Made by a program: the position numbers and the translations under genes
From: Microbacterium proteolyticum
GTDB lineage: Bacteria > Actinomycetota > Actinomycetes > Actinomycetales > Microbacteriaceae
Direction: 5' to 3'
DNA: 64,000 nt
NCBI RefSeq assembly: GCF_030818075.1
Contig: NZ_JAUSZZ010000001.1
Location: 2,294,001-2,358,000, forward strand
In this document: one piece after another, positions 1-64,000 of the stretch
Layout: every line of letters starts with the position of its first letter
Position numbering within the stretch: position 1 is the first letter of the stretch
Notes under the pieces: model-generated
The model's input: the letters and a program-made list of their open reading frames with translations, nothing else
Database searches by the model: none
Told to the model about the DNA's origin: nothing

Positions 1-287
1 GCGATCAGGTGTTCGGGCCAGTCCCGGCCGCGTGCGAGAAGCGCATCGACCGCGTGGCGCCGCTCGCCACCGAGACCCGCCGCCAGGGCCGACAACCCCG
101 AGTACGGCCACATCCGCTCGCTCGGGCTCGCCGCCACCACGACCGCGCCGTGCTCTTCGGCGATCGCGCGGGCGAGAGTAGTCTTTCCGATGCCCTCCTC
201 CCCGATGAGGAGGCACCCCGATCCCCCCGAGGCCTCGATGACGTCCTTCGCGATGCGTCTCTCGCGCATACGACCGACAAATGGCAT
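1..287 (-). CDS. LuxR-type regulator, AAA ATPase N-terminus (partial)
   Basis: This is the N-terminal 95 or so codons of a protein that runs off the left edge. It reads MPFVGRMRERR at the start, then a Walker A loop GEEGIGKTT at about residues 34-42, then a TLARAIAEEHGAVVV stretch and a WPYSGLSALAAGL segment. This is the usual opening of large LuxR-family (LAL/MalT-like) ATP-binding regulators, in which a sensor ATPase precedes tetratricopeptide repeats and a C-terminal LuxR helix-turn-helix. Only the ATPase start is visible, so the C-terminal DNA-binding domain is assumed from the family. The start is the ATG at 287. A longer overlapping minus-strand frame is arginine/serine-rich and non-conserved, and was rejected. 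Confidence 0.72.
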   Translation of the reverse strand, partial: MPFVGRMRERRIAKDVIEASGGSGCLLIGEEGIGKTTLARAIAEEHGAVVVAASPSERMWPYSGLSALAAGLGGERRHAVDALLARGRDWPEHLI

Positions 288-418
288 CCCACGTCCCCAC
301 TGCGTCGTCCCGCACCGGAATCGCACGTCCCGGGCCGGATCAGGATGCCCCCCGATCGAAGGCTAAGCTGCGGGTCCGGCGGACGACAAGAGGGGACTTC
401 CCCCGTGAAACCACAACG

Positions 419-462
419 CCGAGAGGGGGACCGGATGCCGTGGCATCCGGTCCCCCTCTCGG
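419..462 (-). terminator. Perfect 21-bp hairpin terminator of the tkt-pgl operon
   Basis: Two perfectly complementary 21-nt arms (419-439 and 442-462) are separated by the dinucleotide GT. The hairpin lies 10 nt past the pgl stop codon on the minus strand and is followed by a T-rich GTTGTGGTTTC in the direction of transcription. This is the form of a Rho-independent terminator. Both arms contain the heptamer GGATGCC/GGCATCC that is abundant in the window. Confidence 0.85.
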
Positions 463-472
463 TCACGATCGC

Positions 473-1264
473 TCAGTACTCGCGGTCGATGAGCTGCGGC
501 GGAACCTGATCTGCGGCGACCTCGTCGACGAAGAACGCCGTACGACGGCGGCCCTTCGCGCCGGCGGCGGGGACGCTCTGGTAGCTCGCCCCGGCGAGGG
601 CGAGACCGAGAGCCGCGGCCTTATCGGCGCCGGCGATGACCATCCACACCCGCTTGGAGCTGTTGATGACCGGGCGCGTCAGCGACACGCGATCACTCGG
701 CGGTTTGGGCGACTCGCGCACCGGCACGGTGGCCCGGTCCGTCACCGAGATCTCGGGGCGGTCCGGGAACAGCGACGCGATGTGTGCGTCGGGCCCGACC
801 CCGAGGAAGCAGATGTCGAACGAGGGCCACGGGCCCGACTCGTTGCGGTCCGACGGAGCGAACTGAGCGAGTTCGTCGGCGTAGGCGATCGCCGCGGCAT
901 CCAGATCCACGCCGTCATCGCTGGAGGCGACGGTGTGGATGTTCTCCGCCGGCACGTCGAGGTGGTCGAGAAATGCCTCGCGCGCCTGCTTCTCGTTGCG
1001 GTCGTCGCTGTCGCGCGGCACGAAGCGCTCGTCACCGAACCAGAAGTGCACGAGCGACCAGTCGATGTCGGAGACGCGCTCATCGCGCGCGGCCGCGCGG
1101 AGAACGGCTCCGCCCATCGTTCCGCCGGTGAGGCAGATGTGCATGCGCTTACCCTCGTCGACGCGCTTGACGATGCGGTTCACGAAGCGGGTCGCCACGT
1201 ACTCCGCCAGCGTGTCGGCGTCGCGCTTGATGATGACGCGCTTGGCCGCACCGCTGTCGCTCAT
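473..1264 (-). CDS. pgl: 6-phosphogluconolactonase
   Basis: Cytosolic hydrolase of 263 aa that opens 6-phosphogluconolactone to 6-phosphogluconate, the second step of the oxidative pentose phosphate pathway. Visible family motifs are LTGGT near residue 45, WFGDERFVP near residue 75, and LGVGPDAHIASLFP near residue 154, which matches the LGxGxDGHxASLFP signature. It is the last gene of the minus-strand tkt-tal-pgi-zwf-opcA-pgl operon. Its ATG overlaps the opcA stop by 4 nt, which suggests translational coupling. The standard position next to zwf and opcA supports the assignment over glucosamine-6-phosphate isomerase, which shares the fold. Confidence 0.95.
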   Translation of the reverse strand: MSDSGAAKRVIIKRDADTLAEYVATRFVNRIVKRVDEGKRMHICLTGGTMGGAVLRAAARDERVSDIDWSLVHFWFGDERFVPRDSDDRNEKQAREAFLDHLDVPAENIHTVASSDDGVDLDAAAIAYADELAQFAPSDRNESGPWPSFDICFLGVGPDAHIASLFPDRPEISVTDRATVPVRESPKPPSDRVSLTRPVINSSKRVWMVIAGADKAAALGLALAGASYQSVPAAGAKGRRRTAFFVDEVAADQVPPQLIDREY

Positions 1265-2208
1265 GATCCGCTCGTCTCATTCGTCGTGTGCAGCAGCTCG
1301 TGGCCCTCCGTGATGACGCGGCCGTAGAGCAGGTCGGGGTCGAGTCGGCGCAGCTCCTCGGCCAGGCATTCGCGCAGCGTCCGTCGCGGGAAGGCGAGGT
1401 CGTGCGTGGGCTGCCCGGGCTGGCTGAGGATCGCGACGCCGGCCTCGGGGCGCTCGAGCAGCGTGTCGCCGCTCGCGCGCGTCAGCCGCACCGACTTGAT
1501 CCCGCTGCTCCACTCGTCCGCCGGAAGGTAGGCGTAGTCGACCGGGGCGTCCAGCTTCATTCCGAGCCACGCCGCGAGCAGGGCGGTCGACGGGGAATCC
1601 GATGCCCCCCGCACTTCGATCGCCGTCACCGGCTCATAGGGCGGCTGGTCGAGCACCGCGGCGAGCTGCTCGCGCCACCGCGTCACGCGGGTCCATGCGA
1701 AGTCGGTGTCGCCGGGGGAGTAGTGCTCGCCGAGCCGTGCGACCCACGCCGCCGGATCGGCTTGCGACGAGGCATCCGTGATGCGACGTTGCGCGATACG
1801 ACCGATGGGCGAGCGCGCAGGCTTCACCGGAGCATCCGCCGGCCACCACGCGACGACCGGGGCGTCGGGCAGCAGCAGGCCCGTGACGAGGCTCTCCGCG
1901 TTGGTGCCCGCGGCGCCGTGGGCGCGCAGCACCACCACCTCGCTGGCGCCGGCGTCTCCGCCCACGCGGATCTGCGCGTCGAGGCGGGGATCCGCGTCCT
2001 GGTCGCCGAACAGCACGACGATGACGCGCATCGGGTGCTCGCGGGAGGCGTCGTTCGCGGCCTCGATGACTTCTTCTTCGGCGCCGTGCTGCGTGATGAT
2101 GATCAGGGTCAGCACACGGCCGAGAGCGACGGCTCCGCCCTCTTCGCGGACGCTGACGAGCTTCTTCGAGATCGCGCTGACGGTGGTGTCGGGAAGGTCG
2201 ATGATCAC
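1261..2208 (-). CDS. opcA: OpcA, glucose-6-phosphate dehydrogenase assembly protein
   Basis: Protein of 315 aa with the OpcA domain, found in actinobacteria and cyanobacteria. It assists assembly or redox activation of glucose-6-phosphate dehydrogenase and has no known catalytic activity. The start (MIIDLPDTTVSAISKKL) is a typical opcA N-terminus. The segment with LLLPDAPVVAWWPADAP near residues 110-126 is the conserved core. It sits between zwf and pgl, overlapping both by 4 nt, so the three proteins are probably made in balanced amounts. Fold-level homology only; the assignment rests on N-terminus, length and synteny. Confidence 0.93.
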   Translation of the reverse strand: MIIDLPDTTVSAISKKLVSVREEGGAVALGRVLTLIIITQHGAEEEVIEAANDASREHPMRVIVVLFGDQDADPRLDAQIRVGGDAGASEVVVLRAHGAAGTNAESLVTGLLLPDAPVVAWWPADAPVKPARSPIGRIAQRRITDASSQADPAAWVARLGEHYSPGDTDFAWTRVTRWREQLAAVLDQPPYEPVTAIEVRGASDSPSTALLAAWLGMKLDAPVDYAYLPADEWSSGIKSVRLTRASGDTLLERPEAGVAILSQPGQPTHDLAFPRRTLRECLAEELRRLDPDLLYGRVITEGHELLHTTNETSGS

Positions 2209-3755
2209 GGGCGTCTCCAGGTGCGGCCGTCACGGGCGAGGAGTTCGTCGGCGGATGCCGGCCCCCACGATCCGGGCGAGTACTGTTCGAGCGGACCGCC
2301 CTGAGCGGCCCAGAATTCTTCGATCGGGTCGAGGATCTTCCAGCTGAGCTCGACCTCTTCGTGACGCGGGAACAACGGCGGGTCACCGAGCAGCACGTCG
2401 AGGATGAGGCGCTCGTAGGCCTCGGGGCTGGCTTCGGTGAAGGCGTGGCCGTAGCCGAAGTCCATGGTCACGTCGCGCACCTGAGTGCCGTCGCCGGGGA
2501 CCTTCGAGCCGAAGCGGATGGTCACGCCCTCGTCGGGCTGCACGCGGATGACCAGCGCATTCTGCCCCAGCTCCTGGGTCTGGCTCCGCGAGAAGAGCTG
2601 CTGCGGGGCGCGCTTGAACACCACGGCGACCTCGGTGACGCGGCGCCCGAGGCGCTTGCCGCTGCGGACGTAGAACGGCACCCCCGACCAGCGGCGGGTG
2701 TTGATCTCGAGCTTGATCGCCGCGTACGTCTCGGTGACCGATTCGGGGTTCATCCCGTCCTCTTCGAGGAAGCCGAGCACGTGCTCGCCGCCCTGCCAGC
2801 CGCCGGCGTACTGCCCGCGGGCCGTGGCCTCGGCGAGGTTCTCCGGCAGACGGACCGCTGCCAGCACCTTCTCCTTCTCGGCGCGGAGGTCTGCGGCGTT
2901 GAAGCTGATGGGCTCCTCCATCGCGGTCAGCGCGAGCAGCTGCAGGAGGTGGTTCTGGATGACGTCGCGCGCCGCGCCGATGCCGTCGTAATAGCCCGCG
3001 CGTCCGCCCACGCCGATGTCCTCGGCCATGGTGATCTGCACGTGATCGACGTAGTTGCGGTTCCAGATCGGCTCGTAGAGCTCGTTGGCGAAGCGCAGCG
3101 CCAGGATGTTCTGCACCGTCTCTTTGCCGAGATAGTGGTCGATGCGGAAGATCGAATCGGCGGGGAAGGCGCTCTCGACCACCTCGTTCAGCTCCCGGGC
3201 GGAGGCGAGGTCGTGACCGAACGGCTTCTCGATGACGACGCGCCGCCAGCCCGTGGTGTCGTCGGCGGTCTCCCCGACGAGCCCGGAGGCCTTGAGCTGC
3301 GTGGTCACGAGCGGGAAGGCCTTGGGCGGGATCGACAGGTAGTACGCGTGATTGCCCATGGTGCCGCGCTCGGTGTCGAGCTTGTCGACCGTCGCGCGCA
3401 GGCGCTGGAACGCCTCGGGGTCGTCGAACTCGCCCTGGACGAAGCGGATGCCCTCGAGGAGCTCCTTCCACGTCTCCTCGCGGAACTCGGTGCGGGCGTA
3501 CTTCTTCACCGAGTCGTAGACGACCTCGGCGAAGTCCTGATCCTCCCAATCGCGGCGCGCGAAACCGACCAGGGCGAAGCCCGGCGGCAGCAGACCGCGG
3601 TTGGCGAGGTCATAGACCGCCGGCATGAGCTTTTTGCGCGACAGGTCGCCGGTGACGCCGAAGATCACGAGGGCGCTGGGCCCCGCGATCCGGCTCAAAC
3701 GGCGATCCTCGGGATCGCGCAGGGGATTGTGACCCGGTGTGATCTCTACGACCAT
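2205..3755 (-). CDS. zwf: Glucose-6-phosphate 1-dehydrogenase
   Basis: NADP-dependent dehydrogenase of 516 aa that oxidises glucose 6-phosphate to 6-phosphogluconolactone, the entry and control point of the oxidative pentose phosphate pathway. The Rossmann motif IFGVTGDLSRKKL lies at residues 31-43, and the G6PDH signature RIDHYLGKE with the substrate-binding Lys and His lies near residue 205. VIEKPFGHD, also conserved, precedes it. Length fits the family. It overlaps opcA by 4 nt and starts 3 nt after the pgi stop in the operon order. Confidence 0.97.
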   Translation of the reverse strand: MVVEITPGHNPLRDPEDRRLSRIAGPSALVIFGVTGDLSRKKLMPAVYDLANRGLLPPGFALVGFARRDWEDQDFAEVVYDSVKKYARTEFREETWKELLEGIRFVQGEFDDPEAFQRLRATVDKLDTERGTMGNHAYYLSIPPKAFPLVTTQLKASGLVGETADDTTGWRRVVIEKPFGHDLASARELNEVVESAFPADSIFRIDHYLGKETVQNILALRFANELYEPIWNRNYVDHVQITMAEDIGVGGRAGYYDGIGAARDVIQNHLLQLLALTAMEEPISFNAADLRAEKEKVLAAVRLPENLAEATARGQYAGGWQGGEHVLGFLEEDGMNPESVTETYAAIKLEINTRRWSGVPFYVRSGKRLGRRVTEVAVVFKRAPQQLFSRSQTQELGQNALVIRVQPDEGVTIRFGSKVPGDGTQVRDVTMDFGYGHAFTEASPEAYERLILDVLLGDPPLFPRHEEVELSWKILDPIEEFWAAQGGPLEQYSPGSWGPASADELLARDGRTWRRP

Positions 3756-3758
3756 GTT

Positions 3759-5387
3759 CTACTGTGCCGCCTCGAAAAGTGAGAGCACCTCGACCTGCGG
3801 GTCGGTCAGCGTCAGCGTGACGACGGGACGGCCATGCGGCGCCCCCGCCAGCACGCTCGCGTCTCCCGCGGCCTGTGCCTGGATGAGTTGTCCGAACGTG
3901 AACGGTCGACCGGGGATCTCGAGGTCGACGTCCGTGCGTTCGAGGATTTGCAGGAAGACACCCGTTGCAGGTCCTCCCTTGTGGTACTGGCCCGTGGAGT
4001 GCAGGAACCGGGGACCCCATCCGAAGGTGGTGGGGCGTCCGGAATCGGCTGCCACGAGTTCGCGAAGGCCGACGAGCTGCGGGAGCTCGAGACGGTTCAC
4101 GTAGGCCTGGATGCTGACGTAGCCGTCGGCGGGCACCCGGGCCATGAGCGTCGCGAGCACGCCCGCGACGGTGCCGTCAGCCGCGAGCGTCGGGTCGGAC
4201 ACGCGCACCTCGACGCCGTCGGCGACGAACGCCGGGGCGGTGGGGGCGGGCTGCGCCTGCAGGAGGCCGCGCGTGGCCTCCTTGGCCGACTCGACGTCGG
4301 GCTGATCGAACGGGTCGATCCCGAGCAGGCGTCCCGCGATCGCGGTCGCGTACTCCCACACGACGAATTGCGCACCGAGCGAACCGCTGACGAGCACTTC
4401 GCCGGTGTGGCGTTCGAAGAGGTGGAACGCCTGGGCGTCGTCGACGAAGCGCACGACCTGCAGGTCGTCGGGCGCGGACTCCAGTTCGGGCGAGACGGGA
4501 AGCAGCACCACGGGCAGGATGCCGGAGCCGTCCTTGCCCGTGGACTCCGCGACGAGCTGCTCGATCCAATCCGGAAGACCGACGATGTGAGTGCCGTCCG
4601 TGACGAGCCCGAGCTTGTCGCGCCGCAGGTCCCCGCCGCCGGCGATCGCGGCGGCCAGGACGAGGGCGGGGTTCTCGGGCGAGTCGATCGCCACCTCGAG
4701 GAGCGTTGCATCCGCCTCGTCGAGCAGTTCGTCGATGTCGACCCCGGCGAGCCCGGTGGGCACGAGGCCGAAGGCGGTGAGCGCGGAGTACCGGCCACCC
4801 ACCTCGGGATCGGCGAGGAAGACGCGATAGCCCTCGGCACGCGCGGATTCTTCCAGAGGCGAGCCCGGGTCGGTCACGACGACGATGCGCTCGGCCGGGT
4901 CGATACCGAGGTCGCGATAGGCGGCCTCGAAGGCGCGCTTGGCGGAGTCGGTCTCGATGGTCGAGCCGGATTTGCTCGAGACGACGAGCACGGTCTGCTC
5001 GAGACCACCCGATTCGGTGTCGCCGTCGATGGCGGCGAGCACCTGTCCGGGAGCCGTGGAGTCGAGGATCACCAACGGCACACCTGCCGTCTGCGCGATC
5101 ACCTCGGGCGCGAGCGAGGACCCGCCCATGCCCGCGAGCACGACGCGGGTCACGCCCTGCGCGACCAACTGGTCGCGCAGGGCGGTGATCTCGGGAACGA
5201 GCGGGCGCGAGACGGAGACCGCCCGCACCCACCCGAGTCGACGGGACGCCTCGTCTTCTGCGGCCGGTCCCCACAGGCTCGCATCGCCGGCGGTGATGCC
5301 CGACGCGATGAGCGAACCGGTCAGGCCCGGCAGTTCGGCCGCGACGACCGAACCGACGTGGCCCGTGACCTTGACCGCGAAGCTCAC
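3759..5387 (-). CDS. pgi: Glucose-6-phosphate isomerase
   Basis: Cytosolic isomerase of 542 aa interconverting glucose 6-phosphate and fructose 6-phosphate. It contains [14 protein letters not shown] (sugar-phosphate-binding SIS fold), SKSGSTIET and a [12 protein letters not shown] segment near the C-terminal third, as in PGI enzymes. The start is the GTG at 5387, overlapping the tal stop as GTGA; an in-frame ATG 21 codons upstream lies inside tal and is unlikely. Having pgi between tal and zwf lets fructose 6-phosphate from the non-oxidative branch be recycled to zwf. Confidence 0.93.
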
Positions 5388-6505
5388 TTGGCGGCCTGGG
5401 CGCTTCCCGCCTCGAGGGCGGTCTTGACCGTGTCCTGGAGCTCGTGCCACGAGGCGATGAACTTCTCGACACCCTCGTCCTCGAGCGTCTGCGTGGCGTC
5501 GGCGACGTCGACGCCGGCCGCGGCGAGACGGTCGAACACCTCGTGCGCCTCGGCGTATCCACCGGTCACGGTGTCACCCGTGATGACGCCGTGGTCGAAG
5601 GTCGCCTCGAGGGTCTTCTCCGGCATCGTGTTGACGGTGCCGGGGGCGACGAGCTCGGTGACGTAGAGCGTGTCGGGGAGGGCGGGGTCCTTCACACCGG
5701 TCGAGGCCCAGAGCGGACGCTGCACCGTGGCACCGGCATCCAGGAGCTCCTTGGCGCGGGGCTCGGCGAACTTCTTCTCGAACAGCTCGTAGGCCAGGCG
5801 CGCGTTGGCGATGCCGGCCTTGCCCTTGAGCTCGGCGGCCTCGTCGGTGCCGAGAGCCGCAAGACGCTTGTCGATCTCGGTGTCGACGCGCGAGACGAAG
5901 AACGATGCGACCGACTGCAGGGTCGAGATGTCGTGACCGGCGGCCTGCGCCTTCTCGACACCGGCCAGGTACGCGTCGATGACCTCTTCGTAGCGCTCGA
6001 GGCTGAAGATGAGCGTGACGTTGACGGAGATGCCCGCGCCGATGACCTCCGTGATCGCCGGCAGGCCCGCCTTGGTCGCGGGGATCTTGATCAGCACGTT
6101 CTTGCGGTCGACACGGGCCGACAGGTCTTTCGCCTGGGCCACGGTGCCCTCGGTGTCGTGCGCGAGGTCGGGGGAGACCTCGATCGACACGCGGCCGTCG
6201 ACGCCGTTCGTGGCCTCGAAGACGGGCAGGAAGATGTCGCACGCGTCGCGGACGTCGTCCGTGGTGATCGAGAAGATCGCCTCGTCGACATCGGCGCCGG
6301 CGGCGGCGAGCTCCTGGACTTGACCCTCGTACGCCTCGCCCTTGGAGAGGGCGCCGGCGAAGATCGTCGGGTTGGTGGTGACACCCGAGACGTTGCGTGC
6401 CTCGATCAGCTCGGCGAGGTTGCCGGACTGGATGCGCTGACGCGACAGGTCGTCGAGCCAGATGCTGACGCCGGCGGCGGCGAGATCTGCGGTGGGAGTG
6501 CTCAT
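5384..6505 (-). CDS. tal: Transaldolase
   Basis: Schiff-base aldolase of 373 aa that transfers a dihydroxyacetone unit from sedoheptulose 7-phosphate to glyceraldehyde 3-phosphate. The segment [13 protein letters not shown] carries the expected Schiff-base lysine, and [13 protein letters not shown] near residue 38 is the conserved N-terminal motif. Its length, close to 370 aa, fits the actinobacterial type. It is the second gene of the pentose phosphate operon, 18 nt after tkt, with an AGGAGG-like site before the ATG at 6505. Confidence 0.96.
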
Positions 6506-6523
6506 GATTCTGGTCCTCCTGGA

Positions 6524-8620
6524 TTACTTCGCCGCGGCGATCGAGTCGCGGGCGGCTTCGACGACGGCCTCGGCCGTGATGCCGAACTTCTGGAAAAGGG
6601 TCTTGTAGTCGGCGGATGCGCCGAAGTGGTCGATGGCGACCGAGCGGCCGGCGTCGCCGACGATGCCGTGCCAGCTGAGGGCCGAGCCGGCCTCGACCGA
6701 CACGCGCGCCTTCACCGACGAGGGGAGGACCGACTCGCGGTACGCCTCGTCCTGCTCGGCGAACCACTCCAGCGAGGGAGCCGACACGACCCGCGCGTGC
6801 ACGCCCTCGGCGGCCAGGGTCTCGCGGGCCTGGACGGCCAGCTGCACCTCGGAACCGGTGGCGATGAGGATGACGTCGGGCTCGCCGTTGGCTGCTTCGG
6901 CCAGCACGTAGGCGCCCTTGACGGCGCCTTCGGCGGAGGCGAACTCGTCACCGGATGCCGCGCCCTCGCCGCGGGCGAAGACGGGGATGTTCTGACGGGT
7001 CAGAGCGATACCGGCGGGGCCGGCGGTGCGGCGGAGCAGCTCGAGCCACACCACGGACGTCTCGTTGGCATCCGCGGGTCGCACGAGGGCGAAGTTGGGG
7101 ATGGCGCGGAGGGTGGCCAGCTGCTCGATCGGCTGGTGGGTGGGGCCGTCCTCGCCGAGGGCGACGGAGTCGTGCGTCCAGACGAAGATCGTCGGGATGT
7201 TCATCAGGGCGGCCAGGCGCACCGGCGGGCGCATGTAGTCGCTGAAGATGAGGAACGTGCCGCCGAACGGACGGGTGGGTCCGTGCAGCACGATGCCGTT
7301 GAGGATCGCCCCCATGGCGTGCTCGCGGATGCCGAAGTGCAGGACGCGGCCGTAGGGGTCGCCCGACCACTCGTGCGTGGACCACGAGCTGGGGATGAAG
7401 GACTTGGCATCCTTGATCGTCGTCAGGTTCGACTCGGCGAGGTCGGCGGAACCGCCCCAGAGCTCGGGGAGCTCGGCGGCGAGGGCGTTGATGACCGTCC
7501 CGCTCGCGGCGCGGGTGGACACGTCCTTCCCGGCCTCGAACGCGGGCAGCGCGTCGGCGATGCCATCGGGGAGCTCGCGCGCCTGCAGGCGGTCCCACAG
7601 CTGCTTGCGCTCGGGGTGAGCGGCCGCCCACGCGTCGAACTTCTCCTGCCAGGCGGCCTTCTCGGCCTCTCCGCGCTGGACGAGCTCGCGCGTGTGCGCG
7701 ATCACGTCGTCGGCGACGGCGAAGTGCTGCTCGGGGTCGAAGCCGAGCACCTCCTTGGTGGCCTTGAGCTCGTCGGCGCCGAGGGCGGAGCCGTGGATCT
7801 TGCCGGAGTTCTGCTTGCCGGGCGAGGGCCAGCCGATGATCGTCTTGAGGATGATGAGCGAGGGCTTGCTCGTCTCGCCCTTCGCGGCCTCGATCGCGGC
7901 GTGCAGCTCGGCGACGTCTTCGACGTACTCGCCGGTCTTCTTCCAGTCGACCGTCTGCACGTGCCAGCCGTAGGACTCGTAGCGCTGCGCGACGTCCTCG
8001 GTGAACGCGACGTTCGTGTCGTCCTCGATCGAGATCTGGTTGGAGTCGTAGATCGCGATGAGGTTGCCGAGCTCCTGGTGGCCGGCGAGCGAGGAGGCCT
8101 CGCTCGTCACGCCCTCCTGGAGGTCGCCGTCGCCGGCGATGACGTAGACGTAGTGGTCGAAGGGGCTTTCGCCGGCGGGGGTCTCGGGATCGAACAGGCC
8201 GCGCTCGTAGCGAGCCGCGTAGGCGAAGCCGACGGACGAGGCCAGCCCCTGACCGAGCGGACCGGTGGTGATCTCGACGCCGTCGGTGTGGCCGTACTCG
8301 GGGTGGCCGGGGGTCAGCGAGCCCCACGTGCGCAGCGCCTCGAGGTCCTTCAGCTCGAGGCCGAAGCCGCCGAGGTAGAGCTGGACGTACTGCGTCAGCG
8401 AGGAGTGACCCGCCGACAGGATGAAGCGGTCGCGTCCGGGCCAGTGCGTGTCGGCCGGGTCGTGGCGCAGGACCCGCTGGTACAGCAGGTAAGCGGCCGG
8501 GGCCAGTGACATCGCGGTACCGGGGTGACCGTTGCCCACCTTCTCGACGGCATCCGCCGCCAGAATGCGAGCGGTGTCCACCGCGCGCCGATCGATTTCA
8601 TCCCATTCGAAGTCCGACAA
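6524..8620 (-). CDS. tkt: Transketolase
   Basis: Thiamine-diphosphate enzyme of 698 aa that moves two-carbon ketol units in the non-oxidative pentose phosphate branch. Visible motifs are [18 protein letters not shown] near residue 33, the ThDP/Mg motif GDGDLQEG near residue 155, and [16 protein letters not shown] in the pyrimidine-binding domain. I place the start at a TTG (8620), preceded at 7 nt by GAGAGAGG. This gives the usual MSDFEW start and family length. An ATG 18 codons upstream gives an atypical basic leader. It is the first gene of the operon, divergent from ctaB. Confidence 0.94.
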
Positions 8621-8805
8621 AACGGTGCCTCTCTCGATCTGCGCCCGTTCACGGCCGACGTCCGCGCTCGCCACCGTAGGAGTGGGAGGGGGGTGGGGGT
8701 GTCGTCGCGGGGCGCGCGTTCACCGCCAGCATAGCGAGAACGCGCGGGCCCGTTGCGGATCGTGACGGGGGTCGACAGACGGCCGGGCCTCTGGTTGGGA
8801 TGCCA

Positions 8806-8811
8806 TAGAAT
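8806..8811 (+). promoter_or_regulatory. Candidate -10 element of ctaB
   Basis: TAGAAT, a good match to the TANNNT extended actinobacterial -10 hexamer, 35 nt upstream of the ctaB ATG. No convincing -35 hexamer is visible, which is common in high-GC actinobacteria. It lies in the divergent tkt/ctaB gap. Confidence 0.3.
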
Positions 8812-8845
8812 CGTGGAGGATCTTTACGCGCTACCCCGGGGGACG

Positions 8846-9772
8846 ATGGACATCTCGACGACGTCGCACGTGTTCGCGACGACCGATCGCCGCTCCCTCG
8901 GACGCACCGTCCGGGCGTACATCGCCCTGACCAAGCCGCGCGTCCTTGAGCTGCTGCTGGTGACGACGGTGCCGGTGATGATCCTCGCCCAGGGCGGACT
9001 CCCGAACCTCTGGCTCATCTTCGCCACGGTGATCGGCGGGTCGCTGAGCGCCGGCTCGGCCGCCGCGTTCAACATGTACCTCGATCGCGACATCGACGCG
9101 CACATGCAGCGCACGGAGAACCGCCCGCTCGTGACGGGAGAGGTGTCGCCGCGGGGCGCCCTCGTCTTCGCGTGGACTCTCGCGGTCGTGTCGACGGTGT
9201 GGCTGTGGGCCTTCACCAATCCGCTCGCAGCGGGGCTTTCCGCCGCGGCCATCTTCTTCTACGTCGTGATCTACACGATGATCCTCAAGCGCCGCACCGA
9301 GCAGAACATCGTCTGGGGCGGCATCGCGGGCTGCTTCCCCGTGCTGATCGGATGGTCGGCCGTCACGGGGTCACTGTCGTGGGCGCCCTTCATCCTCTTC
9401 GCTCTGGTGTTCCTCTGGACTCCGCCGCATTACTGGCCGCTGTCGATGAAGTACGCCGCGCAGTACGACGAAGTCGATGTGCCGATGCTCGGTGCCACGC
9501 GCAGCGGCTCCCAGGTCGGGCTGCAGGTCATCCTCTACGCGTGGGCCACGGTGGCGTGCTCGCTGCTGCTGATCCCGGTCGCGCAGATGGGTCTGGTCTA
9601 CACCGTGTCGGCGCTCGTCTTCGGCGGGTGGTTCATCTACGAGTCGCACCGTCTGTACTCCCGCGCGGTCCGCGGCGGAGAACCCCGCCCCATGCGCGTG
9701 TTCCACGCCTCGATCACCTACCTGACCCTGCTCTTCGTCGCGATCGCGGTCGACCCTCTCCTGCCGTTCTGA
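8846..9772 (+). CDS. ctaB: Protoheme IX farnesyltransferase (heme O synthase)
   Basis: Integral membrane UbiA-family prenyltransferase of 308 aa. It adds a farnesyl group to heme B to make heme O, the precursor of heme A for aa3-type cytochrome oxidase. The first Asp-rich motif is present as [19 protein letters not shown] near residue 73, and the second as YDEVDVPML. About eight to nine hydrophobic helices follow the [10 protein letters not shown] opening. The start at 8846 (MDISTTSHV) follows GGGGGAC. An ATG-like start farther upstream would cross the candidate promoter. The tkt-ctaB divergence is conserved in actinobacteria, and ctaA lies 1.1 kb away. Confidence 0.95.
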
Positions 9773-9788
9773 CCCGCCCGTCGACACC

Positions 9789-9812
9789 GCCCGTCCCCGT
9801 CGGGGGCGGGCG
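9789..9812 (+). terminator. Hairpin terminator after ctaB
   Basis: A GC-rich stem (GCCCGTCCCC paired with GGGGGCGGGC, one mismatch, loop GTC) lies 16 nt after the ctaB stop and is followed by GTTCTGCGTT. The form is intrinsic, but the U-tract is weak. Confidence 0.6.
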
Positions 9813-10258
9813 TTCTGCGTTATGGAGGCAGGCGCCGTGGCGGGAGGGGGGACCTCCCGCGCGGTGATTACGCGAACGGTCGCGTCGGCGTGCGCCGTGT
9901 GGCGCGAGTCGAGCGCTGCGGTGACGTTTCGGCGCGAGGGGGCGGTGTCGGGGTGTGCGGCGGGGTGGGGTCGGGCGTCGGCTCGCAACGGGTGGTGCGA
10001 GGGGAGCGGTGTCGGGGCGTGCAGCGGGAGGCGGTGCGGGTGCGGGCCCGCGTTGTGGGGCGCGAGGCGAGCGCTGCGGTGACGTTTCAGCGCGAGTGAG
10101 GCGGTGTCGCAGCACGCGGGGTCTCGCGAGCGAGCGCTCATCCCGCCAGAGCGCACCGGCGGACGATGCGGGGACAGGATGCCGCGAACGTTGGACTCCG
10201 CGGCGCAGACGACGACGGCGCCCGCCCCCGAAGGGGACGGACGCCGTGATCACCGGGG
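9813..10258. repeat. Gene-free GC-rich spacer with a duplicated 50-bp segment
   Basis: This 446-nt gap between ctaB and the next minus-strand gene holds no credible gene. Frames here are arginine-rich with no family signature. It contains two copies of a segment built around GAGCGCTGCGGTGACGTTTC (9911-9930 and 10069-10088, 158 bp apart). Each is flanked by related GCGCGAG and GGCGGTGTCG blocks, so similarity spans about 9898-9950 and 10056-10108. Between the copies are shorter GGAGCGGTGTCGGG-like pieces, as expected for a decayed tandem array. Confidence 0.6.
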
Positions 10259-10729
10259 TCAGCGACGCGTGGCGTCGTCTCCCGCGTCGAGCCGGGGCTC
10301 GTCGTGCCGCGCCGCGGCCGCCTGCGGCGGCGCGGGCGTGGTCGAGGGGGTCTCGATGTCGGCGTCCTCGACCGCGAGGGGAGCGGCGGAGGGGGCGGTC
10401 GCGACGGGTTCCACCGCGGTCTCGTCGTCGCTGTCCCAGTCGATGCTCTCGACGGAGATATCGGCGCGGCGGGTCAGGGCGGTCGCCGCGGCCAGGGCCA
10501 GCACGGCGACGATGCCCACGGCGCCGGCACCGAGGACGGCCGCGCCCACGACGACCCACGACTGACCGACGTAGACCTGCACGACGGTGGCGTTGGGGTC
10601 GTTGAGGACCTCCTCCATCGCGTTGATCCCGTTCAGGACGATCGCGAGCCCACCGATGATGGCGGCCAGGGATCCGGCGACGAGCACCCAGAACGGGATG
10701 CTGGTGACCAGACGGGGACGAGTGTGCAT
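10259..10729 (-). CDS. Small two-helix membrane protein of unknown function
   Basis: A 156-aa protein that I do not recognise functionally. It opens MHTRPRLVTSIPFWVLVAGS, with one hydrophobic helix at about residues 12-32. A second lies at about residues 57-85, rich in Gly/Ala/Val. Then comes an acidic, proline- and threonine-rich cytoplasmic or extracellular tail with no motif. Between the helices, VQVYVGQSW looks conserved-type. The ATG at 10729 follows AAGGAGTA at good spacing, which decides the start over a 23-codon longer frame. It is transcribed alone between ctaB and ctaA. Similar short proteins in Microbacterium-type genomes are often labelled dinucleotide-utilizing enzymes without support. 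Confidence 0.75.
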   Translation of the reverse strand: MHTRPRLVTSIPFWVLVAGSLAAIIGGLAIVLNGINAMEEVLNDPNATVVQVYVGQSWVVVGAAVLGAGAVGIVAVLALAAATALTRRADISVESIDWDSDDETAVEPVATAPSAAPLAVEDADIETPSTTPAPPQAAAARHDEPRLDAGDDATRR

Positions 10730-10894
10730 GGGAGTACTCCTTGTCGTTCCGACCCGGGGTGGGCCGGTTTGCGAGCGCGAACGCATCGGATCTCCCATCC
10801 TGTTCGACCCCTCCGTGCCGCGCTTAGGGGTCGCCCATGAATGCCCTATGAGCGTATAAGCCGGTCCCGACCCGTCGGCGTCCGGCCCCGGCGG

Positions 10895-11881
10895 TCAGCC
10901 GCGTGCGGACGCCGTCTCGCGAGTTGCGGCCTGCCAGCCGCTGACCGCGGGCTGCTTGAGGCGCAGCACGACGACGGTCATGGTCGCCGCCGCGAGGGCG
11001 GCGAGCACCATGTGCGTGCCCACGGCGAGCTCGGGCAGCCCGTTCCGGGCCTGGTAGAGCCCGACCGCGATCTGCACGAGCTCGACGGCCAGCAGCGCCG
11101 TCGCCCATCGCCGCACCGGCAGGCGCAAGCGCCACGCCAGGACGACGACGATGAGCGTGAGCACGAACAGGGCGTACCCCGGCCAGGCGTGGACGTGCTC
11201 GAGCACCTGGGCGTCGAAGCCGTTGCGGATGGAGTCCTCGTCGCCCGAGTGAGGGCCGGCGCCGGTGGTGAGCACACCGAAGACGATCGTGAGGGCGAGC
11301 ACCGCGGTCGTGGCGTGCACGAGTCCGGCGAACCAGCGGGGGGCGGCGAGCGTACGGGGCCCGGCGGGCTGATACATCCGCACGAGGAACGCCGCGCACA
11401 CCGCCACGAGCGAGACGGACGCGACGTAGTGGAAGCCGACGATGAACGGGTTCAGGCCCGTCAGGACCGTGATGCCACCGACGATCGCCTGGGCGACGAT
11501 CCCCACCAGCACGACGAGCGAGAGCACGAAGAGCACGCGGCGCTCGTGACGCATGCGCCACACGAGCACGACGACGGCAAGGGCGAGGATGCCGACGAGC
11601 CCCGTCAGAGTGCGATTGCCGAATTCGATGACACCGTGAATGCCCATCTCCGGGGTGTTCACCAGCGAATCCGCCGTGCAGCGGGGCCAGGTCGGGCACC
11701 CCAGTCCCGAGCCCGTGAGGCGGACCGCGCCGCCCGTGCCGATGATGAGCACCTCCGCCACGAACGACAGCCACGCGAACACCCGGACCCGGCGGTCGAC
11801 TTCGACGGGCAGCCACCCCGCGATGCGGTGCAGGGCACCCGGGACGCGGGACGGAGAGGTGGGGGACGAAGCGGAGGGCAT
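10895..11881 (-). CDS. ctaA: Heme A synthase (COX15/CtaA family)
   Basis: Integral membrane mono-oxygenase-like enzyme of 328 aa that oxidises the C8 methyl of heme O to the formyl group of heme A. Eight helices are apparent, with GTGGAVRLTGSGLGCPTWPRC near residues 48-68 typical of CtaA, EFGNRTLTGLVG (heme-ligand His/Glu region), and FHYVASVSLV and LEHVHAWPGYALF carrying further histidines. It works directly after CtaB (8846-9772). It is divergent from the suf operon, an arrangement also seen in other actinobacteria. Confidence 0.94.
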   Translation of the reverse strand: MPSASSPTSPSRVPGALHRIAGWLPVEVDRRVRVFAWLSFVAEVLIIGTGGAVRLTGSGLGCPTWPRCTADSLVNTPEMGIHGVIEFGNRTLTGLVGILALAVVVLVWRMRHERRVLFVLSLVVLVGIVAQAIVGGITVLTGLNPFIVGFHYVASVSLVAVCAAFLVRMYQPAGPRTLAAPRWFAGLVHATTAVLALTIVFGVLTTGAGPHSGDEDSIRNGFDAQVLEHVHAWPGYALFVLTLIVVVLAWRLRLPVRRWATALLAVELVQIAVGLYQARNGLPELAVGTHMVLAALAAATMTVVVLRLKQPAVSGWQAATRETASARG

Positions 11882-11967
11882 GCGTGCGGCTTCCTGGCGT
11901 CGAGGCGGTCCGGCGGTCCCGGGGGACGGGGCAGCGGTGGTGCCATGCCGGGACCGGGCGTTGCCTG

Positions 11968-11973
11968 TAGAAT
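11968..11973 (+). promoter_or_regulatory. Candidate -10 element upstream of sufB
   Basis: TAGAAT in the 257-nt ctaA/sufB divergent gap, 165 nt before the sufB ATG. If used, it leaves a long 5' untranslated region. No sufR gene or obvious regulator-binding palindrome was recognised in this gap. Confidence 0.3.
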
Positions 11974-12138
11974 CGAAGGGTCCGGGTGCGACGCTCGCGC
12001 GATCCGCACCAGAGACAGTCTAGGCGCGCAGCCAGCGCCTTCGAGCGGGCCCACCAGCGACATTCCTGGGACTTCGACCGGAGTCCGGAATGCCGGGGCG
12101 GATGACACCGTTGAGGCCCGAGAAGGAGAGTGATCACC

Positions 12139-13557
12139 ATGTCCGATGTACTCATCGACCGACCTGAGCTCGAAAGCCTGGGGCAATACGAGTTCGGCTG
12201 GCACGACACCGATGCCGCCGGCGCGATCGCGCAGCGCGGGATCAACGAGGACGTCGTGCGCGGCATCTCCTCACTGAAGTCCGAACCGGAATGGATGCTG
12301 AAGACCCGTCTGAAGGGGTACCAGCTCTTCGGTCGCAAGCCCATGCCCACGTGGGGTGCCGACCTGTCGGAGATCGACTTCGACAACATCAAGTACTTCG
12401 TGCGCTCGACGGAGAAGCAGGCGCAGACCTGGGAAGACCTTCCCGAGGAGATCCGCAACACGTACGAGAAGCTCGGCATCCCCGAGGCGGAGCGTCAGCG
12501 CCTGGTCGCCGGTGTGGCCGCGCAGTACGAGTCCGAGGTGGTCTACCACCAGATCCGCGAGGACCTCGAGCAGCAGGGTGTCATCTTCATGGACACCGAC
12601 ACGGCGTTGCGCGAGCACCCCGAGTTCTTCGAGGAGTACTTCGGCACCGTGATCCCCGCCGGCGACAACAAGTTCGCCGCGCTGAACACGGCGGTCTGGT
12701 CGGGCGGCTCTTTCGTCTACGTCCCGAAGGGCGTGCACGTCGAGATCCCGCTGCAGGCGTACTTCCGCATCAACACCGAGAACATGGGGCAGTTCGAGCG
12801 GACGCTGATCATCGCGGACGAAGACAGCTACGTGCACTACATCGAGGGGTGCACCGCTCCCATCTACAAGAGCGACTCGCTGCACTCGGCCGTCGTCGAG
12901 ATCATCGTGAAGAAGAACGCCCGCGTTCGCTACACGACGATCCAGAACTGGTCGAACAACGTCTACAACCTGGTGACCAAGCGCGCCGTCGCCCACGAGG
13001 GCGCCACCATGGAATGGGTCGACGGCAACATCGGCTCCAAGGTGACGATGAAGTACCCCTCCATCTACCTCATGGGTGAGCACGCGAAGGGCGAGACCCT
13101 GTCGGTCGCCTTCGCCGGGCCCGGTCAGCACCAGGACGCCGGCGCCAAGATGATCCACATGGCGCCGTACACGCAGTCGTCGATCGTGTCGAAGTCGATC
13201 GCCCGTGGCGGCGGTCGCGCCGGCTACCGCGGTGAAGTGCGGGTGGATGCCAATGCGCACCACTCCGCCAACACGGTGCGCTGCGACGCGCTGCTGGTCG
13301 ACACCATCTCGCGCAGTGACACGTATCCCGCCATCGACATCCGCGTCGACGACGTGCAGCTCGGCCACGAGGCCACCGTCTCGAAGGTCAGCGAGGAGCA
13401 GTTGTTCTACCTGCAGTCCCGCGGCCTCCCCGAAGACGAGGCCATGGCCATGATCGTGCGCGGGTTCATCGAGCCCATCGCGCGTGAGCTGCCCATGGAG
13501 TACGCGCTTGAGTTGAACAAGCTCATCGAGATGGGCATGGAAGGATCCGTCGGTTAA
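12139..13557 (+). CDS. sufB: Fe-S cluster assembly protein SufB
   Basis: Scaffold subunit of the SufBCD complex (472 aa), where Fe-S clusters are built in the cytosol. It has the SufB core, including [32 protein letters not shown] with the likely cluster cysteine, and the C-terminal RCDALLVDT and [20 protein letters not shown] (a segment shared with SufD). There is no intein, unlike some mycobacterial SufB. The ATG at 12139 is chosen over a GTG 3 codons upstream because AAGGAG precedes it. It is the first gene of the sufB-sufD-Rieske-sufC-sufT operon. Confidence 0.96.
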
Positions 13558-14751
13558 ATGACGACAGCGACCCAGACCCCCGCGGCCCCCGCGGAGGGTC
13601 ATATCGACCCGGCCGCCCTCGTGGCATCCGTCGTTCCCGTGCAGACGCGCTCGGAGCGGGCGACCTCGTTCGATCCGGCCGACTTCGGCGTGCCCACGGG
13701 CCGTGAAGTGAACTGGAAGCTCACTCCGATCGACCGCCTCGCGCCTCTTTTCGTCGACGAAGCCGGTCCGACCGGCGTCGTGGGCGTCGACGTGCAGGCG
13801 CCGGCTGCGGTCGAGCAGCTGCGTCTCGCGGCGGGCGATGCCCCTCGCGGTGAGCACTTCCGTCCCGAAGACGTCACCGCCGCCCTCGCGTGGAAGCACG
13901 AGACCGAGGCGCCGCTGCTGCGCATCCCCGCGAACGTCGAGTTGGACGAGCCGATCGTCGTGCGCCTGACCGGCACCGGCGGCCTCGCGCACGCCCACGT
14001 CGTCATCGAGGCGCAGGCCCACTCGCGCGGCACCGTCGTGCTGCGACACGAGGGCACGGCGCAGCACGCCCAGAACGTCGAGATCCTCGTGCGCGACGGC
14101 GCCGACCTCACCGTGGTGTCGGTGCAGAAGTGGGACGACGACGCGGTGCACGCTGCGGCCCACCAGGCGCGTGTCGACCGCGACGCCAAGCTCACGCACG
14201 TCGTGGTCAGCTTCGGTGGCGGGGTCGTGCGCGTCAACCCGTCGGTCGAGCTGGCCGGTGCCGGTTCCGAGGGGCGCCTCTACGGGCTGTCGTTCTCGGA
14301 CGCCGGTCAGCATCTGGAGTCGCAGGTCTACCTGCACCACAAGGGGCCGCACACCGTCGGCGACGTGCTCTACAAGGGCGCGCTGCAGGGCGCGAGCGCA
14401 CGCAGCGTCTGGATCGGCGACGTGCTCATCGGACCGGATGCCACGGGCACCGACTCCTACGAGGCCAACCGCAACCTCGTGCTCACCGACGGCGCGCGCG
14501 CCGACTCGATCCCGAACCTCGAGATCGAGACCGGCGACATCCAGGGCGCGGGCCACGCCAGCGCCACCGGACGTTTCGACGACGAGCAGCTGTTCTACCT
14601 GCAGGCCCGCGGGATCGCCGAAGACGAGGCGCGACGCCTGGTCGTGCTCGGCTTCCTCAGCGAGATCGTGCAGCGCATCGGCATCCCCGAGCTCGAGACC
14701 GAGCTCACCGAGGCGATCGAGCGCGAGCTGGCCGAAGGGGCTGCCGCGTGA
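13558..14751 (+). CDS. sufD: Fe-S cluster assembly protein SufD
   Basis: SufB paralogue (397 aa) that dimerises with SufB and contributes to iron entry during cluster assembly. The C-terminal half carries LQGASARSVWIGDVLIGPDA and ATGRFDDEQLFYLQARGI, parallel to the SufB C-terminus. The N-terminal 60 residues are variable and proline/alanine-rich. The ATG follows the sufB stop directly (TAAATG), so translation is probably coupled. It overlaps the next gene by 4 nt. Confidence 0.95.
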   Translation: MTTATQTPAAPAEGHIDPAALVASVVPVQTRSERATSFDPADFGVPTGREVNWKLTPIDRLAPLFVDEAGPTGVVGVDVQAPAAVEQLRLAAGDAPRGEHFRPEDVTAALAWKHETEAPLLRIPANVELDEPIVVRLTGTGGLAHAHVVIEAQAHSRGTVVLRHEGTAQHAQNVEILVRDGADLTVVSVQKWDDDAVHAAAHQARVDRDAKLTHVVVSFGGGVVRVNPSVELAGAGSEGRLYGLSFSDAGQHLESQVYLHHKGPHTVGDVLYKGALQGASARSVWIGDVLIGPDATGTDSYEANRNLVLTDGARADSIPNLEIETGDIQGAGHASATGRFDDEQLFYLQARGIAEDEARRLVVLGFLSEIVQRIGIPELETELTEAIERELAEGAAA

Positions 14752-15077
14752 GCGCCACGCGCGCCTGCGCGCTGAGCGACCTCGTGCAAGACGAAGCGCA
14801 CCGCGTCGAGATCGACGGTGTCGCCATCGCCGTCGTGCTCGACGGCAACGGCGACGTGCACGCCATCGGCGATGTCTGCACCCACGGCGACATCTCGCTG
14901 TCGGACGGTTTCGTCGAGGGCGAGACACTGGAGTGCTGGGCGCACGGCTCGGCGTTCTCGCTCACGACGGGCCGCCCCCTGAATCTCCCGGCGTTCGAGC
15001 CGGTGCCCGTGTACGAGGTCGTGATCGACGGGGACGACGTTCTCATCGACCCCTCCGTCACCAAGGCGACGGCCTGA
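14748..15077 (+). CDS. Rieske [2Fe-2S] ferredoxin-like protein
   Basis: A 109-aa soluble protein with a complete Rieske cluster motif: CTHG near residue 43 and CWAHGSAF near residue 63 supply the two Cys and two His ligands. This is the small bifurcated-dioxygenase-ferredoxin type (NirD-like fold), an electron carrier rather than an oxygenase. The start is a GTG overlapping the sufD stop as GTGA. Its place between sufD and sufC suggests it supplies electrons to, or receives a cluster from, the Suf machinery. The exact partner is unknown. Confidence 0.9.
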   Translation: MSATRACALSDLVQDEAHRVEIDGVAIAVVLDGNGDVHAIGDVCTHGDISLSDGFVEGETLECWAHGSAFSLTTGRPLNLPAFEPVPVYEVVIDGDDVLIDPSVTKATA

Positions 15078-15117
15078 GCCTCGCCTACGACCCCCAGACT
15101 TACGAGTAAGGAACATC

Positions 15118-15888
15118 ATGTCTGTCCTCGAGATCCGCGACCTCCACGTGACGGTCGAGACGGAGAACGGTACGACCCCGATCCTCAACGGTGTCACGCT
15201 GACGCTGCGCACCGGTGAGACCCACGCCATCATGGGCCCCAACGGCTCCGGCAAGTCGACCCTGGCGTACACCATCGCCGGTCACCCCAAGTACACCGTC
15301 ACGAGCGGATCCATCACGCTCGACGGTGAGGACGTGCTCGAGATGAGCGTCGACGAGCGTGCGCGCGCCGGTCTCTTCCTCGCGATGCAGTACCCGGTCG
15401 AGATCCCCGGCGTGACCGTCACCAACTTCCTCCGCACCGCCAAGACGGCCATCGACGGCGAGGCGCCGGCGATCCGCACCTGGACCAAGGACGTCAAGGG
15501 CGCGATGCAGAACCTGCGCATGGACGCGAAGTTCGCGCAGCGCAACGTCAACGAGGGCTTCTCCGGCGGCGAGAAGAAGCGCCACGAGATCCTTCAGCTC
15601 GAGCTGCTGAAGCCGAAGATCGCCGTCCTCGACGAGACCGATTCCGGTCTGGACGTCGACGCGCTGAAGATCGTGTCGGAGGGCGTCAACCGCGCCAAGG
15701 AGCAGACCGACCTCGGCGTCCTGCTCATCACGCACTACACCCGCATTCTGCGCTACATCCGGCCCGACTTCGTACACGTCGTCGTCAAGGGGAAGATCGT
15801 CGAAGAGGGCGGCCCCGAGCTCGCCGATCGTCTCGAGGAAGAGGGTTACGACCGTTTCCTCGAGGCCGGTACCCCGATCGACGCGTAA
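15118..15888 (+). CDS. sufC: Fe-S cluster assembly ATPase SufC
   Basis: Soluble ABC-type ATPase (256 aa) that drives conformational change of SufB-SufD. Walker A is GPNGSGKST at residues 40-48. The signature is the SufC-specific FSGGEKKRHEILQ rather than LSGGQ. Walker B is IAVLDETDSGLDVDALK, followed by the switch His in LLITHYTRIL. There are no membrane helices. It is preceded by GAGTAAGGAAC 3-8 nt before the ATG. Confidence 0.97.
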   Translation: MSVLEIRDLHVTVETENGTTPILNGVTLTLRTGETHAIMGPNGSGKSTLAYTIAGHPKYTVTSGSITLDGEDVLEMSVDERARAGLFLAMQYPVEIPGVTVTNFLRTAKTAIDGEAPAIRTWTKDVKGAMQNLRMDAKFAQRNVNEGFSGGEKKRHEILQLELLKPKIAVLDETDSGLDVDALKIVSEGVNRAKEQTDLGVLLITHYTRILRYIRPDFVHVVVKGKIVEEGGPELADRLEEEGYDRFLEAGTPIDA

Positions 15889-15897
15889 GATCGTTAC

Positions 15898-16227
15898 ATG
15901 ACCGCAACCCTCGCGCCCGAGAAGTACGACGAGGTCACCGAGGCCCTGAAAGACGTCATGGACCCCGAACTGGGGATCAACGTCGTCGACCTGGGACTCA
16001 TCTACGACCTCGCGTGGGATGACGAGAACGACGCGCTCGTCATCCACATGACCCTCACCTCGGCGGGATGCCCGCTGACCGACGTGCTCGAAGAGCAGAC
16101 GGCGCAGGCCCTCGACAACGTCGTGGACCGTTTCCGCATCAACTGGGTGTGGATGCCGCCGTGGGGTCCCGAGCGGATCACCGACGACGGCCGCGACATG
16201 ATGCGCGCCCTCGGTTTCGCGATCTGA
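15898..16227 (+). CDS. sufT: SufT-type MIP18/DUF59 Fe-S maturation factor
   Basis: A 109-aa DUF59 (PaaD/MIP18) protein that helps mature some Fe-S proteins; the precise step is unsettled in the family. The core DPELGINVVDLGLIYDL (residues 22-38) and TSAGCPLTDVLEEQ (conserved Cys near residue 59) are visible, as is the C-terminal WVWMPPWGPERITDDGR. It closes the suf operon 9 nt after sufC. Its last nine codons and stop are duplicated 56 bp downstream. The cysteine desulfurase SufS and the SufU carrier are not in this operon. Confidence 0.93.
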   Translation: MTATLAPEKYDEVTEALKDVMDPELGINVVDLGLIYDLAWDDENDALVIHMTLTSAGCPLTDVLEEQTAQALDNVVDRFRINWVWMPPWGPERITDDGRDMMRALGFAI

Positions 16228-16284
16228 GGCTGAGTCCCGACCGCAGCGGACGAGTGATGCGCGCCCTCGGTTTCGCGATCTGAG
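16199..16284. repeat. Duplicated 30-bp 3' end of sufT
   Basis: The 30 nt at 16199-16228, covering the last sufT codons, the TGA stop and one base, recur exactly at 16255-16284, with a 26-nt spacer. The copy is outside the gene and ends 8 nt before the terminator stem. Confidence 0.9.
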
Positions 16285-16292
16285 TCTCCCGC

Positions 16293-16325
16293 CGAACGCC
16301 CGTCCCTCCATGGGGCGGGCGTTCG
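16293..16325 (+). terminator. Intrinsic terminator of the suf operon
   Basis: A 14-bp stem with one G-U type mismatch (CGAACGCCCG against CGGGCGTTCG at the base), loop TCCAT, followed by CCTTTCCC. It lies 65 nt after the sufT stop. Confidence 0.8.
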
Positions 16326-16413
16326 CCTTTCCCGCGTGCGGGGGCCCGCGCTCGTGTTTCGCTGTCTGACGCCGTGATTCCGCGGCATCCGGAGCCCTCA
16401 ATAGGCTGTGCGG

Positions 16414-17637
16414 ATGAGCGTTCCTCCGTTGCAAGCCCTGCCGCTCGAGCTCCTGCGTCAGCGTTCGAGCACGAAGTGGCGCTCGTACGGCGACGACGTC
16501 ATCCCGATGTTCGTGGCCGAGACGGATTTCGCCCTCGCGCCTGCGATCACCGCGGCGCTGCATCGGGCCGTCGAGATCGGCGACACCGGGTACACCCCGC
16601 CGCGGCCGGGCATCGACCTCGACTTCGCCGACTACGCCGAGCGCCGGTGGGGCTGGCGACCCGACACGGCACGCATCCGCTGGACGGGCGACGTGATGAT
16701 GGGCGTCGTCGAGGTGCTGCGCGCGGTGACGGCCCCCGGCGATCGGGTGGTCGTGACGCCTCCCGTCTACCCGCCGTTCTACGACACGGTGGAGGAGGCC
16801 GGCGCCGTGGTCGAGCGGGTGCCGCTCGTCGACGACGGCGAGCGGTGGTCTCTCGATCTCGACGGCATCGAACGGGCGTTGGCCGATGGCGCGCGGTCGG
16901 TGTTGCTCTGCAACCCGCACAACCCGACCGGTACGGTGCACTCCCGGGAGTCGCTCGCCGCCCTCGCGCGCCTCGCGCACCGTTACGGTGCCACCGTCGT
17001 CAGCGACGAGATCCACGCGCCGCTGACGCACGCGCCCGCCGTGTTCACGCCGTTCCTGGATGCCGCGCCCGAGGCGGCGGCGGTCGGGTACACCGTGACG
17101 AGCGCGAGCAAGACCTACAACCTCGCGGGCCTGAAGTGCGCGGTGATCGTGACCGGCTCCGAAGAGACGGCCGCGGTGGTGCGGGCTCTGCCGTGGGAGG
17201 TCGAGTGGCGCGCCGGGCTGTTCGGCGTCATCGCCAACCGCGCAGCCTTCGCACCCGACAGCGACCAGTGGCTCGAGGCGCTGCTGGCGGCCCTCGATCA
17301 CAACCGCCGGTTGCTGGCCGACCTGCTGGCCGAGCACCTGCCGCTGGCCCGGTACCGGATCCCGGATGCCGGGTTCCTCGCTTGGGTCGATGTCTCGGCC
17401 TACGGGTGGGGTGCCAATCCCGCGCCGTTCATCCGCCGCGAGGCAAAGGTCGCGCTGCACCACGGACCGCTCTTCGGGGAAGAGGGCGTGGGGCACGTGC
17501 GCATCAACGTCGGGTGCGACCCGGAGGTGCTGCGCGACGCGGTCGAGCGGATCGGTCGTCTGGCGGCCGCGGCCGGTGCGGACGCGGGCGGATCGTCCCT
17601 CGCCGGGACGTCGCTCGTGGCATCCGAAGATAGGTAA
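16414..17637 (+). CDS. MalY/PatB-type PLP C-S lyase (cystathionine beta-lyase-like aminotransferase)
   Basis: Fold-type I PLP enzyme of 407 aa. The MalY/PatB subgroup is indicated by RSSTKWRSYGDDVIPMFVAETDF at the N-terminus, LLCNPHNPTGTV, the segment VVSDEIHAPLTH with the PLP-contacting Asp, and TSASKTYNLAGLKC with the Schiff-base lysine. Such enzymes cleave cystathionine or cysteine-S-conjugates to pyruvate, ammonia and a thiol. A true aminotransferase role cannot be excluded from sequence. The ATG at 16414 is favoured; a GTG two codons earlier is possible. The 3' end overlaps the iron box of the next gene, so it is probably transcribed independently. Confidence 0.85.
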   Translation: MSVPPLQALPLELLRQRSSTKWRSYGDDVIPMFVAETDFALAPAITAALHRAVEIGDTGYTPPRPGIDLDFADYAERRWGWRPDTARIRWTGDVMMGVVEVLRAVTAPGDRVVVTPPVYPPFYDTVEEAGAVVERVPLVDDGERWSLDLDGIERALADGARSVLLCNPHNPTGTVHSRESLAALARLAHRYGATVVSDEIHAPLTHAPAVFTPFLDAAPEAAAVGYTVTSASKTYNLAGLKCAVIVTGSEETAAVVRALPWEVEWRAGLFGVIANRAAFAPDSDQWLEALLAALDHNRRLLADLLAEHLPLARYRIPDAGFLAWVDVSAYGWGANPAPFIRREAKVALHHGPLFGEEGVGHVRINVGCDPEVLRDAVERIGRLAAAAGADAGGSSLAGTSLVASEDR

Positions 17638-17648
17638 GGGTATCCTTA
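17630..17648 (+). promoter_or_regulatory. DtxR/IdeR-like iron box of the siderophore-interacting protein gene
   Basis: ATAGGTAAGGGTATCCTTA matches the DtxR/IdeR consensus TWAGGTWAGSCTWACCTWA at 16 of 19 positions and has TAAGG/CCTTA arms. It overlaps the last 8 nt of the upstream CDS and ends 4 nt before the GTG of the next gene, the expected position for Fe(II)-dependent repression. Confidence 0.8.
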
Positions 17649-17652
17649 TCGA

Positions 17653-18582
17653 GTGATCACCGCTACGCGCCCCGCCTACCGCCCGTACGTCGCGACGGTG
17701 AAGGCCGCGCAGCGGCTGTCGCCGCACTTCGTGCGCGTGACGTTCACGTCGCCCGACTTCGACGTCTTCGGCACCGATCGCCGGGATCAGCGCGTCAAGC
17801 TCGTGCTCCCCGGAGCTGACGGGCGCGTCTGCGACATCGGGCAGGACGATCCGGATGCCATCGCGAACGGCGAGTGGTACACCCGGTGGCGCGATCTGCC
17901 CGATGAGGAGCGGATGCCGTTCCGCACGTACACCGTGCGACGGATCGATCCCGGGGCGCTCGAGCTCGACATCGACTTCGTCGTGCACCATGACGCGGGT
18001 CCGGCGGGGTCATGGGCGGAGGCGGCGACGGTCGGCGACCAGCTCGTCGTGGTGGGCCCCGACGCCCGCAGCCCCGAGTCCGCGCAGGGCATCGATTTCC
18101 ATCCCGGCACGGCGCGTCGGATCCTGCTCGCCGGCGACGAGACCGCGGCCCCGGCGATCTGCGCCGTGCTCGAGGGGCTGGAGCCCGGACTCGACGTCGA
18201 TGCGTTCATCGAGGTGCCGACCGTCGACGACGCCCTGCCGGTGGGCAGCGGCGATGCGCGCGTGCACTGGTTGGCGCGCGGCGATCGCCCCCACGGCGAG
18301 GCCCTGATCGAGGCCATCGAGGGGTGGACGACGGCATCCTCAGACGTGCTGGCGCGCGCGGCGGCGCCGCGTCCGCAGGTGCTCGAAGACATCGACCTCG
18401 AGGTCGAGCTTCTGTGGGACAGCCCCGACGACGCCGAGGGCGAGTTCTACGCGTGGATCGCGGGGGAGTCCTCGACCGTCAAGCTGCTGCGTCGCATGCT
18501 CGTGTCGGGATGCGGCGTCGACCGCGGCCGCGTGGCGTTCATGGGGTACTGGCGCGCGGGTCAGGTCGAACGGACGGCCTGA
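17653..18582 (+). CDS. Siderophore-interacting protein (ferric-siderophore reductase)
   Basis: FAD-binding ferric-siderophore reductase of the SIP/ViuB family (309 aa), releasing Fe(II) from imported ferric siderophores in the cytosol. MPFRTYTVRRID (about residues 88-99) is the flavin-binding motif, FVVHHDAGPAGSWAE follows, and LLAGDETAAPAICAVLE near residue 157 opens the NAD(P)H-binding domain. FYAWIAGESSTVKLLRRML near the C-terminus is the SIP signature. The GTG start is 4 nt behind an iron box and has no ribosome-binding site, so a leaderless mRNA is possible. It converges with the siderophore importer (18852-22852), which also has an iron box. Confidence 0.93.
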   Translation: MITATRPAYRPYVATVKAAQRLSPHFVRVTFTSPDFDVFGTDRRDQRVKLVLPGADGRVCDIGQDDPDAIANGEWYTRWRDLPDEERMPFRTYTVRRIDPGALELDIDFVVHHDAGPAGSWAEAATVGDQLVVVGPDARSPESAQGIDFHPGTARRILLAGDETAAPAICAVLEGLEPGLDVDAFIEVPTVDDALPVGSGDARVHWLARGDRPHGEALIEAIEGWTTASSDVLARAAAPRPQVLEDIDLEVELLWDSPDDAEGEFYAWIAGESSTVKLLRRMLVSGCGVDRGRVAFMGYWRAGQVERTA

Positions 18583-18851
18583 GCTCGATCAACCCGTCCG
18601 GAACGAGACGAGGCTCGGGCTTCTTCTCGTCGGTCGAGCACCTTCGCTGAGCGCCCGCTCGGTAGGACTGCGCAGCGGAATGGTGCGTGTCTGCTCGACG
18701 GGCCCGCGCGGGCGCCACCGCGTGCGCCTCCTCGGAGAGGACGGGCGCGCGGAAAGCGCCTGCGGCTGTGCGGCGCAGCTGCCCCGGCGGGATCGTCTGT
18801 CCGGGCACGATGGGGCCGCTCATGCATGAGCGTTTGCGCGTGCGCGGCGGG

Positions 18852-19688
18852 TTACGCCCGCGAACCCGTGTGCGCCTGCTCGGGCTCCGCGACGGTGTGG
18901 TGCCGGCCGATGGGGATGACCATGGGACGCCCGGTCAGTGGATCCGGTACCACGCGGCTGTCGAGGCCGAAGACGCTTCGCACCGTCTCTTCGGTGAGGA
19001 CCTCGGCGGGATCTCCCGCCGCGATCACCTCGCCTTGCGCCATGGCGACGAGGTGGTCGGCGTAGCGCGCCGCGAGGTTGAGGTCGTGCAGCACCATGGC
19101 GACCGTCGTGCCCCGCTCGCGGTTGAGGTCGGTCAGCAGGTCGAGCACGTCGATCTGGTGGCTGATGTCGAGGAACGTGGTGGGCTCGTCGAGCAGCAGC
19201 ACGTCGGTCTCCTGCGCCAGAGCCATGGCGATCCACACGCGCTGGCGCTGCCCACCGCTCAGCTCGTCCACCGGACGATCGGCCAGGTGCGTGACGTCGG
19301 TCGCCTCGAGGGCTCGGGCGACGGCGGTGTCGTCGGCGCTCGTCCACCGCGACAGGGCACCCTGGTGGGGGTGTCGGCCCCGGCTGACGAGGTCGGAGAC
19401 GGCGATGCCGTCGGGGGCGATCGGCGACTGCGGCAGCAGGCCGAGCACGCGTGCGACCTGCTTGGTCGGGAGGCGGTGGATGACTTTGCCGTCGAGCAGC
19501 ACCTGACCGGACGACGGGGTGAGCAGTCGCGCCATCGCCTTCAGCAGCGTCGACTTGCCGCATGCGTTGGCGCCGACGATGGTGGTCACTCGGCCCGCGG
19601 GGATTCGCAGGTCGAGGGAATCGACGATGGTCCGGTCGCCGTAGCCGAGGGTGACGCCCTCGGCCGCCAGGGAGCGCTCGATGGTCAT
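18852..19688 (-). CDS. Iron-siderophore ABC transporter ATP-binding protein (FepC-like)
   Basis: ABC ATPase of 278 aa for ferric siderophore uptake. Walker A is GANACGKST near residues 37-45. Signature LSGGQRQRVWIAMALAQ, Walker B VLLLDEPTTFLD and MVLHDLNLAARYADHLVAM are all of the FepC/FhuC/BtuD type. Its ATG overlaps the preceding permease stop by 4 nt. The Walker A Ala-Cys pair (NACGKS) is usual for this subfamily. Last gene of the minus-strand iron operon. Confidence 0.94.
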   Translation of the reverse strand: MTIERSLAAEGVTLGYGDRTIVDSLDLRIPAGRVTTIVGANACGKSTLLKAMARLLTPSSGQVLLDGKVIHRLPTKQVARVLGLLPQSPIAPDGIAVSDLVSRGRHPHQGALSRWTSADDTAVARALEATDVTHLADRPVDELSGGQRQRVWIAMALAQETDVLLLDEPTTFLDISHQIDVLDLLTDLNRERGTTVAMVLHDLNLAARYADHLVAMAQGEVIAAGDPAEVLTEETVRSVFGLDSRVVPDPLTGRPMVIPIGRHHTVAEPEQAHTGSRA

Positions 19689-20746
19689 AGCGTGGTTCCT
19701 CCGGATCGACTGCTTCGCACGAGCAGGTAGATGAGATAGGGAGCGCCCAGCACGCCCGTGATGACGCCCACCGGCAGCCGTGTACCGAAGGCGAACTGGG
19801 CGCAGTAGTCGGCCACGAGCACCAGGAGTGCCCCCACGAGGCCCGCCGGCAGCACGGGGGAGCCGACCGGGCCGAGCAGGCGCACGGCGATGGGGCCGGC
19901 GAGGAACGACACGAACGCGATGGGGCCGGCGGCGGCCGTGCCGAAGGCGAGCAGACCGACGGCCGCGACGATCAGCAGCATCCGGCTGCGCTCGACGGGG
20001 AGGCCGACGGCCGCGGCCGTCTCGTCGCCCATGCGCAGGATCTCGAGACGTCGCGCGAGCACCAGGAGGACGGGTGCGAGCACGAACACGGCCCCTGCCA
20101 CGGGCAGCGCGCGGTCCCAGGTGGCGTCGTTGAGGTTGCCGGTGATCCAGCGCATGGCGGCGGGGAGGTCCCATTCGGCCGCGCGTGAGATGACGTACGA
20201 GACGACGGCCTGGCACATGGCGGCGACGCCGATGCCCACGAGGATGAGCCGCGCCCCGGAGCCGCCCTTGCGGTAGGCGAGAAGGTAGATCGACAGGGCC
20301 ACGGCGAGGGCGGCGGCCATCGCCATGACCGACACGGCGGTCTCGCCGACACCGAGCACGACGATGCCGATCACGGCGGCGGCGCTGGCGCCGGTGTTGA
20401 TGCCGATGACGTCGGGGCTTGCGAGGGCATTGCGGAGCATCGACTGGAACACGACTCCGCCCATGCCGAAACACAGGCCGGTCAACAGGCCCGTGACGGC
20501 GCGCGGCAGGCGCAGCTCGCCGACGGTGAAGGACGCGCCGGGCACACGCTGACCGGTCAACACGCCCCAGACCTCGGCGGGGGAGTACGCGGTCTGACCG
20601 AGCATGAGCGAGAGGGCGAAGGCGATCACGACGGCCGCGGCCAGGATGCCGGTGACCACCGCCCACCGCGTGCGGCGGCGGCGGCGCCCTGCCCGCACGA
20701 GGGTCACGGCGTCGACCGCGGGTGCCGAGAGGACGTCGGTGCTCAC
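19685..20746 (-). CDS. FecCD-family iron-siderophore permease (second subunit)
   Basis: Integral membrane subunit of 353 aa, with about nine to ten helices. GGVVFQSMLRNALASPDVIGINTGASAAAVIG is the characteristic FecCD cytoplasmic loop, and GPIAFVSFLAGPIAVRLLG near the C-terminus is also conserved. The first 35 residues are Arg-rich and cytosolic. The GTG at 20746 overlaps the stop of the first permease gene (GTGA), which sets the start; an 87-codon upstream extension is Arg-rich and spurious. It pairs with the product of 20743-21789 to form the channel. Confidence 0.94.
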   Translation of the reverse strand: MSTDVLSAPAVDAVTLVRAGRRRRRTRWAVVTGILAAAVVIAFALSLMLGQTAYSPAEVWGVLTGQRVPGASFTVGELRLPRAVTGLLTGLCFGMGGVVFQSMLRNALASPDVIGINTGASAAAVIGIVVLGVGETAVSVMAMAAALAVALSIYLLAYRKGGSGARLILVGIGVAAMCQAVVSYVISRAAEWDLPAAMRWITGNLNDATWDRALPVAGAVFVLAPVLLVLARRLEILRMGDETAAAVGLPVERSRMLLIVAAVGLLAFGTAAAGPIAFVSFLAGPIAVRLLGPVGSPVLPAGLVGALLVLVADYCAQFAFGTRLPVGVITGVLGAPYLIYLLVRSSRSGGTTL

Positions 20747-21789
20747 AGGGCCCTCATCTTCTGGCGGCGCACGAGGGCGATGAAGAACGGCGCTCCGATC
20801 AGAGCGGTGACGATGCCGACCTCGATCTCTTCGGGACGTGCGATGACACGGCCCACGACGTCGGAGACCGTGAGCAGGATGGCGCCGCCGGCGGCGGACA
20901 CGGGCAGGAGCCAGCGGTGATCGACGCCGACGATGAGCCGGCAGATGTGGGGGACGACGAGACCGACGAAACCGATCGGGCCGGCGACGGCGGTGGCCGC
21001 GCCGCACAGGATGACGGCTCCCGCGGATGCGGTCAGGCGTGCGGTGCGCACGCGGGCGCCCAGGCCCGCGGCGAGCTCGTCGCCGAGGGCGAGGGTGTTC
21101 AGCGCGGACGCGCTCAGCAGGCAGATCACGAATCCCACGACGAGGAAGGGGAGCACCTGACCGATCGTGTCGGGGGTCGCGCCTCCGACACCGCCCACCT
21201 GCCAGAACCGGAAGACGCTCATCACGTTGATCCGGGGCAGCAGGATGGCGCTGATGAGCGAGCTGAAGGCGACCGCGGTGACCGCGCCCGCCAGCGCGAG
21301 CCGCAGCGGGGTCGGGCCTCCGCGGCCGAGGGAACCGATCGCGTAGACGAAGACGGCTGCGGCGCCCGCACCGATCATGCCGGTCCAGATGTAGGCCGAG
21401 GCCGAGCTGAGGCCGAAGAACGCGATACCGGTGACGATCGCGAGCGACGCGCCGCCGTTGATACCGAGGATCTGCGGGTCGGCGAGCGGATTGCGGGTGG
21501 CTCCCTGCAGCACGGCTCCGGCGACCGCGAGGGCGGCGCCGACGAGCATGGCCAGGATCGTGCGCGGCACGCGCTTGCCGACCGCGGCCGCCGACGCGGT
21601 ATCGGTCGACCCGGTCAGGCCCGCCCAGATGTCGGCGAACGCGACGTCGCGCGCGCCGAAGGTGACCGAGAGCACTCCGGCGAGAAGAAGGGCCGCCACG
21701 AGCACGACGAGCCAGAGCACGCGTCGCCGCCCCCGGGCACGCGAGCGCGTGACGCCGGGGGCGGTCGAGGCCGGAGCGAGAACGGTCAT
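20743..21789 (-). CDS. FecCD-family iron-siderophore permease (first subunit)
   Basis: Integral membrane subunit of 348 aa. It has the FecCD signatures GAVLQGATRNPLADPQILGINGGAS and GPIGFVGLVVPHICRLIVG, with a membrane-spanning start at VLWLVVLVAALLLAGVLS. Together with the second permease it forms a heterodimer energised by the ATPase at 18852-19688 and fed by the lipoprotein at 21815-22852. It starts 25 nt after the binding-protein gene. Confidence 0.94.
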   Translation of the reverse strand: MTVLAPASTAPGVTRSRARGRRRVLWLVVLVAALLLAGVLSVTFGARDVAFADIWAGLTGSTDTASAAAVGKRVPRTILAMLVGAALAVAGAVLQGATRNPLADPQILGINGGASLAIVTGIAFFGLSSASAYIWTGMIGAGAAAVFVYAIGSLGRGGPTPLRLALAGAVTAVAFSSLISAILLPRINVMSVFRFWQVGGVGGATPDTIGQVLPFLVVGFVICLLSASALNTLALGDELAAGLGARVRTARLTASAGAVILCGAATAVAGPIGFVGLVVPHICRLIVGVDHRWLLPVSAAGGAILLTVSDVVGRVIARPEEIEVGIVTALIGAPFFIALVRRQKMRAL

Positions 21790-21814
21790 CGCACCGAGGA
21801 GTGCCGCTGCGGCA

Positions 21815-22852
21815 TCAGGAGCCGGCCTTCTCCGAGGCGGCGCCGACCAGGTCGATGTACTCGTCGCCGTAGGAGGTGCCGATCGACAGCGGGCTGGGGT
21901 TGGCCGCTGCGGCGATGGTGGTGTCGTCGGTCAGGGTGGCGAAGGCCCCGGACTTGATGGCCGGGATGCGCGACCACAGCGGGTCGGCCTGCAGCTGAGC
22001 GAGCAGCTCGGGCGTGCCGTAGCCGACGATGACATCGACATCGGAGAAGGTCTCGATGTTCTCGGTGCTCTGCGTGAACCAGAAGGTCGCGGCATCCTTG
22101 CTGGACTCCTCGACGGCCGACGACGGGGTGAGCCCGAGCTCGGTGAGGTACGCCGCGCGCGGGTCGAGCGTCGAGTAGTAGCCCAGCGTGCTGAGGTCGG
22201 TCGGATCGAGGTAGGTGAACAGCGTCTTCTTACCCGCGAGGGCGGGGTACTTCGCGGACGCATCGGTGACGTGCTGCTCGAGGTCGGCGATGAGCTCCTC
22301 CGCCTGCTCCTCGCGGCCGAGGGCCTTGGCATCCGTCAGGGTCATCTCCTGCCACGAGGTGCCCCAGGCGACCTCGGGGAACGCCACGACGGGGGCGATC
22401 TTGCTGAGGGTGTCGTATTGCTCCTGCGTCATGCCGGAGTAGGCGCCCAGGATGACATCGGGCTGCGCGTCGGCGATGGCCTCGTAGTCGAAGCCGTCGG
22501 TCTCGTCCATGAGGGTCGGGGTTTCGGCGCCCAGCTCGTCAAGCTTGTCCTTGACCCAGGGGAGCAGGCCGTCGCCGTCCTCATCGCCCCAGGTGACCTT
22601 CGGCATGGCGACCGGCACGACGCCGAGGGCGAGGGCGGCCTCCTGGTTACCCCAGCTGACGGTGACGACGCGCTCGGGCTGGGCCTCGATGGTCGTCTCG
22701 CCGAAGGCGTGGTCGATCGTCACCGGGAAGGAGCCGCCGGCGGACTCGGTCGAGCCCTCCTCGGCGCCCGGTGCGGCGGAGGTGCCGGCGCAGCCGGTGA
22801 GGACGAGGGCGGAACCGGCGGCGAGGGCCGCCAGAGCGCGGAATCGGGACAC
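21815..22852 (-). CDS. Iron-siderophore binding lipoprotein
   Basis: Extracellular substrate-binding lipoprotein of 345 aa, class III (FepB/FhuD fold). The signal peptide MSRFRALAALAAGSALVLTGC ends in a lipobox with the lipidated Cys at residue 21. The mature protein has PERVVTVSWGNQEAALALG and DYEAIADAQPDVILGAYSGMTQEQYDTLSKIAPVVAFP, the conserved lobe of ferric-siderophore binders. The start is GTG 22852, with AGGAGG 7 nt upstream. First gene of the operon. The iron box at 22870-22888 lies 17 nt before it, so iron repression is predicted. Confidence 0.94.
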   Translation of the reverse strand: MSRFRALAALAAGSALVLTGCAGTSAAPGAEEGSTESAGGSFPVTIDHAFGETTIEAQPERVVTVSWGNQEAALALGVVPVAMPKVTWGDEDGDGLLPWVKDKLDELGAETPTLMDETDGFDYEAIADAQPDVILGAYSGMTQEQYDTLSKIAPVVAFPEVAWGTSWQEMTLTDAKALGREEQAEELIADLEQHVTDASAKYPALAGKKTLFTYLDPTDLSTLGYYSTLDPRAAYLTELGLTPSSAVEESSKDAATFWFTQSTENIETFSDVDVIVGYGTPELLAQLQADPLWSRIPAIKSGAFATLTDDTTIAAAANPSPLSIGTSYGDEYIDLVGAASEKAGS

Positions 22853-22869
22853 GAAGAGCCTCCTGCGTG

Positions 22870-22888
22870 TTAGGTAAGGATAGGCTTA
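22870..22888 (-). promoter_or_regulatory. DtxR/IdeR-like iron box of the siderophore importer
   Basis: TTAGGTAAGGATAGGCTTA matches TWAGGTWAGSCTWACCTWA at 16 of 19 positions. A weaker match of about 12 of 19 begins inside it (TTAGTTTAGGTCAG), so two repressor dimers could bind. It precedes the binding-protein gene. Confidence 0.8.
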
Positions 22889-23079
22889 GTTTAGGTCAGT
22901 CATCGGGTGAGAAAGCAAACCCGGATGACGGGGACCCAGGTGATCGTCTCGGCGTCGAGGTAACGGCATCCGGGGTATTCGTCGACCCCGCTGTCGGTGG
23001 GCATGCAGATGCGCGTCTTATACTGGGTGGCTGGCCAATCTCTGGCCGTTCTCCATCCCCGACTGAACGGACGTTCGCT

Positions 23080-24678
23080 GTGCTCGCCGTGCACGACCTC
23101 GAGATCCGCGTGGGCGCCCGCGTGCTCATGTCCGACGTGGCGTTCCGCGTCTCCGACGGCGACAAGATCGGCCTCGTCGGGCGCAACGGTGCGGGCAAGA
23201 CGACCCTGACCAAGGTGCTCGCCGGCGATCTGCTGCCCTCGAACGGCGGCGTCGACCGGTCGGGCGAGCTCGGCTACCTGCCGCAGGACCCGCGCTCGGG
23301 AGACCCCGAGATGCTCGCGCGCACGCGCATCCTCGACGCCCGCGGGCTCGGTTCGCTCGCCCTGGGCATGCACGAGGCGTCGCTGGCGATGGCCGACGAC
23401 GACGCCGCGGTGGCGGCGAAGGCGATGAAGAAGTACGCCCGTCTCACCGAGCAGTTCGAGGCGGCCGGTGGGTACGCGGCCGAGGCCGAGGCGGCATCCA
23501 TCGCCCACAACCTCTCCCTCCCCGACCGCATCCTCGATCAGCCGCTGAAGACCCTCTCGGGTGGACAGCGGCGCCGCATCGAGCTCGCGCGCATCCTCTT
23601 CTCCGACGCGCAGACGATGATCCTCGACGAGCCGACCAACCACCTCGACGCCGACAGCGTCGTGTGGCTGCGCGAGTTCCTCAAGGGCTACAAGGGCGGG
23701 CTCATCGTCATCTCGCACGATGTCGAGCTCGTCGGCGAGACGGTCAACCGGGTCTTCTACCTCGATGCCAACCGCCAGGTCATCGACGTCTACAACATGA
23801 ACTGGAAGAACTACCTGCGCCAGCGGGTGGCCGACGAGGAGCGCCGCAAGAAGGAGCGCGCCAACGTCGAGAAGAAGGCCACCGCTCTGCAGCTGCAGGC
23901 CGCGCGCTTCGGCGCCAAGGCGTCGAAGGCCGCCGCGGCGCACCAGATGGTCGCCCGTGCCGAGAAGATGCTCTCGGGCCTGGATGACGTGCGTCAGGAC
24001 GAGCGGGTCGCCAAGCTCCGCTTCCCCAAGCCCGCGCCGTGCGGCAAGACGCCCCTCATGGCATCCGGCCTGTCGAAGTCGTACGGGTCGCTGGAGATCT
24101 TCACCGACGTCGACCTCGCGATCGACCGCGGCTCGCGCGTCGTCATCCTGGGTCTGAACGGTGCGGGTAAGACGACGCTGCTGCGCATCCTCGCGGGCGT
24201 CGACAAGCCCGACACCGGTCAGCTCGAGCCCGGTCACGGCCTGAAGATCGGCTACTACGCGCAGGAGCACGAGAATCTCGACGTGCACCGCTCGGTGCTC
24301 GACAACATGATGTCGGCGGCGCCGCACATCACCGCCACCGAGGCACGCAAGGTGCTGGGCTCGTTCCTGTTTGTCGGCGACGACGTGCTCAAGCCCGCGG
24401 GTGTGCTCTCGGGCGGCGAGAAGACGCGTCTGTCGCTCGCGACGCTCGTGGTGTCGTCGGCCAACATGCTGCTGCTCGACGAGCCCACCAACAACCTCGA
24501 CCCCGCCTCGCGCGAGGAGATCCTCGGCGCGCTGGCGCACTACGAGGGTGCCGTCGTGCTCGTCTCGCACGACGAGGGTGCTGTCGAGGCGCTGAACCCT
24601 GAGCGCGTGCTCATCCTCCCCGACGGCGTGGAAGACATCTGGGGCCGCGACTACGCGGACCTGATCACCCTGGCGTAG
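23080..24678 (+). CDS. ABC-F family ATP-binding protein
   Basis: Soluble protein of 532 aa with two ABC ATPase domains and no membrane segment. ABC-F proteins act on the ribosome in translation or antibiotic protection. Domain 1 has GRNGAGKTT (about residue 36) and LSGGQRRRIELARIL; domain 2 has GLNGAGKTT and LSGGEKTRLSLATLV. A Lys/Arg-rich linker with RRKKERANVEKKATALQLQ joins them. Both ATPase domains carry the DEPTNHLD or DEPTNNLD Walker B. The GTG start at 23080 matches the usual N-terminus; the 71-codon upstream extension is spurious. Whether it confers resistance cannot be told. Confidence 0.93.
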   Translation: MLAVHDLEIRVGARVLMSDVAFRVSDGDKIGLVGRNGAGKTTLTKVLAGDLLPSNGGVDRSGELGYLPQDPRSGDPEMLARTRILDARGLGSLALGMHEASLAMADDDAAVAAKAMKKYARLTEQFEAAGGYAAEAEAASIAHNLSLPDRILDQPLKTLSGGQRRRIELARILFSDAQTMILDEPTNHLDADSVVWLREFLKGYKGGLIVISHDVELVGETVNRVFYLDANRQVIDVYNMNWKNYLRQRVADEERRKKERANVEKKATALQLQAARFGAKASKAAAAHQMVARAEKMLSGLDDVRQDERVAKLRFPKPAPCGKTPLMASGLSKSYGSLEIFTDVDLAIDRGSRVVILGLNGAGKTTLLRILAGVDKPDTGQLEPGHGLKIGYYAQEHENLDVHRSVLDNMMSAAPHITATEARKVLGSFLFVGDDVLKPAGVLSGGEKTRLSLATLVVSSANMLLLDEPTNNLDPASREEILGALAHYEGAVVLVSHDEGAVEALNPERVLILPDGVEDIWGRDYADLITLA

Positions 24679-24689
24679 GGCGCCGGGCC

Positions 24690-25823
24690 TCAGCCCAGCG
24701 ACACCCACTCGCGGTGTTCGGTGAACGCGCGGATCCGGTCGTCGTCCGGCTCCACGCCGAAGCCGGGTGACGTCGGGATCGCGATGAACCCCTCCTCGTC
24801 GAGCGTGATCGGGTCGGTGATGTCTTCTCGGTAGAAGCGGTCGGATGCCGAGATGTCGCCCGTGAGCGTGAAGCCGGGCAGGCCCGCCAGGGCGGCGTTC
24901 GCCGCTCGTCCGATGCCCGTCTCGAGCATCCCCCCGCACCACACGGGAACCCCGTGCGCTCGCGCGACGTCGTGCACGCGACGCGCCTCGACATAGCCGC
25001 CGACGCGGCCCGGCTTGACGTTGACGACCGAGGTGGCGCCGAGCGCGATGGCATCCGCCGCCGACTCGGCCGACACGATCGACTCATCCAGGCACACCGG
25101 GGTGCGCAGTTCGCGGGCCAGCACGGCGTGCTGGCGCAGATCCTCATCGCCGAGCGGCTGCTCGATCAGGAGCAGGTCGAAGGGGTCGAGTCGGCGCAGA
25201 TGCGCGGCGTCACCCAATCGGTAGGCGGTGTTGGCGTCGACCTGGAGCGGAATGTCGCCGAAGCGTTCGCGGACGGCGCGGACGGGCTCGACGTCCCACC
25301 CCGGCTCGATCTTCAGCTTCACGCGCCGGTATCCCTGGGCGAGATACCCGTCGATCGCGGCGAGCAACGCGGGGATCGAGTCGTGGATGCCGACACTCAC
25401 CCCCGACGGCACGCGATCGGCATCCACTCCCAGCCAAGATGCGAACGAGCGGCCGCTCGCGCGCAGTTGTGCGTCGATCACCGCCATCTCGACCGCGGCC
25501 TTGGCCATGCGGTTGCCGCGGACGTGCTCGAACAGCCCCGCGACGTTCTCGGCGGTGACCTCGTGCCCCTCGGTCTGCGCGGCCACGATGGCCGGGGCGA
25601 GTTCCGTGGCGATGACGTGGCGGGCGCCCTCGAGGAACTCGGACGAGTAGACCGGCCGGGGGAGCGCGACGCACTCGCCCCACCCGATGACGGTGCGGTC
25701 GCCGACGGCGGCTTCGACGCGGACGATCAGGGGGGTGCGTTCGGTCTGGACACCGAAGGACGTGCGGAAAGGGCTCACCAGCGGCAGGCGCAGGGTGAGC
25801 AGGTCGAGAGAAAGCAGGTGCAT
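24690..25823 (-). CDS. menC: OSBS/NSAR-type enolase (o-succinylbenzoate synthase or N-succinylamino acid racemase)
   Basis: Enolase-superfamily protein of 377 aa. It has FRTSFG and the barrel metal/acid-base residues VKLKIEPGWD (Lys-x-Lys), QVDANTAY (Asp), LLIEQPLGDEDL (Glu), VCLDESI (Asp) and NVKPGRVGG (catalytic Lys). This is the MenC type 2 lineage, in which many members racemise N-succinylamino acids rather than make menaquinone. Here it is next to a GNAT transferase and an amino-acid importer and not next to other men genes, so racemase activity is the better inference. Last gene of the operon, 50 nt after the GNAT gene. Confidence 0.85.
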   Translation of the reverse strand: MHLLSLDLLTLRLPLVSPFRTSFGVQTERTPLIVRVEAAVGDRTVIGWGECVALPRPVYSSEFLEGARHVIATELAPAIVAAQTEGHEVTAENVAGLFEHVRGNRMAKAAVEMAVIDAQLRASGRSFASWLGVDADRVPSGVSVGIHDSIPALLAAIDGYLAQGYRRVKLKIEPGWDVEPVRAVRERFGDIPLQVDANTAYRLGDAAHLRRLDPFDLLLIEQPLGDEDLRQHAVLARELRTPVCLDESIVSAESAADAIALGATSVVNVKPGRVGGYVEARRVHDVARAHGVPVWCGGMLETGIGRAANAALAGLPGFTLTGDISASDRFYREDITDPITLDEEGFIAIPTSPGFGVEPDDDRIRAFTEHREWVSLG

Positions 25824-25873
25824 GGTCGTGGTGTCCTCGGGGAGGTGGTCGGTGGGGACGCGCGCGGGCGCGG

Positions 25874-26683
25874 TCAGTCTTTGCGCAGCACGTAGCCGGC
25901 GTTGCGCACGAAGCCGTCGATGCGCCACCCCTCGGAAAGGGCGCCGGCGAGCACCTCGCGCACGGCGAGACGCCATCGGTGGGCGCGGCGAGGGTCGATG
26001 ACGCGGAGGCCCTCGATGTCGGCGGGCACGTGGACGATACGTTCGCCGCGGGACGGCAGCGCCGTCACGACGGGCAGACCGTCGGCATCGTCGAGGGCTG
26101 CGGGGGCGACGGTGTTCGCCGCGGGGGCCCGCGGCGCATCCAGCTCCCACCGCACCTCGAGTCGGTCGCTCGGCTCGCCGAGGTTCACGGCATCCTGCAT
26201 CGGACCGTACAGGTCGGGCAGGTACGCGACGCCCTGCGCCCCCAGACGCGTGAGGTTGAAGTGGGCGTTGCGGCGCACCAGCGGGTCGAACGTCCAGGTG
26301 ATGGCGGCGACTCCGCGCTCCAGAGCCCAGTCCCGCTGCTGCAGTTTCAGGGCGAGACCGATGCCGCGGCCCGAGGTGCCGGGGCGCGTCGCGGCAACGT
26401 GCGAATGCAGGCGCGTCGGATCATCGGCGTGCAGGAACCCGGCGCACACTCCCGCGATGCCGTCGGCGTCTTCGGCGATCGCGACGTGGTTGCCCGTGTG
26501 GGCCAGGGCGACGAGCAGCCCGACGCTCGCGATGCGGTTGTCGGGCCCCCACACGTCGTTGACGAGATGTATGGCGGCGCGGGCCCCCTCGGCATCCGTC
26601 ACCGGTCGCACGCGCACGGCGGCGCGTTCCGCCGCCGAGGCGGCCGACGGGACGGATCCCGGGGCGACGACCTGGGCGGTCAC
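25874..26683 (-). CDS. GNAT N-acyltransferase (COG3375-like)
   Basis: Predicted acyl-CoA-dependent N-acyltransferase of 269 aa. [26 protein letters not shown] holds the acyl-CoA pyrophosphate-binding motif (GxGxG/A-type). [27 protein letters not shown] is typical of the COG3375 subgroup that neighbours OSBS/NSAR enolases. In Geobacillus-type systems such a GNAT succinylates D-amino acids before the racemase acts; the same role is inferred here. The GTG start at 26683 overlaps the ATPase stop by 4 nt. The acyl donor and acceptor are not determined by the sequence. Confidence 0.82.
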
Positions 26684-27450
26684 AGCACGCTCTCGATGAA
26701 GGCGCGCGTGCGTTCGTGCTGCGGCGCGCCGATGACCTGGGCGGGCGCGCCCGCCTCGACCACGACACCGCCGTCCATGAAGACCACGGTGTCGGCGACC
26801 TCGCGGGCGAAGCCGATCTCGTGAGTGACGACGATCATGGTCATGCCGTCTTTCGCCAGGTCGCGCATGACGGCGAGCACGTCGCCGACGAGTTCGGGGT
26901 CGAGTGCCGAGGTCGGTTCGTCGAAGAGCATCAGCTGCGGGTGCATCGCCAGGGCCCGCGCGATGGCGACGCGCTGCTGCTGGCCGCCCGACAGCTGCGC
27001 GGGATAGTGCCCGGCGTAGTCGGCCAACCCCACCCGGTCGAGGAGCTCGCGCGCCTCGCCCTGGGCGATCGCACGACGGACCCCCGCCACGCGCTGGGGC
27101 GCTTCGATGATGTTCTCGAGGGCCGTCATGTGCGGGAACAGGTGGAAGCGCTGGAACACCATGCCGATGTTGCGCCGCTGCGCGGCGACTTCCCTCGGGC
27201 GCATCTCGCGCAGACCGCCGCGGTGCTCGCGGTAGCCGATCAGGTCGCCGTCGACGAGGATGCGCCCGCCGTCGATGGACTCCAGGTGGTTGATGCAGCG
27301 GAGGAACGTCGACTTCCCCGAGCCGGACGGGCCGAGCAGGCACGCGACGCTCCCGCGGTCGACGCGCAGGTCGATGCCGCGCAGGACGTGATGGGTGCCG
27401 AAGCTCTTGCGGACGTTGCGCGCGTCGACGAGGGGGACGGTGGCGGTCAT
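26680..27450 (-). CDS. Polar amino acid ABC transporter ATP-binding protein
   Basis: ABC ATPase of 256 aa of the GlnQ/HisP type. Walker A is GPSGSGKST, the signature [16 protein letters not shown], Walker [13 protein letters not shown], and the switch His is in [27 protein letters not shown] is a GlnQ hallmark. Start ATG 27450 with AAGGAG upstream; ATGA overlap with the permease gene. It energises the permease 27447-28526. Confidence 0.94.
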
Positions 27451-28526
27451 GGGGTGTTCTCCTTCGTCGGATGCGGGGACGACGGGTCGGTCGGTGCGGC
27501 ACCCGGCGACGGTGGCGTCAGGCGGATGGCCGCCGTCAGCGGCCCGGTGGTCGGGGGCACCTCGGTGCCGGCATCCATCCCGCGCGCACGTCGTGCGCGG
27601 GCCACGATGCGGTCGAAGAGCGCGAAGGCCTTCTGCCGGGGCGTCGGGGCGAGGGTGCGACCGACACCACGACCGAACCGCCGCTCGAGGTAGTACTGCG
27701 GGATCGACAGCACCGAGGTGAGGATGAGGTACCACACGGCGACGACCACGAGCAGCTCGACCTGACGCAGGTTCTGCGCCGAGATGTCGGTGGCACGGGT
27801 GTACAGCTCCTGCACCGCGATGAGTTCCAGCAGCGCGCTGTTCTTCAGCATCGAGATGGTCTCGTTGCCCATCGGCGGGATGATCACGCGCATCGCCTGG
27901 GGGAGGACGATGCGCCGGAGGGTGGTCGCCTCGCTCATGCCGAGCGACAGGGCGGCCTCGCGGTTGCCCTTGTCGACGGAGAGGAGACCTGCGCGGACGA
28001 TCTCGGAGGCGTAGGCGGCCTCGTTGAGTCCGAGCGCGAGAACTCCGGCGATGAAGGGGGTGATGACGGTGCTCGTCGGGGCGGAGAAGAGCACCACGTC
28101 GGTGAACGGGATGCCGATCGTGACGTTCTCGAAGAGCAGTCCGAGGTATCCCCAGAACACGATCTGCACGAGCAGAGGCGTGCCGCGGAAGAACCAGGTG
28201 TACAGCCAGGAGAAGGTGCGCAGCACCGGATTCGTCGACAGGCGCGTGACGGCCAGGGCGACGGCCAGGATGATCGCCAGGAGCATCGAGACAGCGGTGA
28301 TGACGACGGTGGTGACGACGCCCTCGAGGATGGGCTGCGCCAGCAGGTACTTCTCGATGACGTCGTGCTGGATGTTGTCGTTGTTCCAGACGGCGGCCGC
28401 GAACGCGGCGAAGACGAGGACGACGGCCGCCGCCGCGACCCAGCGCAGCGGATGCCGCACCGGGGTCGCGACGACGTCGTCGAGCGACGCGGCGCCGGGC
28501 GCCGCCGTCGTCGACGAGGGGGTCAC
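27447..28526 (-). CDS. Polar amino acid ABC transporter permease
   Basis: Membrane subunit of 359 aa, HisMQ/GlnP type. A single helix at about residues 30-50 precedes the BPD core beginning [24 protein letters not shown]. The EAA loop is [28 protein letters not shown], and [20 protein letters not shown] is the usual early motif. An extended basic C-terminal tail of about 50 residues is unusual. The GTG start overlaps the binding-protein stop. With the ATPase and the lipoprotein it forms one importer. Confidence 0.93.
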
Positions 28527-29428
28527 TTGGTCGCGCCGTTGACGATGGCGCTGGGCACGCCGTAGTCGGACAGGTCGTACTTGGCGAGCAGCTCCGTGTA
28601 GGTTCCGTCGTCCATCACGGCCTGGAGGGCGGCCTCCAACGCCTTGGTCAGGTCGGCGTTCTCCTTCAGCACACCGATGCCGGTGTAGGCGACACCGTAA
28701 CCGGAAGGGTTGGTCGGGTCGTGTACGACCTCGAAGTCGTTGCCGTCACCGCTGGTCTGGGCGGTGTGAGCGGCGGGCGCGGCATCGAAGACGTCGGCGA
28801 CGGCCTGGCCCGACTTGACGGCGAGGATGGCGTCGTTCTCGGTGGGGAGTTCGATCGAGGTGATGCTTCCGCTCGCGCACTTGGTCGACTCGGATGCCAC
28901 GAACTCGGCCTGGGTGGTGCCCTTCGCGACGGCGACGGACTTGCCGCACAGGTCGGCGAGAGAGGTGATCCCCTCGGGGTTTCCCTTCTCGACGAGGATG
29001 GCGAGTCCCGCTTGGAAGTAGTCGGTGAAATCGAGCACCTCCTCGCGCTTGGCGGTGTCGTTCATGCCGAACATGATGATGTCGTGCTTCTTCGACTGAA
29101 GTGACGGGATGATGCTGGTGAAGTCCTGCACCTCGAAGGTGAACGGCACGCCGAGCTCGGCGGAGAGGGCCTGACCGAGGTCGTAATCGAAGCCGCTCCA
29201 TTCCCCGCTGTCGCTTCTCATGACCATCGGGGCGTAGATGCCGCTGGCGACGTTGATGCCGTCCTTGAAGGCGGCGGGGACGAGAGACGCCAGGGGGGCG
29301 TCGGCGTTCGTCGTCGAGGTGGTGGCCGCCGACTCCGGCGAGGCGGGGGAGCTGCACCCCGACAGGCTCAACAGCAGGACGGTGGCGGCGGCGGCGGTGG
29401 TCAGTGCGGTGCGGCGATGGAGGGACAC
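28523..29428 (-). CDS. Amino acid ABC transporter substrate-binding lipoprotein
   Basis: Extracellular lipoprotein of about 301 aa, family 3 solute-binding. The signal [25 protein letters not shown] gives a lipobox Cys. The mature part has [58 protein letters not shown] and [14 protein letters not shown], all standard. The GTG at 29428 gives a normal basic n-region. An in-frame ATG at 29464 adds 12 polar, acidic residues and is less likely, though it has a -10-like TCTAAC nearby. It is the first gene of the importer operon and is divergent from the PucR regulator. Confidence 0.93.
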
Positions 29429-29500
29429 GTGGTTCTCGCTCTCGTTCTTCGGGTGGCGGGACATTGTCCACGTTAGAAAGCAGTCATCATCCGGGTCTTA

Positions 29501-29510
29501 TCCGATCGGA
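29501..29510. promoter_or_regulatory. Palindrome in the importer/PucR divergent promoter
   Basis: TCCGATCGGA is a perfect 10-bp palindrome between the divergent starts at 29428 and 29524. It is a candidate binding site for the PucR-family regulator. The assignment is by position only. Confidence 0.3.
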
Positions 29511-29523
29511 CTACGATTCCGTC

Positions 29524-31125
29524 ATGCCGTTGTCGGATCGTCTACCCGGGGGCCCGGGCCCGCAGGATCTCGCCGCGCTGCTGGGCCGCGTCGGATCCGC
29601 ACTTCTTCGTCGCGTGGACACCCACGATCGGGACGGTCAGCCAAGCGCCGTCGACCGAGCGGTCGCCGCGCGGGTCGTCCTGCACGACCCGCGCGACCCG
29701 TTGCCCGACGTCGCGGGGGCGATCCTGCTGGTCCCTGCGGTGAGTGTCGACGACGACCTCGAACCGCTCCTCGCGCACGCGGCAGCCCGCGGGTGCCCGG
29801 CGGTGGGAGTGAAGTTGCGCGGCGGCGATCCCGAGGCGCTGACGGCGCGAGCGGCGGCGCACGGCGTCGCGCTGCTGGCGGTCGACGACGACGCCGCATG
29901 GGAGCACGTCGTCTCGGTGCTGGAGTCGGCGCTGGGCTCATCGGCCTCCGGCGACGATCAGCGAGGCGGCGATTCGCTGTTCGCCCTCGCCCACGCCGCC
30001 GCCGCGAGCATCGGCGGTGCGGTGTCGATCGAGGATCTCGACCGCAGCGTCGTGGCGTACTCCACGGTGGAAGGCCAGCGACTGGACCGCCTCCGCGAGG
30101 AAGGCATCCTCGGCAGGCGCGTCCCCGATGTGGCGCACAACCTCGAGCGCTACCGCGCCGTCTCCGCGTCGACGCGGGTCGAGCGTTTCCCGGCCGTGGA
30201 CGACGCGCTGCCGCGAACGGCGTTGGCCATCCGGGCCGGATCGCGGGTACTCGGCTCCATCTGGGTGGTCGACCCGCCCGAAGGCGTCAGCGAGGCCGGT
30301 GAACGAACGCTCCGAGAGGCTGCGGGCCTGGCCGCCATGCATATGCTGCGTCGTCGCACGAGCGACGAGGTGCGCCTCCACCTGCGCGCTGAGATCGTGG
30401 GCGGAGCGCTCGAGGGACGCTGGTCGCCGCGCGAGACGCACCGGCGCCTCGCGCTCGCGCCGGGAGCGCGTCTCGGGCTGGTGGGGTTCGCCACGCTCGG
30501 GGCGGGTGCCGAATGGCTGACGATCCTGCCCTATCTGTCCCACGCGCTCTCGCGGTTCGTCGCCACGTTCCGCCCGGACGCCGGGGTCGTCGAGACCCCC
30601 TCCGCGGTGTACGTGCTGCTTCCCGACGGTGGCGGCAACGCCGCTCTCCGTCTGGCCCAGCAGGGCCTGGCGGCCCTCGCGCGAGGTTTCCGCGATCAAG
30701 CGTGTGCGGCCGTCGCGGGATCGCTGGGCGTCGAGGATCTCGTCGCCGCCCGCCGGGAGGTCGACGACATCCTGCGGGAGGTGCTGGCCGACGCGCTTCT
30801 GCCGCGTCTGTGCCGCCTCGACGACGTCCGCGAACGGGTGCTCGTCGCTCGGGTCAGTGATGAATTGTCGCGCGAGGAGAGGCTCCGCTCGAGCGGGGTG
30901 GCGGCTCTGCTGCGGAGCGACCGCGAGCAGCGCACGGAGTATCGCGCGTCGCTGCTGGCCTGGTTCGAGGAGCAGGCCGATGTGCGGGCGGCCGCGTCAC
31001 GACTCGGCGTGCATCCCAACACCCTGAGGTATCGCGTGCGACGGGCGGCCGAGCAGTTCGATCTCCCGATCGATGACGGCCCCTCTCGTCTGGGCCTGTG
31101 GATGCAACTTCGCGCGGCCGAGTGA
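29524..31125 (+). CDS. PucR-family transcriptional regulator
   Basis: Regulator of 533 aa. The N-terminus has a ligand-sensing region, the middle a GGDEF-like/CdaR region (HTAR-like segment THRRLALAPGARLGLVGF), and the C-terminus an HTH_30 domain, ADVRAAASRLGVHPNTLRYRVRRAAEQFD, near residues 480-508. PucR/CdaR relatives control purine, amino-acid or carbohydrate degradation. It is divergent from the amino-acid importer and enolase operon, which it likely controls. The ATG at 29524 is preceded 7 nt upstream by TACGAT, a -10-like element, and has no ribosome-binding site, so a leaderless transcript is plausible. Confidence 0.88.
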   Translation: MPLSDRLPGGPGPQDLAALLGRVGSALLRRVDTHDRDGQPSAVDRAVAARVVLHDPRDPLPDVAGAILLVPAVSVDDDLEPLLAHAAARGCPAVGVKLRGGDPEALTARAAAHGVALLAVDDDAAWEHVVSVLESALGSSASGDDQRGGDSLFALAHAAAASIGGAVSIEDLDRSVVAYSTVEGQRLDRLREEGILGRRVPDVAHNLERYRAVSASTRVERFPAVDDALPRTALAIRAGSRVLGSIWVVDPPEGVSEAGERTLREAAGLAAMHMLRRRTSDEVRLHLRAEIVGGALEGRWSPRETHRRLALAPGARLGLVGFATLGAGAEWLTILPYLSHALSRFVATFRPDAGVVETPSAVYVLLPDGGGNAALRLAQQGLAALARGFRDQACAAVAGSLGVEDLVAARREVDDILREVLADALLPRLCRLDDVRERVLVARVSDELSREERLRSSGVAALLRSDREQRTEYRASLLAWFEEQADVRAAASRLGVHPNTLRYRVRRAAEQFDLPIDDGPSRLGLWMQLRAAE

Positions 31126-31175
31126 CCGACGGGTGTGGGTCTGCCGGCCACGCCACCAGGCGGGCGCCGCGCCCC

Positions 31176-32126
31176 TCACCGCGCGTCGAGCAGGGCGTCT
31201 TCGTCGTCGGCGTCGCGGTCGCGCGGGCGCTTGCGCGCACGGTGCAGGGCGACCGGGTCGACGCGACGCGGCTCGGCCGACGTCTTCTCCTGCGCCGGAG
31301 CCGGCGTGTCGTCATCGTCGAGGTCGTCGGCGTCTTCCCGGCGCAGCCGGCGTTCATTGACGATCACGTACCCGATGAAGGCGAAGCCCATCACGGCGAA
31401 GAGGATCCACTGGATGGCGTACGACAGGTAGGGGCCCGGGTCGTTGCTGGGCGGATCGATCGGTTGCGGTGCGGTCGCGGGTGCGGGCGTCTCCGCCATG
31501 AGCAGGCCGTAGGCGCCCGGCTCGATGGGGCCGGTCTGTTCTGCCACCAGGCCGAGGTTGATGGTCGGGACCTGCCCCGCTGCGGCGGAGCGGCCTGAAG
31601 ACGGGGCGGCCTCCTCGGGCCGCAGTCGCACCTCGACCACCACCTCGCCCGTCGGCGGTGCGGGGATCAGGTCGGGCAGGGACTGCCGGTCGCCCGGGGC
31701 GAGCCAGCCGCGGTCGACGAGGAACACGCGCCCGTCGGTGAGCTCGAACGGCACGAGTTGCTCGTAGGCCGCGGATCCGCCGTGAGCGCGGTTGCGCACG
31801 AGCAGCTGCTCGTCGGAAAGGTAGCGGCCTTCGAGTCGCACCGGGCGCCATTCGTCGGCGGGGTTCAACGGTGCTCCGGGTGCCAACAGGTCTCCGAGGG
31901 GCACGGGGATGGCGTCGTAATTCGCCTCGACGAGCTGCAGCTGCTCGCTGCGCTCGGCGTTTCGCGAGAACTGCCAGTGCGAGAGGAACGCGCAGGCGAT
32001 CGCGAAAAGGATCGCCACGCCGATGTACATCGCCCAGCGCGCGGCGGCCGGGGTTTCGCGTGCGCTCAGGGACGGTCTGGCGTCGACGCGCGCTCCGCGA
32101 TCGCTCACGTCGTGTGTTTTCGCCAC
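31176..32126 (-). CDS. SURF1 family cytochrome oxidase assembly protein
   Basis: Membrane protein of 316 aa for cytochrome c oxidase biogenesis. There are two transmembrane helices, near residues 31-50 and 238-258, with an extracytoplasmic domain between. SURF1 motifs are WQFSRNAERSEQL after helix 1, WRPVRLEGRYLSDEQLLVRNR, and VFLVDRGWLAPGD; YLSYAIQWILFAVMGFAFIGYVI is the second helix. The acidic, Asp/Arg-rich C-terminal tail of about 50 residues is actinobacterial. It goes with ctaA and ctaB functionally. It is convergent with the PucR gene. Confidence 0.92.
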   Translation of the reverse strand: MAKTHDVSDRGARVDARPSLSARETPAAARWAMYIGVAILFAIACAFLSHWQFSRNAERSEQLQLVEANYDAIPVPLGDLLAPGAPLNPADEWRPVRLEGRYLSDEQLLVRNRAHGGSAAYEQLVPFELTDGRVFLVDRGWLAPGDRQSLPDLIPAPPTGEVVVEVRLRPEEAAPSSGRSAAAGQVPTINLGLVAEQTGPIEPGAYGLLMAETPAPATAPQPIDPPSNDPGPYLSYAIQWILFAVMGFAFIGYVIVNERRLRREDADDLDDDDTPAPAQEKTSAEPRRVDPVALHRARKRPRDRDADDEDALLDAR

Positions 32127-32162
32127 GTCTTCCAGGGTACGTCGGTCAGGCCGTGGGCGCGC

Positions 32163-32369
32163 TCATGCCGGATCGGCCGCGAGCGACCCGACCTCGACGG
32201 GGAAGTCACGCGCCGTCAGGAACTCACGGAGGTAGACGACGTGCTCGTCGCACGCGACCCACGTCTTGAGGCGATCGACGGCGTGAATACGCGGGTTGCG
32301 CCACCGCAGGGTCCAGACGGCCTTCTCACGGCATCCCGCTCGTGAGCACTCGGTCTGTTCCGGAGTCAC
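32163..32369 (-). CDS. Small conserved Cys-containing protein
   Basis: A 68-aa protein of unknown function. It has three cysteines (CSRAGCREKA near residues 8-13 and WVACDEH near residue 40) and two histidines, so metal binding is possible but unproven. It recurs in actinobacteria next to SURF1, DUF3099 and fabG and is often mislabelled acetone carboxylase. The GTG at 32369 overlaps the DUF3099 stop by 4 nt, so they are co-translated. Confidence 0.75.
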   Translation of the reverse strand: MTPEQTECSRAGCREKAVWTLRWRNPRIHAVDRLKTWVACDEHVVYLREFLTARDFPVEVGSLAADPA

Positions 32370-32734
32370 GCGTCGTTCTCGCGCGGCGGATCGATGCGGG
32401 GCGTCTCGGCGATGCGGATGACGACGGGGGCATCGGATGCCGTCGGCGCGGTCGGTGCGGGACGCGGTGCCTCGATGGCGCGATCGGGGTCTATCCGCGT
32501 GGTCTCAGCGGCATCCTGGCCCACGTTGGCCACGATGACCGCGACGTAGGGCAGGAAGATGGCGCCCGCGGCGAAGACGAAGGTGTACCAGCCGTAGGGC
32601 TGGACCACGGCCATGGCGATGAAGCACGCGATGCGGATCCCCATCATCAGCATGTACTTCGCGAAACGACCGTCGGCGTCCTCCCGGGGAGCGGTGGGGA
32701 GCGACGTCGCAGACTGGGCGCGGTTTGTCTTCAC
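32366..32734 (-). CDS. DUF3099 membrane protein
   Basis: A 122-aa protein with two hydrophobic helices, near residues 27-45 (MLMMGIRIACFIAMAVV) and 49-71 (YTFVFAAGAIFLPYVAVIVANVG), followed by a proline/alanine-rich cytoplasmic tail. The pattern and the SURF1-small protein-DUF3099-fabG order identify the family. Function is unknown. GTG start at 32734. Confidence 0.82.
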   Translation of the reverse strand: MKTNRAQSATSLPTAPREDADGRFAKYMLMMGIRIACFIAMAVVQPYGWYTFVFAAGAIFLPYVAVIVANVGQDAAETTRIDPDRAIEAPRPAPTAPTASDAPVVIRIAETPRIDPPRENDA

Positions 32735-33023
32735 AGTGGTCTCAGGGTACGCCCGTCTCGATGGGGTACGGCGCGTTCCGGCGGCCGTCTTCTCGACGTC
32801 ATGACAAGCGGCCCGGTCGCCGCGCTGCGGGTGCCGTTCGAGGGCGACACCCCCAGCGATCGTGAGGTGAGCAGGCGCCGTGGCGCAGGTCCGATCCGCC
32901 GGCGGTGCGATGATGCTCCGTCACCGGTTCAGTGGGACGTGTCTCCGGCTGGGCGGGGCGGTCGCAGTGCGGTCTCTCGCTAGGCTGGGCCGGTTACGTC
33001 CCCGCACGCACAGGAGTGTCACC

Positions 33024-33734
33024 ATGTCCCAGGACCGCGTCGTCGTCGTCACCGGAGGAAACCGGGGCATCGGTCGTGCCATCGCCGAGCGTTTCGTCGC
33101 CGAGGGGTGGAAGGTCGCCGTCACCGCCCGCTCGGGTGAGGGGCCCGAGGGAACGCTGACCGTTCGCGCCGACGTCACGGATGCGGCCGCCGTCGACGCC
33201 GCTTTCTCGCAGGTCGAGGCCGAACTCGGTCCGATCGCCGTGGTCGTCGCCAACGCCGGTGTGACCAAGGACACGCTGCTCCTGCGCATGAGCGAAGACG
33301 ACTTCGACAGCGTCGTCAACACCAACCTCGGCGGTGCGTTCCGCGTCGTCAAGCGCGCGTCGAAGGGCATGCTCAAGGCGCGGTGGGGCCGCGTCATCCT
33401 CATCTCCAGCGTCGTGGGGCTCTACGGCTCGGCCGGGCAGGTCAACTACGCCGCCTCCAAGAGCGCACTCGTCGGCTTCGCCCGTTCCCTGACGCGCGAG
33501 CTCGGCGGTCGCGGAATCACCGCGAACGTCGTGGCTCCCGGCTTCATCGAGACCGACATGACCGCCGAACTGCCCGCCGACACGCAGGCCGAGTACAAGA
33601 AGAACATCCCGGCCGGGCGCTTCGCCTCGCCCGATGAGGTCGCCGGCGTCGTGACATGGCTGGCCGGCGACGGCGCGGCCTACATCTCCGGCGCCGTCAT
33701 CCCGGTCGACGGCGGTCTCGGTATGGGGCACTGA
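33024..33734 (+). CDS. fabG: 3-oxoacyl-ACP reductase FabG
   Basis: SDR-family NADPH reductase of 236 aa for the first reduction of fatty-acid elongation. TGGNRGIGRAIA at residues 10-21 binds the cofactor. VANAG at 75-79, catalytic Ser at 128-129 (LISSVVG), Tyr142 and Lys146 (VNYAASKSA) form the active site, and PGFIETDMT is the FabG-type end of the loop. Start ATG 33024, with CAGGAG upstream. It is divergent from DUF3099 (289 nt), the usual arrangement. No other fatty-acid gene is nearby. Confidence 0.94.
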   Translation: MSQDRVVVVTGGNRGIGRAIAERFVAEGWKVAVTARSGEGPEGTLTVRADVTDAAAVDAAFSQVEAELGPIAVVVANAGVTKDTLLLRMSEDDFDSVVNTNLGGAFRVVKRASKGMLKARWGRVILISSVVGLYGSAGQVNYAASKSALVGFARSLTRELGGRGITANVVAPGFIETDMTAELPADTQAEYKKNIPAGRFASPDEVAGVVTWLAGDGAAYISGAVIPVDGGLGMGH

Positions 33735-33976
33735 CCCACCTCGCGTCGTCGCCGTGAGGGCGCGCTGCCCGGGGTGGTCGCCGCGAGGGGGCGCCCGGAC
33801 CGACGCCGTCACCGTTCGGGGCGTTCGTCGGGTCGTCGCCGCGAGGGTACGCTGCGAGGGCGCCGTCGCCGCGAGCGTCCTTCGTCGTGCGTTGCATCCG
33901 GCCGGTCCCCCGCGCGGCGCGCGGCACTCGATTCTCGTCGAGCGACCCGCGTTTCCCGTCGCGCGGCGCGCGCCGT
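33735..33976. repeat. Gene-free spacer with degenerate GTCGCCGCGAGGG repeats
   Basis: This 242-nt convergent gap holds at least four copies of a GTCGCCG(C/T)GAGGG core (near 33747, 33777, 33834 and 33867), several followed by a CGCTGC or GCGCCC block. Spacing is irregular. No gene or terminator hairpin is recognised. Confidence 0.55.
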
Positions 33977-34654
33977 TCATCTCACCGCCGCGACCAGCTT
34001 CTCCGAGAACTCAACGGGCTGCGAGAACTGCGGCCAATGGCCCGAGCCCAGGTGAACCACCTCGACGTCGTCGAGGCGACCGAATTCGGCGGCGTAGGCG
34101 CCCCAATCGGCCAGCACGCGCGGCAGGGACTCGGCATCGAGCTGACCGGACAGGATCGTCACCGGAATCGCGAAGCGTCGATCGTCGCCGAGCGTGACCG
34201 GTGAGGTGGGCACCCGGCCCGGGACGTCGACCACCTGCTTCGCGGTCCGGCGGCGGGTCTCGTCGTCGATGTCGGCGACGTCGTCGGCGTCGAAGGAGTC
34301 CCACCCCGGGAAGTGCACGACACCGTCGTCGACGGGGAACTCGGAGATCATCGCGCCGGGGTGCGGCACGATCGTGTCGACCAGGATGACGCGCGCGACG
34401 CTGTCGGGTCTGCGGTCGGCCGCGCCCCAGGCGACGTTGCCGCCGCCCGAATGCCCGACGAGGACGACCGGGTGGTCGAATCGGTCGATCTCGGACACGA
34501 CCGCGTCGACCCAGTCGTCGATCACGAGGTCGCCGACGGCCGGCCCGGGCAGGCTCAGCGGGTGCGGTCGGTGCCCCGCCGCTTCGAGGGCGGGGATGAC
34601 GTCGTCCCACGACGACGCGGTGAGCCAGAGACCCGGTATGAGGATGATGTCCAT
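33977..34654 (-). CDS. Alpha/beta hydrolase
   Basis: A 225-aa alpha/beta hydrolase. It opens MDIILIPGLWLTASSWDDVIPALEAAGH (oxyanion region). The nucleophile elbow is VGHSGGG near residue 78 (catalytic Ser), an Asp follows in the middle, and GSGHWPQFSQP near residue 205 supplies the catalytic His. The substrate is unknown. It is monocistronic, convergent with fabG. Confidence 0.82.
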   Translation of the reverse strand: MDIILIPGLWLTASSWDDVIPALEAAGHRPHPLSLPGPAVGDLVIDDWVDAVVSEIDRFDHPVVLVGHSGGGNVAWGAADRRPDSVARVILVDTIVPHPGAMISEFPVDDGVVHFPGWDSFDADDVADIDDETRRRTAKQVVDVPGRVPTSPVTLGDDRRFAIPVTILSGQLDAESLPRVLADWGAYAAEFGRLDDVEVVHLGSGHWPQFSQPVEFSEKLVAAVR

Positions 34655-34754
34655 GCCGGGATGGTAGAGCGGGGTTCCGACATCGGGAAGCGGGGTGTGG
34701 GACGGGTCCGGGGCGCTGCGACGGGTCCGGGGCGTCGGTTCCGGGCGGATCGGG

Positions 34755-35396
34755 TCAGCGCGGGAGCAGCGGGATGACCTCGGCCAGGTCGACGGCGTCG
34801 ATCACGAGGTCGGCACGCTCCCGCACCGCGGGCTTGGCGTTGAAGGCCAGACCGAGGCCGGCGACCGCCATCATCTCGAGGTCGTTCGCACCGTCGCCGA
34901 TCGCGAAGGTGAGGGCGAGGGGCACGCCGTGATCGGCCGCCCAGGTGCGGAGCGTCTCGGCCTTCGCCGTGGCATCCACGATGTCCCCCTCAACTTCGCC
35001 GGTGAGGGAGCCGTCGGCGGCCGCGAGGCGATTGGCGCGCCAGACGTCGACGCCGAGATCGGGAGCGACGGTGTCGAGCACCTCGTGGAATCCGCCCGAG
35101 ACGACGCCGACGCGCCCGCCGCGTTCGTGCACGGCCGCGACGAGCTCGCGCACGCCGGGGGTGGGCTCGATCCGCGCGATGGCCCGCGCGAATGCGTCGG
35201 TCGAGACACCCTCCAGGGCCCGTACACGCGAGCGCAGGCTCGTGGCGAAGTCGACCTCGCCGCGCATGGCGGCTTCGGTCGCGGCCGCCACCTCGGCCCC
35301 GCGACCGGCTTCGTCGGCGAGGAGTTCGATGACCTCGTTGCGGATCAGGGTGGAGTCGGCGTCGAGCACGACGAGGAAACGAGCAGGCGCAGGCAC
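34755..35396 (-). CDS. serB: Phosphoserine phosphatase SerB
   Basis: HAD-family hydrolase of 213 aa that makes L-serine from O-phosphoserine. The nucleophile motif VVLDADSTL has Asp12 and Asp14, motif II is VVSGGFHEV, and motif III/IV is IGDGANDLEMM near the C-terminus. The start is set at GTG 35396, which gives the family's length. A longer frame to 35645 adds an Arg-rich, unlike-family leader. There is no ACT domain. It is divergent from luxS. Confidence 0.92.
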   Translation of the reverse strand: MPAPARFLVVLDADSTLIRNEVIELLADEAGRGAEVAAATEAAMRGEVDFATSLRSRVRALEGVSTDAFARAIARIEPTPGVRELVAAVHERGGRVGVVSGGFHEVLDTVAPDLGVDVWRANRLAAADGSLTGEVEGDIVDATAKAETLRTWAADHGVPLALTFAIGDGANDLEMMAVAGLGLAFNAKPAVRERADLVIDAVDLAEVIPLLPR

Positions 35397-35610
35397 GCGC
35401 TCGACCCTAGCGGTTCGCGCGGTGGCGCATCGTTCGAGGGTCCCGGCGCACGGCACGGGCGTGGCGCGGAGACGCTCCACCCGAATGGTCGTCCGGGGGT
35501 GTCGAGGCGGGAACGCCGCCGGATGTCGCCGGGCGTCACCCGCCGATCCCGATGTCGGCGGGCGCGCGTAGGCTTCTCCGGTACCGCCTACTTCGAAGAA
35601 GGGATCCTCC

Positions 35611-36084
35611 ATGGCCGATGTCGAGAGCTTCACCCTGGACCACACCGCCGTGCTGGCGCCCTATGTCCGCCTCATCGGATCGGAGTCGGGCCCGCGCGGC
35701 GACGTCATCTCCAACTTCGACCTCCGCCTCGTCCAGCCCAACGAGGGCGAGATCCCCACGGCGGGTCTGCACACCATCGAGCACCTGCTGGCCAGCCTCG
35801 TGCGCGACCGCATCGACGGTCTCATCGACATCTCGCCGTTCGGATGCCGCACGGGCTTTCACGTCATCATGTGGGGCGAGCCCGACGTGGCGGCCCTGGT
35901 CGATGCGATCTCCGACTCGTTGCGCGCGATCGCCGAAGACGTGCAGTGGGAGGACGTCCCCGGCACCGACGCGTACAGCTGCGGCAACTACCGCGACCAC
36001 AGCCTGCACAGCGCGCGCGAGTGGTCGAAGGCCGTGCTCGAGAAGGGCATCTCGCGCGACGCGTTCGCGCGCGTCGGAGTCTGA
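35611..36084 (+). CDS. luxS: S-ribosylhomocysteine lyase LuxS
   Basis: Metallo-enzyme of 157 aa that cleaves S-ribosylhomocysteine to homocysteine and DPD, the AI-2 precursor. HTIEHL (His54, Glu57, His58), Cys79 in SPFGCRTGF, and Cys124 in YSCGNY give the complete metal and catalytic set. Start ATG 35611, with GGGATCC-like spacing and a GAAGAAGGGATCC site upstream. No pfs or metabolic partner is next to it in this window. A perfect 24-bp hairpin follows and is shared with glgC. Confidence 0.97.
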
Positions 36085-36096
36085 ACCCACGCGTTC

Positions 36097-36149
36097 CCGG
36101 ATGCCGAAGGGGCGGTGACCAGTTCGGTCACCGCCCCTTCGGCATCCGG
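36097..36149. terminator. Perfect 24-bp bidirectional terminator between luxS and glgC
   Basis: Two perfect 24-nt arms (36097-36120 and 36126-36149) flank the loop AGTTC. The hairpin sits 12 nt after the luxS stop and 16 nt after the glgC stop (convergent), so it may serve both. Both arms carry the GGATGCC/GGCATCC heptamer. The U-tract is weak on each side. Confidence 0.85.
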
Positions 36150-36165
36150 AAGTCCCGGCATCCCG

Positions 36166-37410
<1,245 letters not shown>

Positions 37411-37486
37411 GGCACAACACTAGGGGTCGCGGGAGCGTGCGGGAACACATGCGCGGCGCGCCGTCCGCTGTACTACGGTTCGTCTC

Positions 37487-38683
37487 ATGCGCGTCGACAT
37501 CGTGACCAAGGAGTACCCGCCGGAGATCTACGGGGGAGCCGGGGTGCACGCCACGGAATTGGTCAAGGCGCTGCGAGCGGAGGGCACCGACGTGCAGGTC
37601 CGCGCGTTCGGTGCCGACCGCGACGAACCCGACACCACCTCGTACGGCGTCCCGGCCGAACTGGCCTCGGCCAACGGCGCCATCCAGACGCTGGGCACCG
37701 ACCTCGAGATCGTGTCCGACATCGCCGGTGCCGACGTGGTGCACTCGCACACCTGGTACGCGAACTTCGCCGGGCACCTGGCATCCCTCCTCCACGGCAT
37801 CCCGCACATCGTCACCGCTCACAGCCTCGAGCCCCTGCGACCCTGGAAGGCCGAACAGCTCGGCGGTGGGTACGCGGTGTCGAGCTTCATCGAGAAGACC
37901 GCGTACGAGGGAGCCGCCGCGGTGGTCGCGGTGAGTTCGGGGATGCGCGACGACATCCTGCGCAGCTACCCGTCGCTGGACCCCGGCAAGGTGCGGGTGA
38001 TCTACAACGGCATCGACACCGAGTCGTGGCATCCGGTGTCCGACGACGACTTCCTCGCGTCCGTGGGGATCGATCCGTCGCGCCCCTCCGTCGTCTTCGT
38101 GGGACGCATCACCCGGCAGAAGGGGTTGCCCTACCTGCTGCGCGCGGCCGAGCAGCTGCCGCCCGAGGTGCAGCTCGTGCTCTGCGCGGGAGCGCCCGAC
38201 ACCCCGCAGATCATGGCCGAGGTGCAGGAACTCGTGCGCGGCCTTCAAGCCACGCGCGACGGCGTCGTCTGGATTGAGAAGCTGCTCCCGCGGGCCGAGC
38301 TGTGCGCCATCCTCACCGCGGCGACGACGTTCGTGTGCCCGTCGGTGTACGAACCGCTCGGGATCGTCAACCTCGAAGCCATGGCGTGTGGTGCGGCCGT
38401 CGTGGGCACCGCCACCGGCGGCATCCCGGAGGTCGTCGTGGACGGCGTCACGGGCCGCCTCGTGCCCATCGAACAGGTGCAGGACGGGACGGGCACGCCC
38501 GTGGACCCCGAACGGTTCGTGGCGGATCTCGCTCGGGTGCTCACCGAGGTGGTGACGGATGCCGACACGGCCCGCTCCTACGGCGAGGCCGGGCGCCAGC
38601 GCGCCATCGACGATTTCAGCTGGGCGGCGATCGCGCAGACGACGACGGCGTTGTACGCCGAGGTGGCCGGGGCCGCGCGGTAG
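37487..38683 (+). CDS. glgA: GT4 glycogen synthase / alpha-maltose-1-phosphate synthase (GlgA/GlgM type)
   Basis: GT4 glycosyltransferase of 398 aa, using ADP-glucose made by GlgC. MRVDIVTKEYPPEIYGGAGVH is the actinobacterial N-terminus; VFVGRITRQKGLPYLLRAA and VCPSVYEPLGIVNLEAMACG (Glu-x7-Glu) are the GT4 donor-site motifs. In mycobacteria the equivalent, GlgM, makes maltose-1-phosphate, so the product may be that or a glucan. Divergent pairing with glgC supports the role. A 12-bp hairpin follows at 38782. Confidence 0.93.
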   Translation: MRVDIVTKEYPPEIYGGAGVHATELVKALRAEGTDVQVRAFGADRDEPDTTSYGVPAELASANGAIQTLGTDLEIVSDIAGADVVHSHTWYANFAGHLASLLHGIPHIVTAHSLEPLRPWKAEQLGGGYAVSSFIEKTAYEGAAAVVAVSSGMRDDILRSYPSLDPGKVRVIYNGIDTESWHPVSDDDFLASVGIDPSRPSVVFVGRITRQKGLPYLLRAAEQLPPEVQLVLCAGAPDTPQIMAEVQELVRGLQATRDGVVWIEKLLPRAELCAILTAATTFVCPSVYEPLGIVNLEAMACGAAVVGTATGGIPEVVVDGVTGRLVPIEQVQDGTGTPVDPERFVADLARVLTEVVTDADTARSYGEAGRQRAIDDFSWAAIAQTTTALYAEVAGAAR

Positions 38684-38781
38684 CTCACGGCAGCCGCGTC
38701 GGCGCACGCGGATGCGGCGGATGCCGTGGGACCGCGGTTCGCACACTCGGTGGCGGCGCTGCTTCACGCCCCACCCGAGGG

Positions 38782-38812
38782 CGCCGTCGCCGGTCGATCC
38801 CCGGCGACGGCG
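38782..38812 (+). terminator. Hairpin after glgA
   Basis: Perfect 12-nt arms CGCCGTCGCCGG and CCGGCGACGGCG with a 7-nt loop, 98 nt after the glgA stop. There is no T-tract, so it may be a Rho-dependent or weak terminator. Confidence 0.55.
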
Positions 38813-38917
38813 TCGTCGTGGGCGGCGGTGCGGACATCGTGCGCACGCGGACGATCTCGCCCGCGTGGGCAGCGTGGCACGCGACCGCCCTCGGGTCGGG
38901 ATCAGTAGGCTAGCTCC

Positions 38918-39700
38918 ATGCCGCAGGTGCTGGAGTTCTCCGATGTCATCGTCCGCCGCAACGGTCGGGACATCGTGTCCCACCTCGACTGGACGGTCTC
39001 GGATGACGAGCGCTGGGTGGTGCTCGGGCCGAACGGCGCCGGCAAGACCACCGTCCTCCAGCTGGCCGACACGCTCCTGCACCCGTCGTCGGGCTCGGTG
39101 ACCATCCTCGGAGAGCGCCTCGGCCGCACCGACGTTTTCGAGCTGCGTCCGCGCATCGGGTTCGCCTCGTCGGCGACGGCCCGGCGCGTGCCGCCGGAGG
39201 AGACCGTGCTCGACGTCGTGCTGACCGCCGCATACTCCGTCATGGGTCGCTGGCGCGAAGAGTACGACGACGTCGACGAGCGTCGCGCGCTCCGCGTCCT
39301 CGCCGAATGGCGGCTCGACCACCTCGCGGATCGCACGTTCGGCACCCTGAGCGACGGCGAGCAGAAGCGGGTGCAGATCGCCCGCGCGGTGATGACCGAC
39401 CCCGAGTTGCTCCTGCTCGACGAGCCCACGGCCAGCCTCGACCTCGGGGCGCGTGAAGAACTGCTCGCGCTGCTGTCCGGCTACGCGCAGGCGCCGACCA
39501 CTCCCGCGATGGTCATGGTCACCCACCACGTGGAGGAGATCCCGGTCGGCTTCACGCACGTGCTGCTGCTGCGCGACGGCGAGGTCGTGGCATCCGGTCC
39601 CCTCGACGAGGCACTCACGGCCGAGAACCTCTCGGCCACGTTCGGGCTGGAGATCACCCTCACGCGCGACGCCGGTCGATACGCGGCGCGGGCGGTCTGA
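38918..39700 (+). CDS. ABC transporter ATP-binding protein (orphan ATPase)
   Basis: A single ABC ATPase of 260 aa. Walker A GPNGAGKTT is at about residues 38-46, the signature LSDGEQKRVQIARAVM replaces LSGGQ with LSDGE, and LLLLDEPTASLDLGAR is Walker B, with VTHHVEEIP as the switch. No permease or binding protein is adjacent, so the transported substrate is unknown. It is preceded by a 234-nt gap and followed by the rpmE2 leader. Confidence 0.87.
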   Translation: MPQVLEFSDVIVRRNGRDIVSHLDWTVSDDERWVVLGPNGAGKTTVLQLADTLLHPSSGSVTILGERLGRTDVFELRPRIGFASSATARRVPPEETVLDVVLTAAYSVMGRWREEYDDVDERRALRVLAEWRLDHLADRTFGTLSDGEQKRVQIARAVMTDPELLLLDEPTASLDLGAREELLALLSGYAQAPTTPAMVMVTHHVEEIPVGFTHVLLLRDGEVVASGPLDEALTAENLSATFGLEITLTRDAGRYAARAV

Positions 39701-39767
39701 GCGTCCGATCCCCGAGGGCGGGGTCGAGGCAGCGCGTGCGCGGAGCGCGTTTCCGGCGCGGGCCTGG

Positions 39768-39773
39768 TAGACT
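39768..39773 (+). promoter_or_regulatory. Candidate -10 element of rpmE2
   Basis: TAGACT, fitting TANNNT, placed 7-8 nt before the proposed leader start at 39780. It supports a separate rpmE2 transcript. The -35 is not evident. Confidence 0.4.
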
Positions 39774-39779
39774 CTCCCG

Positions 39780-39850
39780 TTGGTGCCTCCGGCGCCGCAG
39801 ACTTTGACGTCCTGGCAGAATCCAGGGCACCACTTCTCAAAGGACCTCCC
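39780..39850 (+). ncRNA. Candidate L31 ribosomal-protein leader
   Basis: This is the region from the predicted start to the rpmE2 ATG. TGGTGCC (39781-39787) can pair with GGCACCA (39826-39832), enclosing a CCTGG/CCAGG hairpin (39811-39826) with loop CAGAAT and a GC-rich piece. The layout resembles autoregulatory L31 leaders known in actinobacteria, in which L31 binds its own mRNA. AAAGGA precedes the ATG at 6 nt. Structure is drawn by hand and not folded. Confidence 0.55.
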
Positions 39851-40102
39851 ATGAAGACTGACATCCACCCCACGTACAAGGCCGTCGTGTTCCGCGACCT
39901 CGGCTCGGGCGACACGTTCCTCACCCGTTCGACCGTCTCCAGCGACAAGACGATCGAGCTCGACGGCGTGGAGTACCCCGTCATCGACGTGGAAATCTCG
40001 TCGGCTTCGCACCCCTTCTACACGGGCAAGCAGCGCATCATGGACTCGGCCGGTCGTGTCGAGAAGTTCAACCAGCGCTTCAAGAACTTCGGTTCCAAGT
40101 AA
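39851..40102 (+). CDS. rpmE2: 50S ribosomal protein L31 type B
   Basis: Ribosomal protein of 83 aa. It opens [20 protein letters not shown] and has the type-B core [27 protein letters not shown]. The zinc-binding CxxC pairs of type A L31 are absent, so it is the zinc-independent form often induced under zinc limitation. A terminator with a UUCG loop follows. No zinc-regulator box was recognised in the short upstream region. Confidence 0.97.
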
Positions 40103-40121
40103 GACTCACGTCTTCATCGCG

Positions 40122-40152
40122 AGCCCCTCGTCCTTCGGGACGGGGGGCTTTT
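40122..40152 (+). terminator. Intrinsic terminator of rpmE2
   Basis: A 12-bp stem (AGCCCCTCGTCC with GGACGGGGGGCT, one G-U type pair) closed by a TTCG tetraloop and followed by TTTT. It is the best terminator in the window by the intrinsic rules. Confidence 0.93.
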
Positions 40153-40190
40153 CGCGGTGTCCGCGGTCACGTGTCGCCGGGAGGAGCGAG

Positions 40191-41015
40191 TTATCGGCGG
40201 CGACGCGGACGGCCGGGCACGGCCAGATCGTCGAGACGCAGCTGCGGGCCGAGGTCGGCACGTCGGTGCGTCCACATGCGCTGACCCTCGCGGGCCGAGG
40301 TGACGGCGTCGAGCTCGAGATCGGCGAACGCCAGATGTCCGCCCGCTCCGACGGCGGCGATTCGTCGGCCGAGGGGGTCGAAGACGCCGGACCCGCCGAT
40401 GAAGTCGTGGGGAGCGCCGACGAGACCGCTGAAGGCGACGTAGATGCCGTTGTCCAGGGCTCGCGCGGCGTAATGCAGGTCGCGCCGGTGCTCGCCGCCC
40501 GGGAAGTACGCGCCGCTGTTCAGGTAGAGGTGCGCGCCGGCGTCCGCGGCGGCGGCTGCGTGCTCGGGGAAGTTCGCGTCGTAGCAGACCGAGAGCGCCA
40601 CCTGGAGGTCGCCGACCGCGAACGAGAAGCCATGCTCGCCCGGGGTGAAGACCGACCGCTCGCTGTCGTAGAGGTGCTGCTTGTCGTAGGCGGGGATCGG
40701 CTCGTGACCGGGGAGGAAGAGCACGTCCGTCAGGAAACGCAGGGCGTCGCGTTGCAACGCGGTGTTGACCACGGCGGTGACGCCGGTGCGGTAGACGGCC
40801 TCGCGCACGGGTGACGACCATCCTGCGTCGGTGAGCGTCGGCAAGGGCCCCGCGAAGACGCCGTCGTCGTAGCCCGTGATGACGGCTTCGGGGAACAGGG
40901 CGAGGTCGGCGCCGCCCGCGGCTGCGTCCTCCAGCGCGCTGACCACGCGCGCGACGTTGCCACGGATGTCGCCGGGAATGGCCTCGATCTGGGCGACGGC
41001 GAGGCGGCAGGACAC
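40191..41015 (-). CDS. Carbon-nitrogen hydrolase (nitrilase superfamily)
   Basis: A 274-aa amidase-like hydrolase. The catalytic triad is complete: Glu43 in LFPEAVITGYDD, Lys112 in YDKQHLYDSE and Cys144 in LSVCYDANFPE. The length and the motif around Cys resemble omega-amidase and N-carbamoyl/nitrilase-type enzymes; the substrate is not determined. GTG start at 41015. It lies 51 nt after an Lrp/AsnC gene on the same strand and may be regulated by it. Confidence 0.9.
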   Translation of the reverse strand: MSCRLAVAQIEAIPGDIRGNVARVVSALEDAAAGGADLALFPEAVITGYDDGVFAGPLPTLTDAGWSSPVREAVYRTGVTAVVNTALQRDALRFLTDVLFLPGHEPIPAYDKQHLYDSERSVFTPGEHGFSFAVGDLQVALSVCYDANFPEHAAAAADAGAHLYLNSGAYFPGGEHRRDLHYAARALDNGIYVAFSGLVGAPHDFIGGSGVFDPLGRRIAAVGAGGHLAFADLELDAVTSAREGQRMWTHRRADLGPQLRLDDLAVPGRPRRRR

Positions 41016-41065
41016 GACAGCATTCTGGCATCCGGAGCTGTCGGGCGATGCCGCTTCGTGGGTGC

Positions 41066-41515
41066 TCAGGCGGTGGACGGGGGCAGCAGGGGCCGCGGTG
41101 GGTAGCTGCTCAGCACGAGCGACGTGGTCACCGGCCCGAAGCGTGCGATCGCGTCGACGACCTTCTCCAGACGCGCGGCGTCCGGGCAGTGCACGTCGAA
41201 GATGAGGCAGTCCTCGCCGGTGACGCGGAGCGCGGAGGTGACCTCGGGGAGGCGCCCGGCGAGCTCGCGGACGGGAGCGAGTTGCGCGTGGGTGGTTCGC
41301 AGGCGAATGACCGCGTGGATGGCCAGGCCGACGGCAGCAGGGTCGACGACGGCGCGATAGCCGGCGATGACGCCGCTGCGCTCGAGTCGGAGGATCCGCG
41401 CGCTCGCGGCCGGTTGCGACAGACCGACGCGGCGTCCGACCTCGGCCCCGGTGAGGCGGCCGTCCGCCTGCAGGAGTTCGAGGATGCGGCGATCGGTGTT
41501 GTCGAGTGATTCCAT
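41066..41515 (-). CDS. Lrp/AsnC family transcriptional regulator
   Basis: A 149-aa feast/famine regulator. The N-terminal HTH is LDNTDRRILELLQADGRLTGAEVGRRVGLSQPAASARILRLERSGVI (residues about 4-50), followed by the RAM effector domain with VVDPAAVGLAIHAVIRLRT. The ATG at 41515 gives the standard length; GGAGGG is 11 nt upstream. It is divergent from the small hydrolase and upstream of the nitrilase-like gene, so it may sense an amino acid that relates to it. Confidence 0.92.
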   Translation of the reverse strand: MESLDNTDRRILELLQADGRLTGAEVGRRVGLSQPAASARILRLERSGVIAGYRAVVDPAAVGLAIHAVIRLRTTHAQLAPVRELAGRLPEVTSALRVTGEDCLIFDVHCPDAARLEKVVDAIARFGPVTTSLVLSSYPPRPLLPPSTA

Positions 41516-41628
41516 CGTGATCGGGTCCCTCCTCTTCGGGAGCACTCGCGCGCGGTGTCCGTGACGAGTGACTCCTCCAGAATCGATCCTAGGGATGCCG
41601 CTGGAGTGAGCGGTACACGAGTGGATCG

Positions 41629-42186
41629 GTGGGTTTCGTGGTCAGGTTCGTTGTCGTGCCCGGTGTCGGAGGTTCAGAGGAGGACCACTGGCAGACGCGG
41701 TGGGAGCAGGAGTGGGGCGCGGATGCCGTACGGATCGTGCCGCGATCGTGGGACGCGCCCGATCACGATGACTGGGCGGATGCCGTGGATCGCGCGGTGC
41801 GATCGCTCGACGTGGCACGGAGCGAGGTGGTCGTCGTCGGCCACAGCCTCGGATGCTGGGCGGCGACGGAGTGGCTCGCGGGAACCTCCGGGTCGTCGGT
41901 GCGGGCGATGATGCTCGTCGCTCCGCCTGACCCCGCCGGCACCGCCTTCGCCGCGGCGGCCGGTCCGACGTTCGCGCGGGTGCGGGCGCGCCCGCTCGCG
42001 TGCCCGAGCGTGGTCGTCGCGAGCACGAACGACCCCTACTGCCCGGTCGGGGAAGCGGAACGTCTCGCGGCAGGATGGGGGAGCGACCTGCGGATCGTGG
42101 GCGCGCGGGGGCACCTCAACGCGGCGAGCGGACTCGGCGTCTGGCAGGAGGGGCGGGGGCTTCTGGAGCTTCTTCTCAGTCGGTGA
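41629..42186 (+). CDS. RBBP9/YdeN-type alpha/beta hydrolase
   Basis: A 185-aa serine hydrolase. VVVPGVGGSEEDHWQTRWEQEW is the RBBP9/YdeN opening. The nucleophile is in VGHSLGCWAA near residue 70, an Asp lies in STNDPYCP, and the His is in GARGHLN near the C-terminus. The substrate is unknown. GTG start at 41629, or another GTG three codons later. Confidence 0.85.
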   Translation: MGFVVRFVVVPGVGGSEEDHWQTRWEQEWGADAVRIVPRSWDAPDHDDWADAVDRAVRSLDVARSEVVVVGHSLGCWAATEWLAGTSGSSVRAMMLVAPPDPAGTAFAAAAGPTFARVRARPLACPSVVVASTNDPYCPVGEAERLAAGWGSDLRIVGARGHLNAASGLGVWQEGRGLLELLLSR

Positions 42187-42647
42187 TGATTTGCGGAGGT
42201 GATGTTCTGTGGGGGCGATGTTCTGGGTCGGTGCCGGGGGCGTCGCGAGTGCAGGGCGGCAGGGCGCGGGGCGGCCGGAGCCGCGGGACGGCCGGAGCGC
42301 GTGGCGGCCGGGGGCTGTGGCGGCGTGGTCGCGTGTCGGCCGGCGCACGGGGTGGCCGGGGCGCGTGGCGGCGTGGTCTCGTGGCGGGCGGCGCACGGGG
42401 TGGCCGGGGCCTGTGGCGGCGTGGTCCCGTGGCGGGCGGCGCACGGGGTGGCCGGGGCGCGTGGCGGCGTGGTCGCGTGGCGGGCGGGGCGCGTGGCGGC
42501 GTGGTCGCGTGGCGGGCGGCGCGCGTGGCGGCGGGGTCCCGTGGCGGGCGGCGCACGGGGCGGCCGGGGCGCGTGGCGGCGTGGTCGCGTGGCGGGCGGC
42601 GCACGGGGTGGAGGCGGCGGGGGCCTGCAGCGGCCGGGTCTCGATGC
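42187..42647. repeat. 48-bp tandem repeat array in a gene-free spacer
   Basis: A convergent gap of 461 nt. After a short duplicated GATGTTCTG piece (about 42187-42235), a unit that includes CGGCGCACGGGGTGGCCGGG recurs. Starts of CGGCG(C/G) are at 42341, 42389, 42437, 42485, 42517, 42549 and 42597, giving 48-bp steps with two 32-bp short units. The frames remain open because 48 is a multiple of 3, yielding Arg/Gly/Ala-rich strings without a family match. I treat it as non-coding. Confidence 0.85.
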
Positions 42648-44396
42648 TCAGAACGGCGGAGGATCCGCGTCGTAGGTGCCGCCGAGCGGCGAGGTCCAGC
42701 GCAGATCGCCCGTCTCCGGATCGTGGGAGGGCGCCCAGCCGGTCTCGTGACGGAGGCGGTGATGGTGCCGGCAGGCGGGTTCGAGATTGTCGGCATCCGT
42801 CGTTCCGCCGTCGGCCCAGGCGGTGAGGTGATCCATGTCGCAGTCACGTGCGGAGCGGTTGCACCCGGGGAAGACGCAGGTGGGTGAGGTGACGCCGAGC
42901 CAGCGGCGCAGGGCGGCGGGCACGCGGTACGTCTGACGGTCGAGGACCAACGGCGCTCCCGTGACCGGATGCGTCACCAGGCGCACCCACGAGCTCGCTT
43001 CGCCCGCAAGACGGCGGGCGGTATCGAGATCGATCGGGCCATAGCCCTCGAGAGTGGGCGGTGCGTCATCGGTGCCCAGCAGGGTGAGGGCGGGCACGGT
43101 GATGACGACCGTGGGGCCGGGCGCGATCGGCGGACGTCGCCGCGGCGGAGGAGGGGGAGCGAGCGGCGGGAAGCGGTCATAGGTCGTCGCGGGCGGATCT
43201 GCGGAAGGTGGGGAGCCGCCCGCTGGTGTGGCATCGGCTGTTCCCGAGCCGTCAGGGGGGAAGGATTCGCCGCTGTGCGAAGGCACGAGCGCGGCTCTTG
43301 CGGGGTCGGGCGCCCTGACGTCCGGAGATGACGAGATGGGGCGCTGGGCATTGGCGCTGTCGGCGCTGTCGACACTGGGGGACGTGGGTCGCGACGCGTC
43401 CGCGTGCGCGTCGTTCCGGGGCGTCGCTTTCGCTGACGCCGCATCCGCCGGCTCCGCCACTCGGAGGTCGGCGAGCACATCCGCCCGCAACTGGGCGAGC
43501 GTGCGTTCCTCGTCGGGCGCGGCGTGCAGGTGGCGAGCCGCCCGATCCAGGCGCGACATCAGGCCGCGCGCCTTGTCGGCGGGCATCAGCGCCGAAAGGG
43601 ATGCCATGCCGTCGAGCTCGGCTGTCATCCACACGCCGCGGTCACCGGCCGCCCGCCGATGTCGGACGTCGAGCGACTCGGCGTGCACACGCTCTCGGAG
43701 TGCGCGGGCCGTGACCGCGAACTTTGTCGGCACGAGCTGGATCGCGGCCTCTGCGGCACCCGCGTCGAACAGCTGCCAGGTGGCCGTGTCATCGTCGGGA
43801 AGCGACGACGCGAGACGGGACGCCTCGATGGCGTGGCGCTCTGACGTGGCGCCGGCCGCGAACTGGTGCCACAGTGCGGGACACCGCTCCTGCAGCACCT
43901 CGACGCGCGCAGCACGCGTGCGAACTGTCTGCTCGGACAGGCGCAGGCGCACCGCGATCTCGGCGGCGGCTGCGCGCTGCGCCAGATCGACGCGGTCGCG
44001 CCGCACGGCGCCGACGGTGCGGCCACGCGGATCGTCGCACGCGAGATCGATCGTCGGGTCGGGCCCGACCCACGGTGTCGGATCGGCGGCGGCGTCGCGC
44101 AGGACGGCAGCGATGAGGCGCGCCTCTTCGGCTTCAAGGCGGTGCCGCTCGGCGGTGATCAGCTCGAGACGCCCGAGGATGGCGTCGAGGTCGGATGCCG
44201 CGGCGAAAACCGGATTCAGGGGAGAGAGATCGTCGTCGGGGAAGTCGGAGACAACGCCCGTCGCGTCGCCGTCGTGCCATGCCCACCGTGTCCACGCCTC
44301 CTCGGCCTCGAGTTCGTCGTCGGAGGGCCACGGGACGCCGTCGCACGCGCGCAACACCGGCGTCGGCCGGTCGGCGAGAGGGGCGGGAGTGTCCAT
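42648..44396 (-). CDS. DUF222 domain / HNH endonuclease signature protein
   Basis: A 582-aa protein of the DUF222-HNH (13E12-like) family, common in high-GC actinobacteria. The N-terminal half is alpha-helical DUF222 (AAAEIAVRLRLSEQTVRTRAARV, FAAGATSERHAIEASRL). A Pro/Ala/Ser-rich low-complexity linker follows, residues about 340-440. The C-terminus has an HNH domain, CVFPGCNRSARDCDMDHLTAWADGG followed by ACRHHHRLRHETGW. Its role is unknown; it often belongs to repeated families in the genome and can be selfish-like. No phage gene surrounds it. Confidence 0.9.
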   Translation of the reverse strand: MDTPAPLADRPTPVLRACDGVPWPSDDELEAEEAWTRWAWHDGDATGVVSDFPDDDLSPLNPVFAAASDLDAILGRLELITAERHRLEAEEARLIAAVLRDAAADPTPWVGPDPTIDLACDDPRGRTVGAVRRDRVDLAQRAAAAEIAVRLRLSEQTVRTRAARVEVLQERCPALWHQFAAGATSERHAIEASRLASSLPDDDTATWQLFDAGAAEAAIQLVPTKFAVTARALRERVHAESLDVRHRRAAGDRGVWMTAELDGMASLSALMPADKARGLMSRLDRAARHLHAAPDEERTLAQLRADVLADLRVAEPADAASAKATPRNDAHADASRPTSPSVDSADSANAQRPISSSPDVRAPDPARAALVPSHSGESFPPDGSGTADATPAGGSPPSADPPATTYDRFPPLAPPPPPRRRPPIAPGPTVVITVPALTLLGTDDAPPTLEGYGPIDLDTARRLAGEASSWVRLVTHPVTGAPLVLDRQTYRVPAALRRWLGVTSPTCVFPGCNRSARDCDMDHLTAWADGGTTDADNLEPACRHHHRLRHETGWAPSHDPETGDLRWTSPLGGTYDADPPPF

Positions 44397-44820
44397 GTCG
44401 AAACGCTATCGGGGACCTCCGACATTGACTCCCGGCCCGAAACCGCGGGCCAGGCGCGCATGCATCACGCGGACCGCGGTCGTCGGCGTCCGCCGCCCCG
44501 AGCCGCATCCGCGCATGACGCGGAATCGGGCCGGCCCTGCCGAGGGCAGCGCGTCTTCGCCTCGGTGAGCAGCTGGTCCCGCATGGCGCAGCCGACCTTC
44601 GCGCGACGCGCGGGCGCCGCGACCCCGCTCAGTGGATCGGCCAGCGCAAGCGCACCCGCGCCCGTGCGCAGGCGCCGCGCCCGCTCAGCGAATCGGCCAC
44701 GCTCCGCGCGGCGCACCCGCGCCTCATGCGCAGCCGCCGTTCGCGGCACGCCCGCGCCTCAGGCGCAGCCGCCGTTCGCGGCGCACTCGCGCCTCGTGCG
44801 CAGCCGCCGTCCGTCCCTCC
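44397..44820. repeat. Gene-free spacer with 35-bp repeats and exonuclease tail copies
   Basis: A 424-nt gap between two minus-strand genes. Two degraded copies of the exonuclease 3' end lie at 44629-44647 and 44685-44702 (TCAGCGAATCGGCCACGC or a variant). Three 35-bp units built on GCGCCTC-TGCGCAGCCGCCG run from about 44724 to 44820. The frames are Arg-rich with no family signature. No terminator hairpin stands out. Confidence 0.7.
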
Positions 44821-45555
44821 TCAGCGAATCGGCCACGCCCCGTCGATCGGGGGAGCCGTGGCATCCAGGCGTCCGATCTTGATGAAGTATTCGGTGAGGC
44901 TCTCCGCCTGCGCGCGGGCCCACGAGATCTGCCGCGTGTGGAGCTCGTCCGCGCTCGAGGGCAGCCAGGGAGCGAAGCGCTCGGCGAGCGCCAGGGCGAG
45001 GCGCCCGGCGGCGACGGCGTCGGCGCACGCCTCGTGCGCGGATTCCAGGGGCACGGCGTAGTGCTCGGCGACGACCGAGAGTGTGCGCTTTCCGCGACGG
45101 TACCGGTCGTAGGTCTTGTCGACGACGAGCGGGTCGATGACCGGCGAGGGAGCGTCGATCGGCACCACCCCGTGCCGCACGGCTTCGTACTTGAGCATCG
45201 AGAAGTCGAACGGCGCGTTGTACGCCACGACTGGGATGCCCGCGGCGAACAGGGCGCTCAGCGCCTCGACGACCTCGGCGACGACACGCGGCGCGGGCGC
45301 ACCCTCGGCCCGTGCGCGCTCGGTGGTGATGCCGTGGATGGCCGCCGCGCCCGCCGGGATCTCGATGCCGGGATCGGCCAGCCAGTCCCTCGCGTCGACC
45401 ACGTGCCCGTCGGCGTCGAGCACGCCCACGTGCGCCGTGACGATGCGGTCGTTCTCGACGTCGACGCCGGTCGTCTCGAGGTCGAAGACGCCGACGAGGC
45501 GCGTCCATTCGGGAGTCTGGAAGAGCGGGAGCGGCTCGGCCTGCCACAGGGTCAT
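44821..45555 (-). CDS. 3'-5' exonuclease (DnaQ/DEDD family)
   Basis: A 244-aa DEDD exonuclease related to the DNA polymerase III epsilon subunit. Exo I is GVFDLETTGVDVENDRIVTAHVGVL near residues 22-46 with Asp/Glu metal ligands. Exo II is PVVAYNAPFDFSMLKYEA with Asp, and Exo III is SAHEACADAVAAGRLA with His and Asp. The start MTLWQAEPLP is at ATG 45555. The C-terminus ends GAWPIR, and its last codons recur downstream. It may act in repair or RNA/DNA processing; no polymerase is adjacent. Confidence 0.92.
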   Translation of the reverse strand: MTLWQAEPLPLFQTPEWTRLVGVFDLETTGVDVENDRIVTAHVGVLDADGHVVDARDWLADPGIEIPAGAAAIHGITTERARAEGAPAPRVVAEVVEALSALFAAGIPVVAYNAPFDFSMLKYEAVRHGVVPIDAPSPVIDPLVVDKTYDRYRRGKRTLSVVAEHYAVPLESAHEACADAVAAGRLALALAERFAPWLPSSADELHTRQISWARAQAESLTEYFIKIGRLDATAPPIDGAWPIR

Positions 45556-45695
45556 GCGGTCACCGTAGATCGGAGGTCCGACACCGCCGGTGAGGCGCGC
45601 AGGAACGGGGGACGGATGCCGCATCCGCACGGCTGTGAAGGAGCGGCCGCACCTCGCCCCCGGGCGATGTCGGAGCCCCCTCGTAGACTCGGACC

Positions 45696-46568
45696 ATGCC
45701 GAACCCGTACGCCGACCTCCTCGCCGCGATCCCCGTCGAACGCCGCGAGATCGAGGTGCTGGGCGGCACGACCGCGTTCTGGGTGTACGGCGACGACGAC
45801 GCCGTGACCACGATCGTGGCGGTGCACGGATTCCGCGGCGAGCACCACGGCCTCGACCCGGTGGTCGCGCACCTGCCCGGCATCCGGGTCATCTCGCCCG
45901 ACCTGCCCGGGTTCGGCGAGACGCCGCCGCTTCCCGGACGTGCGCACGACCTCGACACGTACGCGGCCTGGCTGCGCACGTTCGTCGAGACGGTAGCACC
46001 GGATGCCATCGTGCTCGGCCACTCGTTCGGCTCGATCGTGTCGGCCGCCGCGGTGGCGGGCGGGCTCGCCACGCCGAAGCTCATCCTCGTGAACCCGATC
46101 GGCGCGCCCGCGCTGGAGGGGCCCCGCGGCATCCTCACCCGCCTCGCCGTGTTCTACTACCTCGCCGGCGCGCGGCTGCCGCGCCCGGTGGGTGAGGCGC
46201 TGCTGCGCAACGGGCTCATCGTCCGCGTGATGAGCAACGCCATGGCCAAGACGCGCGACCCTGAGCTGCGGCGGTTCGTGCATGACCAGCACGACGCGTA
46301 CTTCTCGCGCTTCGCCGACCGCGACGTGCTGCACGAGGCGTTCGTGACGAGCGTGTCCCACGACGTGCGGGAGTTTGCCCCGCGCATCGCGCAGCCCACC
46401 CTCCTCATCGCCGCCGAGAAGGACGACATCACGCCCATCGAGGCCGAGCGGCATCTCGCCACCCTGTTCCCGGATGCCGAGTTGGTCGAGATCGCCGAGG
46501 TCGGGCACCTCATCCACTACGAGACGCCGCAGGCAGCGGCATCCGCGATTCGGGAGTTCGTGGCGTAG
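45696..46568 (+). CDS. Alpha/beta hydrolase
   Basis: A 290-aa alpha/beta hydrolase. TTIVAVHGFRGEHHGLDPVV is the oxyanion region, VLGHSFGSIV near residue 108 has the nucleophile Ser, EKDDITPIEAERH carries the Asp, and EVGHLIHYETPQ the His. Epoxide-hydrolase-like or esterase function is possible; substrate unknown. It is divergent from the exonuclease. Confidence 0.87.
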   Translation: MPNPYADLLAAIPVERREIEVLGGTTAFWVYGDDDAVTTIVAVHGFRGEHHGLDPVVAHLPGIRVISPDLPGFGETPPLPGRAHDLDTYAAWLRTFVETVAPDAIVLGHSFGSIVSAAAVAGGLATPKLILVNPIGAPALEGPRGILTRLAVFYYLAGARLPRPVGEALLRNGLIVRVMSNAMAKTRDPELRRFVHDQHDAYFSRFADRDVLHEAFVTSVSHDVREFAPRIAQPTLLIAAEKDDITPIEAERHLATLFPDAELVEIAEVGHLIHYETPQAAASAIREFVA

Positions 46569-46866
46569 GGCCGGCGCGGCGCGGTCAGGCGCGTGGTCAG
46601 ACCGTTATCTCCGCGCTGCGGTACGCGTTCGCGTTCGTCCGGCGGCACCGACCCGGACCGGTCCCTCCGTCTTGCGCGTGCGGTACGCGTTCGCGTTCGT
46701 CGGGCGGCGCCGTCTCAGACCGGTGCCTCCGCCTTGTGCGTGCGGTACGCGTTCGCGTTCGTCGGGCGGCGCCGTCTCAGACCGGTGCCTCCGCCTTGTG
46801 CGTGCGGTACGCGTTCGCGTTCGTCGGGCGGCGCCGTCTCAGACCGGTGCCTCCGCTTTGCGCTTG
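46569..46866. repeat. 62-bp tandem copies of the CGNR gene 3' end
   Basis: GCGGTACGCGTTCGCGTTCG begins at 46618, 46680, 46742, 46804 and, in the real gene (variant ACG), at 46866, exactly 62 bp apart. Each unit reproduces, on the minus strand, the last codons and the TGA of the CGNR gene. The copies nearest the gene are almost identical and the distal ones are diverged. 62 is not a multiple of 3, so the array does not encode a continuous repeat protein. 46569-46617 holds further decayed pieces. Confidence 0.92.
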
Positions 46867-47399
46867 CGGTACGCGTTCACGTTCATCCGGTTGCCGCAAT
46901 TGCCGGCGTCGCAGTAGCGCTTGGAGCCGTTCTTCGAGAAGTCGACGTACACGCCGGCGCAGTCGTCGGCGTCGCACACGCGTACCCGGCCGTACTCGTC
47001 GGCGCGGATGACGTCGACGAACGCCATCGCGGCCTCGACGAGGATGCGCATCGCGAGGGGCTCCTCGGGGTCGCTTGCGTGGATGTGCCAGTCCATGTCG
47101 TCGTGGCGTACGAGCTGGGGGAGCGCGCGTCCGTCCGCGAGCATCGCGTTCACGAGCGGCACCGCCCCATCGCGATCGACGCCCCACAGCTCGAGGAGGC
47201 GGGGCCGGATGCCGCGGACTTCCGCGAGCTCGCGCGCGTCACGGCGGCGGGAGCCGGTGTAACCGTGGCGGACGGTGAATCCGTCGAGAGCGGCCACATC
47301 CGTGAGGGTGTCGACGTCGGTCGTGCCCGTCTGGGGGAGCGTGTTCACGAGCTCGACGGCGGCACGCAGCACCAATTCGGTGTCACGAATGAAGGCCAT
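46839..47399 (-). CDS. CGNR zinc-finger / ABATE-domain transcriptional regulator
   Basis: A 186-aa putative stress-response regulator. The N-terminal ABATE domain begins MAFIRDTELVLRAAVELVNT. The C-terminal CGNR zinc finger has CDADDCAGVYVDFSKNGSKRYC followed by NCGNRMNVNAYRKRKA, with four zinc-binding cysteines. Start ATG 47399 with AGGAG 5 nt upstream. It is divergent from an EamA transporter, across palindromic sites it may bind. Its 3' end is repeated downstream. Confidence 0.92.
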   Translation of the reverse strand: MAFIRDTELVLRAAVELVNTLPQTGTTDVDTLTDVAALDGFTVRHGYTGSRRRDARELAEVRGIRPRLLELWGVDRDGAVPLVNAMLADGRALPQLVRHDDMDWHIHASDPEEPLAMRILVEAAMAFVDVIRADEYGRVRVCDADDCAGVYVDFSKNGSKRYCDAGNCGNRMNVNAYRKRKAEAPV

Positions 47400-47402
47400 G
47401 TT

Positions 47403-47460
47403 GACTCCTGACATGTCGAGGCCGTACTGTCACGAGTGTAAACCCTCTTCACTCCTGACA
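47403..47460. promoter_or_regulatory. Inverted-repeat operator between the CGNR gene and the EamA gene
   Basis: TGTCACGAGTG (47428-47438) and CACTCCTGACA (47450-47460) are inverted with 10 of 11 matches and an 11-nt centre. A third half-site, GACTCCTGACA (47403-47413), overlaps the CGNR ribosome-binding site. This suggests autoregulation and control of the exporter. Confidence 0.55.
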
Positions 47461-47470
47461 GCAGGCTCGT

Positions 47471-48463
47471 ATGACCACGTCGACCGTCACCCTCCCGCGC
47501 CCCACCCACCGCGGCTCCAGCGCCGTCACCGGCTTGCTCATCGCGGTCGCCTCGGCGCTCGCGTTCTCCAGCAGCGGTCCCTTCGTGAAGCCCCTCCTCG
47601 ACGGCGGCTGGTCGCTGGGAGCGGTCCTCCTCGTGCGGATGGGCCTCGCCGCCCTGGTGCTCTCGCCCGCGCTCGTGCTCGCGATCCGTCGGCAGCGCGG
47701 CTTCCTCCGTCGGCACGGGCTGCTCATCCTGGCGTTCGGTCTGACCGCCGTCGCCGGATGCCAGCTGTTCTACTTCGCCGCGATGCAACGGATGCCGGTG
47801 GCCGTGGCCCTGCTCATCCAGTACATCGCGCCCGTCCTCATCGTGATCGCGGTGTGGGCGCGCACCCGCCGAGCCCCCTCGAAAGCGGTGCTCATCGGTT
47901 CCGTCGTCGCCATGACGGGGCTCGTCCTCGTTGTCGACATCAGCGGAGCCCGCTTCGACCTGCTCGGGACGGTCTTCGCGCTGTGCGCCGCCGTCTGCGC
48001 CGCCGCCTACTTCGTCATCGCCGCGCGGGCGGGCGATGACCTCCCGCCTCTCGCCCTCGCCGCCGGCGGCCTGCTCACCGGCACGCTGGTGATGGGCGTC
48101 CTGGTGGCGGCGGGCGTGCTGCCGTTCGCCGCCCCGTCGATCACGGTGATGCTCGCGGGGCTCGAGGTTCCCGGCATCCTGCCCCTGCTGTGGGTGGGCG
48201 CGGTCGCCACGACCCTCGGATACGCGCTCGGGGTGATCGCGGTGCCGCTCATCGGTTCACGACTGGCCTCCTTCGTGGGGCTCAGCGAGGTGCTGTTCGC
48301 GCTCGGATTCGCCTGGCTGCTGCTGGGGGAGGCGCCTGCGCCGGTCCAGTTCGTCGGTGGCGCGCTGATCCTCGTGGGCGTGGTGCTCGTCAAGATGGAT
48401 GCCGGCAGCCCGGCCGAGCAGAAGACGGAGACCGCGAGCATCCCGGTGATCCCTTCGCCGTAG
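47471..48463 (+). CDS. EamA/DMT-family transporter
   Basis: Membrane protein of 330 aa with ten predicted helices in two EamA repeats. The first repeat begins LLIAVASALAFSSSGPFVKPLL; the second begins DLLGTVFALCAAVCAAAYFVIAARAG. A conserved FVGLSEVLFALGFAWLLLGE segment lies near the C-terminus. Such proteins export amino acids, nucleosides or other small metabolites. It is regulated probably by the divergent CGNR protein, as inferred from the shared operator. Confidence 0.9.
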   Translation: MTTSTVTLPRPTHRGSSAVTGLLIAVASALAFSSSGPFVKPLLDGGWSLGAVLLVRMGLAALVLSPALVLAIRRQRGFLRRHGLLILAFGLTAVAGCQLFYFAAMQRMPVAVALLIQYIAPVLIVIAVWARTRRAPSKAVLIGSVVAMTGLVLVVDISGARFDLLGTVFALCAAVCAAAYFVIAARAGDDLPPLALAAGGLLTGTLVMGVLVAAGVLPFAAPSITVMLAGLEVPGILPLLWVGAVATTLGYALGVIAVPLIGSRLASFVGLSEVLFALGFAWLLLGEAPAPVQFVGGALILVGVVLVKMDAGSPAEQKTETASIPVIPSP

Positions 48464-49110
48464 GGCGGGCCGGGGTGGCTGTGGACCCTGGGCGGGCTGG
48501 GCGGGCCGGGGGGTCGGGGAACCGCGGGGGTTGGGGCGCTGCATGTGGCCCCGGGGCACGGGTGGTGTCGGGACGGCGAGGGGTGTCGGGGCGCCGGGTG
48601 GTGTCGGGGCGCCGGGTGGTGTTGGGGCGCCGGGTGGTGTTGGGGCGGTGGAAGTGGCCCCGGGGTGCGGGATGTGGTCGCGGGGCCACGTGTGTGCGGG
48701 GGCGGGTGGCTCGTTGCGTGGGCGCTGCGGGTGCGGGGCGCTGCGGGTGCGGGGCGCGGCGTGGTTGCGGGACGCTGGGGGGTGTCGGGGCGCCGGGTGG
48801 TGTTGGGGCGGTGGAAGTGGCCCCGGGGTGCGGGATGTGGTCGCGGGGCCACGTGTGTGCGGGGGCGGGTGGCTCGTTGCGTGGGCGCTGCGGGTGCGGG
48901 GCGCTGCGGGTACGGGGCGCCTCGTGGTTGCGGGACGCTGGGGGGTGTCGGGGCGCCGGGTGGTGTTGGGGCGGTGGAAGTGGCCCCGGGGTGCGGGACG
49001 TGGTCGCGGGGCCACGTGTGCGCCGGGCCGGGTGTGCGCCGGACCACGTCTGCGCGAGGTCGCGGCTGCGCGAGGTCACGTGTGCGCGGAGGCGGCCAGC
49101 ACACCCCGCG
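48464..49110. repeat. 163-bp tandem repeat array, non-coding
   Basis: TGGGGCGGTGGAAGTGGCCC starts at 48641, 48804 and 48967, exactly 163 bp apart, giving two nearly identical full units and a third partial one that ends near 49020. Only a few substitutions separate the two full units, for example GCGCGGCGTGG against GCGCCTCGTGG. Each unit contains GTGGCCCC paired with GGGGCCAC about 20 nt later. Upstream at about 48570-48640 are four shorter GCGCCGGGTGGTGT(T)GGGG units. 163 is not a multiple of 3, and no credible gene is present. Confidence 0.9.
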
Positions 49111-49260
49111 GCCACGCCGGGACGGGGACCGGCCGCGCCGCGCCGCGCCGAGGCCCGCGCGCCACGCCGGGACGGGGACCGGCGGCGCCGCGCCGCGCCG
49201 AGGCCCGCGCGGCACGCCGGGACGGGGACCGACCGCGCCGCGCCGCGCCGAGGCCCGCGC
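49111..49260. repeat. Three exact 50-bp tandem units
   Basis: GCCACGCCGGGACGGGGACC begins at 49111 and 49161, with a variant at 49211 (GGCACG...), and each unit ends AGGCCCGCGC. The periods are 50 bp, with few differences. The array lies just beyond the 163-bp array. 49261-49322 has no feature. Confidence 0.9.
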
Positions 49261-49322
49261 GCGTCACACCTCCCGAGTCCGTCGCGATGACGGGATGCCG
49301 CGACGCGGGCATTCCGCGGCGG

Positions 49323-49796
49323 TCACACGTCTTCGCGGGCGAGTTCCATCAGCGGACCCACGCGGTACCCGATGACCTCGCCCATCACCAGGGACGTCTC
49401 GGTGCGCTCGACGCCCTCGATGGCGAGGATGCGCGCGTCGGTGTCGAAGAGGTGCTGCGTGTCGCGGCAGGCGACGCGCACGAGCAGATCGACCTGGCCG
49501 CTGAGGCCGTGCGCCTGCAGCACTTCGGGCACCTTCGCGAGGTTCTCGCGGATCGCGGGCAACTCGGCCTGACGCACGGTCACCTGCAGGAACGCCTCGA
49601 TGGGGAAGCCCAGCGCGTCGGCCGACAGTGTCCGCTCGAACGACAGGAACACGCCCCCGCGCTCCAGTCGGCTCATGCGGGCTTGGACGGTGTTGCGAGA
49701 GAGTCCGAGTTTCTCCGCCAATGCCACCACCGTGGCGCGCGGATCGGCGGACAGCGCGCGGAGGAGGTCGAGGTCGACCGCGTCGAGCTTGCTCAT
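49323..49796 (-). CDS. Lrp/AsnC family regulator (probable bkd regulator)
   Basis: A 157-aa feast/famine regulator. The HTH begins MSKLDAVDLDLLRALSADPRATVVALAEKLGLSRNTVQARMSRLERGG and is followed by a RAM domain. Start ATG 49796 gives standard length. It is divergent from bkdA with a 175-nt gap that holds a candidate Lrp site. By analogy with Lrp-type control of bkd operons, it is inferred to sense a branched-chain amino acid or keto acid. Confidence 0.92.
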   Translation of the reverse strand: MSKLDAVDLDLLRALSADPRATVVALAEKLGLSRNTVQARMSRLERGGVFLSFERTLSADALGFPIEAFLQVTVRQAELPAIRENLAKVPEVLQAHGLSGQVDLLVRVACRDTQHLFDTDARILAIEGVERTETSLVMGEVIGYRVGPLMELAREDV

Positions 49797-49824
49797 GGTG
49801 CGAAACATTAGCAGTGTCGAGACC

Positions 49825-49846
49825 GAGCGCAATGGGCACTGTGCTC
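49825..49846. promoter_or_regulatory. Candidate Lrp-type operator upstream of bkdA
   Basis: GAGCGCA and TGTGCTC form an inverted repeat (6 of 7 matches) with an 8-nt centre that includes GCACTGTGC (49836-49844). It lies between the Lrp gene and bkdA. Confidence 0.35.
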
Positions 49847-49971
49847 AACATCGCAGGGAGGTCTTGAGCGGGGTGCATTCCGCGCGTACCGTCGCGCCTA
49901 TCGGCAGTGACGCCGAGACCCGGAACGCCGCGTCTCTCACGAGGAGCCCCGGCCGCACCTGGAGGATGACG

Positions 49972-51093
49972 ATGACGTACACCCACGCTTCACCCGAGCA
50001 CGGAGCCCCCGAACGCGCGGACGATGTCGACGACGTCGCGCGCATCCTCCAGCCCGACGGCACGCGCGTGTCCGATCCGGCGCTGGACAGGTGGATCAGC
50101 GACCTGCCGCCCCACGAACTGCGGGCCCTGCATCGCGACATGGTCCTGACCCGGCGCCTCGACACCGAGGGCGTCGCCCTTCAGCGTCAGGGGCAGCTCG
50201 CGCTCTGGGCGCCGTGCCGCGGTCAAGAGGCCGTGCAGGTGGCCACGGCCCACGCGCTCGCCGCGGGCGACCTCGTCTTCCCGAGCTACCGCGAGCACGG
50301 CGTCCTGCTGGCGCGCGGTGCGCGGCCCGCCGACTTCGTGCTCGCCTGGCGCGGCGAAGAGCACTCCGCCTACGATCACGCGGCGCTGGGCGTCGCCCCG
50401 GTGCAGATCATCATCGGCGCGCAGGCCCTGCACGCCACCGGCTGGGCGATGGGAGCCCAGCGCGACCGCTCCACCGATGTCGCCGTAGCCTACTTCGGCG
50501 ACGGCGCCACCAGCCAGGGAGACGTGAACGAGGCGATGGTCTTCGCGTCGTCGTTCCGCGCCCCCGTCGTCTTCGTCTGCTCCAACAACCAGTGGGCCAT
50601 CAGCGAACCCGTCACCGTCCAGGCGCGGCATCCCATCGCGGGTCGGGCGCCGGGGTTCGGCATCCCGAGCATGCGCGTCGACGGCAACGACGCCCTCGCC
50701 TGCCTCGCGGCGATGCGGTGGGCGCTGGATCACGCCCGCCGAGGTGAGGGCCCGGCGTTCATCGAAGCGGTGACCTACCGCCTCGGCCCGCACACCACCA
50801 GCGACGATCCGACGCGGTACCGCGACGCCGACGAGGTCGAGAGGTGGAGCCGTCGCGATCCCCTCGCCCGCCTCGAGGCGTACCTCCGCGACGCGGGGGT
50901 GCTGGACGACTCCGGTCTGGCCGAGGTCGCCCGGGCGGCGGACGCGTTCGCCGCCGAGGTGCGCGCGGCCTGCATCGGGGCCGTCACCCGTGATCCCGCG
51001 AGCGTGTTCGATCACGTGTACGCCGAGCCGCACGCACCGCTCGAACGGCAGCGGGCGGAGTACGTGGACTACCTCGACGGGTTCTCGCGATGA
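49972..51093 (+). CDS. bkdA: 2-oxoacid dehydrogenase E1 alpha subunit
   Basis: ThDP-dependent E1 alpha of 373 aa for the branched-chain 2-oxoacid (or pyruvate) dehydrogenase complex. The ThDP/Mg motif is YFGDGATSQGDVNEAMVFASSF (GDG...N), and PCRGQEAVQVATAHALAAGDLVFPSYREHG is also characteristic. The ATG at 49972 is chosen because GGAGG ends 6 nt before it; an ATG two codons upstream touches that site. It is followed by a 26-codon ORF and bkdB. Branched-chain specificity is inferred from the divergent Lrp gene and the downstream leucine catabolic operon. Confidence 0.93.
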   Translation: MTYTHASPEHGAPERADDVDDVARILQPDGTRVSDPALDRWISDLPPHELRALHRDMVLTRRLDTEGVALQRQGQLALWAPCRGQEAVQVATAHALAAGDLVFPSYREHGVLLARGARPADFVLAWRGEEHSAYDHAALGVAPVQIIIGAQALHATGWAMGAQRDRSTDVAVAYFGDGATSQGDVNEAMVFASSFRAPVVFVCSNNQWAISEPVTVQARHPIAGRAPGFGIPSMRVDGNDALACLAAMRWALDHARRGEGPAFIEAVTYRLGPHTTSDDPTRYRDADEVERWSRRDPLARLEAYLRDAGVLDDSGLAEVARAADAFAAEVRAACIGAVTRDPASVFDHVYAEPHAPLERQRAEYVDYLDGFSR

Positions 51094-51170
51094 GCGTCCT
51101 CCTCGACCTCGCGGTCGCCGTCGGTCCCGCCGGAACGCTCGACGCCATCGACGGGACGGTGTCGCGGTGA
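51090..51170 (+). CDS. 26-aa ORF coupling bkdA to bkdB
   Basis: An ATG overlapping the bkdA stop (ATGA at 51090-51093) opens 26 codons that end in a TGA overlapping the bkdB GTG (GTGA at 51167-51170). It encodes a peptide starting MSVLLDLAVAVG, with no recognised family. This leaves no free spacer and suggests a coupling peptide or a remnant. Expression is not proven. Confidence 0.4.
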   Translation: MSVLLDLAVAVGPAGTLDAIDGTVSR

Positions 51171-52201
51171 CCGCCCTCACGCTCGGCGCCGCCATCACGG
51201 CCGGTCTCGCCCGAGCGCTCGAGACCGACGACCGGGTCCTGCTCCTCGGCGAGGACATCGGCACGCTCGGCGGCGTCTTCCGCGTCACCGACGGCCTGCA
51301 GAAGCGTTTCGGCGCCGAGCGCGTCATCGACGCCCCGCTCGCCGAAGCCGGCATCGTGGGTACCGCCGTGGGCTTGGCGCTGCGCGGGTACCGCCCCGTC
51401 GTGGAGATCCAGTTCGACGGGTTCGTCTACCCCGCGTTCGATCAGATCGTCTGCCAGGTCGCCAAGCTCCACTACCGCACCAACGGTCGTGTCCGGATGC
51501 CGATGGTCATCCGGATCCCGTGGGCCGGGGGAGTCGGCGCGGCCGAGCACCACTCCGAGTCGCCCGAGGCGTATTTCGTGCACACCCCGGGCCTGCGCGT
51601 GGTCGCCCCCAGCACCCCGCAGGACGCCTACGTGATGCTGCGCCAGGCCGTGGCATCCGATGACCCGGTCGTCTTCTTCGAGCCGAAGCGCCTCTACCAC
51701 TCCCAGGGCGAGGTCGACCCGGACGGCGACCTCGCCGACGCCCCGCCGATGCACCTCGCGCGCGTGGCGCGGGAAGGCACCGATGCCACGGTCGTCACGT
51801 ACGGGGCGATGGTGCGTACGGCCCTGGATGCCGCGCTCGCCGCGGAGGACGAGGGCCTGTCGCTCGAGGTCGTCGACCTGCGCTCGCTCTCGCCGATCGA
51901 CATGAACACGGTCGCGGCATCCGTGCGCAAGACCGGGCGCGTCGTCGTCGCGCACGAAGCCGCGCGCACCGCGGGGATCGGCGCCGAACTCGTCGCGAGC
52001 ATCACCGAGCAGTGCTTCGAATACCTCGAGGCGCCGCCCTTGCGCGTCACAGGGCACGACATCCCCTACCCGCCGGCCAAGCTCGAGAAGCACCACGTGC
52101 CGGATCTCGATCGGATTCTCTTCGCGGTCGACCGTGTGGTGGAGCCCGGGACGGCTCCCTCAGCGGCGAGCGCGGCAGCGATCGAGGGAGGCGTTCGATG
52201 A
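51167..52201 (+). CDS. bkdB: 2-oxoacid dehydrogenase E1 beta subunit
   Basis: E1 beta subunit of 344 aa. LGEDIGTLGGVFRVTDGLQKRFG near residue 27 and DAPLAEAGIVGTAVGLALRGYRPVVEIQF near residue 59 are typical. VRTALDAALAAEDEGLSLEVVDLRSLSPID, then the C-terminal transketolase domain HEAARTAGIGAEL, complete it. The GTG at 51167 is the start, in GTGA overlap with the short ORF; it also gives family length. It forms the alpha2beta2 E1 with the product of 49972-51093. It overlaps bkdC by 4 nt. Confidence 0.93.
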   Translation: MTALTLGAAITAGLARALETDDRVLLLGEDIGTLGGVFRVTDGLQKRFGAERVIDAPLAEAGIVGTAVGLALRGYRPVVEIQFDGFVYPAFDQIVCQVAKLHYRTNGRVRMPMVIRIPWAGGVGAAEHHSESPEAYFVHTPGLRVVAPSTPQDAYVMLRQAVASDDPVVFFEPKRLYHSQGEVDPDGDLADAPPMHLARVAREGTDATVVTYGAMVRTALDAALAAEDEGLSLEVVDLRSLSPIDMNTVAASVRKTGRVVVAHEAARTAGIGAELVASITEQCFEYLEAPPLRVTGHDIPYPPAKLEKHHVPDLDRILFAVDRVVEPGTAPSAASAAAIEGGVR

Positions 52202-53643
52202 TCGAGCACTTCCTCCTTCCCGATCTCGGTGAGGGACTTCCCGAGGCCGAGATCGTGCAGTGGCACGTCGCCGAGGGCGACGCGGTCGCGCTCAACCAGA
52301 CGATCGCCGAGGTCGAGACGGCGAAGGCGATCGTGGAGATCCCCTCGCCCTACGCGGGGACCGTGCAGGGGCTGCACGCCGCGGCGGGCGAGGTGGTGGC
52401 CGTCGGCTCGCCGCTGGTGTCGTTCGCGGTGGAGGGGGCGGATGCCGGGACCCCGGCCGCGAGAGCGCCGGAGCCGTCCGGCGAGCGGGTTCCGGAGAGC
52501 GCGGTCCAGACCCCGGCCGACGACGCGTCCGCGCGCGCGACGCCGAACCTCGTCGGATACGGGGCGGCGCCGTCGTCGGGCAGCAGGCCGCGGCGGCGCG
52601 CCCGCCGAACGGTGCCCCCGACCCTCGACGGCGATCATGCCGTGCGCGTCGCGGCACCCCATGACGTGCTCCACGCCGGCGCGGTCGAGCCGCCGCCCGA
52701 GCGTCCCCGGTCCACGCCGCCGGTGCGGAAGCTCGCGAAGGATCTCGGTGTCGACCTTACGCTCGTCGCCGCCGCGCACCCCGGCGAGACCGTGACGCGC
52801 GCGCATGTCGAGGGCTTCGCCGGGCACCACGTGCGCCCCGCCGCGCCGACGTCGCCGGTGCCCCCGCGGGAGGGCGGGTTCTCTTCTGACACCCCGTCTT
52901 CCGCCTCGGCGGTCCTCCCGGCTGCTCCCGCCCCCGGCGATCCTCGCGTCACCCGCACGCCCGTCCGCGGCGTCCGAAAGCACACGGCGGCGGCCATGGT
53001 GCGCAGCGCCTTCACCGCGCCGCACGCGACGACCTTCCTCACGCTGGACGTGACCGCGACGACCGAGCTGCTGGCATCCCTCTCTCGGGACCGGGCACTC
53101 GACGGACACCGGATCGGGGTGCTCGCGCTCGTCGCGAAGGCGGTGTGCCTGGCCCTCGGGCGCACCCCGGCCCTGAACGCGGCGTGGGACGACGCCGCCG
53201 GCGAGATCGTCGAACACCACTTCGTCAACCTCGGCATCGCCGCCGCGACCGATCGCGGGCTCCTCGTGCCGGTGGTCCCGGATGCGGACCGCCTCGCGCT
53301 CGTCGATCTCGCCGATGCGATCGCGGAGCTGGCGGCGACCGCCCGGGCCGGACGCACGACACCCGCCGCGATGACCGGCGGCACGTTCACGATCACCAAC
53401 GTGGGCGTCTTCGGAGTGGATGCCGGAACCCCGATCCTCACGCCCGGTGAGGCCGGGATCCTCGCCGTCGGCGCCGTCCGACGCACCCCGTGGGAGCATC
53501 ACGGCGAGATCGCGCTGCGCGACGTGGTCACGCTCAGCCTCTCGTTCGACCATCGGTTGGTCGACGGGGCGGAGGCGGCGCGGTTTCTGAGCGACGTCGC
53601 CGGTGTGCTGCGTGAACCGGGGAGGGCGATGCTGCTGCGCTGA
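52198..53643 (+). CDS. bkdC: 2-oxoacid dehydrogenase E2 (dihydrolipoamide acyltransferase)
   Basis: E2 core of 481 aa. The lipoyl domain is at residues 1-80, with the lipoylated Lys43 in EVETAKAIVEIPS. A Pro/Ala linker and the subunit-binding domain (RKLAKDLGVDL region, about residues 178-212) follow, and then the acyltransferase domain from about residue 255, with the active-site His452 and Asp456 in SFDHRLVDG. A single lipoyl domain is present. No E3 (dihydrolipoamide dehydrogenase) is in the window, so it is shared. The ATG overlaps the E1 beta stop. Confidence 0.94.
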   Translation: MIEHFLLPDLGEGLPEAEIVQWHVAEGDAVALNQTIAEVETAKAIVEIPSPYAGTVQGLHAAAGEVVAVGSPLVSFAVEGADAGTPAARAPEPSGERVPESAVQTPADDASARATPNLVGYGAAPSSGSRPRRRARRTVPPTLDGDHAVRVAAPHDVLHAGAVEPPPERPRSTPPVRKLAKDLGVDLTLVAAAHPGETVTRAHVEGFAGHHVRPAAPTSPVPPREGGFSSDTPSSASAVLPAAPAPGDPRVTRTPVRGVRKHTAAAMVRSAFTAPHATTFLTLDVTATTELLASLSRDRALDGHRIGVLALVAKAVCLALGRTPALNAAWDDAAGEIVEHHFVNLGIAAATDRGLLVPVVPDADRLALVDLADAIAELAATARAGRTTPAAMTGGTFTITNVGVFGVDAGTPILTPGEAGILAVGAVRRTPWEHHGEIALRDVVTLSLSFDHRLVDGAEAARFLSDVAGVLREPGRAMLLR

Positions 53644-54217
53644 GCTCCGCGTGCCGACTCCGGCGCCGGAGGCGTCCGCTCACGCCGCCCGCCGACCGGG
53701 AGGAACGGCGGACGCCCCGGGAGCCCGCAAGCACGTGGGCGGACGCCCCGGGAGCCCGCAAGCACGTGGGTGAACGCCCCGGGGCCGGAAGCACGCGGGT
53801 GGACGCCCCGGGGCCCCGAAGCGCGTGGGTGGACGCCCCGGGAGCCCGCAAGCGCGTGGGCGGACGCCCCGGGAGCCCGCAAGCGCGTGGGTGGACGCCC
53901 CGGGAGCCCGCAAGCGCGTGGGTGGACGCCCCGGGGCCCCGAAGCGCGTGGGCGGACGCCCCGGGGCCCCGAAGCGCGTGGGCGGACGCCCCGGGAGCCC
54001 GGATGTACGTGGGTGGACGCCCCGGGACCTCGGAAGCACGTGGGGGTGCGGCCGGTCTTCCGGGGACGGTGGGGCCCGACCGCGAGACCCTCGGTGCCTC
54101 TGCGCCGTGGCGGCCCTGCGGGCCCTAAATGGACGGTCGAGGATGCCCGACCCGTCGCGCGATGTTGCGGGGCGTCGACGCGTCGTGGGAGGTCGGCCGT
54201 CGACCTCGGACACGCCC
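53644..54217. repeat. 30/31-bp tandem array in a gene-free spacer
   Basis: A convergent gap of 574 nt. Eleven copies of a unit with GACGCCCCGGG and a CAAGC(A/G)CGTGGG block occur from 53711 to about 54045. The cores start at 53711, 53742, 53773, 53802, 53832, 53863, 53894, 53925, 53955, 53985 and 54016, so steps are 29-31 bp. There is no unique spacer between units, so it is not a CRISPR. 54046-54217 shows no feature, though a weak GC-rich patch occurs. Confidence 0.93.
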
Positions 54218-54955
54218 TCACGCCGTCAGAGCGGCCAGTGCCATGCGCGTCAGCGTGGAGCGCACGCGGGCGGCCGGCACGCCGCGGAGGCTGTGCGGCG
54301 TGGAGTTGATCAGCGCGAAGCACGCCAATGCCCTGACCCGTCGCTCGGCCGGGGTCTCGGCGCCGGGGAACGCATCGGCGAGCGCATCGGTCCAGACCGC
54401 GACATAGTCGTTCTGCCGGTCGCGGACCGCGCGCCGGTCGGCGGCGGAGAGGCGATCGAGGTCGCGGTCCTGCACGCGGATGACGTCGGCCTCGGCGAGC
54501 GCGAACGCGACGTGGAAGTCGACGAGGGCCGACAGGACGGGGGATGCCGCGGGGGCGGGACCGCCGGCTGTTCCGGCGGAGACCAACCCGGGCACGTCGG
54601 GATCGGACGGCGTCGAGCGCGCTGTCGCGCTGACCGTCCGGCCGCCCTCCAGGAGCCGCTCGCTGACGTCGACGAGGATCGCGGCGAGCAGCGCCTGCTT
54701 TCCGGGAACGTGGCGGTAGACGGCGGGCCCGCTCACGCCGACCGCGGCGCCGATGTCGTCGAGCGTCACACCGTCGAAGCCCCGCGCCGCGAACAGGCGT
54801 GCGGCGGCGGCGAGCAGCGCGGCGCGGCGCTCGGCTTTGGCGCGTCCGCGGGCCGTGCCGGCATCCCCGTCGGCACGCGTCGTCGCGTCGCGGGCGGTCG
54901 CGACGGCGTGGGCGTTCGACACGGCGGCAGGGGCGGCGTCGCGGGGTCTTGTCAT
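54218..54955 (-). CDS. TetR-family repressor of the leucine catabolic operon (inferred)
   Basis: A 245-aa TetR regulator. After an Ala-rich leader, the HTH is RAALLAAAARLFAARGFDGVTLDDIGAAVGVSGPAVYRHVPGKQALLAAILVDVSERL (about residues 43-100). The C-terminal ligand domain has a CFALIN segment common in TetR-type regulators of acyl-CoA catabolism. The ATG at 54955 follows ACAGG; an upstream in-frame ATG adds two residues. It is divergent from accD with a 20-bp palindrome between them that fits an operator. Confidence 0.92.
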   Translation of the reverse strand: MTRPRDAAPAAVSNAHAVATARDATTRADGDAGTARGRAKAERRAALLAAAARLFAARGFDGVTLDDIGAAVGVSGPAVYRHVPGKQALLAAILVDVSERLLEGGRTVSATARSTPSDPDVPGLVSAGTAGGPAPAASPVLSALVDFHVAFALAEADVIRVQDRDLDRLSAADRRAVRDRQNDYVAVWTDALADAFPGAETPAERRVRALACFALINSTPHSLRGVPAARVRSTLTRMALAALTA

Positions 54956-54985
54956 CGGCATCCTGTCGGGGTTAGCCTGGTCAAA

Positions 54986-55005
54986 CAGTTAATCGACATT
55001 AACTG
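54986..55005. promoter_or_regulatory. TetR-type operator palindrome
   Basis: CAGTTAATCGACATTAACTG has perfect 8-bp inverted arms around CGAC. It is AT-rich in an otherwise GC-rich region and lies between the TetR gene and accD. The outer TGTCGGG and CCCGACA blocks extend the symmetry. Confidence 0.75.
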
Positions 55006-55065
55006 AAATGTCCCGACACGGGACCGACGGCGCCGTCGACGACGCGGTGCCGAGACGGAGCCGCC

Positions 55066-56754
55066 ATGAGCACAGCACCGGTCATCGGAACATCCACGAG
55101 CAGGAGCCCGCGGGGCTCCGGCCGCGCTCCCGCCGCGGACGCACCGCGCGACTCCGCGTCCGACCCGGTTGTCGCGCAGGCGGGCTCGATGCCCGACACC
55201 GGCCCCACGCAGCGCGACCTCGCCGCCGCCCTGCGCGCCACCCTCGCCGCTACGGCGCGCGGGGGATCGGATGCCGCGCGCGAGCGTCACACCGCCCGCG
55301 GCAAGCTCCTCGCCCGCGACCGCGTCGACCGGCTGCTCGACGAGGGCAGCCCCTTCCTGGAGGTCGCGCCCCTCGCCGCTCACGGCCTCTACGGCGGCGA
55401 GGCGCCGGCAGCAGGAGTCGTCGCGGGCATCGGCCTCGTGCACGGGCGTCACGTCATGGTCGTCGCCAACGACGCCACCGTGAAGGGCGGGGCGTACTTT
55501 CCGCTGACGGTGAAGAAGCACCTGCGCGCGCAGGAGATCGCGCTCGAGAACCGCCTGCCGTGCGTGTACCTCGTCGACTCGGGCGGGGCCTACCTGCCGA
55601 TGCAGGACGAGGTGTTCCCCGACCGCGACCACTTCGGGCGCATCTTCCGCAATCAGGCGCAGCTGTCGGCGCGCGGCATCCCGCAGATCGCGGCGGTCCT
55701 GGGCTCGTGCACCGCGGGCGGGGCGTACGTGCCCGCCATGAGCGACGAGAGCGTCATCGTGCGGAACCAGGGCACGGTGTTCCTCGGCGGCCCGCCGCTC
55801 GTGAAAGCCGCGATCGGCGAAGACGTCACCGCCGAGCAGCTCGGCGGCGGTGACCTGCACGCCCGCCGCTCGGGCGTGGTCGACCATCTCGCCGACGACG
55901 ACGAGCACGCGCTCGAGATCGTGCGCGACATCGTGCGCACCCTGCCGCCCACCCCGTCTGCGGTCTGGCAGGTCGAGCCGGCACGCGAGCCGGCGCGGCC
56001 GCCGGAAGACCTGTACGACATCGTTCCCGTCGACGTCACGCAGCCGGTCGACATGCGATCCATCATCGACACCCTCGTCGACGCCGGCTCCCTCCACGAG
56101 TTCAAGGCGCTCCACGGCGACACCGTCATCACGACGTTCGCGCGCCTGCACGGCCACCCCGTCGGCGTCATCGCCAACGACGGCGTGCTCTTCAGCGCGT
56201 CGGCGCTCAAGGCGGCGCACTTCATCGAGCTCGCCGATCAGCGCGGCATCCCGCTGCTGTTCCTGCAGAACATCACGGGCTTCATGGTGGGGCGGGATGC
56301 CGAGGCCGGCGGCATCGCGAAAGACGGCGCCAAGATGGTCACCGCGGTGGCCACCACCCGCGTTCCCAAGCTGACGGTCATCGTCGGCGGGTCCTACGGC
56401 GCCGGCAACTACGCGATGTGCGGGCGGGCGTACGACCCGCGGTTCCTGTGGACCTGGCCGGCGAGCCGCATCTCGGTCATGGGCGGCGCGCAAGCGGCAT
56501 CCGTTCTCTCCACGGTCCAGCGCGACCAGCGCGCCGCGCGAGGGCAGGAGTGGACGGATGCCGAGCGGCAGGCGTTCGAGCACCCCATCCGCGCCCGCTA
56601 CGACGAGCAGGGTGACCCGTACTACGCCACCGCCCGGCTGTGGGACGACGGCGTGATCGACCCCGTCGACACCCGCACGATGCTGGGCCTCGCGCTCGAC
56701 GTCGTCAGCCGCCTGCCGCTGGCCGAGCGCGGCTTCGGGCTGTTCCGGATGTGA
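55066..56754 (+). CDS. accD1: Acyl-CoA carboxylase beta subunit (methylcrotonyl-CoA carboxylase type)
   Basis: Carboxyltransferase subunit of 562 aa. It opens with a variable 45-residue leader, then [16 protein letters not shown] and [20 protein letters not shown] (about residue 75). The CT-domain motif is [30 protein letters not shown], and [32 protein letters not shown] is the methylcrotonyl-CoA carboxylase pattern. By position it matches mycobacterial AccD1, which acts with AccA1 on methylcrotonyl-CoA. The stop and the accA start share one base (TGATG). It is first in the operon, behind the operator. Confidence 0.93.
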
Positions 56755-58904
56755 TGGCGGTGGACACTCTCGCGCCCTCGCCTTCGCCGGCCGCACCCCG
56801 GCGCGGCGCCGAGCGCCCTTTCGCGTGCGTGCTCGTCGCCAACCGCGGCGAGATCGCGCGCCGGGTGTTCCGCACGCTGCGCCGGCTCGGCATCCGATCG
56901 GTCGCCGTATTCACCGAGGCGGATGCCGATGCCCCCCACGCTCGCGAGGCCGATCACGCTGTGCGGGTGCCCTCGTACCTCGATGTCGACGCGGTGGTCG
57001 CCGCCGCGATGGCGACGGGGGCGGATGCCGTGCACCCGGGCTACGGCTTCCTCAGCGAGAACGCCGCGTTCGCGCGCGCCTGCGCCGCCGCGGGGGTCGT
57101 GTTCGTGGGTCCGGGCGTCGAGGCGCTCGAGGTCATGGGCGACAAGATCCGCGCGAAGGCGCACGTCGCCGCGCACGGCGTGCCGACCGTGCCGGGGTTC
57201 TCGGCGGCCGGACTGTCTGACGCCGAGATCGCCGCCGAAGCCGCCCGCACCGGGTACCCCCTGCTCGTGAAGCCCTCGGCCGGGGGAGGGGGCAAGGGGA
57301 TGACGATCGCCGCCGGACCCCACGACCTCGCCGACGCGCTCGCCACCGCGCGCCGCGTCGCCCGCGCGGCGTTCGGCGACGACACCCTGCTGCTCGAACG
57401 CCTGCTCGAGCGGCCCCGGCACATCGAGGTGCAGGTCCTGGCCGACGCGCACGGCACGACCCTGTCGCTCGGCGAGCGGGAGTGCACGCTGCAGCGTCGG
57501 CATCAGAAAGTCATCGAAGAGGCGCCGTCGCCCGCCGTCGACGCCGCCCTGCGGGCCCGATTCGGCGAGGCCGCCGTCGCCGCCGCCCGCAGCGTCGGTT
57601 ACCTCGGTGCGGGGACCGTGGAGTTCCTCGTTGCGGGCGACCGGCTCCACGAGCCCTTCTTCATCGAGATGAACACCCGCCTGCAGGTCGAGCACCCCGT
57701 CACCGAGATGGTCACCGGCCTCGACCTGGTCGAGCAGCAGCTGCGCGTCGCCGCGGGCTTCGCGCTCGACCTCCCCCCGGTGCGCCTCGACGGCCACGCC
57801 GTGGAGGCGCGCGTCTACGCCGAAGCCCCGTCGCGCGGATACCTGCCCGCGACCGGAACGGTAGGCCTCTGGCATCCGGGACCCGCCCGCGTCGACAGCG
57901 CTGTCGAGACCGGCACCGTCGTCAGCGCCCATTACGACCCCCTGATCGCCAAGGTCATCGCGCACGGCCCCGACCGGGCGACCGCGCTCGCCCGCCTCGA
58001 CGCCGCCCTCGCCGACACCGTCGTGCTCGGCGTCGACACGAACATCACCGACCTGCGGGCGCTCTTGGCTGAACCCGCCGTCCGGGCCGGCGACCTTCAC
58101 ACCGGGCTGCTCGACCGGCGGGGCACACCCGACGCGCCCGAGCCGACGCCCGACGCGCTCGCCGCGGTGGCGGCGCGGGTGGCGGATGCCGGGACCCCCG
58201 CGTCCGACTCCGCGTGGGACCGCATCGGGGCGTGGCGTGCCGGGGGAGCGCGGGCGCAGCGCACGGTGTTCCTCGAGGATGACGCGGGCCGACTGCACGA
58301 GGCCGCGCCGGCGCCGGGCGAGGCTGTCGTGGTCGGGGGTCCCGCGGAGTTCTGGGTGCACGCCGACGGGGGAGCGCACCGGCTGCGTGTCGTGTCCCGT
58401 CGAGCGGCCGCCGAGCGGCGCCGTGCCGCCGCGGGCCGCGCGCCCGGCGCCGTCGACCCCGACCTCGTCGCGCCCCTTCCCGGAACCGTCGTGGCCGTTC
58501 ACGTCGCCGACGGCGACGCCGTCGAGGAGGGATCCCGGCTCGTCACGATCGAGGCGATGAAGATGGAGCACACCGTGACCGCTCCCCACGCCGGCACGGT
58601 GCGTGTGTGCGTCGCCGCCGGATCGCAGGTCGCGCGCGACCAGGTCGTCGCGACGGTGACGCTGGCAGGCGAGGTCCCGGAGCGTGTCGAAGGGCCCGGT
58701 ACCCGTGGTGTTCCCGAGTCTGCGGCTTCGCCGGTTTCAGCCACCGGCGAGGCAGAGGTCCCTGAGCGTGTCGAAGGGCCCGGTACCCGTGGTGTTCCCG
58801 CGTCGGGGGCTTCGCCGGTTTCAGCCACCGGCGCACGCGCCGAAGCCTTCCGTTCCGCCGGCACCCCGGCATCCGCCCCATCCCCCAAGGAGACCCTCTC
58901 GTGA
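56754..58904 (+). CDS. accA1: Acyl-CoA carboxylase alpha subunit (biotin carboxylase plus BCCP)
   Basis: Biotin-dependent subunit of 716 aa. The biotin carboxylase domain (about residues 20-470) has FACVLVANRGEIARRVFRT, the ATP-grasp KPSAGGGGKGM, and EMNTRLQVEHPVTEMVTGLDLV. The BCCP domain has biotinylated Lys603 in EAMKMEH. After BCCP is a 70-residue C-terminal extension made largely of two copies of a 28-residue unit (84 bp). It pairs with AccD1. The repeat-derived tail is unusual for the family. Confidence 0.93.
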   Translation: MAVDTLAPSPSPAAPRRGAERPFACVLVANRGEIARRVFRTLRRLGIRSVAVFTEADADAPHAREADHAVRVPSYLDVDAVVAAAMATGADAVHPGYGFLSENAAFARACAAAGVVFVGPGVEALEVMGDKIRAKAHVAAHGVPTVPGFSAAGLSDAEIAAEAARTGYPLLVKPSAGGGGKGMTIAAGPHDLADALATARRVARAAFGDDTLLLERLLERPRHIEVQVLADAHGTTLSLGERECTLQRRHQKVIEEAPSPAVDAALRARFGEAAVAAARSVGYLGAGTVEFLVAGDRLHEPFFIEMNTRLQVEHPVTEMVTGLDLVEQQLRVAAGFALDLPPVRLDGHAVEARVYAEAPSRGYLPATGTVGLWHPGPARVDSAVETGTVVSAHYDPLIAKVIAHGPDRATALARLDAALADTVVLGVDTNITDLRALLAEPAVRAGDLHTGLLDRRGTPDAPEPTPDALAAVAARVADAGTPASDSAWDRIGAWRAGGARAQRTVFLEDDAGRLHEAAPAPGEAVVVGGPAEFWVHADGGAHRLRVVSRRAAAERRRAAAGRAPGAVDPDLVAPLPGTVVAVHVADGDAVEEGSRLVTIEAMKMEHTVTAPHAGTVRVCVAAGSQVARDQVVATVTLAGEVPERVEGPGTRGVPESAASPVSATGEAEVPERVEGPGTRGVPASGASPVSATGARAEAFRSAGTPASAPSPKETLS
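58671..58838 (+). repeat. In-frame 84-bp repeat in the accA1 tail
   Basis: Two near-identical 84-bp units (58671-58754 and 58755-58838) encode a VPERVEGPGTRGVP-type segment after the BCCP domain. The unit contains GGTCCCTGAGCGTGTCGAAG, which is like a dispersed intergenic repeat of related actinobacteria, so an intergenic element seems to have become coding. Confidence 0.85.
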
Positions 58905-60076
58905 GCATCGACAGCCAGCAGGCCTTCACCGACGACGAGCGCGAACTGAGCGCCATGGTGCGCGAGTTCGCCGACGACGTGATCGCACCGCGCTCCTACG
59001 AGGCCGACCGCGCGCACGAGCTCCCCCTCGACATCGTCGAGCAGATGGGCGAGATCGGCCTGTTCGGCCTGCCGTTCCCCGAAGAGGTGGGCGGGCAGGG
59101 CGGTGACTACGCCAGCCTCTGCGTGGCGATCGAGGGGGTCGCGCGCGTCGACCAGTCGCTCGCCATCACCCTCGAAGCCGGAGTGGGCCTGGGCGCCATG
59201 CCGCTGTACCGCTACGGCACCGACGCGCAGAAGGAGAAGTACCTGCCCGACCTCGTCGCCGGGCGGGCGCTCGCCGGGTTCGGCCTGACCGAGGCCGAGG
59301 CCGGCAGCGACGCGGGAGCCACGCGCACGACAGCGCGGCGGGATGGCGAGGAGTGGGTGATCGACGGGTCGAAGCAGTTCATCACCAACTCCGGCACGGC
59401 CATCACCCGTTTCGTCACGGTCACCGCGGTCACGGGTCGCACGGGCGAGCGCCCCGAGATCTCCGCCCTCATCGTGCCCAACGGCACGCCCGGGTTCACC
59501 GTCGGTCCCGCGTACGACAAGGTCGGCTGGAACGCCTCCGACACCCACCCCCTCACCCTCGACGGCGTCCGCGTCCCCGCCGACAGCCTGCTCGGCGAAC
59601 GCGGGCAGGGCCTGAAGAACTTCCTCCGCACGCTCGACGAGGGTCGCGTCGCCATCGCCGCCCTCGCCACGGGAGCTGCCGAGGGCTGTCTCGAAGCCGC
59701 CGTCGACTACGCACGCAGCCGCACGGTGTTCGGCGAGCGCCTGTCGACGCGCCAGAGCATCCAGTTCCTGCTCGCCCGCATGCACGCCCGGGTGCACACG
59801 GCGCGACTGGCGTGGGTGCACGCGGCCCGCCTGTGCGATGCCGGCAAGCCCTTCGCGGTGGATGCCGCCGTCGCCAAGATGACGGCGAGCGACGCGGCCA
59901 TGGCCAATGCCCGCGATGCGACGCAGGTGTTCGGCGGCAACGGCTTCATCAACGAGTACGCCGTCGCGCGGCACTACCGCGACTCCAAGATCCTCGAGAT
60001 CGGCGAGGGCACCACCGAGGTGCAGCTCATGGTGATCTCGCGCGCGCTGGGACTCACGGGTACCGTTGCCGCATGA
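58901..60076 (+). CDS. Acyl-CoA dehydrogenase (isovaleryl-CoA dehydrogenase type)
   Basis: FAD enzyme of 391 aa that oxidises isovaleryl-CoA to methylcrotonyl-CoA, by context. The motif GFGLTEAEAGSDAGATRTTA near residue 126 is the flavin/substrate signature, and KQFITNSGTA is also conserved. The C-terminal RDSKILEIGEGTTEVQLMVISR holds the family's Glu-x-T region. The GTG start overlaps the accA stop (GTGA). It equals FadE19 of mycobacteria by position. The electron acceptor (ETF) is not in the window. Confidence 0.93.
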   Translation: MSIDSQQAFTDDERELSAMVREFADDVIAPRSYEADRAHELPLDIVEQMGEIGLFGLPFPEEVGGQGGDYASLCVAIEGVARVDQSLAITLEAGVGLGAMPLYRYGTDAQKEKYLPDLVAGRALAGFGLTEAEAGSDAGATRTTARRDGEEWVIDGSKQFITNSGTAITRFVTVTAVTGRTGERPEISALIVPNGTPGFTVGPAYDKVGWNASDTHPLTLDGVRVPADSLLGERGQGLKNFLRTLDEGRVAIAALATGAAEGCLEAAVDYARSRTVFGERLSTRQSIQFLLARMHARVHTARLAWVHAARLCDAGKPFAVDAAVAKMTASDAAMANARDATQVFGGNGFINEYAVARHYRDSKILEIGEGTTEVQLMVISRALGLTGTVAA

Positions 60077-60540
60077 TCGAGCAGCGCGGCCTGTTTCTGG
60101 AGGAGTTCGTCGTCGGCGAGCGCTACGCGCACCGGCCCGGACGCACCGTCACCGACGCCGACAACGTGCTGTTCACGACCCTCACGATGAACACGCAGGC
60201 CCTGCACCTGGATGCCGCATACTCGGCGACGCAGCCGTTCGGACGTCCGCTCGTCAACTCGATGTGGACCCTCTCCACCCTCGTGGGCCTGAGCGTCGCC
60301 CAGCTCACCCAGAGCACCCTCGTCGCACAGCTCGGTCTGACCGACGTGAGCTTCCCGGCCCCGCTGTTCGTCGGCGACACCCTCACGGCCGAGAGCGAGG
60401 TGATGTCGGTGCGGCCCTCGGCATCCCGTCCGGGGCAGGGGGTCGTCGTGCTCGCGCACACGGGCCGGTCGCAGAACGACGAGGTCGTGGCGACCGCGAC
60501 GCGCACGGTGCTGGTGTGGGCGCGAGAGGCCGCGGCGTGA
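60073..60540 (+). CDS. MaoC-family dehydratase (enoyl-CoA hydratase)
   Basis: A 155-aa hot-dog hydratase. It opens MIEQRGLFLEEFVVGERYAHRPGRTVTDADNVLFTTLTMNTQALHLDAAYSA, in which the Asn/His-containing hydratase 2 motif is visible, and continues RPLVNSMWTLSTLVGLSV. It probably hydrates 3-methylglutaconyl-CoA, as expected for the step before CitE. ATGA overlap with the dehydrogenase gene and GTGA with citE. Confidence 0.92.
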   Translation: MIEQRGLFLEEFVVGERYAHRPGRTVTDADNVLFTTLTMNTQALHLDAAYSATQPFGRPLVNSMWTLSTLVGLSVAQLTQSTLVAQLGLTDVSFPAPLFVGDTLTAESEVMSVRPSASRPGQGVVVLAHTGRSQNDEVVATATRTVLVWAREAAA

Positions 60541-61376
60541 GCGGGGCGCACCCCGATTCGTGCGCCGGAACACGCGCCTTCGCCCTCGGTCCTGCGCTGC
60601 TGTTCGTGCCCGGCAACCGACCCGAACGCCTCGCGAAGGCTCTCGATCGGGCGGATGCCGCCATCCTCGACCTCGAAGACGCCGTCGCCGGGCACGCCAA
60701 GACCGTCGCGCGCGAGGCGATGATCGCCGCCGATCCCGACCCCGACCGTGTCATCGTGCGCGTGAACGGACCGCAGACGCCGAACTTCACGCGCGATCTC
60801 GCAGCACTGCGCCGAACCCGCATCCGTACGGTGATGGTCGCCAAGGCCGAGGACCCGGCATCCCTCGCCCCGCTGGAGGGGTACGACGTGATCGCGCTGT
60901 GCGAAACCGCGCGAGGTGTGGCGAATGCCGAGCACCTCGCGGCGCTGCCGCAGGTCGCCGCCCTCATGTGGGGCGCCGAAGACCTCGTCGCGAGCCTCGG
61001 GGGCACCTCCAGCCGGTTCGCCAGCGGAACATACCGCGATGTCGCCCGCCTCGCGCGGGCCCGGGTGCTGCTGGCTGCCGGGGCTTTCGGCAAGCGCGCG
61101 ATCGACGCGGTGCACGTCGACATCGACGACCTCGACGGCCTGGCGTCAGAGGCTCAGGATGCCGCCGCCTCGGGGTTCGTGGCGAGCGCGTGCATCCACC
61201 CGGGACAGGTAGCGACGATCCGCGCCGCCTACGCCCCGACGGCCGAGCAGCTGCGGTGGGCGCGCGGAGTGCTCGCGCAGGCCGAGGAGGGCGCGTTCCG
61301 CTACGAGGGGCGCATGATCGACGAGCCGATCCTGCGCCACGCGCGGTCGCTGGTGGCCCGGGCTTCGGCATCCTGA
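60537..61376 (+). CDS. citE: HpcH/HpaI aldolase/citrate lyase family protein (CitE-like beta-hydroxyacyl-CoA lyase)
   Basis: A 279-aa CitE-like lyase. PALLFVPGNRPERLAKALDRADAAILDLEDAV at residues 19-50 is the CitE N-terminus, VRVNGPQTPNF and CETARGVAN carry the Mg ligands. The mycobacterial homologue (Rv2498c) at the same operon position was reported as a lyase for HMG-CoA and citramalyl-CoA, so HMG-CoA cleavage is inferred here. Start GTG 60537. It ends the operon. Confidence 0.92.
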   Translation: MSGAHPDSCAGTRAFALGPALLFVPGNRPERLAKALDRADAAILDLEDAVAGHAKTVAREAMIAADPDPDRVIVRVNGPQTPNFTRDLAALRRTRIRTVMVAKAEDPASLAPLEGYDVIALCETARGVANAEHLAALPQVAALMWGAEDLVASLGGTSSRFASGTYRDVARLARARVLLAAGAFGKRAIDAVHVDIDDLDGLASEAQDAAASGFVASACIHPGQVATIRAAYAPTAEQLRWARGVLAQAEEGAFRYEGRMIDEPILRHARSLVARASAS

Positions 61377-61433
61377 GTCCGGGCGACGAGCTCGCCTGGC
61401 GGCATCCCGACCCTGGGTGATGCGCTGGTGCCG

Positions 61434-61521
61434 CGTGCCGAACTCCGGAGGAATCGACGCGGAGAGGGCGGGAACGGCACGACGGCAGCCGCGGAACCGG
61501 ATTTTTCCGGAGTTCGGCACG
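61434..61521. repeat. Inverted repeat in the citE/phosphatase spacer
   Basis: Arms at 61434-61449 and 61506-61521 (CGTGCCGAACTCCGGA and its complement) are perfect over 16 nt and extend to about 22 with two G-T pairs. The internal part is 56 nt with CCGGATTTTTCCGG at one end. It may be a bidirectional terminator for citE and the phosphatase, or a small mobile-type repeat. Confidence 0.65.
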
Positions 61522-61577
61522 TCGGCGAGGAGTTCATCCGCCCTCGATGGGCGACGGGGGTTCGGTGCGCCCGGCGG

Positions 61578-62165
61578 TCAGCTCACGACGCCCGCGTACG
61601 CGAGCATCTCCCAGGCGTCGCCGTCGAGACGGAACGTCGTCACCGAGCAGTTCGGCAGACGCTCGCCCTGGCGGGGGAACTCCCCGTCGGTGGCGAACAT
61701 GATGACCTCGCGGATCAGCGCGCCGTGAGCCACGGCGATCACGTCGACGTCGTCGGGCGTCTCGGCCACGACCTCGGCGATCGCAGCGAGCGCGCGCTCG
61801 CGCACGACCGGCCACGCCTCGGCGCCCGGGACGTCGGCGGCGTGCCACGGTCCGTACGTCTCGTAGAAGGTCGGGGCGTCCATCCCCTCGGCGTCGCCGT
61901 ACGAGCGCTCCTGCAGCCCCGGCATCCGACGGCTGACGGTGGTGCCCAAGGCTGCGGCGATGACGTCGGCGGTCTCGGCGGCGCGAGACAGGTCGCTCGA
62001 GACGACGACGACCTCACGCCCCGCGTACTCCGAAGCCAGGGTCTCTGCGACCTCACGCGCTTGCGCGCGGCCGGTGTCGTTGAGGGGGATGTCGGTCGAG
62101 CCCTGGATGCGACCGCCGGAGTTCCAGTCGGTCTCACCGTGGCGTACGAGGGTGAGGATCGTCAC
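61578..62165 (-). CDS. Histidine phosphatase family protein
   Basis: A 195-aa phosphoglycerate-mutase-like phosphatase. LVRHGETDWNSGGRIQGSTDIPLNDTGRAQA has the phosphohistidine motif RHG at residues 8-10. VVSSDLSRAAETA and VAHGALIREV (second His) complete the active site. These enzymes act on phosphorylated small molecules or sugars; specificity is unknown. The start is GTG 62165. It is convergent with citE. Confidence 0.93.
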   Translation of the reverse strand: MTILTLVRHGETDWNSGGRIQGSTDIPLNDTGRAQAREVAETLASEYAGREVVVVSSDLSRAAETADVIAAALGTTVSRRMPGLQERSYGDAEGMDAPTFYETYGPWHAADVPGAEAWPVVRERALAAIAEVVAETPDDVDVIAVAHGALIREVIMFATDGEFPRQGERLPNCSVTTFRLDGDAWEMLAYAGVVS

Positions 62166-62547
62166 GCGTCGAGCCTAACCCGGGGTGGCATCCGTGGTCC
62201 CGGCGGGGGACGGGGTGCGACCCGCGCGTTCGGGAAAGTCCTGGCGTGAGAGGCGTTGGCAGCGGAGGAGAGAGGAGGAGGGGAGGATGCCGGGCGGCGG
62301 TTCATCCTCCGCTCGCCCCTCGTCCTCCGCTGGTCACTCCGGAGCGCGCGGGCCCGCGTCAGAGGTGCCCGGGAGCCGCCCGGCCGGTGCTCGCAGGACG
62401 TCGGTCGTGCCACCGCGCGCCCGAAAACCGCGGCAGAGCAGGCCCGGCGGCGGCTGGTGTTCGCCGCGCGTCGGTCGTGCCGTGTCAGAGCTGCCCCGGC
62501 AGCGGTTGGTGCTCGCAGTGCGCCGGACACGCCACCGAGGTGCCGTG
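62166..62547. repeat. Gene-free spacer with degraded copies of the sir2 3' end
   Basis: Within this 382-nt gap the sir2 stop and its neighbouring codons (TCAGAGC..CCCGG) recur near 62359, 62433 and 62485; the true stop is at 62548. The segments include the CGTCGGTCGTGCC that lies within sir2 at 62589-62601. The spacings are 74, 52 and 63 bp. The rest, 62166-62358, is GC-rich with a purine stretch and no gene. Confidence 0.75.
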
Positions 62548-63396
62548 TCAGAGCAGTCCGGGGAGCCGCTGCGCCAGCGCCCGCAGCGCGTCGGTCGTGC
62601 CGCCGTCGATCTTGACCGTCGCGCGCTGATCGGCCCGTGTCTCGCCGCGGTTGATGATGACGACCGGCAGGCGCTTGCGTCGCGCGCGCTCGACCAGCCG
62701 GATGCCCGAGTTCACGACGAGCGACGACCCCGCCACGACGAGCGCGCCACTGGTGTGGACGAGCTGTTCCGCCTCGCGGAACTTCTCGACCGGGATGTAC
62801 TCGCCGAAGAACACGACGTCGGGCTTGAGGGTCCCGCCGCACACCGAGCACGACGGAACGACGAAGCCGTCAGCCGAGGCCGGGGTCACATCGCCGTCCG
62901 GGCCCAGCTCCACGTTCTCGGGCAGCGTGATCCAGGGGTTATCGGCCTCGACGCGCTCGGCGAGGTCGCGGCGGTCGAAGACCTGGCCGCACTGCAGGCA
63001 CCCCACCCGGCGCATCGTTCCGTGCAGCTCGACGACGCGCCCGCTGCCGGCGCGCACGTGCAGACCGTCGACGTTCTGCGTGACGACGCCGTTGGCGACC
63101 CCCGCGGCCTCGAGGTCGGCGAGGGCACGGTGACCGTCGTTCGGCTCGGCCGCAGCAAAGACCTTCCACCCGAGATGACTGCCCACCCAGTAGCGGCGGC
63201 GCGCCTCGGCGCTGGCGAGGAACTGCTGCGCGGTCATCGGCGTGCGCGTGGGAGCACCCTTGCCGCGGTAGTCGGGGATGCCCGAATCGGTCGAAACGCC
63301 TGCCCCGGTGAGCACGGCGATGCGACGGCCCGCGAGCACCTCGACAGCCCGATCGATGGATGCCGAGAACCCGGCATCCTTCGTCGTGTCGATCAT
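62548..63396 (-). CDS. Sir2-family NAD-dependent protein deacylase
   Basis: A 282-aa sirtuin. LTGAGVSTDSGIPDYRG near residue 29, TQNVDGLHVRAGSG and ELHGTMRRVGCLQC carry the NAD site, catalytic His and first zinc Cys pair. CSVCGGTLKPDVVFFGE supplies the second Cys pair. This is the longer class that can act as deacylase or lipoamidase. The ATG at 63396 follows GGAGG; a longer frame to 63585 is spurious. Its 3' end has degraded copies downstream. It is divergent from trmH. Confidence 0.94.
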   Translation of the reverse strand: MIDTTKDAGFSASIDRAVEVLAGRRIAVLTGAGVSTDSGIPDYRGKGAPTRTPMTAQQFLASAEARRRYWVGSHLGWKVFAAAEPNDGHRALADLEAAGVANGVVTQNVDGLHVRAGSGRVVELHGTMRRVGCLQCGQVFDRRDLAERVEADNPWITLPENVELGPDGDVTPASADGFVVPSCSVCGGTLKPDVVFFGEYIPVEKFREAEQLVHTSGALVVAGSSLVVNSGIRLVERARRKRLPVVIINRGETRADQRATVKIDGGTTDALRALAQRLPGLL

Positions 63397-63464
63397 GCAC
63401 ACCTCCGTCTCGGAAGAGTCTAGGGCGGCGCGCCGACACCCGGCTCGCGCGGCCCGTCCGGTGT

Positions 63465-63522
63465 CGAGTGTCCAGGACACGCCGTGGCCGTGCTCGTCTG
63501 TGCGGCGTGTCGTGGACACTCG
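63465..63522. promoter_or_regulatory. Nested inverted repeat between sir2 and the trmH-like gene
   Basis: 20-nt arms (63465-63484 and 63503-63522) match at 19 of 20 positions across an 18-nt loop. Each arm is itself near-palindromic: GTGTCCAGGACAC on the left, GTGTCGTGGACAC on the right. It lies in the divergent gap and could be an operator pair or a cruciform. Confidence 0.55.
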
Positions 63523-63574
63523 CCGGGATCGTCGGGGCAGGGCGCGGGGTTCCGGCGGCTGGCACGATGGGACG

Positions 63575-64000
63575 ATGCCCGTCATCCCCCTCGACTCCGC
63601 TGACGACCCGCGCCTCGCCGACTACCGCGACCTGACCGACGTGTCGCTGCGACGGGTGAGCGAGCCCGCGGGCGGGCTCTACATCGCTGAGTCGTCGAAG
63701 GTGCTCGACCGGGCGCTCCGTGCCGGGCACCGCCCTCGGTCGGTGCTCGTGCAGGAGAAGTTCCTCGCCGACGCGCTCGCGCTCGTGGGTGAGGATGCGG
63801 AGGTGTACGTGGTCCCGGCCGAGATCGCCGAGCAGGTCACCGGGTACACCGTGCACCGGGGGCTGCTGGCATCCATGCATCGCCCCGCCTTGGCATCCGT
63901 CGCCGAGGTCGTGAAAGACGCCCGGCTCGTCGTGGTGCTCGAAGACATCGTCGACCACACCAACATCGGCGCCGCCTTCCGCTCGGCAGCGGCCCTCGGA
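63575..64000 (+). CDS. TrmH/SpoU-family RNA 2'-O-methyltransferase (partial)
   Basis: The first 142 codons of a SpoU-type methyltransferase, cut by the window's right edge. The N-terminus PVIPLDSADDPRLADYRDLTDVSLRRV is followed by GLYIAESSKVLDRALRAG, the substrate-binding domain. Near the end is LEDIVDHTNIGAAFRSAAALG, the SPOUT motif with the Asn-x-Gly core. The modified rRNA or tRNA position is not determined. ATG at 63575. Confidence 0.88.
   Translation, partial: MPVIPLDSADDPRLADYRDLTDVSLRRVSEPAGGLYIAESSKVLDRALRAGHRPRSVLVQEKFLADALALVGEDAEVYVVPAEIAEQVTGYTVHRGLLASMHRPALASVAEVVKDARLVVVLEDIVDHTNIGAAFRSAAALG

Follow-up and report, generated by a model that had tools for sequence, protein, structure and literature searches.

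The heptamer GGATGCC, iterated throughout the genome of Microbacterium proteolyticum, may work like a DNA uptake sequence

Uptake sequences have been described for Neisseriaceae (DUS) and Pasteurellaceae (USS). In the comparison literature, they appear as over-represented words that form dialects sharing a core, occur as inverted pairs at terminators and show no general orientation bias. For the USS of Pasteurellaceae, a receptor candidate was proposed from an analysis of the coevolution of orthogroups and dialects (PMC12616744). Another iterated word, the cyanobacterial HIP1 (GCGATCGC), is described in PMC4390886 as a palindrome with methylase sites, identical in most described strains and linked to orphan methyltransferases.

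The window analysed here, i.e., the whole 64,000-nt stretch, contains 64 copies of GGATGCC and 64 of GGCATCC (Table 1). The preliminary description had counted about 61 and 62 by hand, so that the excess that it reported was real and even understated. Markov models of order 1 and 2 give an expectation of 15.0 and 16.9 copies for both strands together (24.5 at order 3). At each of these orders the word heads the ranking of 7-mers in the window; at order 5 it is seventh (128 vs 98). The 3.77-Mb genome carries 3231 GGATGCC and 3338 GGCATCC (6569 in all; 375 for the reversed control word), i.e., 1.74 words per kb vs 2.0 in the window; genome and family counts rule out a purely local feature. Composition and codon use are also ruled out as causes, by the Markov models and by codon-preserving shuffles: the 57 called genes of the window contain 104 words vs a shuffle mean of 26 and a maximum of 35 (200 shuffles), and a 464-kb gene sample contains 617 vs a mean of 163, the gene calls being codon-usage picks that leave about one-fifth of the sample unassigned. 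As had been noticed from the window, the copies show no preference for gene direction (296 vs 321 in coding sense in the sample) and employ codons that are otherwise rare. GAT represents 17% of Asp codons and GCA 5.6% of Ala codons, and the motif accounts for 19% of the GAT and 16% of the GCA codons of the sample. Like DUS and USS, the word is strongly over-represented on both strands with no orientation bias.

Table 1. Copies of the word and hairpins that contain it in the window (positions on the forward strand).
Feature	Position	Strand	Details
GGATGCC, n=64	343..63364	+	Exact counts; first bases: 343, 433, 2253, 3446, 4517, 6953, 7327, 8798, 10177, 11587, 13245, 14436, 16066, 16151, 17058, 17364, 17853, 17912, 20644, 24843, 25385, 28109, 28450, 28892, 32435, 35842, 36099, 36951, 38557, 38719, 41593, 41721, 41778, 43599, 44193, 45234, 45614, 46001, 46472, 47207, 47756, 47790, 48397, 49293, 51495, 51826, 52440, 53418, 54141, 54542, 55269, 56295, 56556, 56921, 57023, 58184, 59860, 60210, 60653, 61157, 62285, 62700, 63276, 63358
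GGCATCC on + (word on -), n=64	283..63898	-	Exact counts; first bases on +: 283, 442, 896, 1771, 5735, 7067, 7406, 8549, 12475, 13623, 14680, 16384, 17619, 18333, 22091, 22328, 22965, 23493, 24060, 25050, 25419, 26189, 26591, 27570, 30103, 32330, 32510, 34971, 36141, 36157, 37780, 37796, 38028, 38420, 39589, 41027, 42792, 44860, 45879, 46128, 46538, 48173, 50627, 50659, 51652, 51916, 53073, 54860, 54957, 55675, 56245, 56496, 56889, 57871, 58868, 60420, 60857, 61367, 61401, 61921, 62187, 63373, 63868, 63892
Perfect hairpin, stem 20, loop 4, inverted word pair	419..462	-	Just 3' of the - strand gene called 473-1264; terminator-like
Perfect hairpin, stem 24, loop 5, inverted word pair	36097..36149	.	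Between the 3' ends of convergent genes (..36084 +, 36166.. -)

Copies of the word persist at positions where the coding function does not demand them, and their spelling changes between lineages. In 27 close relatives, the word is conserved at synonymous sites: GCA is retained in 86/95 cells inside the word vs 100/602 outside, TCC in 88/92 vs 922/1575 and GAT in 166/221 vs 250/781, these ortholog cells from related genomes being non-independent. The dialect words of the family are GGATGCC, GGATGCG, GGATGCT, GGAGGCG and GGATCC-type words, and that of a sister family is GTATGCCG, some of them being based on samples of 40-80 kb. As within the families that use DUS or USS, most dialects share a core, GGAT or GGA; the word of G010, CACCGATR, lies outside it. 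GGATGCG is at least 1.5 times as frequent as GGATGCC in 19 of 150 family genomes and the reverse holds for 52; the high ratio of G017 is partly due to an unusually low control count. In a lepA+leuS tree of 17 genomes, those with GGATGCG fall into three separate groups. Furthermore, the synonymous Ala codon follows the dialect after G_GAT and not after H_GAT; since dialect labels and codons come from the same genomes, only the H_GAT contrast is informative. One genome, G020, departs from its label (GCA 5 and GCG 4 of 11). No such word was seen in 80 kb of each of two further members of the order (G157, G211). AAGCACT, a candidate word of G288, is rejected because it belongs to a CRISPR-like array with a 61-bp period (L206).

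Both arms of the two longest hairpins of the window carry the word, as the preliminary description had stated. It had called both of them terminators: the first (-48.5 kcal/mol, z -8.4) indeed matches a terminator consensus on the - strand, whereas the second (-57.6 kcal/mol, z -11.6) lies outside the stretch covered by that scan (1-2000). In this genome, inverted pairs are found at terminators as are those of DUS and USS: 10 of 29 strong intergenic hairpins (intergenic meaning outside the codon-usage gene calls) contain a word pair, among them 8 of the 20 at gene 3' ends, and the palindrome GGATGCCNNGGCATCC occurs 29 times vs about 3 expected from word density (control, 0). The extended dyad of the word is GGATGCCRYGGCATCC.

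Several processes could maintain such a word. It would be a functionless product of context-dependent mutation or repair if it arose, for example, by deamination of GGACGCC, as had been suggested. GGACGCC is indeed the commonest single alternative in relatives. However, it represents a minority of the single-change cells (17/89 in close and 52/182 in far relatives), in which alternatives span all seven positions, and GGACGCC occurs as often as expected (220 vs 220.6). Furthermore, the genome has no match to the C5 methylase family PF00145, rare codons are retained within the word, and a single route would not yield a set of related dialects, all of which makes a mutational origin very improbable. 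The preliminary description had also evoked Chi-like signals. Chi and KOPS are, like GGATGCC, short, G-rich, over-represented and lineage-specific, but they are polar relative to replication. The word shows no such bias, with 398 copies on the leading and 396 on the lagging strand (p 0.97, with the origin set at dnaA and the terminus at the opposite point), which disfavours both; it is also denser than Chi in E. coli (roughly 0.2 per kb). A role in chromosome organisation had been suggested as well. The word could be the binding site of an abundant protein that organises the chromosome or repairs DNA and whose specificity drifts between lineages; the dense non-polar coverage, the dialects and the conservation would agree with this, and the extended dyad would suit a dimer. 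Nevertheless, no candidate protein was found, the spacing of the word is random (CV 1.00) and a preference for terminator hairpins is unexpected for such a site. We consider this explanation quite unlikely.

DNA modification, also among the causes suggested, is a possible one because a methyltransferase of the PF01555 family is nearly universal in the family, with profile matches in 147/150 genomes. In a HIP1-like scenario, this core orphan N6/N4 enzyme (about 290 aa, similar to YhdJ (PRK11524), CcrM and RsrI) would methylate part of the word, which would be kept or multiplied by methylation-guided repair or by a methylation-dependent function. With E-values as a proxy for the core enzyme, PF01555 is weak in G051 and G121, which lack a GGATGCC excess, and missing in G030, which has no clear word, among the matches listed. 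However, among the same listed matches it is also weak in G100, G049 and G119, where GGATGCG reaches 12.5, 9.3 and 6.5 times the control, and it is present in G024, G010, G013 and G059, all without a GGATGCC-type word. The enzyme does not track the dialect, as it is 69-86% identical, with well-conserved central blocks, in 11 pairwise comparisons that include both same-dialect and different-dialect pairs. Besides this core enzyme, the M. proteolyticum genome has a second PF01555 match. C5 methylases are absent here and found in 72/150 genomes; their presence shows no association with the strength of the motif (p 0.31, uncorrected for kinship), and this connection is disfavoured. HIP1 shares with GGATGCC its genome-wide iteration and an orphan methyltransferase nearly universal in the clade, but it is palindromic and largely uniform, whereas GGATGCC is asymmetric, forms dialects and is strong despite weak methyltransferase matches. 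Maintenance by methylation appears unlikely, although it is, with the chromosome-organising protein, one of the two main rivals of the reading that follows.

A tag similar to an uptake sequence, which the preliminary description had left out of its candidate causes, fits the dialects, the hairpins and the synonymous conservation best. The chances seem about even that GGATGCC(R) works in this lineage as a genome-wide tag comparable to DUS and USS. This reading is based on the excess over codon shuffles, the retention at synonymous sites, the lack of polarity, the hairpin pairs, the dialects, the scarcity of the word in low-GC DNA (0.53 per kb in low-GC 10-kb bins vs 1.86; the island L207 is also word-poor) and the presence of comEA and comEC in the genome. 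In this model, the competence apparatus would include a DNA receptor at the cell surface with a preference for the word, so that DNA of the same or close species would be taken up more readily and passed via ComEA/ComEC. Biased uptake and recombination would then spread and renew the word in either orientation, within genes as well as in intergenic DNA, and some intergenic pairs would turn into terminator hairpins. A shift of receptor preference in a lineage would lead to the rewriting of copies into a new dialect. As for DUS and USS, thousands of unoriented copies are found on both strands, in genic and intergenic DNA, with dialects around a common core and inverted pairs in terminator-like hairpins. 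Unlike them, the word is short (7-8 bp vs 9-12) and its host is a high-GC Gram-positive bacterium.

Several observations argue against an uptake tag. comEC is found in 148/150 family genomes and is therefore also present where the word is absent, and six sampled genomes have no clear word. In Micrococcus luteus, the Flp pilus, including TadE, has been described as used for transformation. TadE is found in 129/150 family genomes; its match is weak here (2.6e-4), and it was not found in the GGATGCG-rich G093, G103 and G125, nor in G110 (21 genomes are TadE-negative, one of which was counted among the positives in the family comparison). Contrary to what is known for some USS, spacing is not even, and no bias towards gene ends or in intragenic position was found. 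At the 2-bp spacing tested, hairpins are used only in the GGATGCC dialect, with 0-3 per genome in the GGATGCG dialect, and 12 of 20 palindromes read in G142 lie inside genes. In far relatives, the retention of GAT in G_GAT_GCC (148/380) does not exceed that in H_GAT_GCC (22/54). Lastly, four of five Microbacterium phages have 0.6-2.4 times the expected word count (about twofold for Clayda5), but phage Efeko is enriched 4-5 times (19 vs about 4).

In the literature searched, which covered few subscription papers, no earlier report of the word as such a signal was found; the comparisons also draw on PMC3630211, PMC4322843, PMC6370729, PMC5177630, PMC8259958, PMC1939737 and PMC2346458. It is quite possible, if somewhat short of an even chance, that Actinobacteria of this order, namely the Microbacteriaceae together with some or all of one sister family, evolved independently of Neisseriaceae and Pasteurellaceae a dialect-forming uptake code, the first in Gram-positives, which would be read by a putative receptor, mark kin DNA and separate lineages. 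If the uptake tag were confirmed, a Gram-positive case would stand beside the two Gram-negative families Neisseriaceae and Pasteurellaceae. An independent high-GC case with several dialects in one family would be a natural experiment on the origin of uptake codes, their switching and the isolation of lineages. Such a code would also account for codon preferences, for terminators and for some of the genome signature in a large environmental group. If the word does not serve uptake, some other process maintains thousands of sites in spellings specific to each lineage, which is equally in need of explanation.

The over-representation of GGATGCC/GGCATCC on both strands, put forward in the preliminary description, is borne out by exact counting. 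Each form occurs 64 times in the window, and the 128 combined copies compare with 15.0, 16.9 and 24.5 expected from Markov models of order 1, 2 and 3, at all of which the word ranks first among the 7-mers of the window; the order-5 expectation is 98. The source genome, a single contig of 3.77 Mb that includes the window and whose transketolase there is 97% identical to that of named Microbacterium (M. enclense, M. testaceum and others), carries 3231 + 3338 copies, versus 188 + 187 for the reversed word used as control. In a 464-kb sample, GGATGCC is followed by G in 555 and by A in 186 of 794 copies (after HGATGCC, n=441: G 267, C 126, A 27, T 21). Since this eighth base is mainly G or A, the fuller word is GGATGCCR.

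This abundance reflects neither codon use nor a strand signal. The codon-preserving shuffle proposed earlier as a check does not reproduce the count: sampled genes hold 617 copies versus a mean of 163 over 200 shuffles, and the genes of the window 104 versus 26. Densities are 1.69 per kb inside called genes and 1.74 per kb in the remainder. With the origin placed at dnaA (742 kb) and the terminus at the opposite point, the leading strand has 398 copies and the lagging strand 396, so the Chi-like motif suggested at the outset loses ground. No preference of the copies for gene ends was found and, in stretches with normal GC, they are randomly spaced (CV 1.00). Density correlates with GC (rho 0.76, 48 bins), with 1.86 per kb in the 38 10-kb bins of GC at least 0.69 and 0.53 per kb in the six low-GC bins. 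L207, a 10-kb locus of this genome with a Mod-type methylase, has one copy and is likely an acquired restriction-modification island. Two other words are clearly under-represented in the window and the pieces L001-L020 of this genome: CCGATCG/CGATCGG (292 versus 566 expected) and CGAGCCT/AGGCTCG (45 versus 188).

GGATGCC is also kept among relatives. Comparisons covered a close set of 27 Microbacterium (nucleotide identity 85-91%) and a far set of 53, counted in cells that are not independent between related genomes. In the close set, the word is intact in 473/654 cells and other arrangements of its letters in 24,938/52,976. At synonymous sites where the amino acid is conserved, GCA is retained in 86/95 cases within the word versus 100/602 elsewhere, TCC in 88/92 versus 922/1575, and GAT in 166/221, the corresponding values being 77/239 for other GAT preceded by G, 16/38 for GAT-GCC preceded by a non-G base and 250/781 for the rest. 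The contrast is weaker in the far set (GCA 45/94 versus 130/1050; GAT 148/380 versus 278/1037), where GAT in the word shows none with GAT-GCC preceded by a non-G base (22/54). Single-change losses hit all seven positions, and GGACGCC is the resulting state in 17/89 of them (close) and 52/182 (far).

Of 150 genomes of Microbacteriaceae, 85 have more than 5 times as many copies of GGATGCC as of the control word and 33 more than 10 times as many; in 16 the factor is below 2.5. In a phylum sample of 246 genomes, two of them from the family, all others stay below about 0.5 copies per kb (genome sizes rounded). Where GGATGCC is scarce in the family, a sister word is often present (see table); 40-80-kb samples of G024, G013, G059, G030, G014 and G017 gave no clear word. 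By whole-genome counts, GGATGCG reaches at least 1.5 times GGATGCC in 19/150 genomes and the opposite holds in 52/150. A lepA+leuS tree of 17 genomes, its backbone partly unresolved, places those with GGATGCG in three groups apart from one another. After GAT preceded by G, the alanine codon is GCC in this genome (260/290) and in seven other GGATGCC genomes (145/180), GCG in eleven GGATGCG genomes (144/192) and GCT in G148 (21/32). After GAT preceded by another base, GCC and GCG account for 58 and 66 of 136, 58 and 48 of 117, 49 and 49 of 110, and 15 and 8 of 33, respectively. The comEC region of G020 (L256) holds GGATGCA 13 times beside GGATGCG 20 times in 20 kb, perhaps a double dialect.

In the sister family f4, GTATGCCG, one letter off GGATGCCG, occurs more than 1000 times in 7/13 genomes; over the 198 genomes of the order counted, its top count outside f4 is 167, lower than the control. 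Samples of 80 kb each (L199-L206) contain it 48 times in G234 and 43 times in G288, its 7-mer part being expected 3.5 and 4.7 times per 80 kb. AAGCACT, considered as another scattered word for its 58 copies in the G288 sample, was rejected because a CRISPR-like array accounts for them.

Features and words read in this and related genomes (phage expectations: Markov order 1, order 2)
Feature	Location	Strand	Counted	Expected	Remark
Mod-type DNA methyltransferase	L207:3577-5349	-			GC 0.62, this genome
CRISPR-like array	L206:11775 to at least 14463				G288 (f4); 61-bp period; repeat includes GGAAGCACTCCCGCGGACG
GGATGCG	G100, G028, G021				sister word
GGATGCT	G148				sister word, together with GGATGCC
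GGATCCG	G034				sister word
GCAGGATCC	G047				sister word
GGAGGCG	G110		527	158	sister word; 280 kb
CCGGATC	G096				sister word
CACCGATR	G010				sister word, less similar
GGATGCC	Microbacterium phage Min1		16	11, 13	
GGATGCC	Microbacterium phage SanaSana		6	9, 10	
GGATGCC	Microbacterium phage Clayda5		21	9, 11	
GGATGCC	Microbacterium phage Lynlen		15	9, 10	
GGATGCC	Microbacterium phage Efeko (L189)		19	4, 4	small, 17.5 kb
GGATGCC	Curtobacterium phage Shayna		12	8, 9	

The word also occurs in inverted pairs. Perfect hairpins with a minimum stem of 11 and a loop of 3-9 were read in 464 kb of this genome: both arms carry the word in 10/29 intergenic ones, in 8/20 of those near a gene 3' end and in 0/4 of those inside genes. 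This genome contains 29 copies of the palindrome GGATGCCNNGGCATCC, versus about 3 expected by arithmetic from the word's own density. The palindrome is present at least once in 60/150 family genomes, with a maximum of 107 in G142, and its control pattern in none of the 150. Among 20 palindromes read in G142, 12 lie within called genes and 12 have a stem of 7 or less, so that the dyad is not solely a terminator. The GGATGCG-dialect equivalent occurs just 0-3 times per genome.

Such words are placed in three classes in an account of the subject (PMC4390886): Chi, uptake sequences and the HIP1 word of cyanobacteria. Ordinary Chi is disfavoured by the absent polarity. A methylation-linked role is a rival explanation, and a methyltransferase of about 290 aa (PF01555, CcrM/YhdJ/RsrI-like; core loci L208-L226) is found in 147/150 family genomes; in 11 pairwise comparisons, some inside a dialect and some across dialects, its identity is 69-86%, and matches are only weak in three GGATGCG-rich genomes. 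C5 methylases occur in 72/150 genomes, this one not included, with no link to motif strength over the 150. A role in the nucleoid is another rival.

With regard to uptake, comEA and comEC are adjacent in this genome (L245) to a gene that we take to be holA-like, and a ComEC domain is present in 148/150 family genomes, word-less ones included. In Micrococcus luteus, a Flp pilus with TadE as a part is described as serving transformation (PMC4322843), and in Microbacterium sp. 3J1 the reported effect is a rise of comEC/rec2 transcripts in 50% PEG, not transformation (PMC5177630). TadE is found in 129/150 family genomes, with a weak match in this one (2.6e-4). The word is weaker in the 20 TadE-negative genomes listed, with a median better-of-two-words ratio of 3.2 versus 7.7 (p 0.004, kinship not corrected), G093, G103, G125 and G017 being exceptions. 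Efeko is clearly enriched in GGATGCC, unlike the four other Microbacterium phages counted, which counts against a simple "self only" tag.

GGATGCC resembles the uptake sequences of Neisseriaceae (DUS) and Pasteurellaceae (USS) in marks recorded for these (PMC3630211, PMC12616744, PMC2346458): the dialects keep a common core, inverted pairs sit at terminators, and orientation shows no general bias. The likeness is one of sequence marks and not an assignment to DUS, whose defining feature is preferential uptake. Together with the lack of polarity, these marks make uptake tagging the likeliest mechanism for GGATGCC, with roughly an even chance that the word would serve this role.
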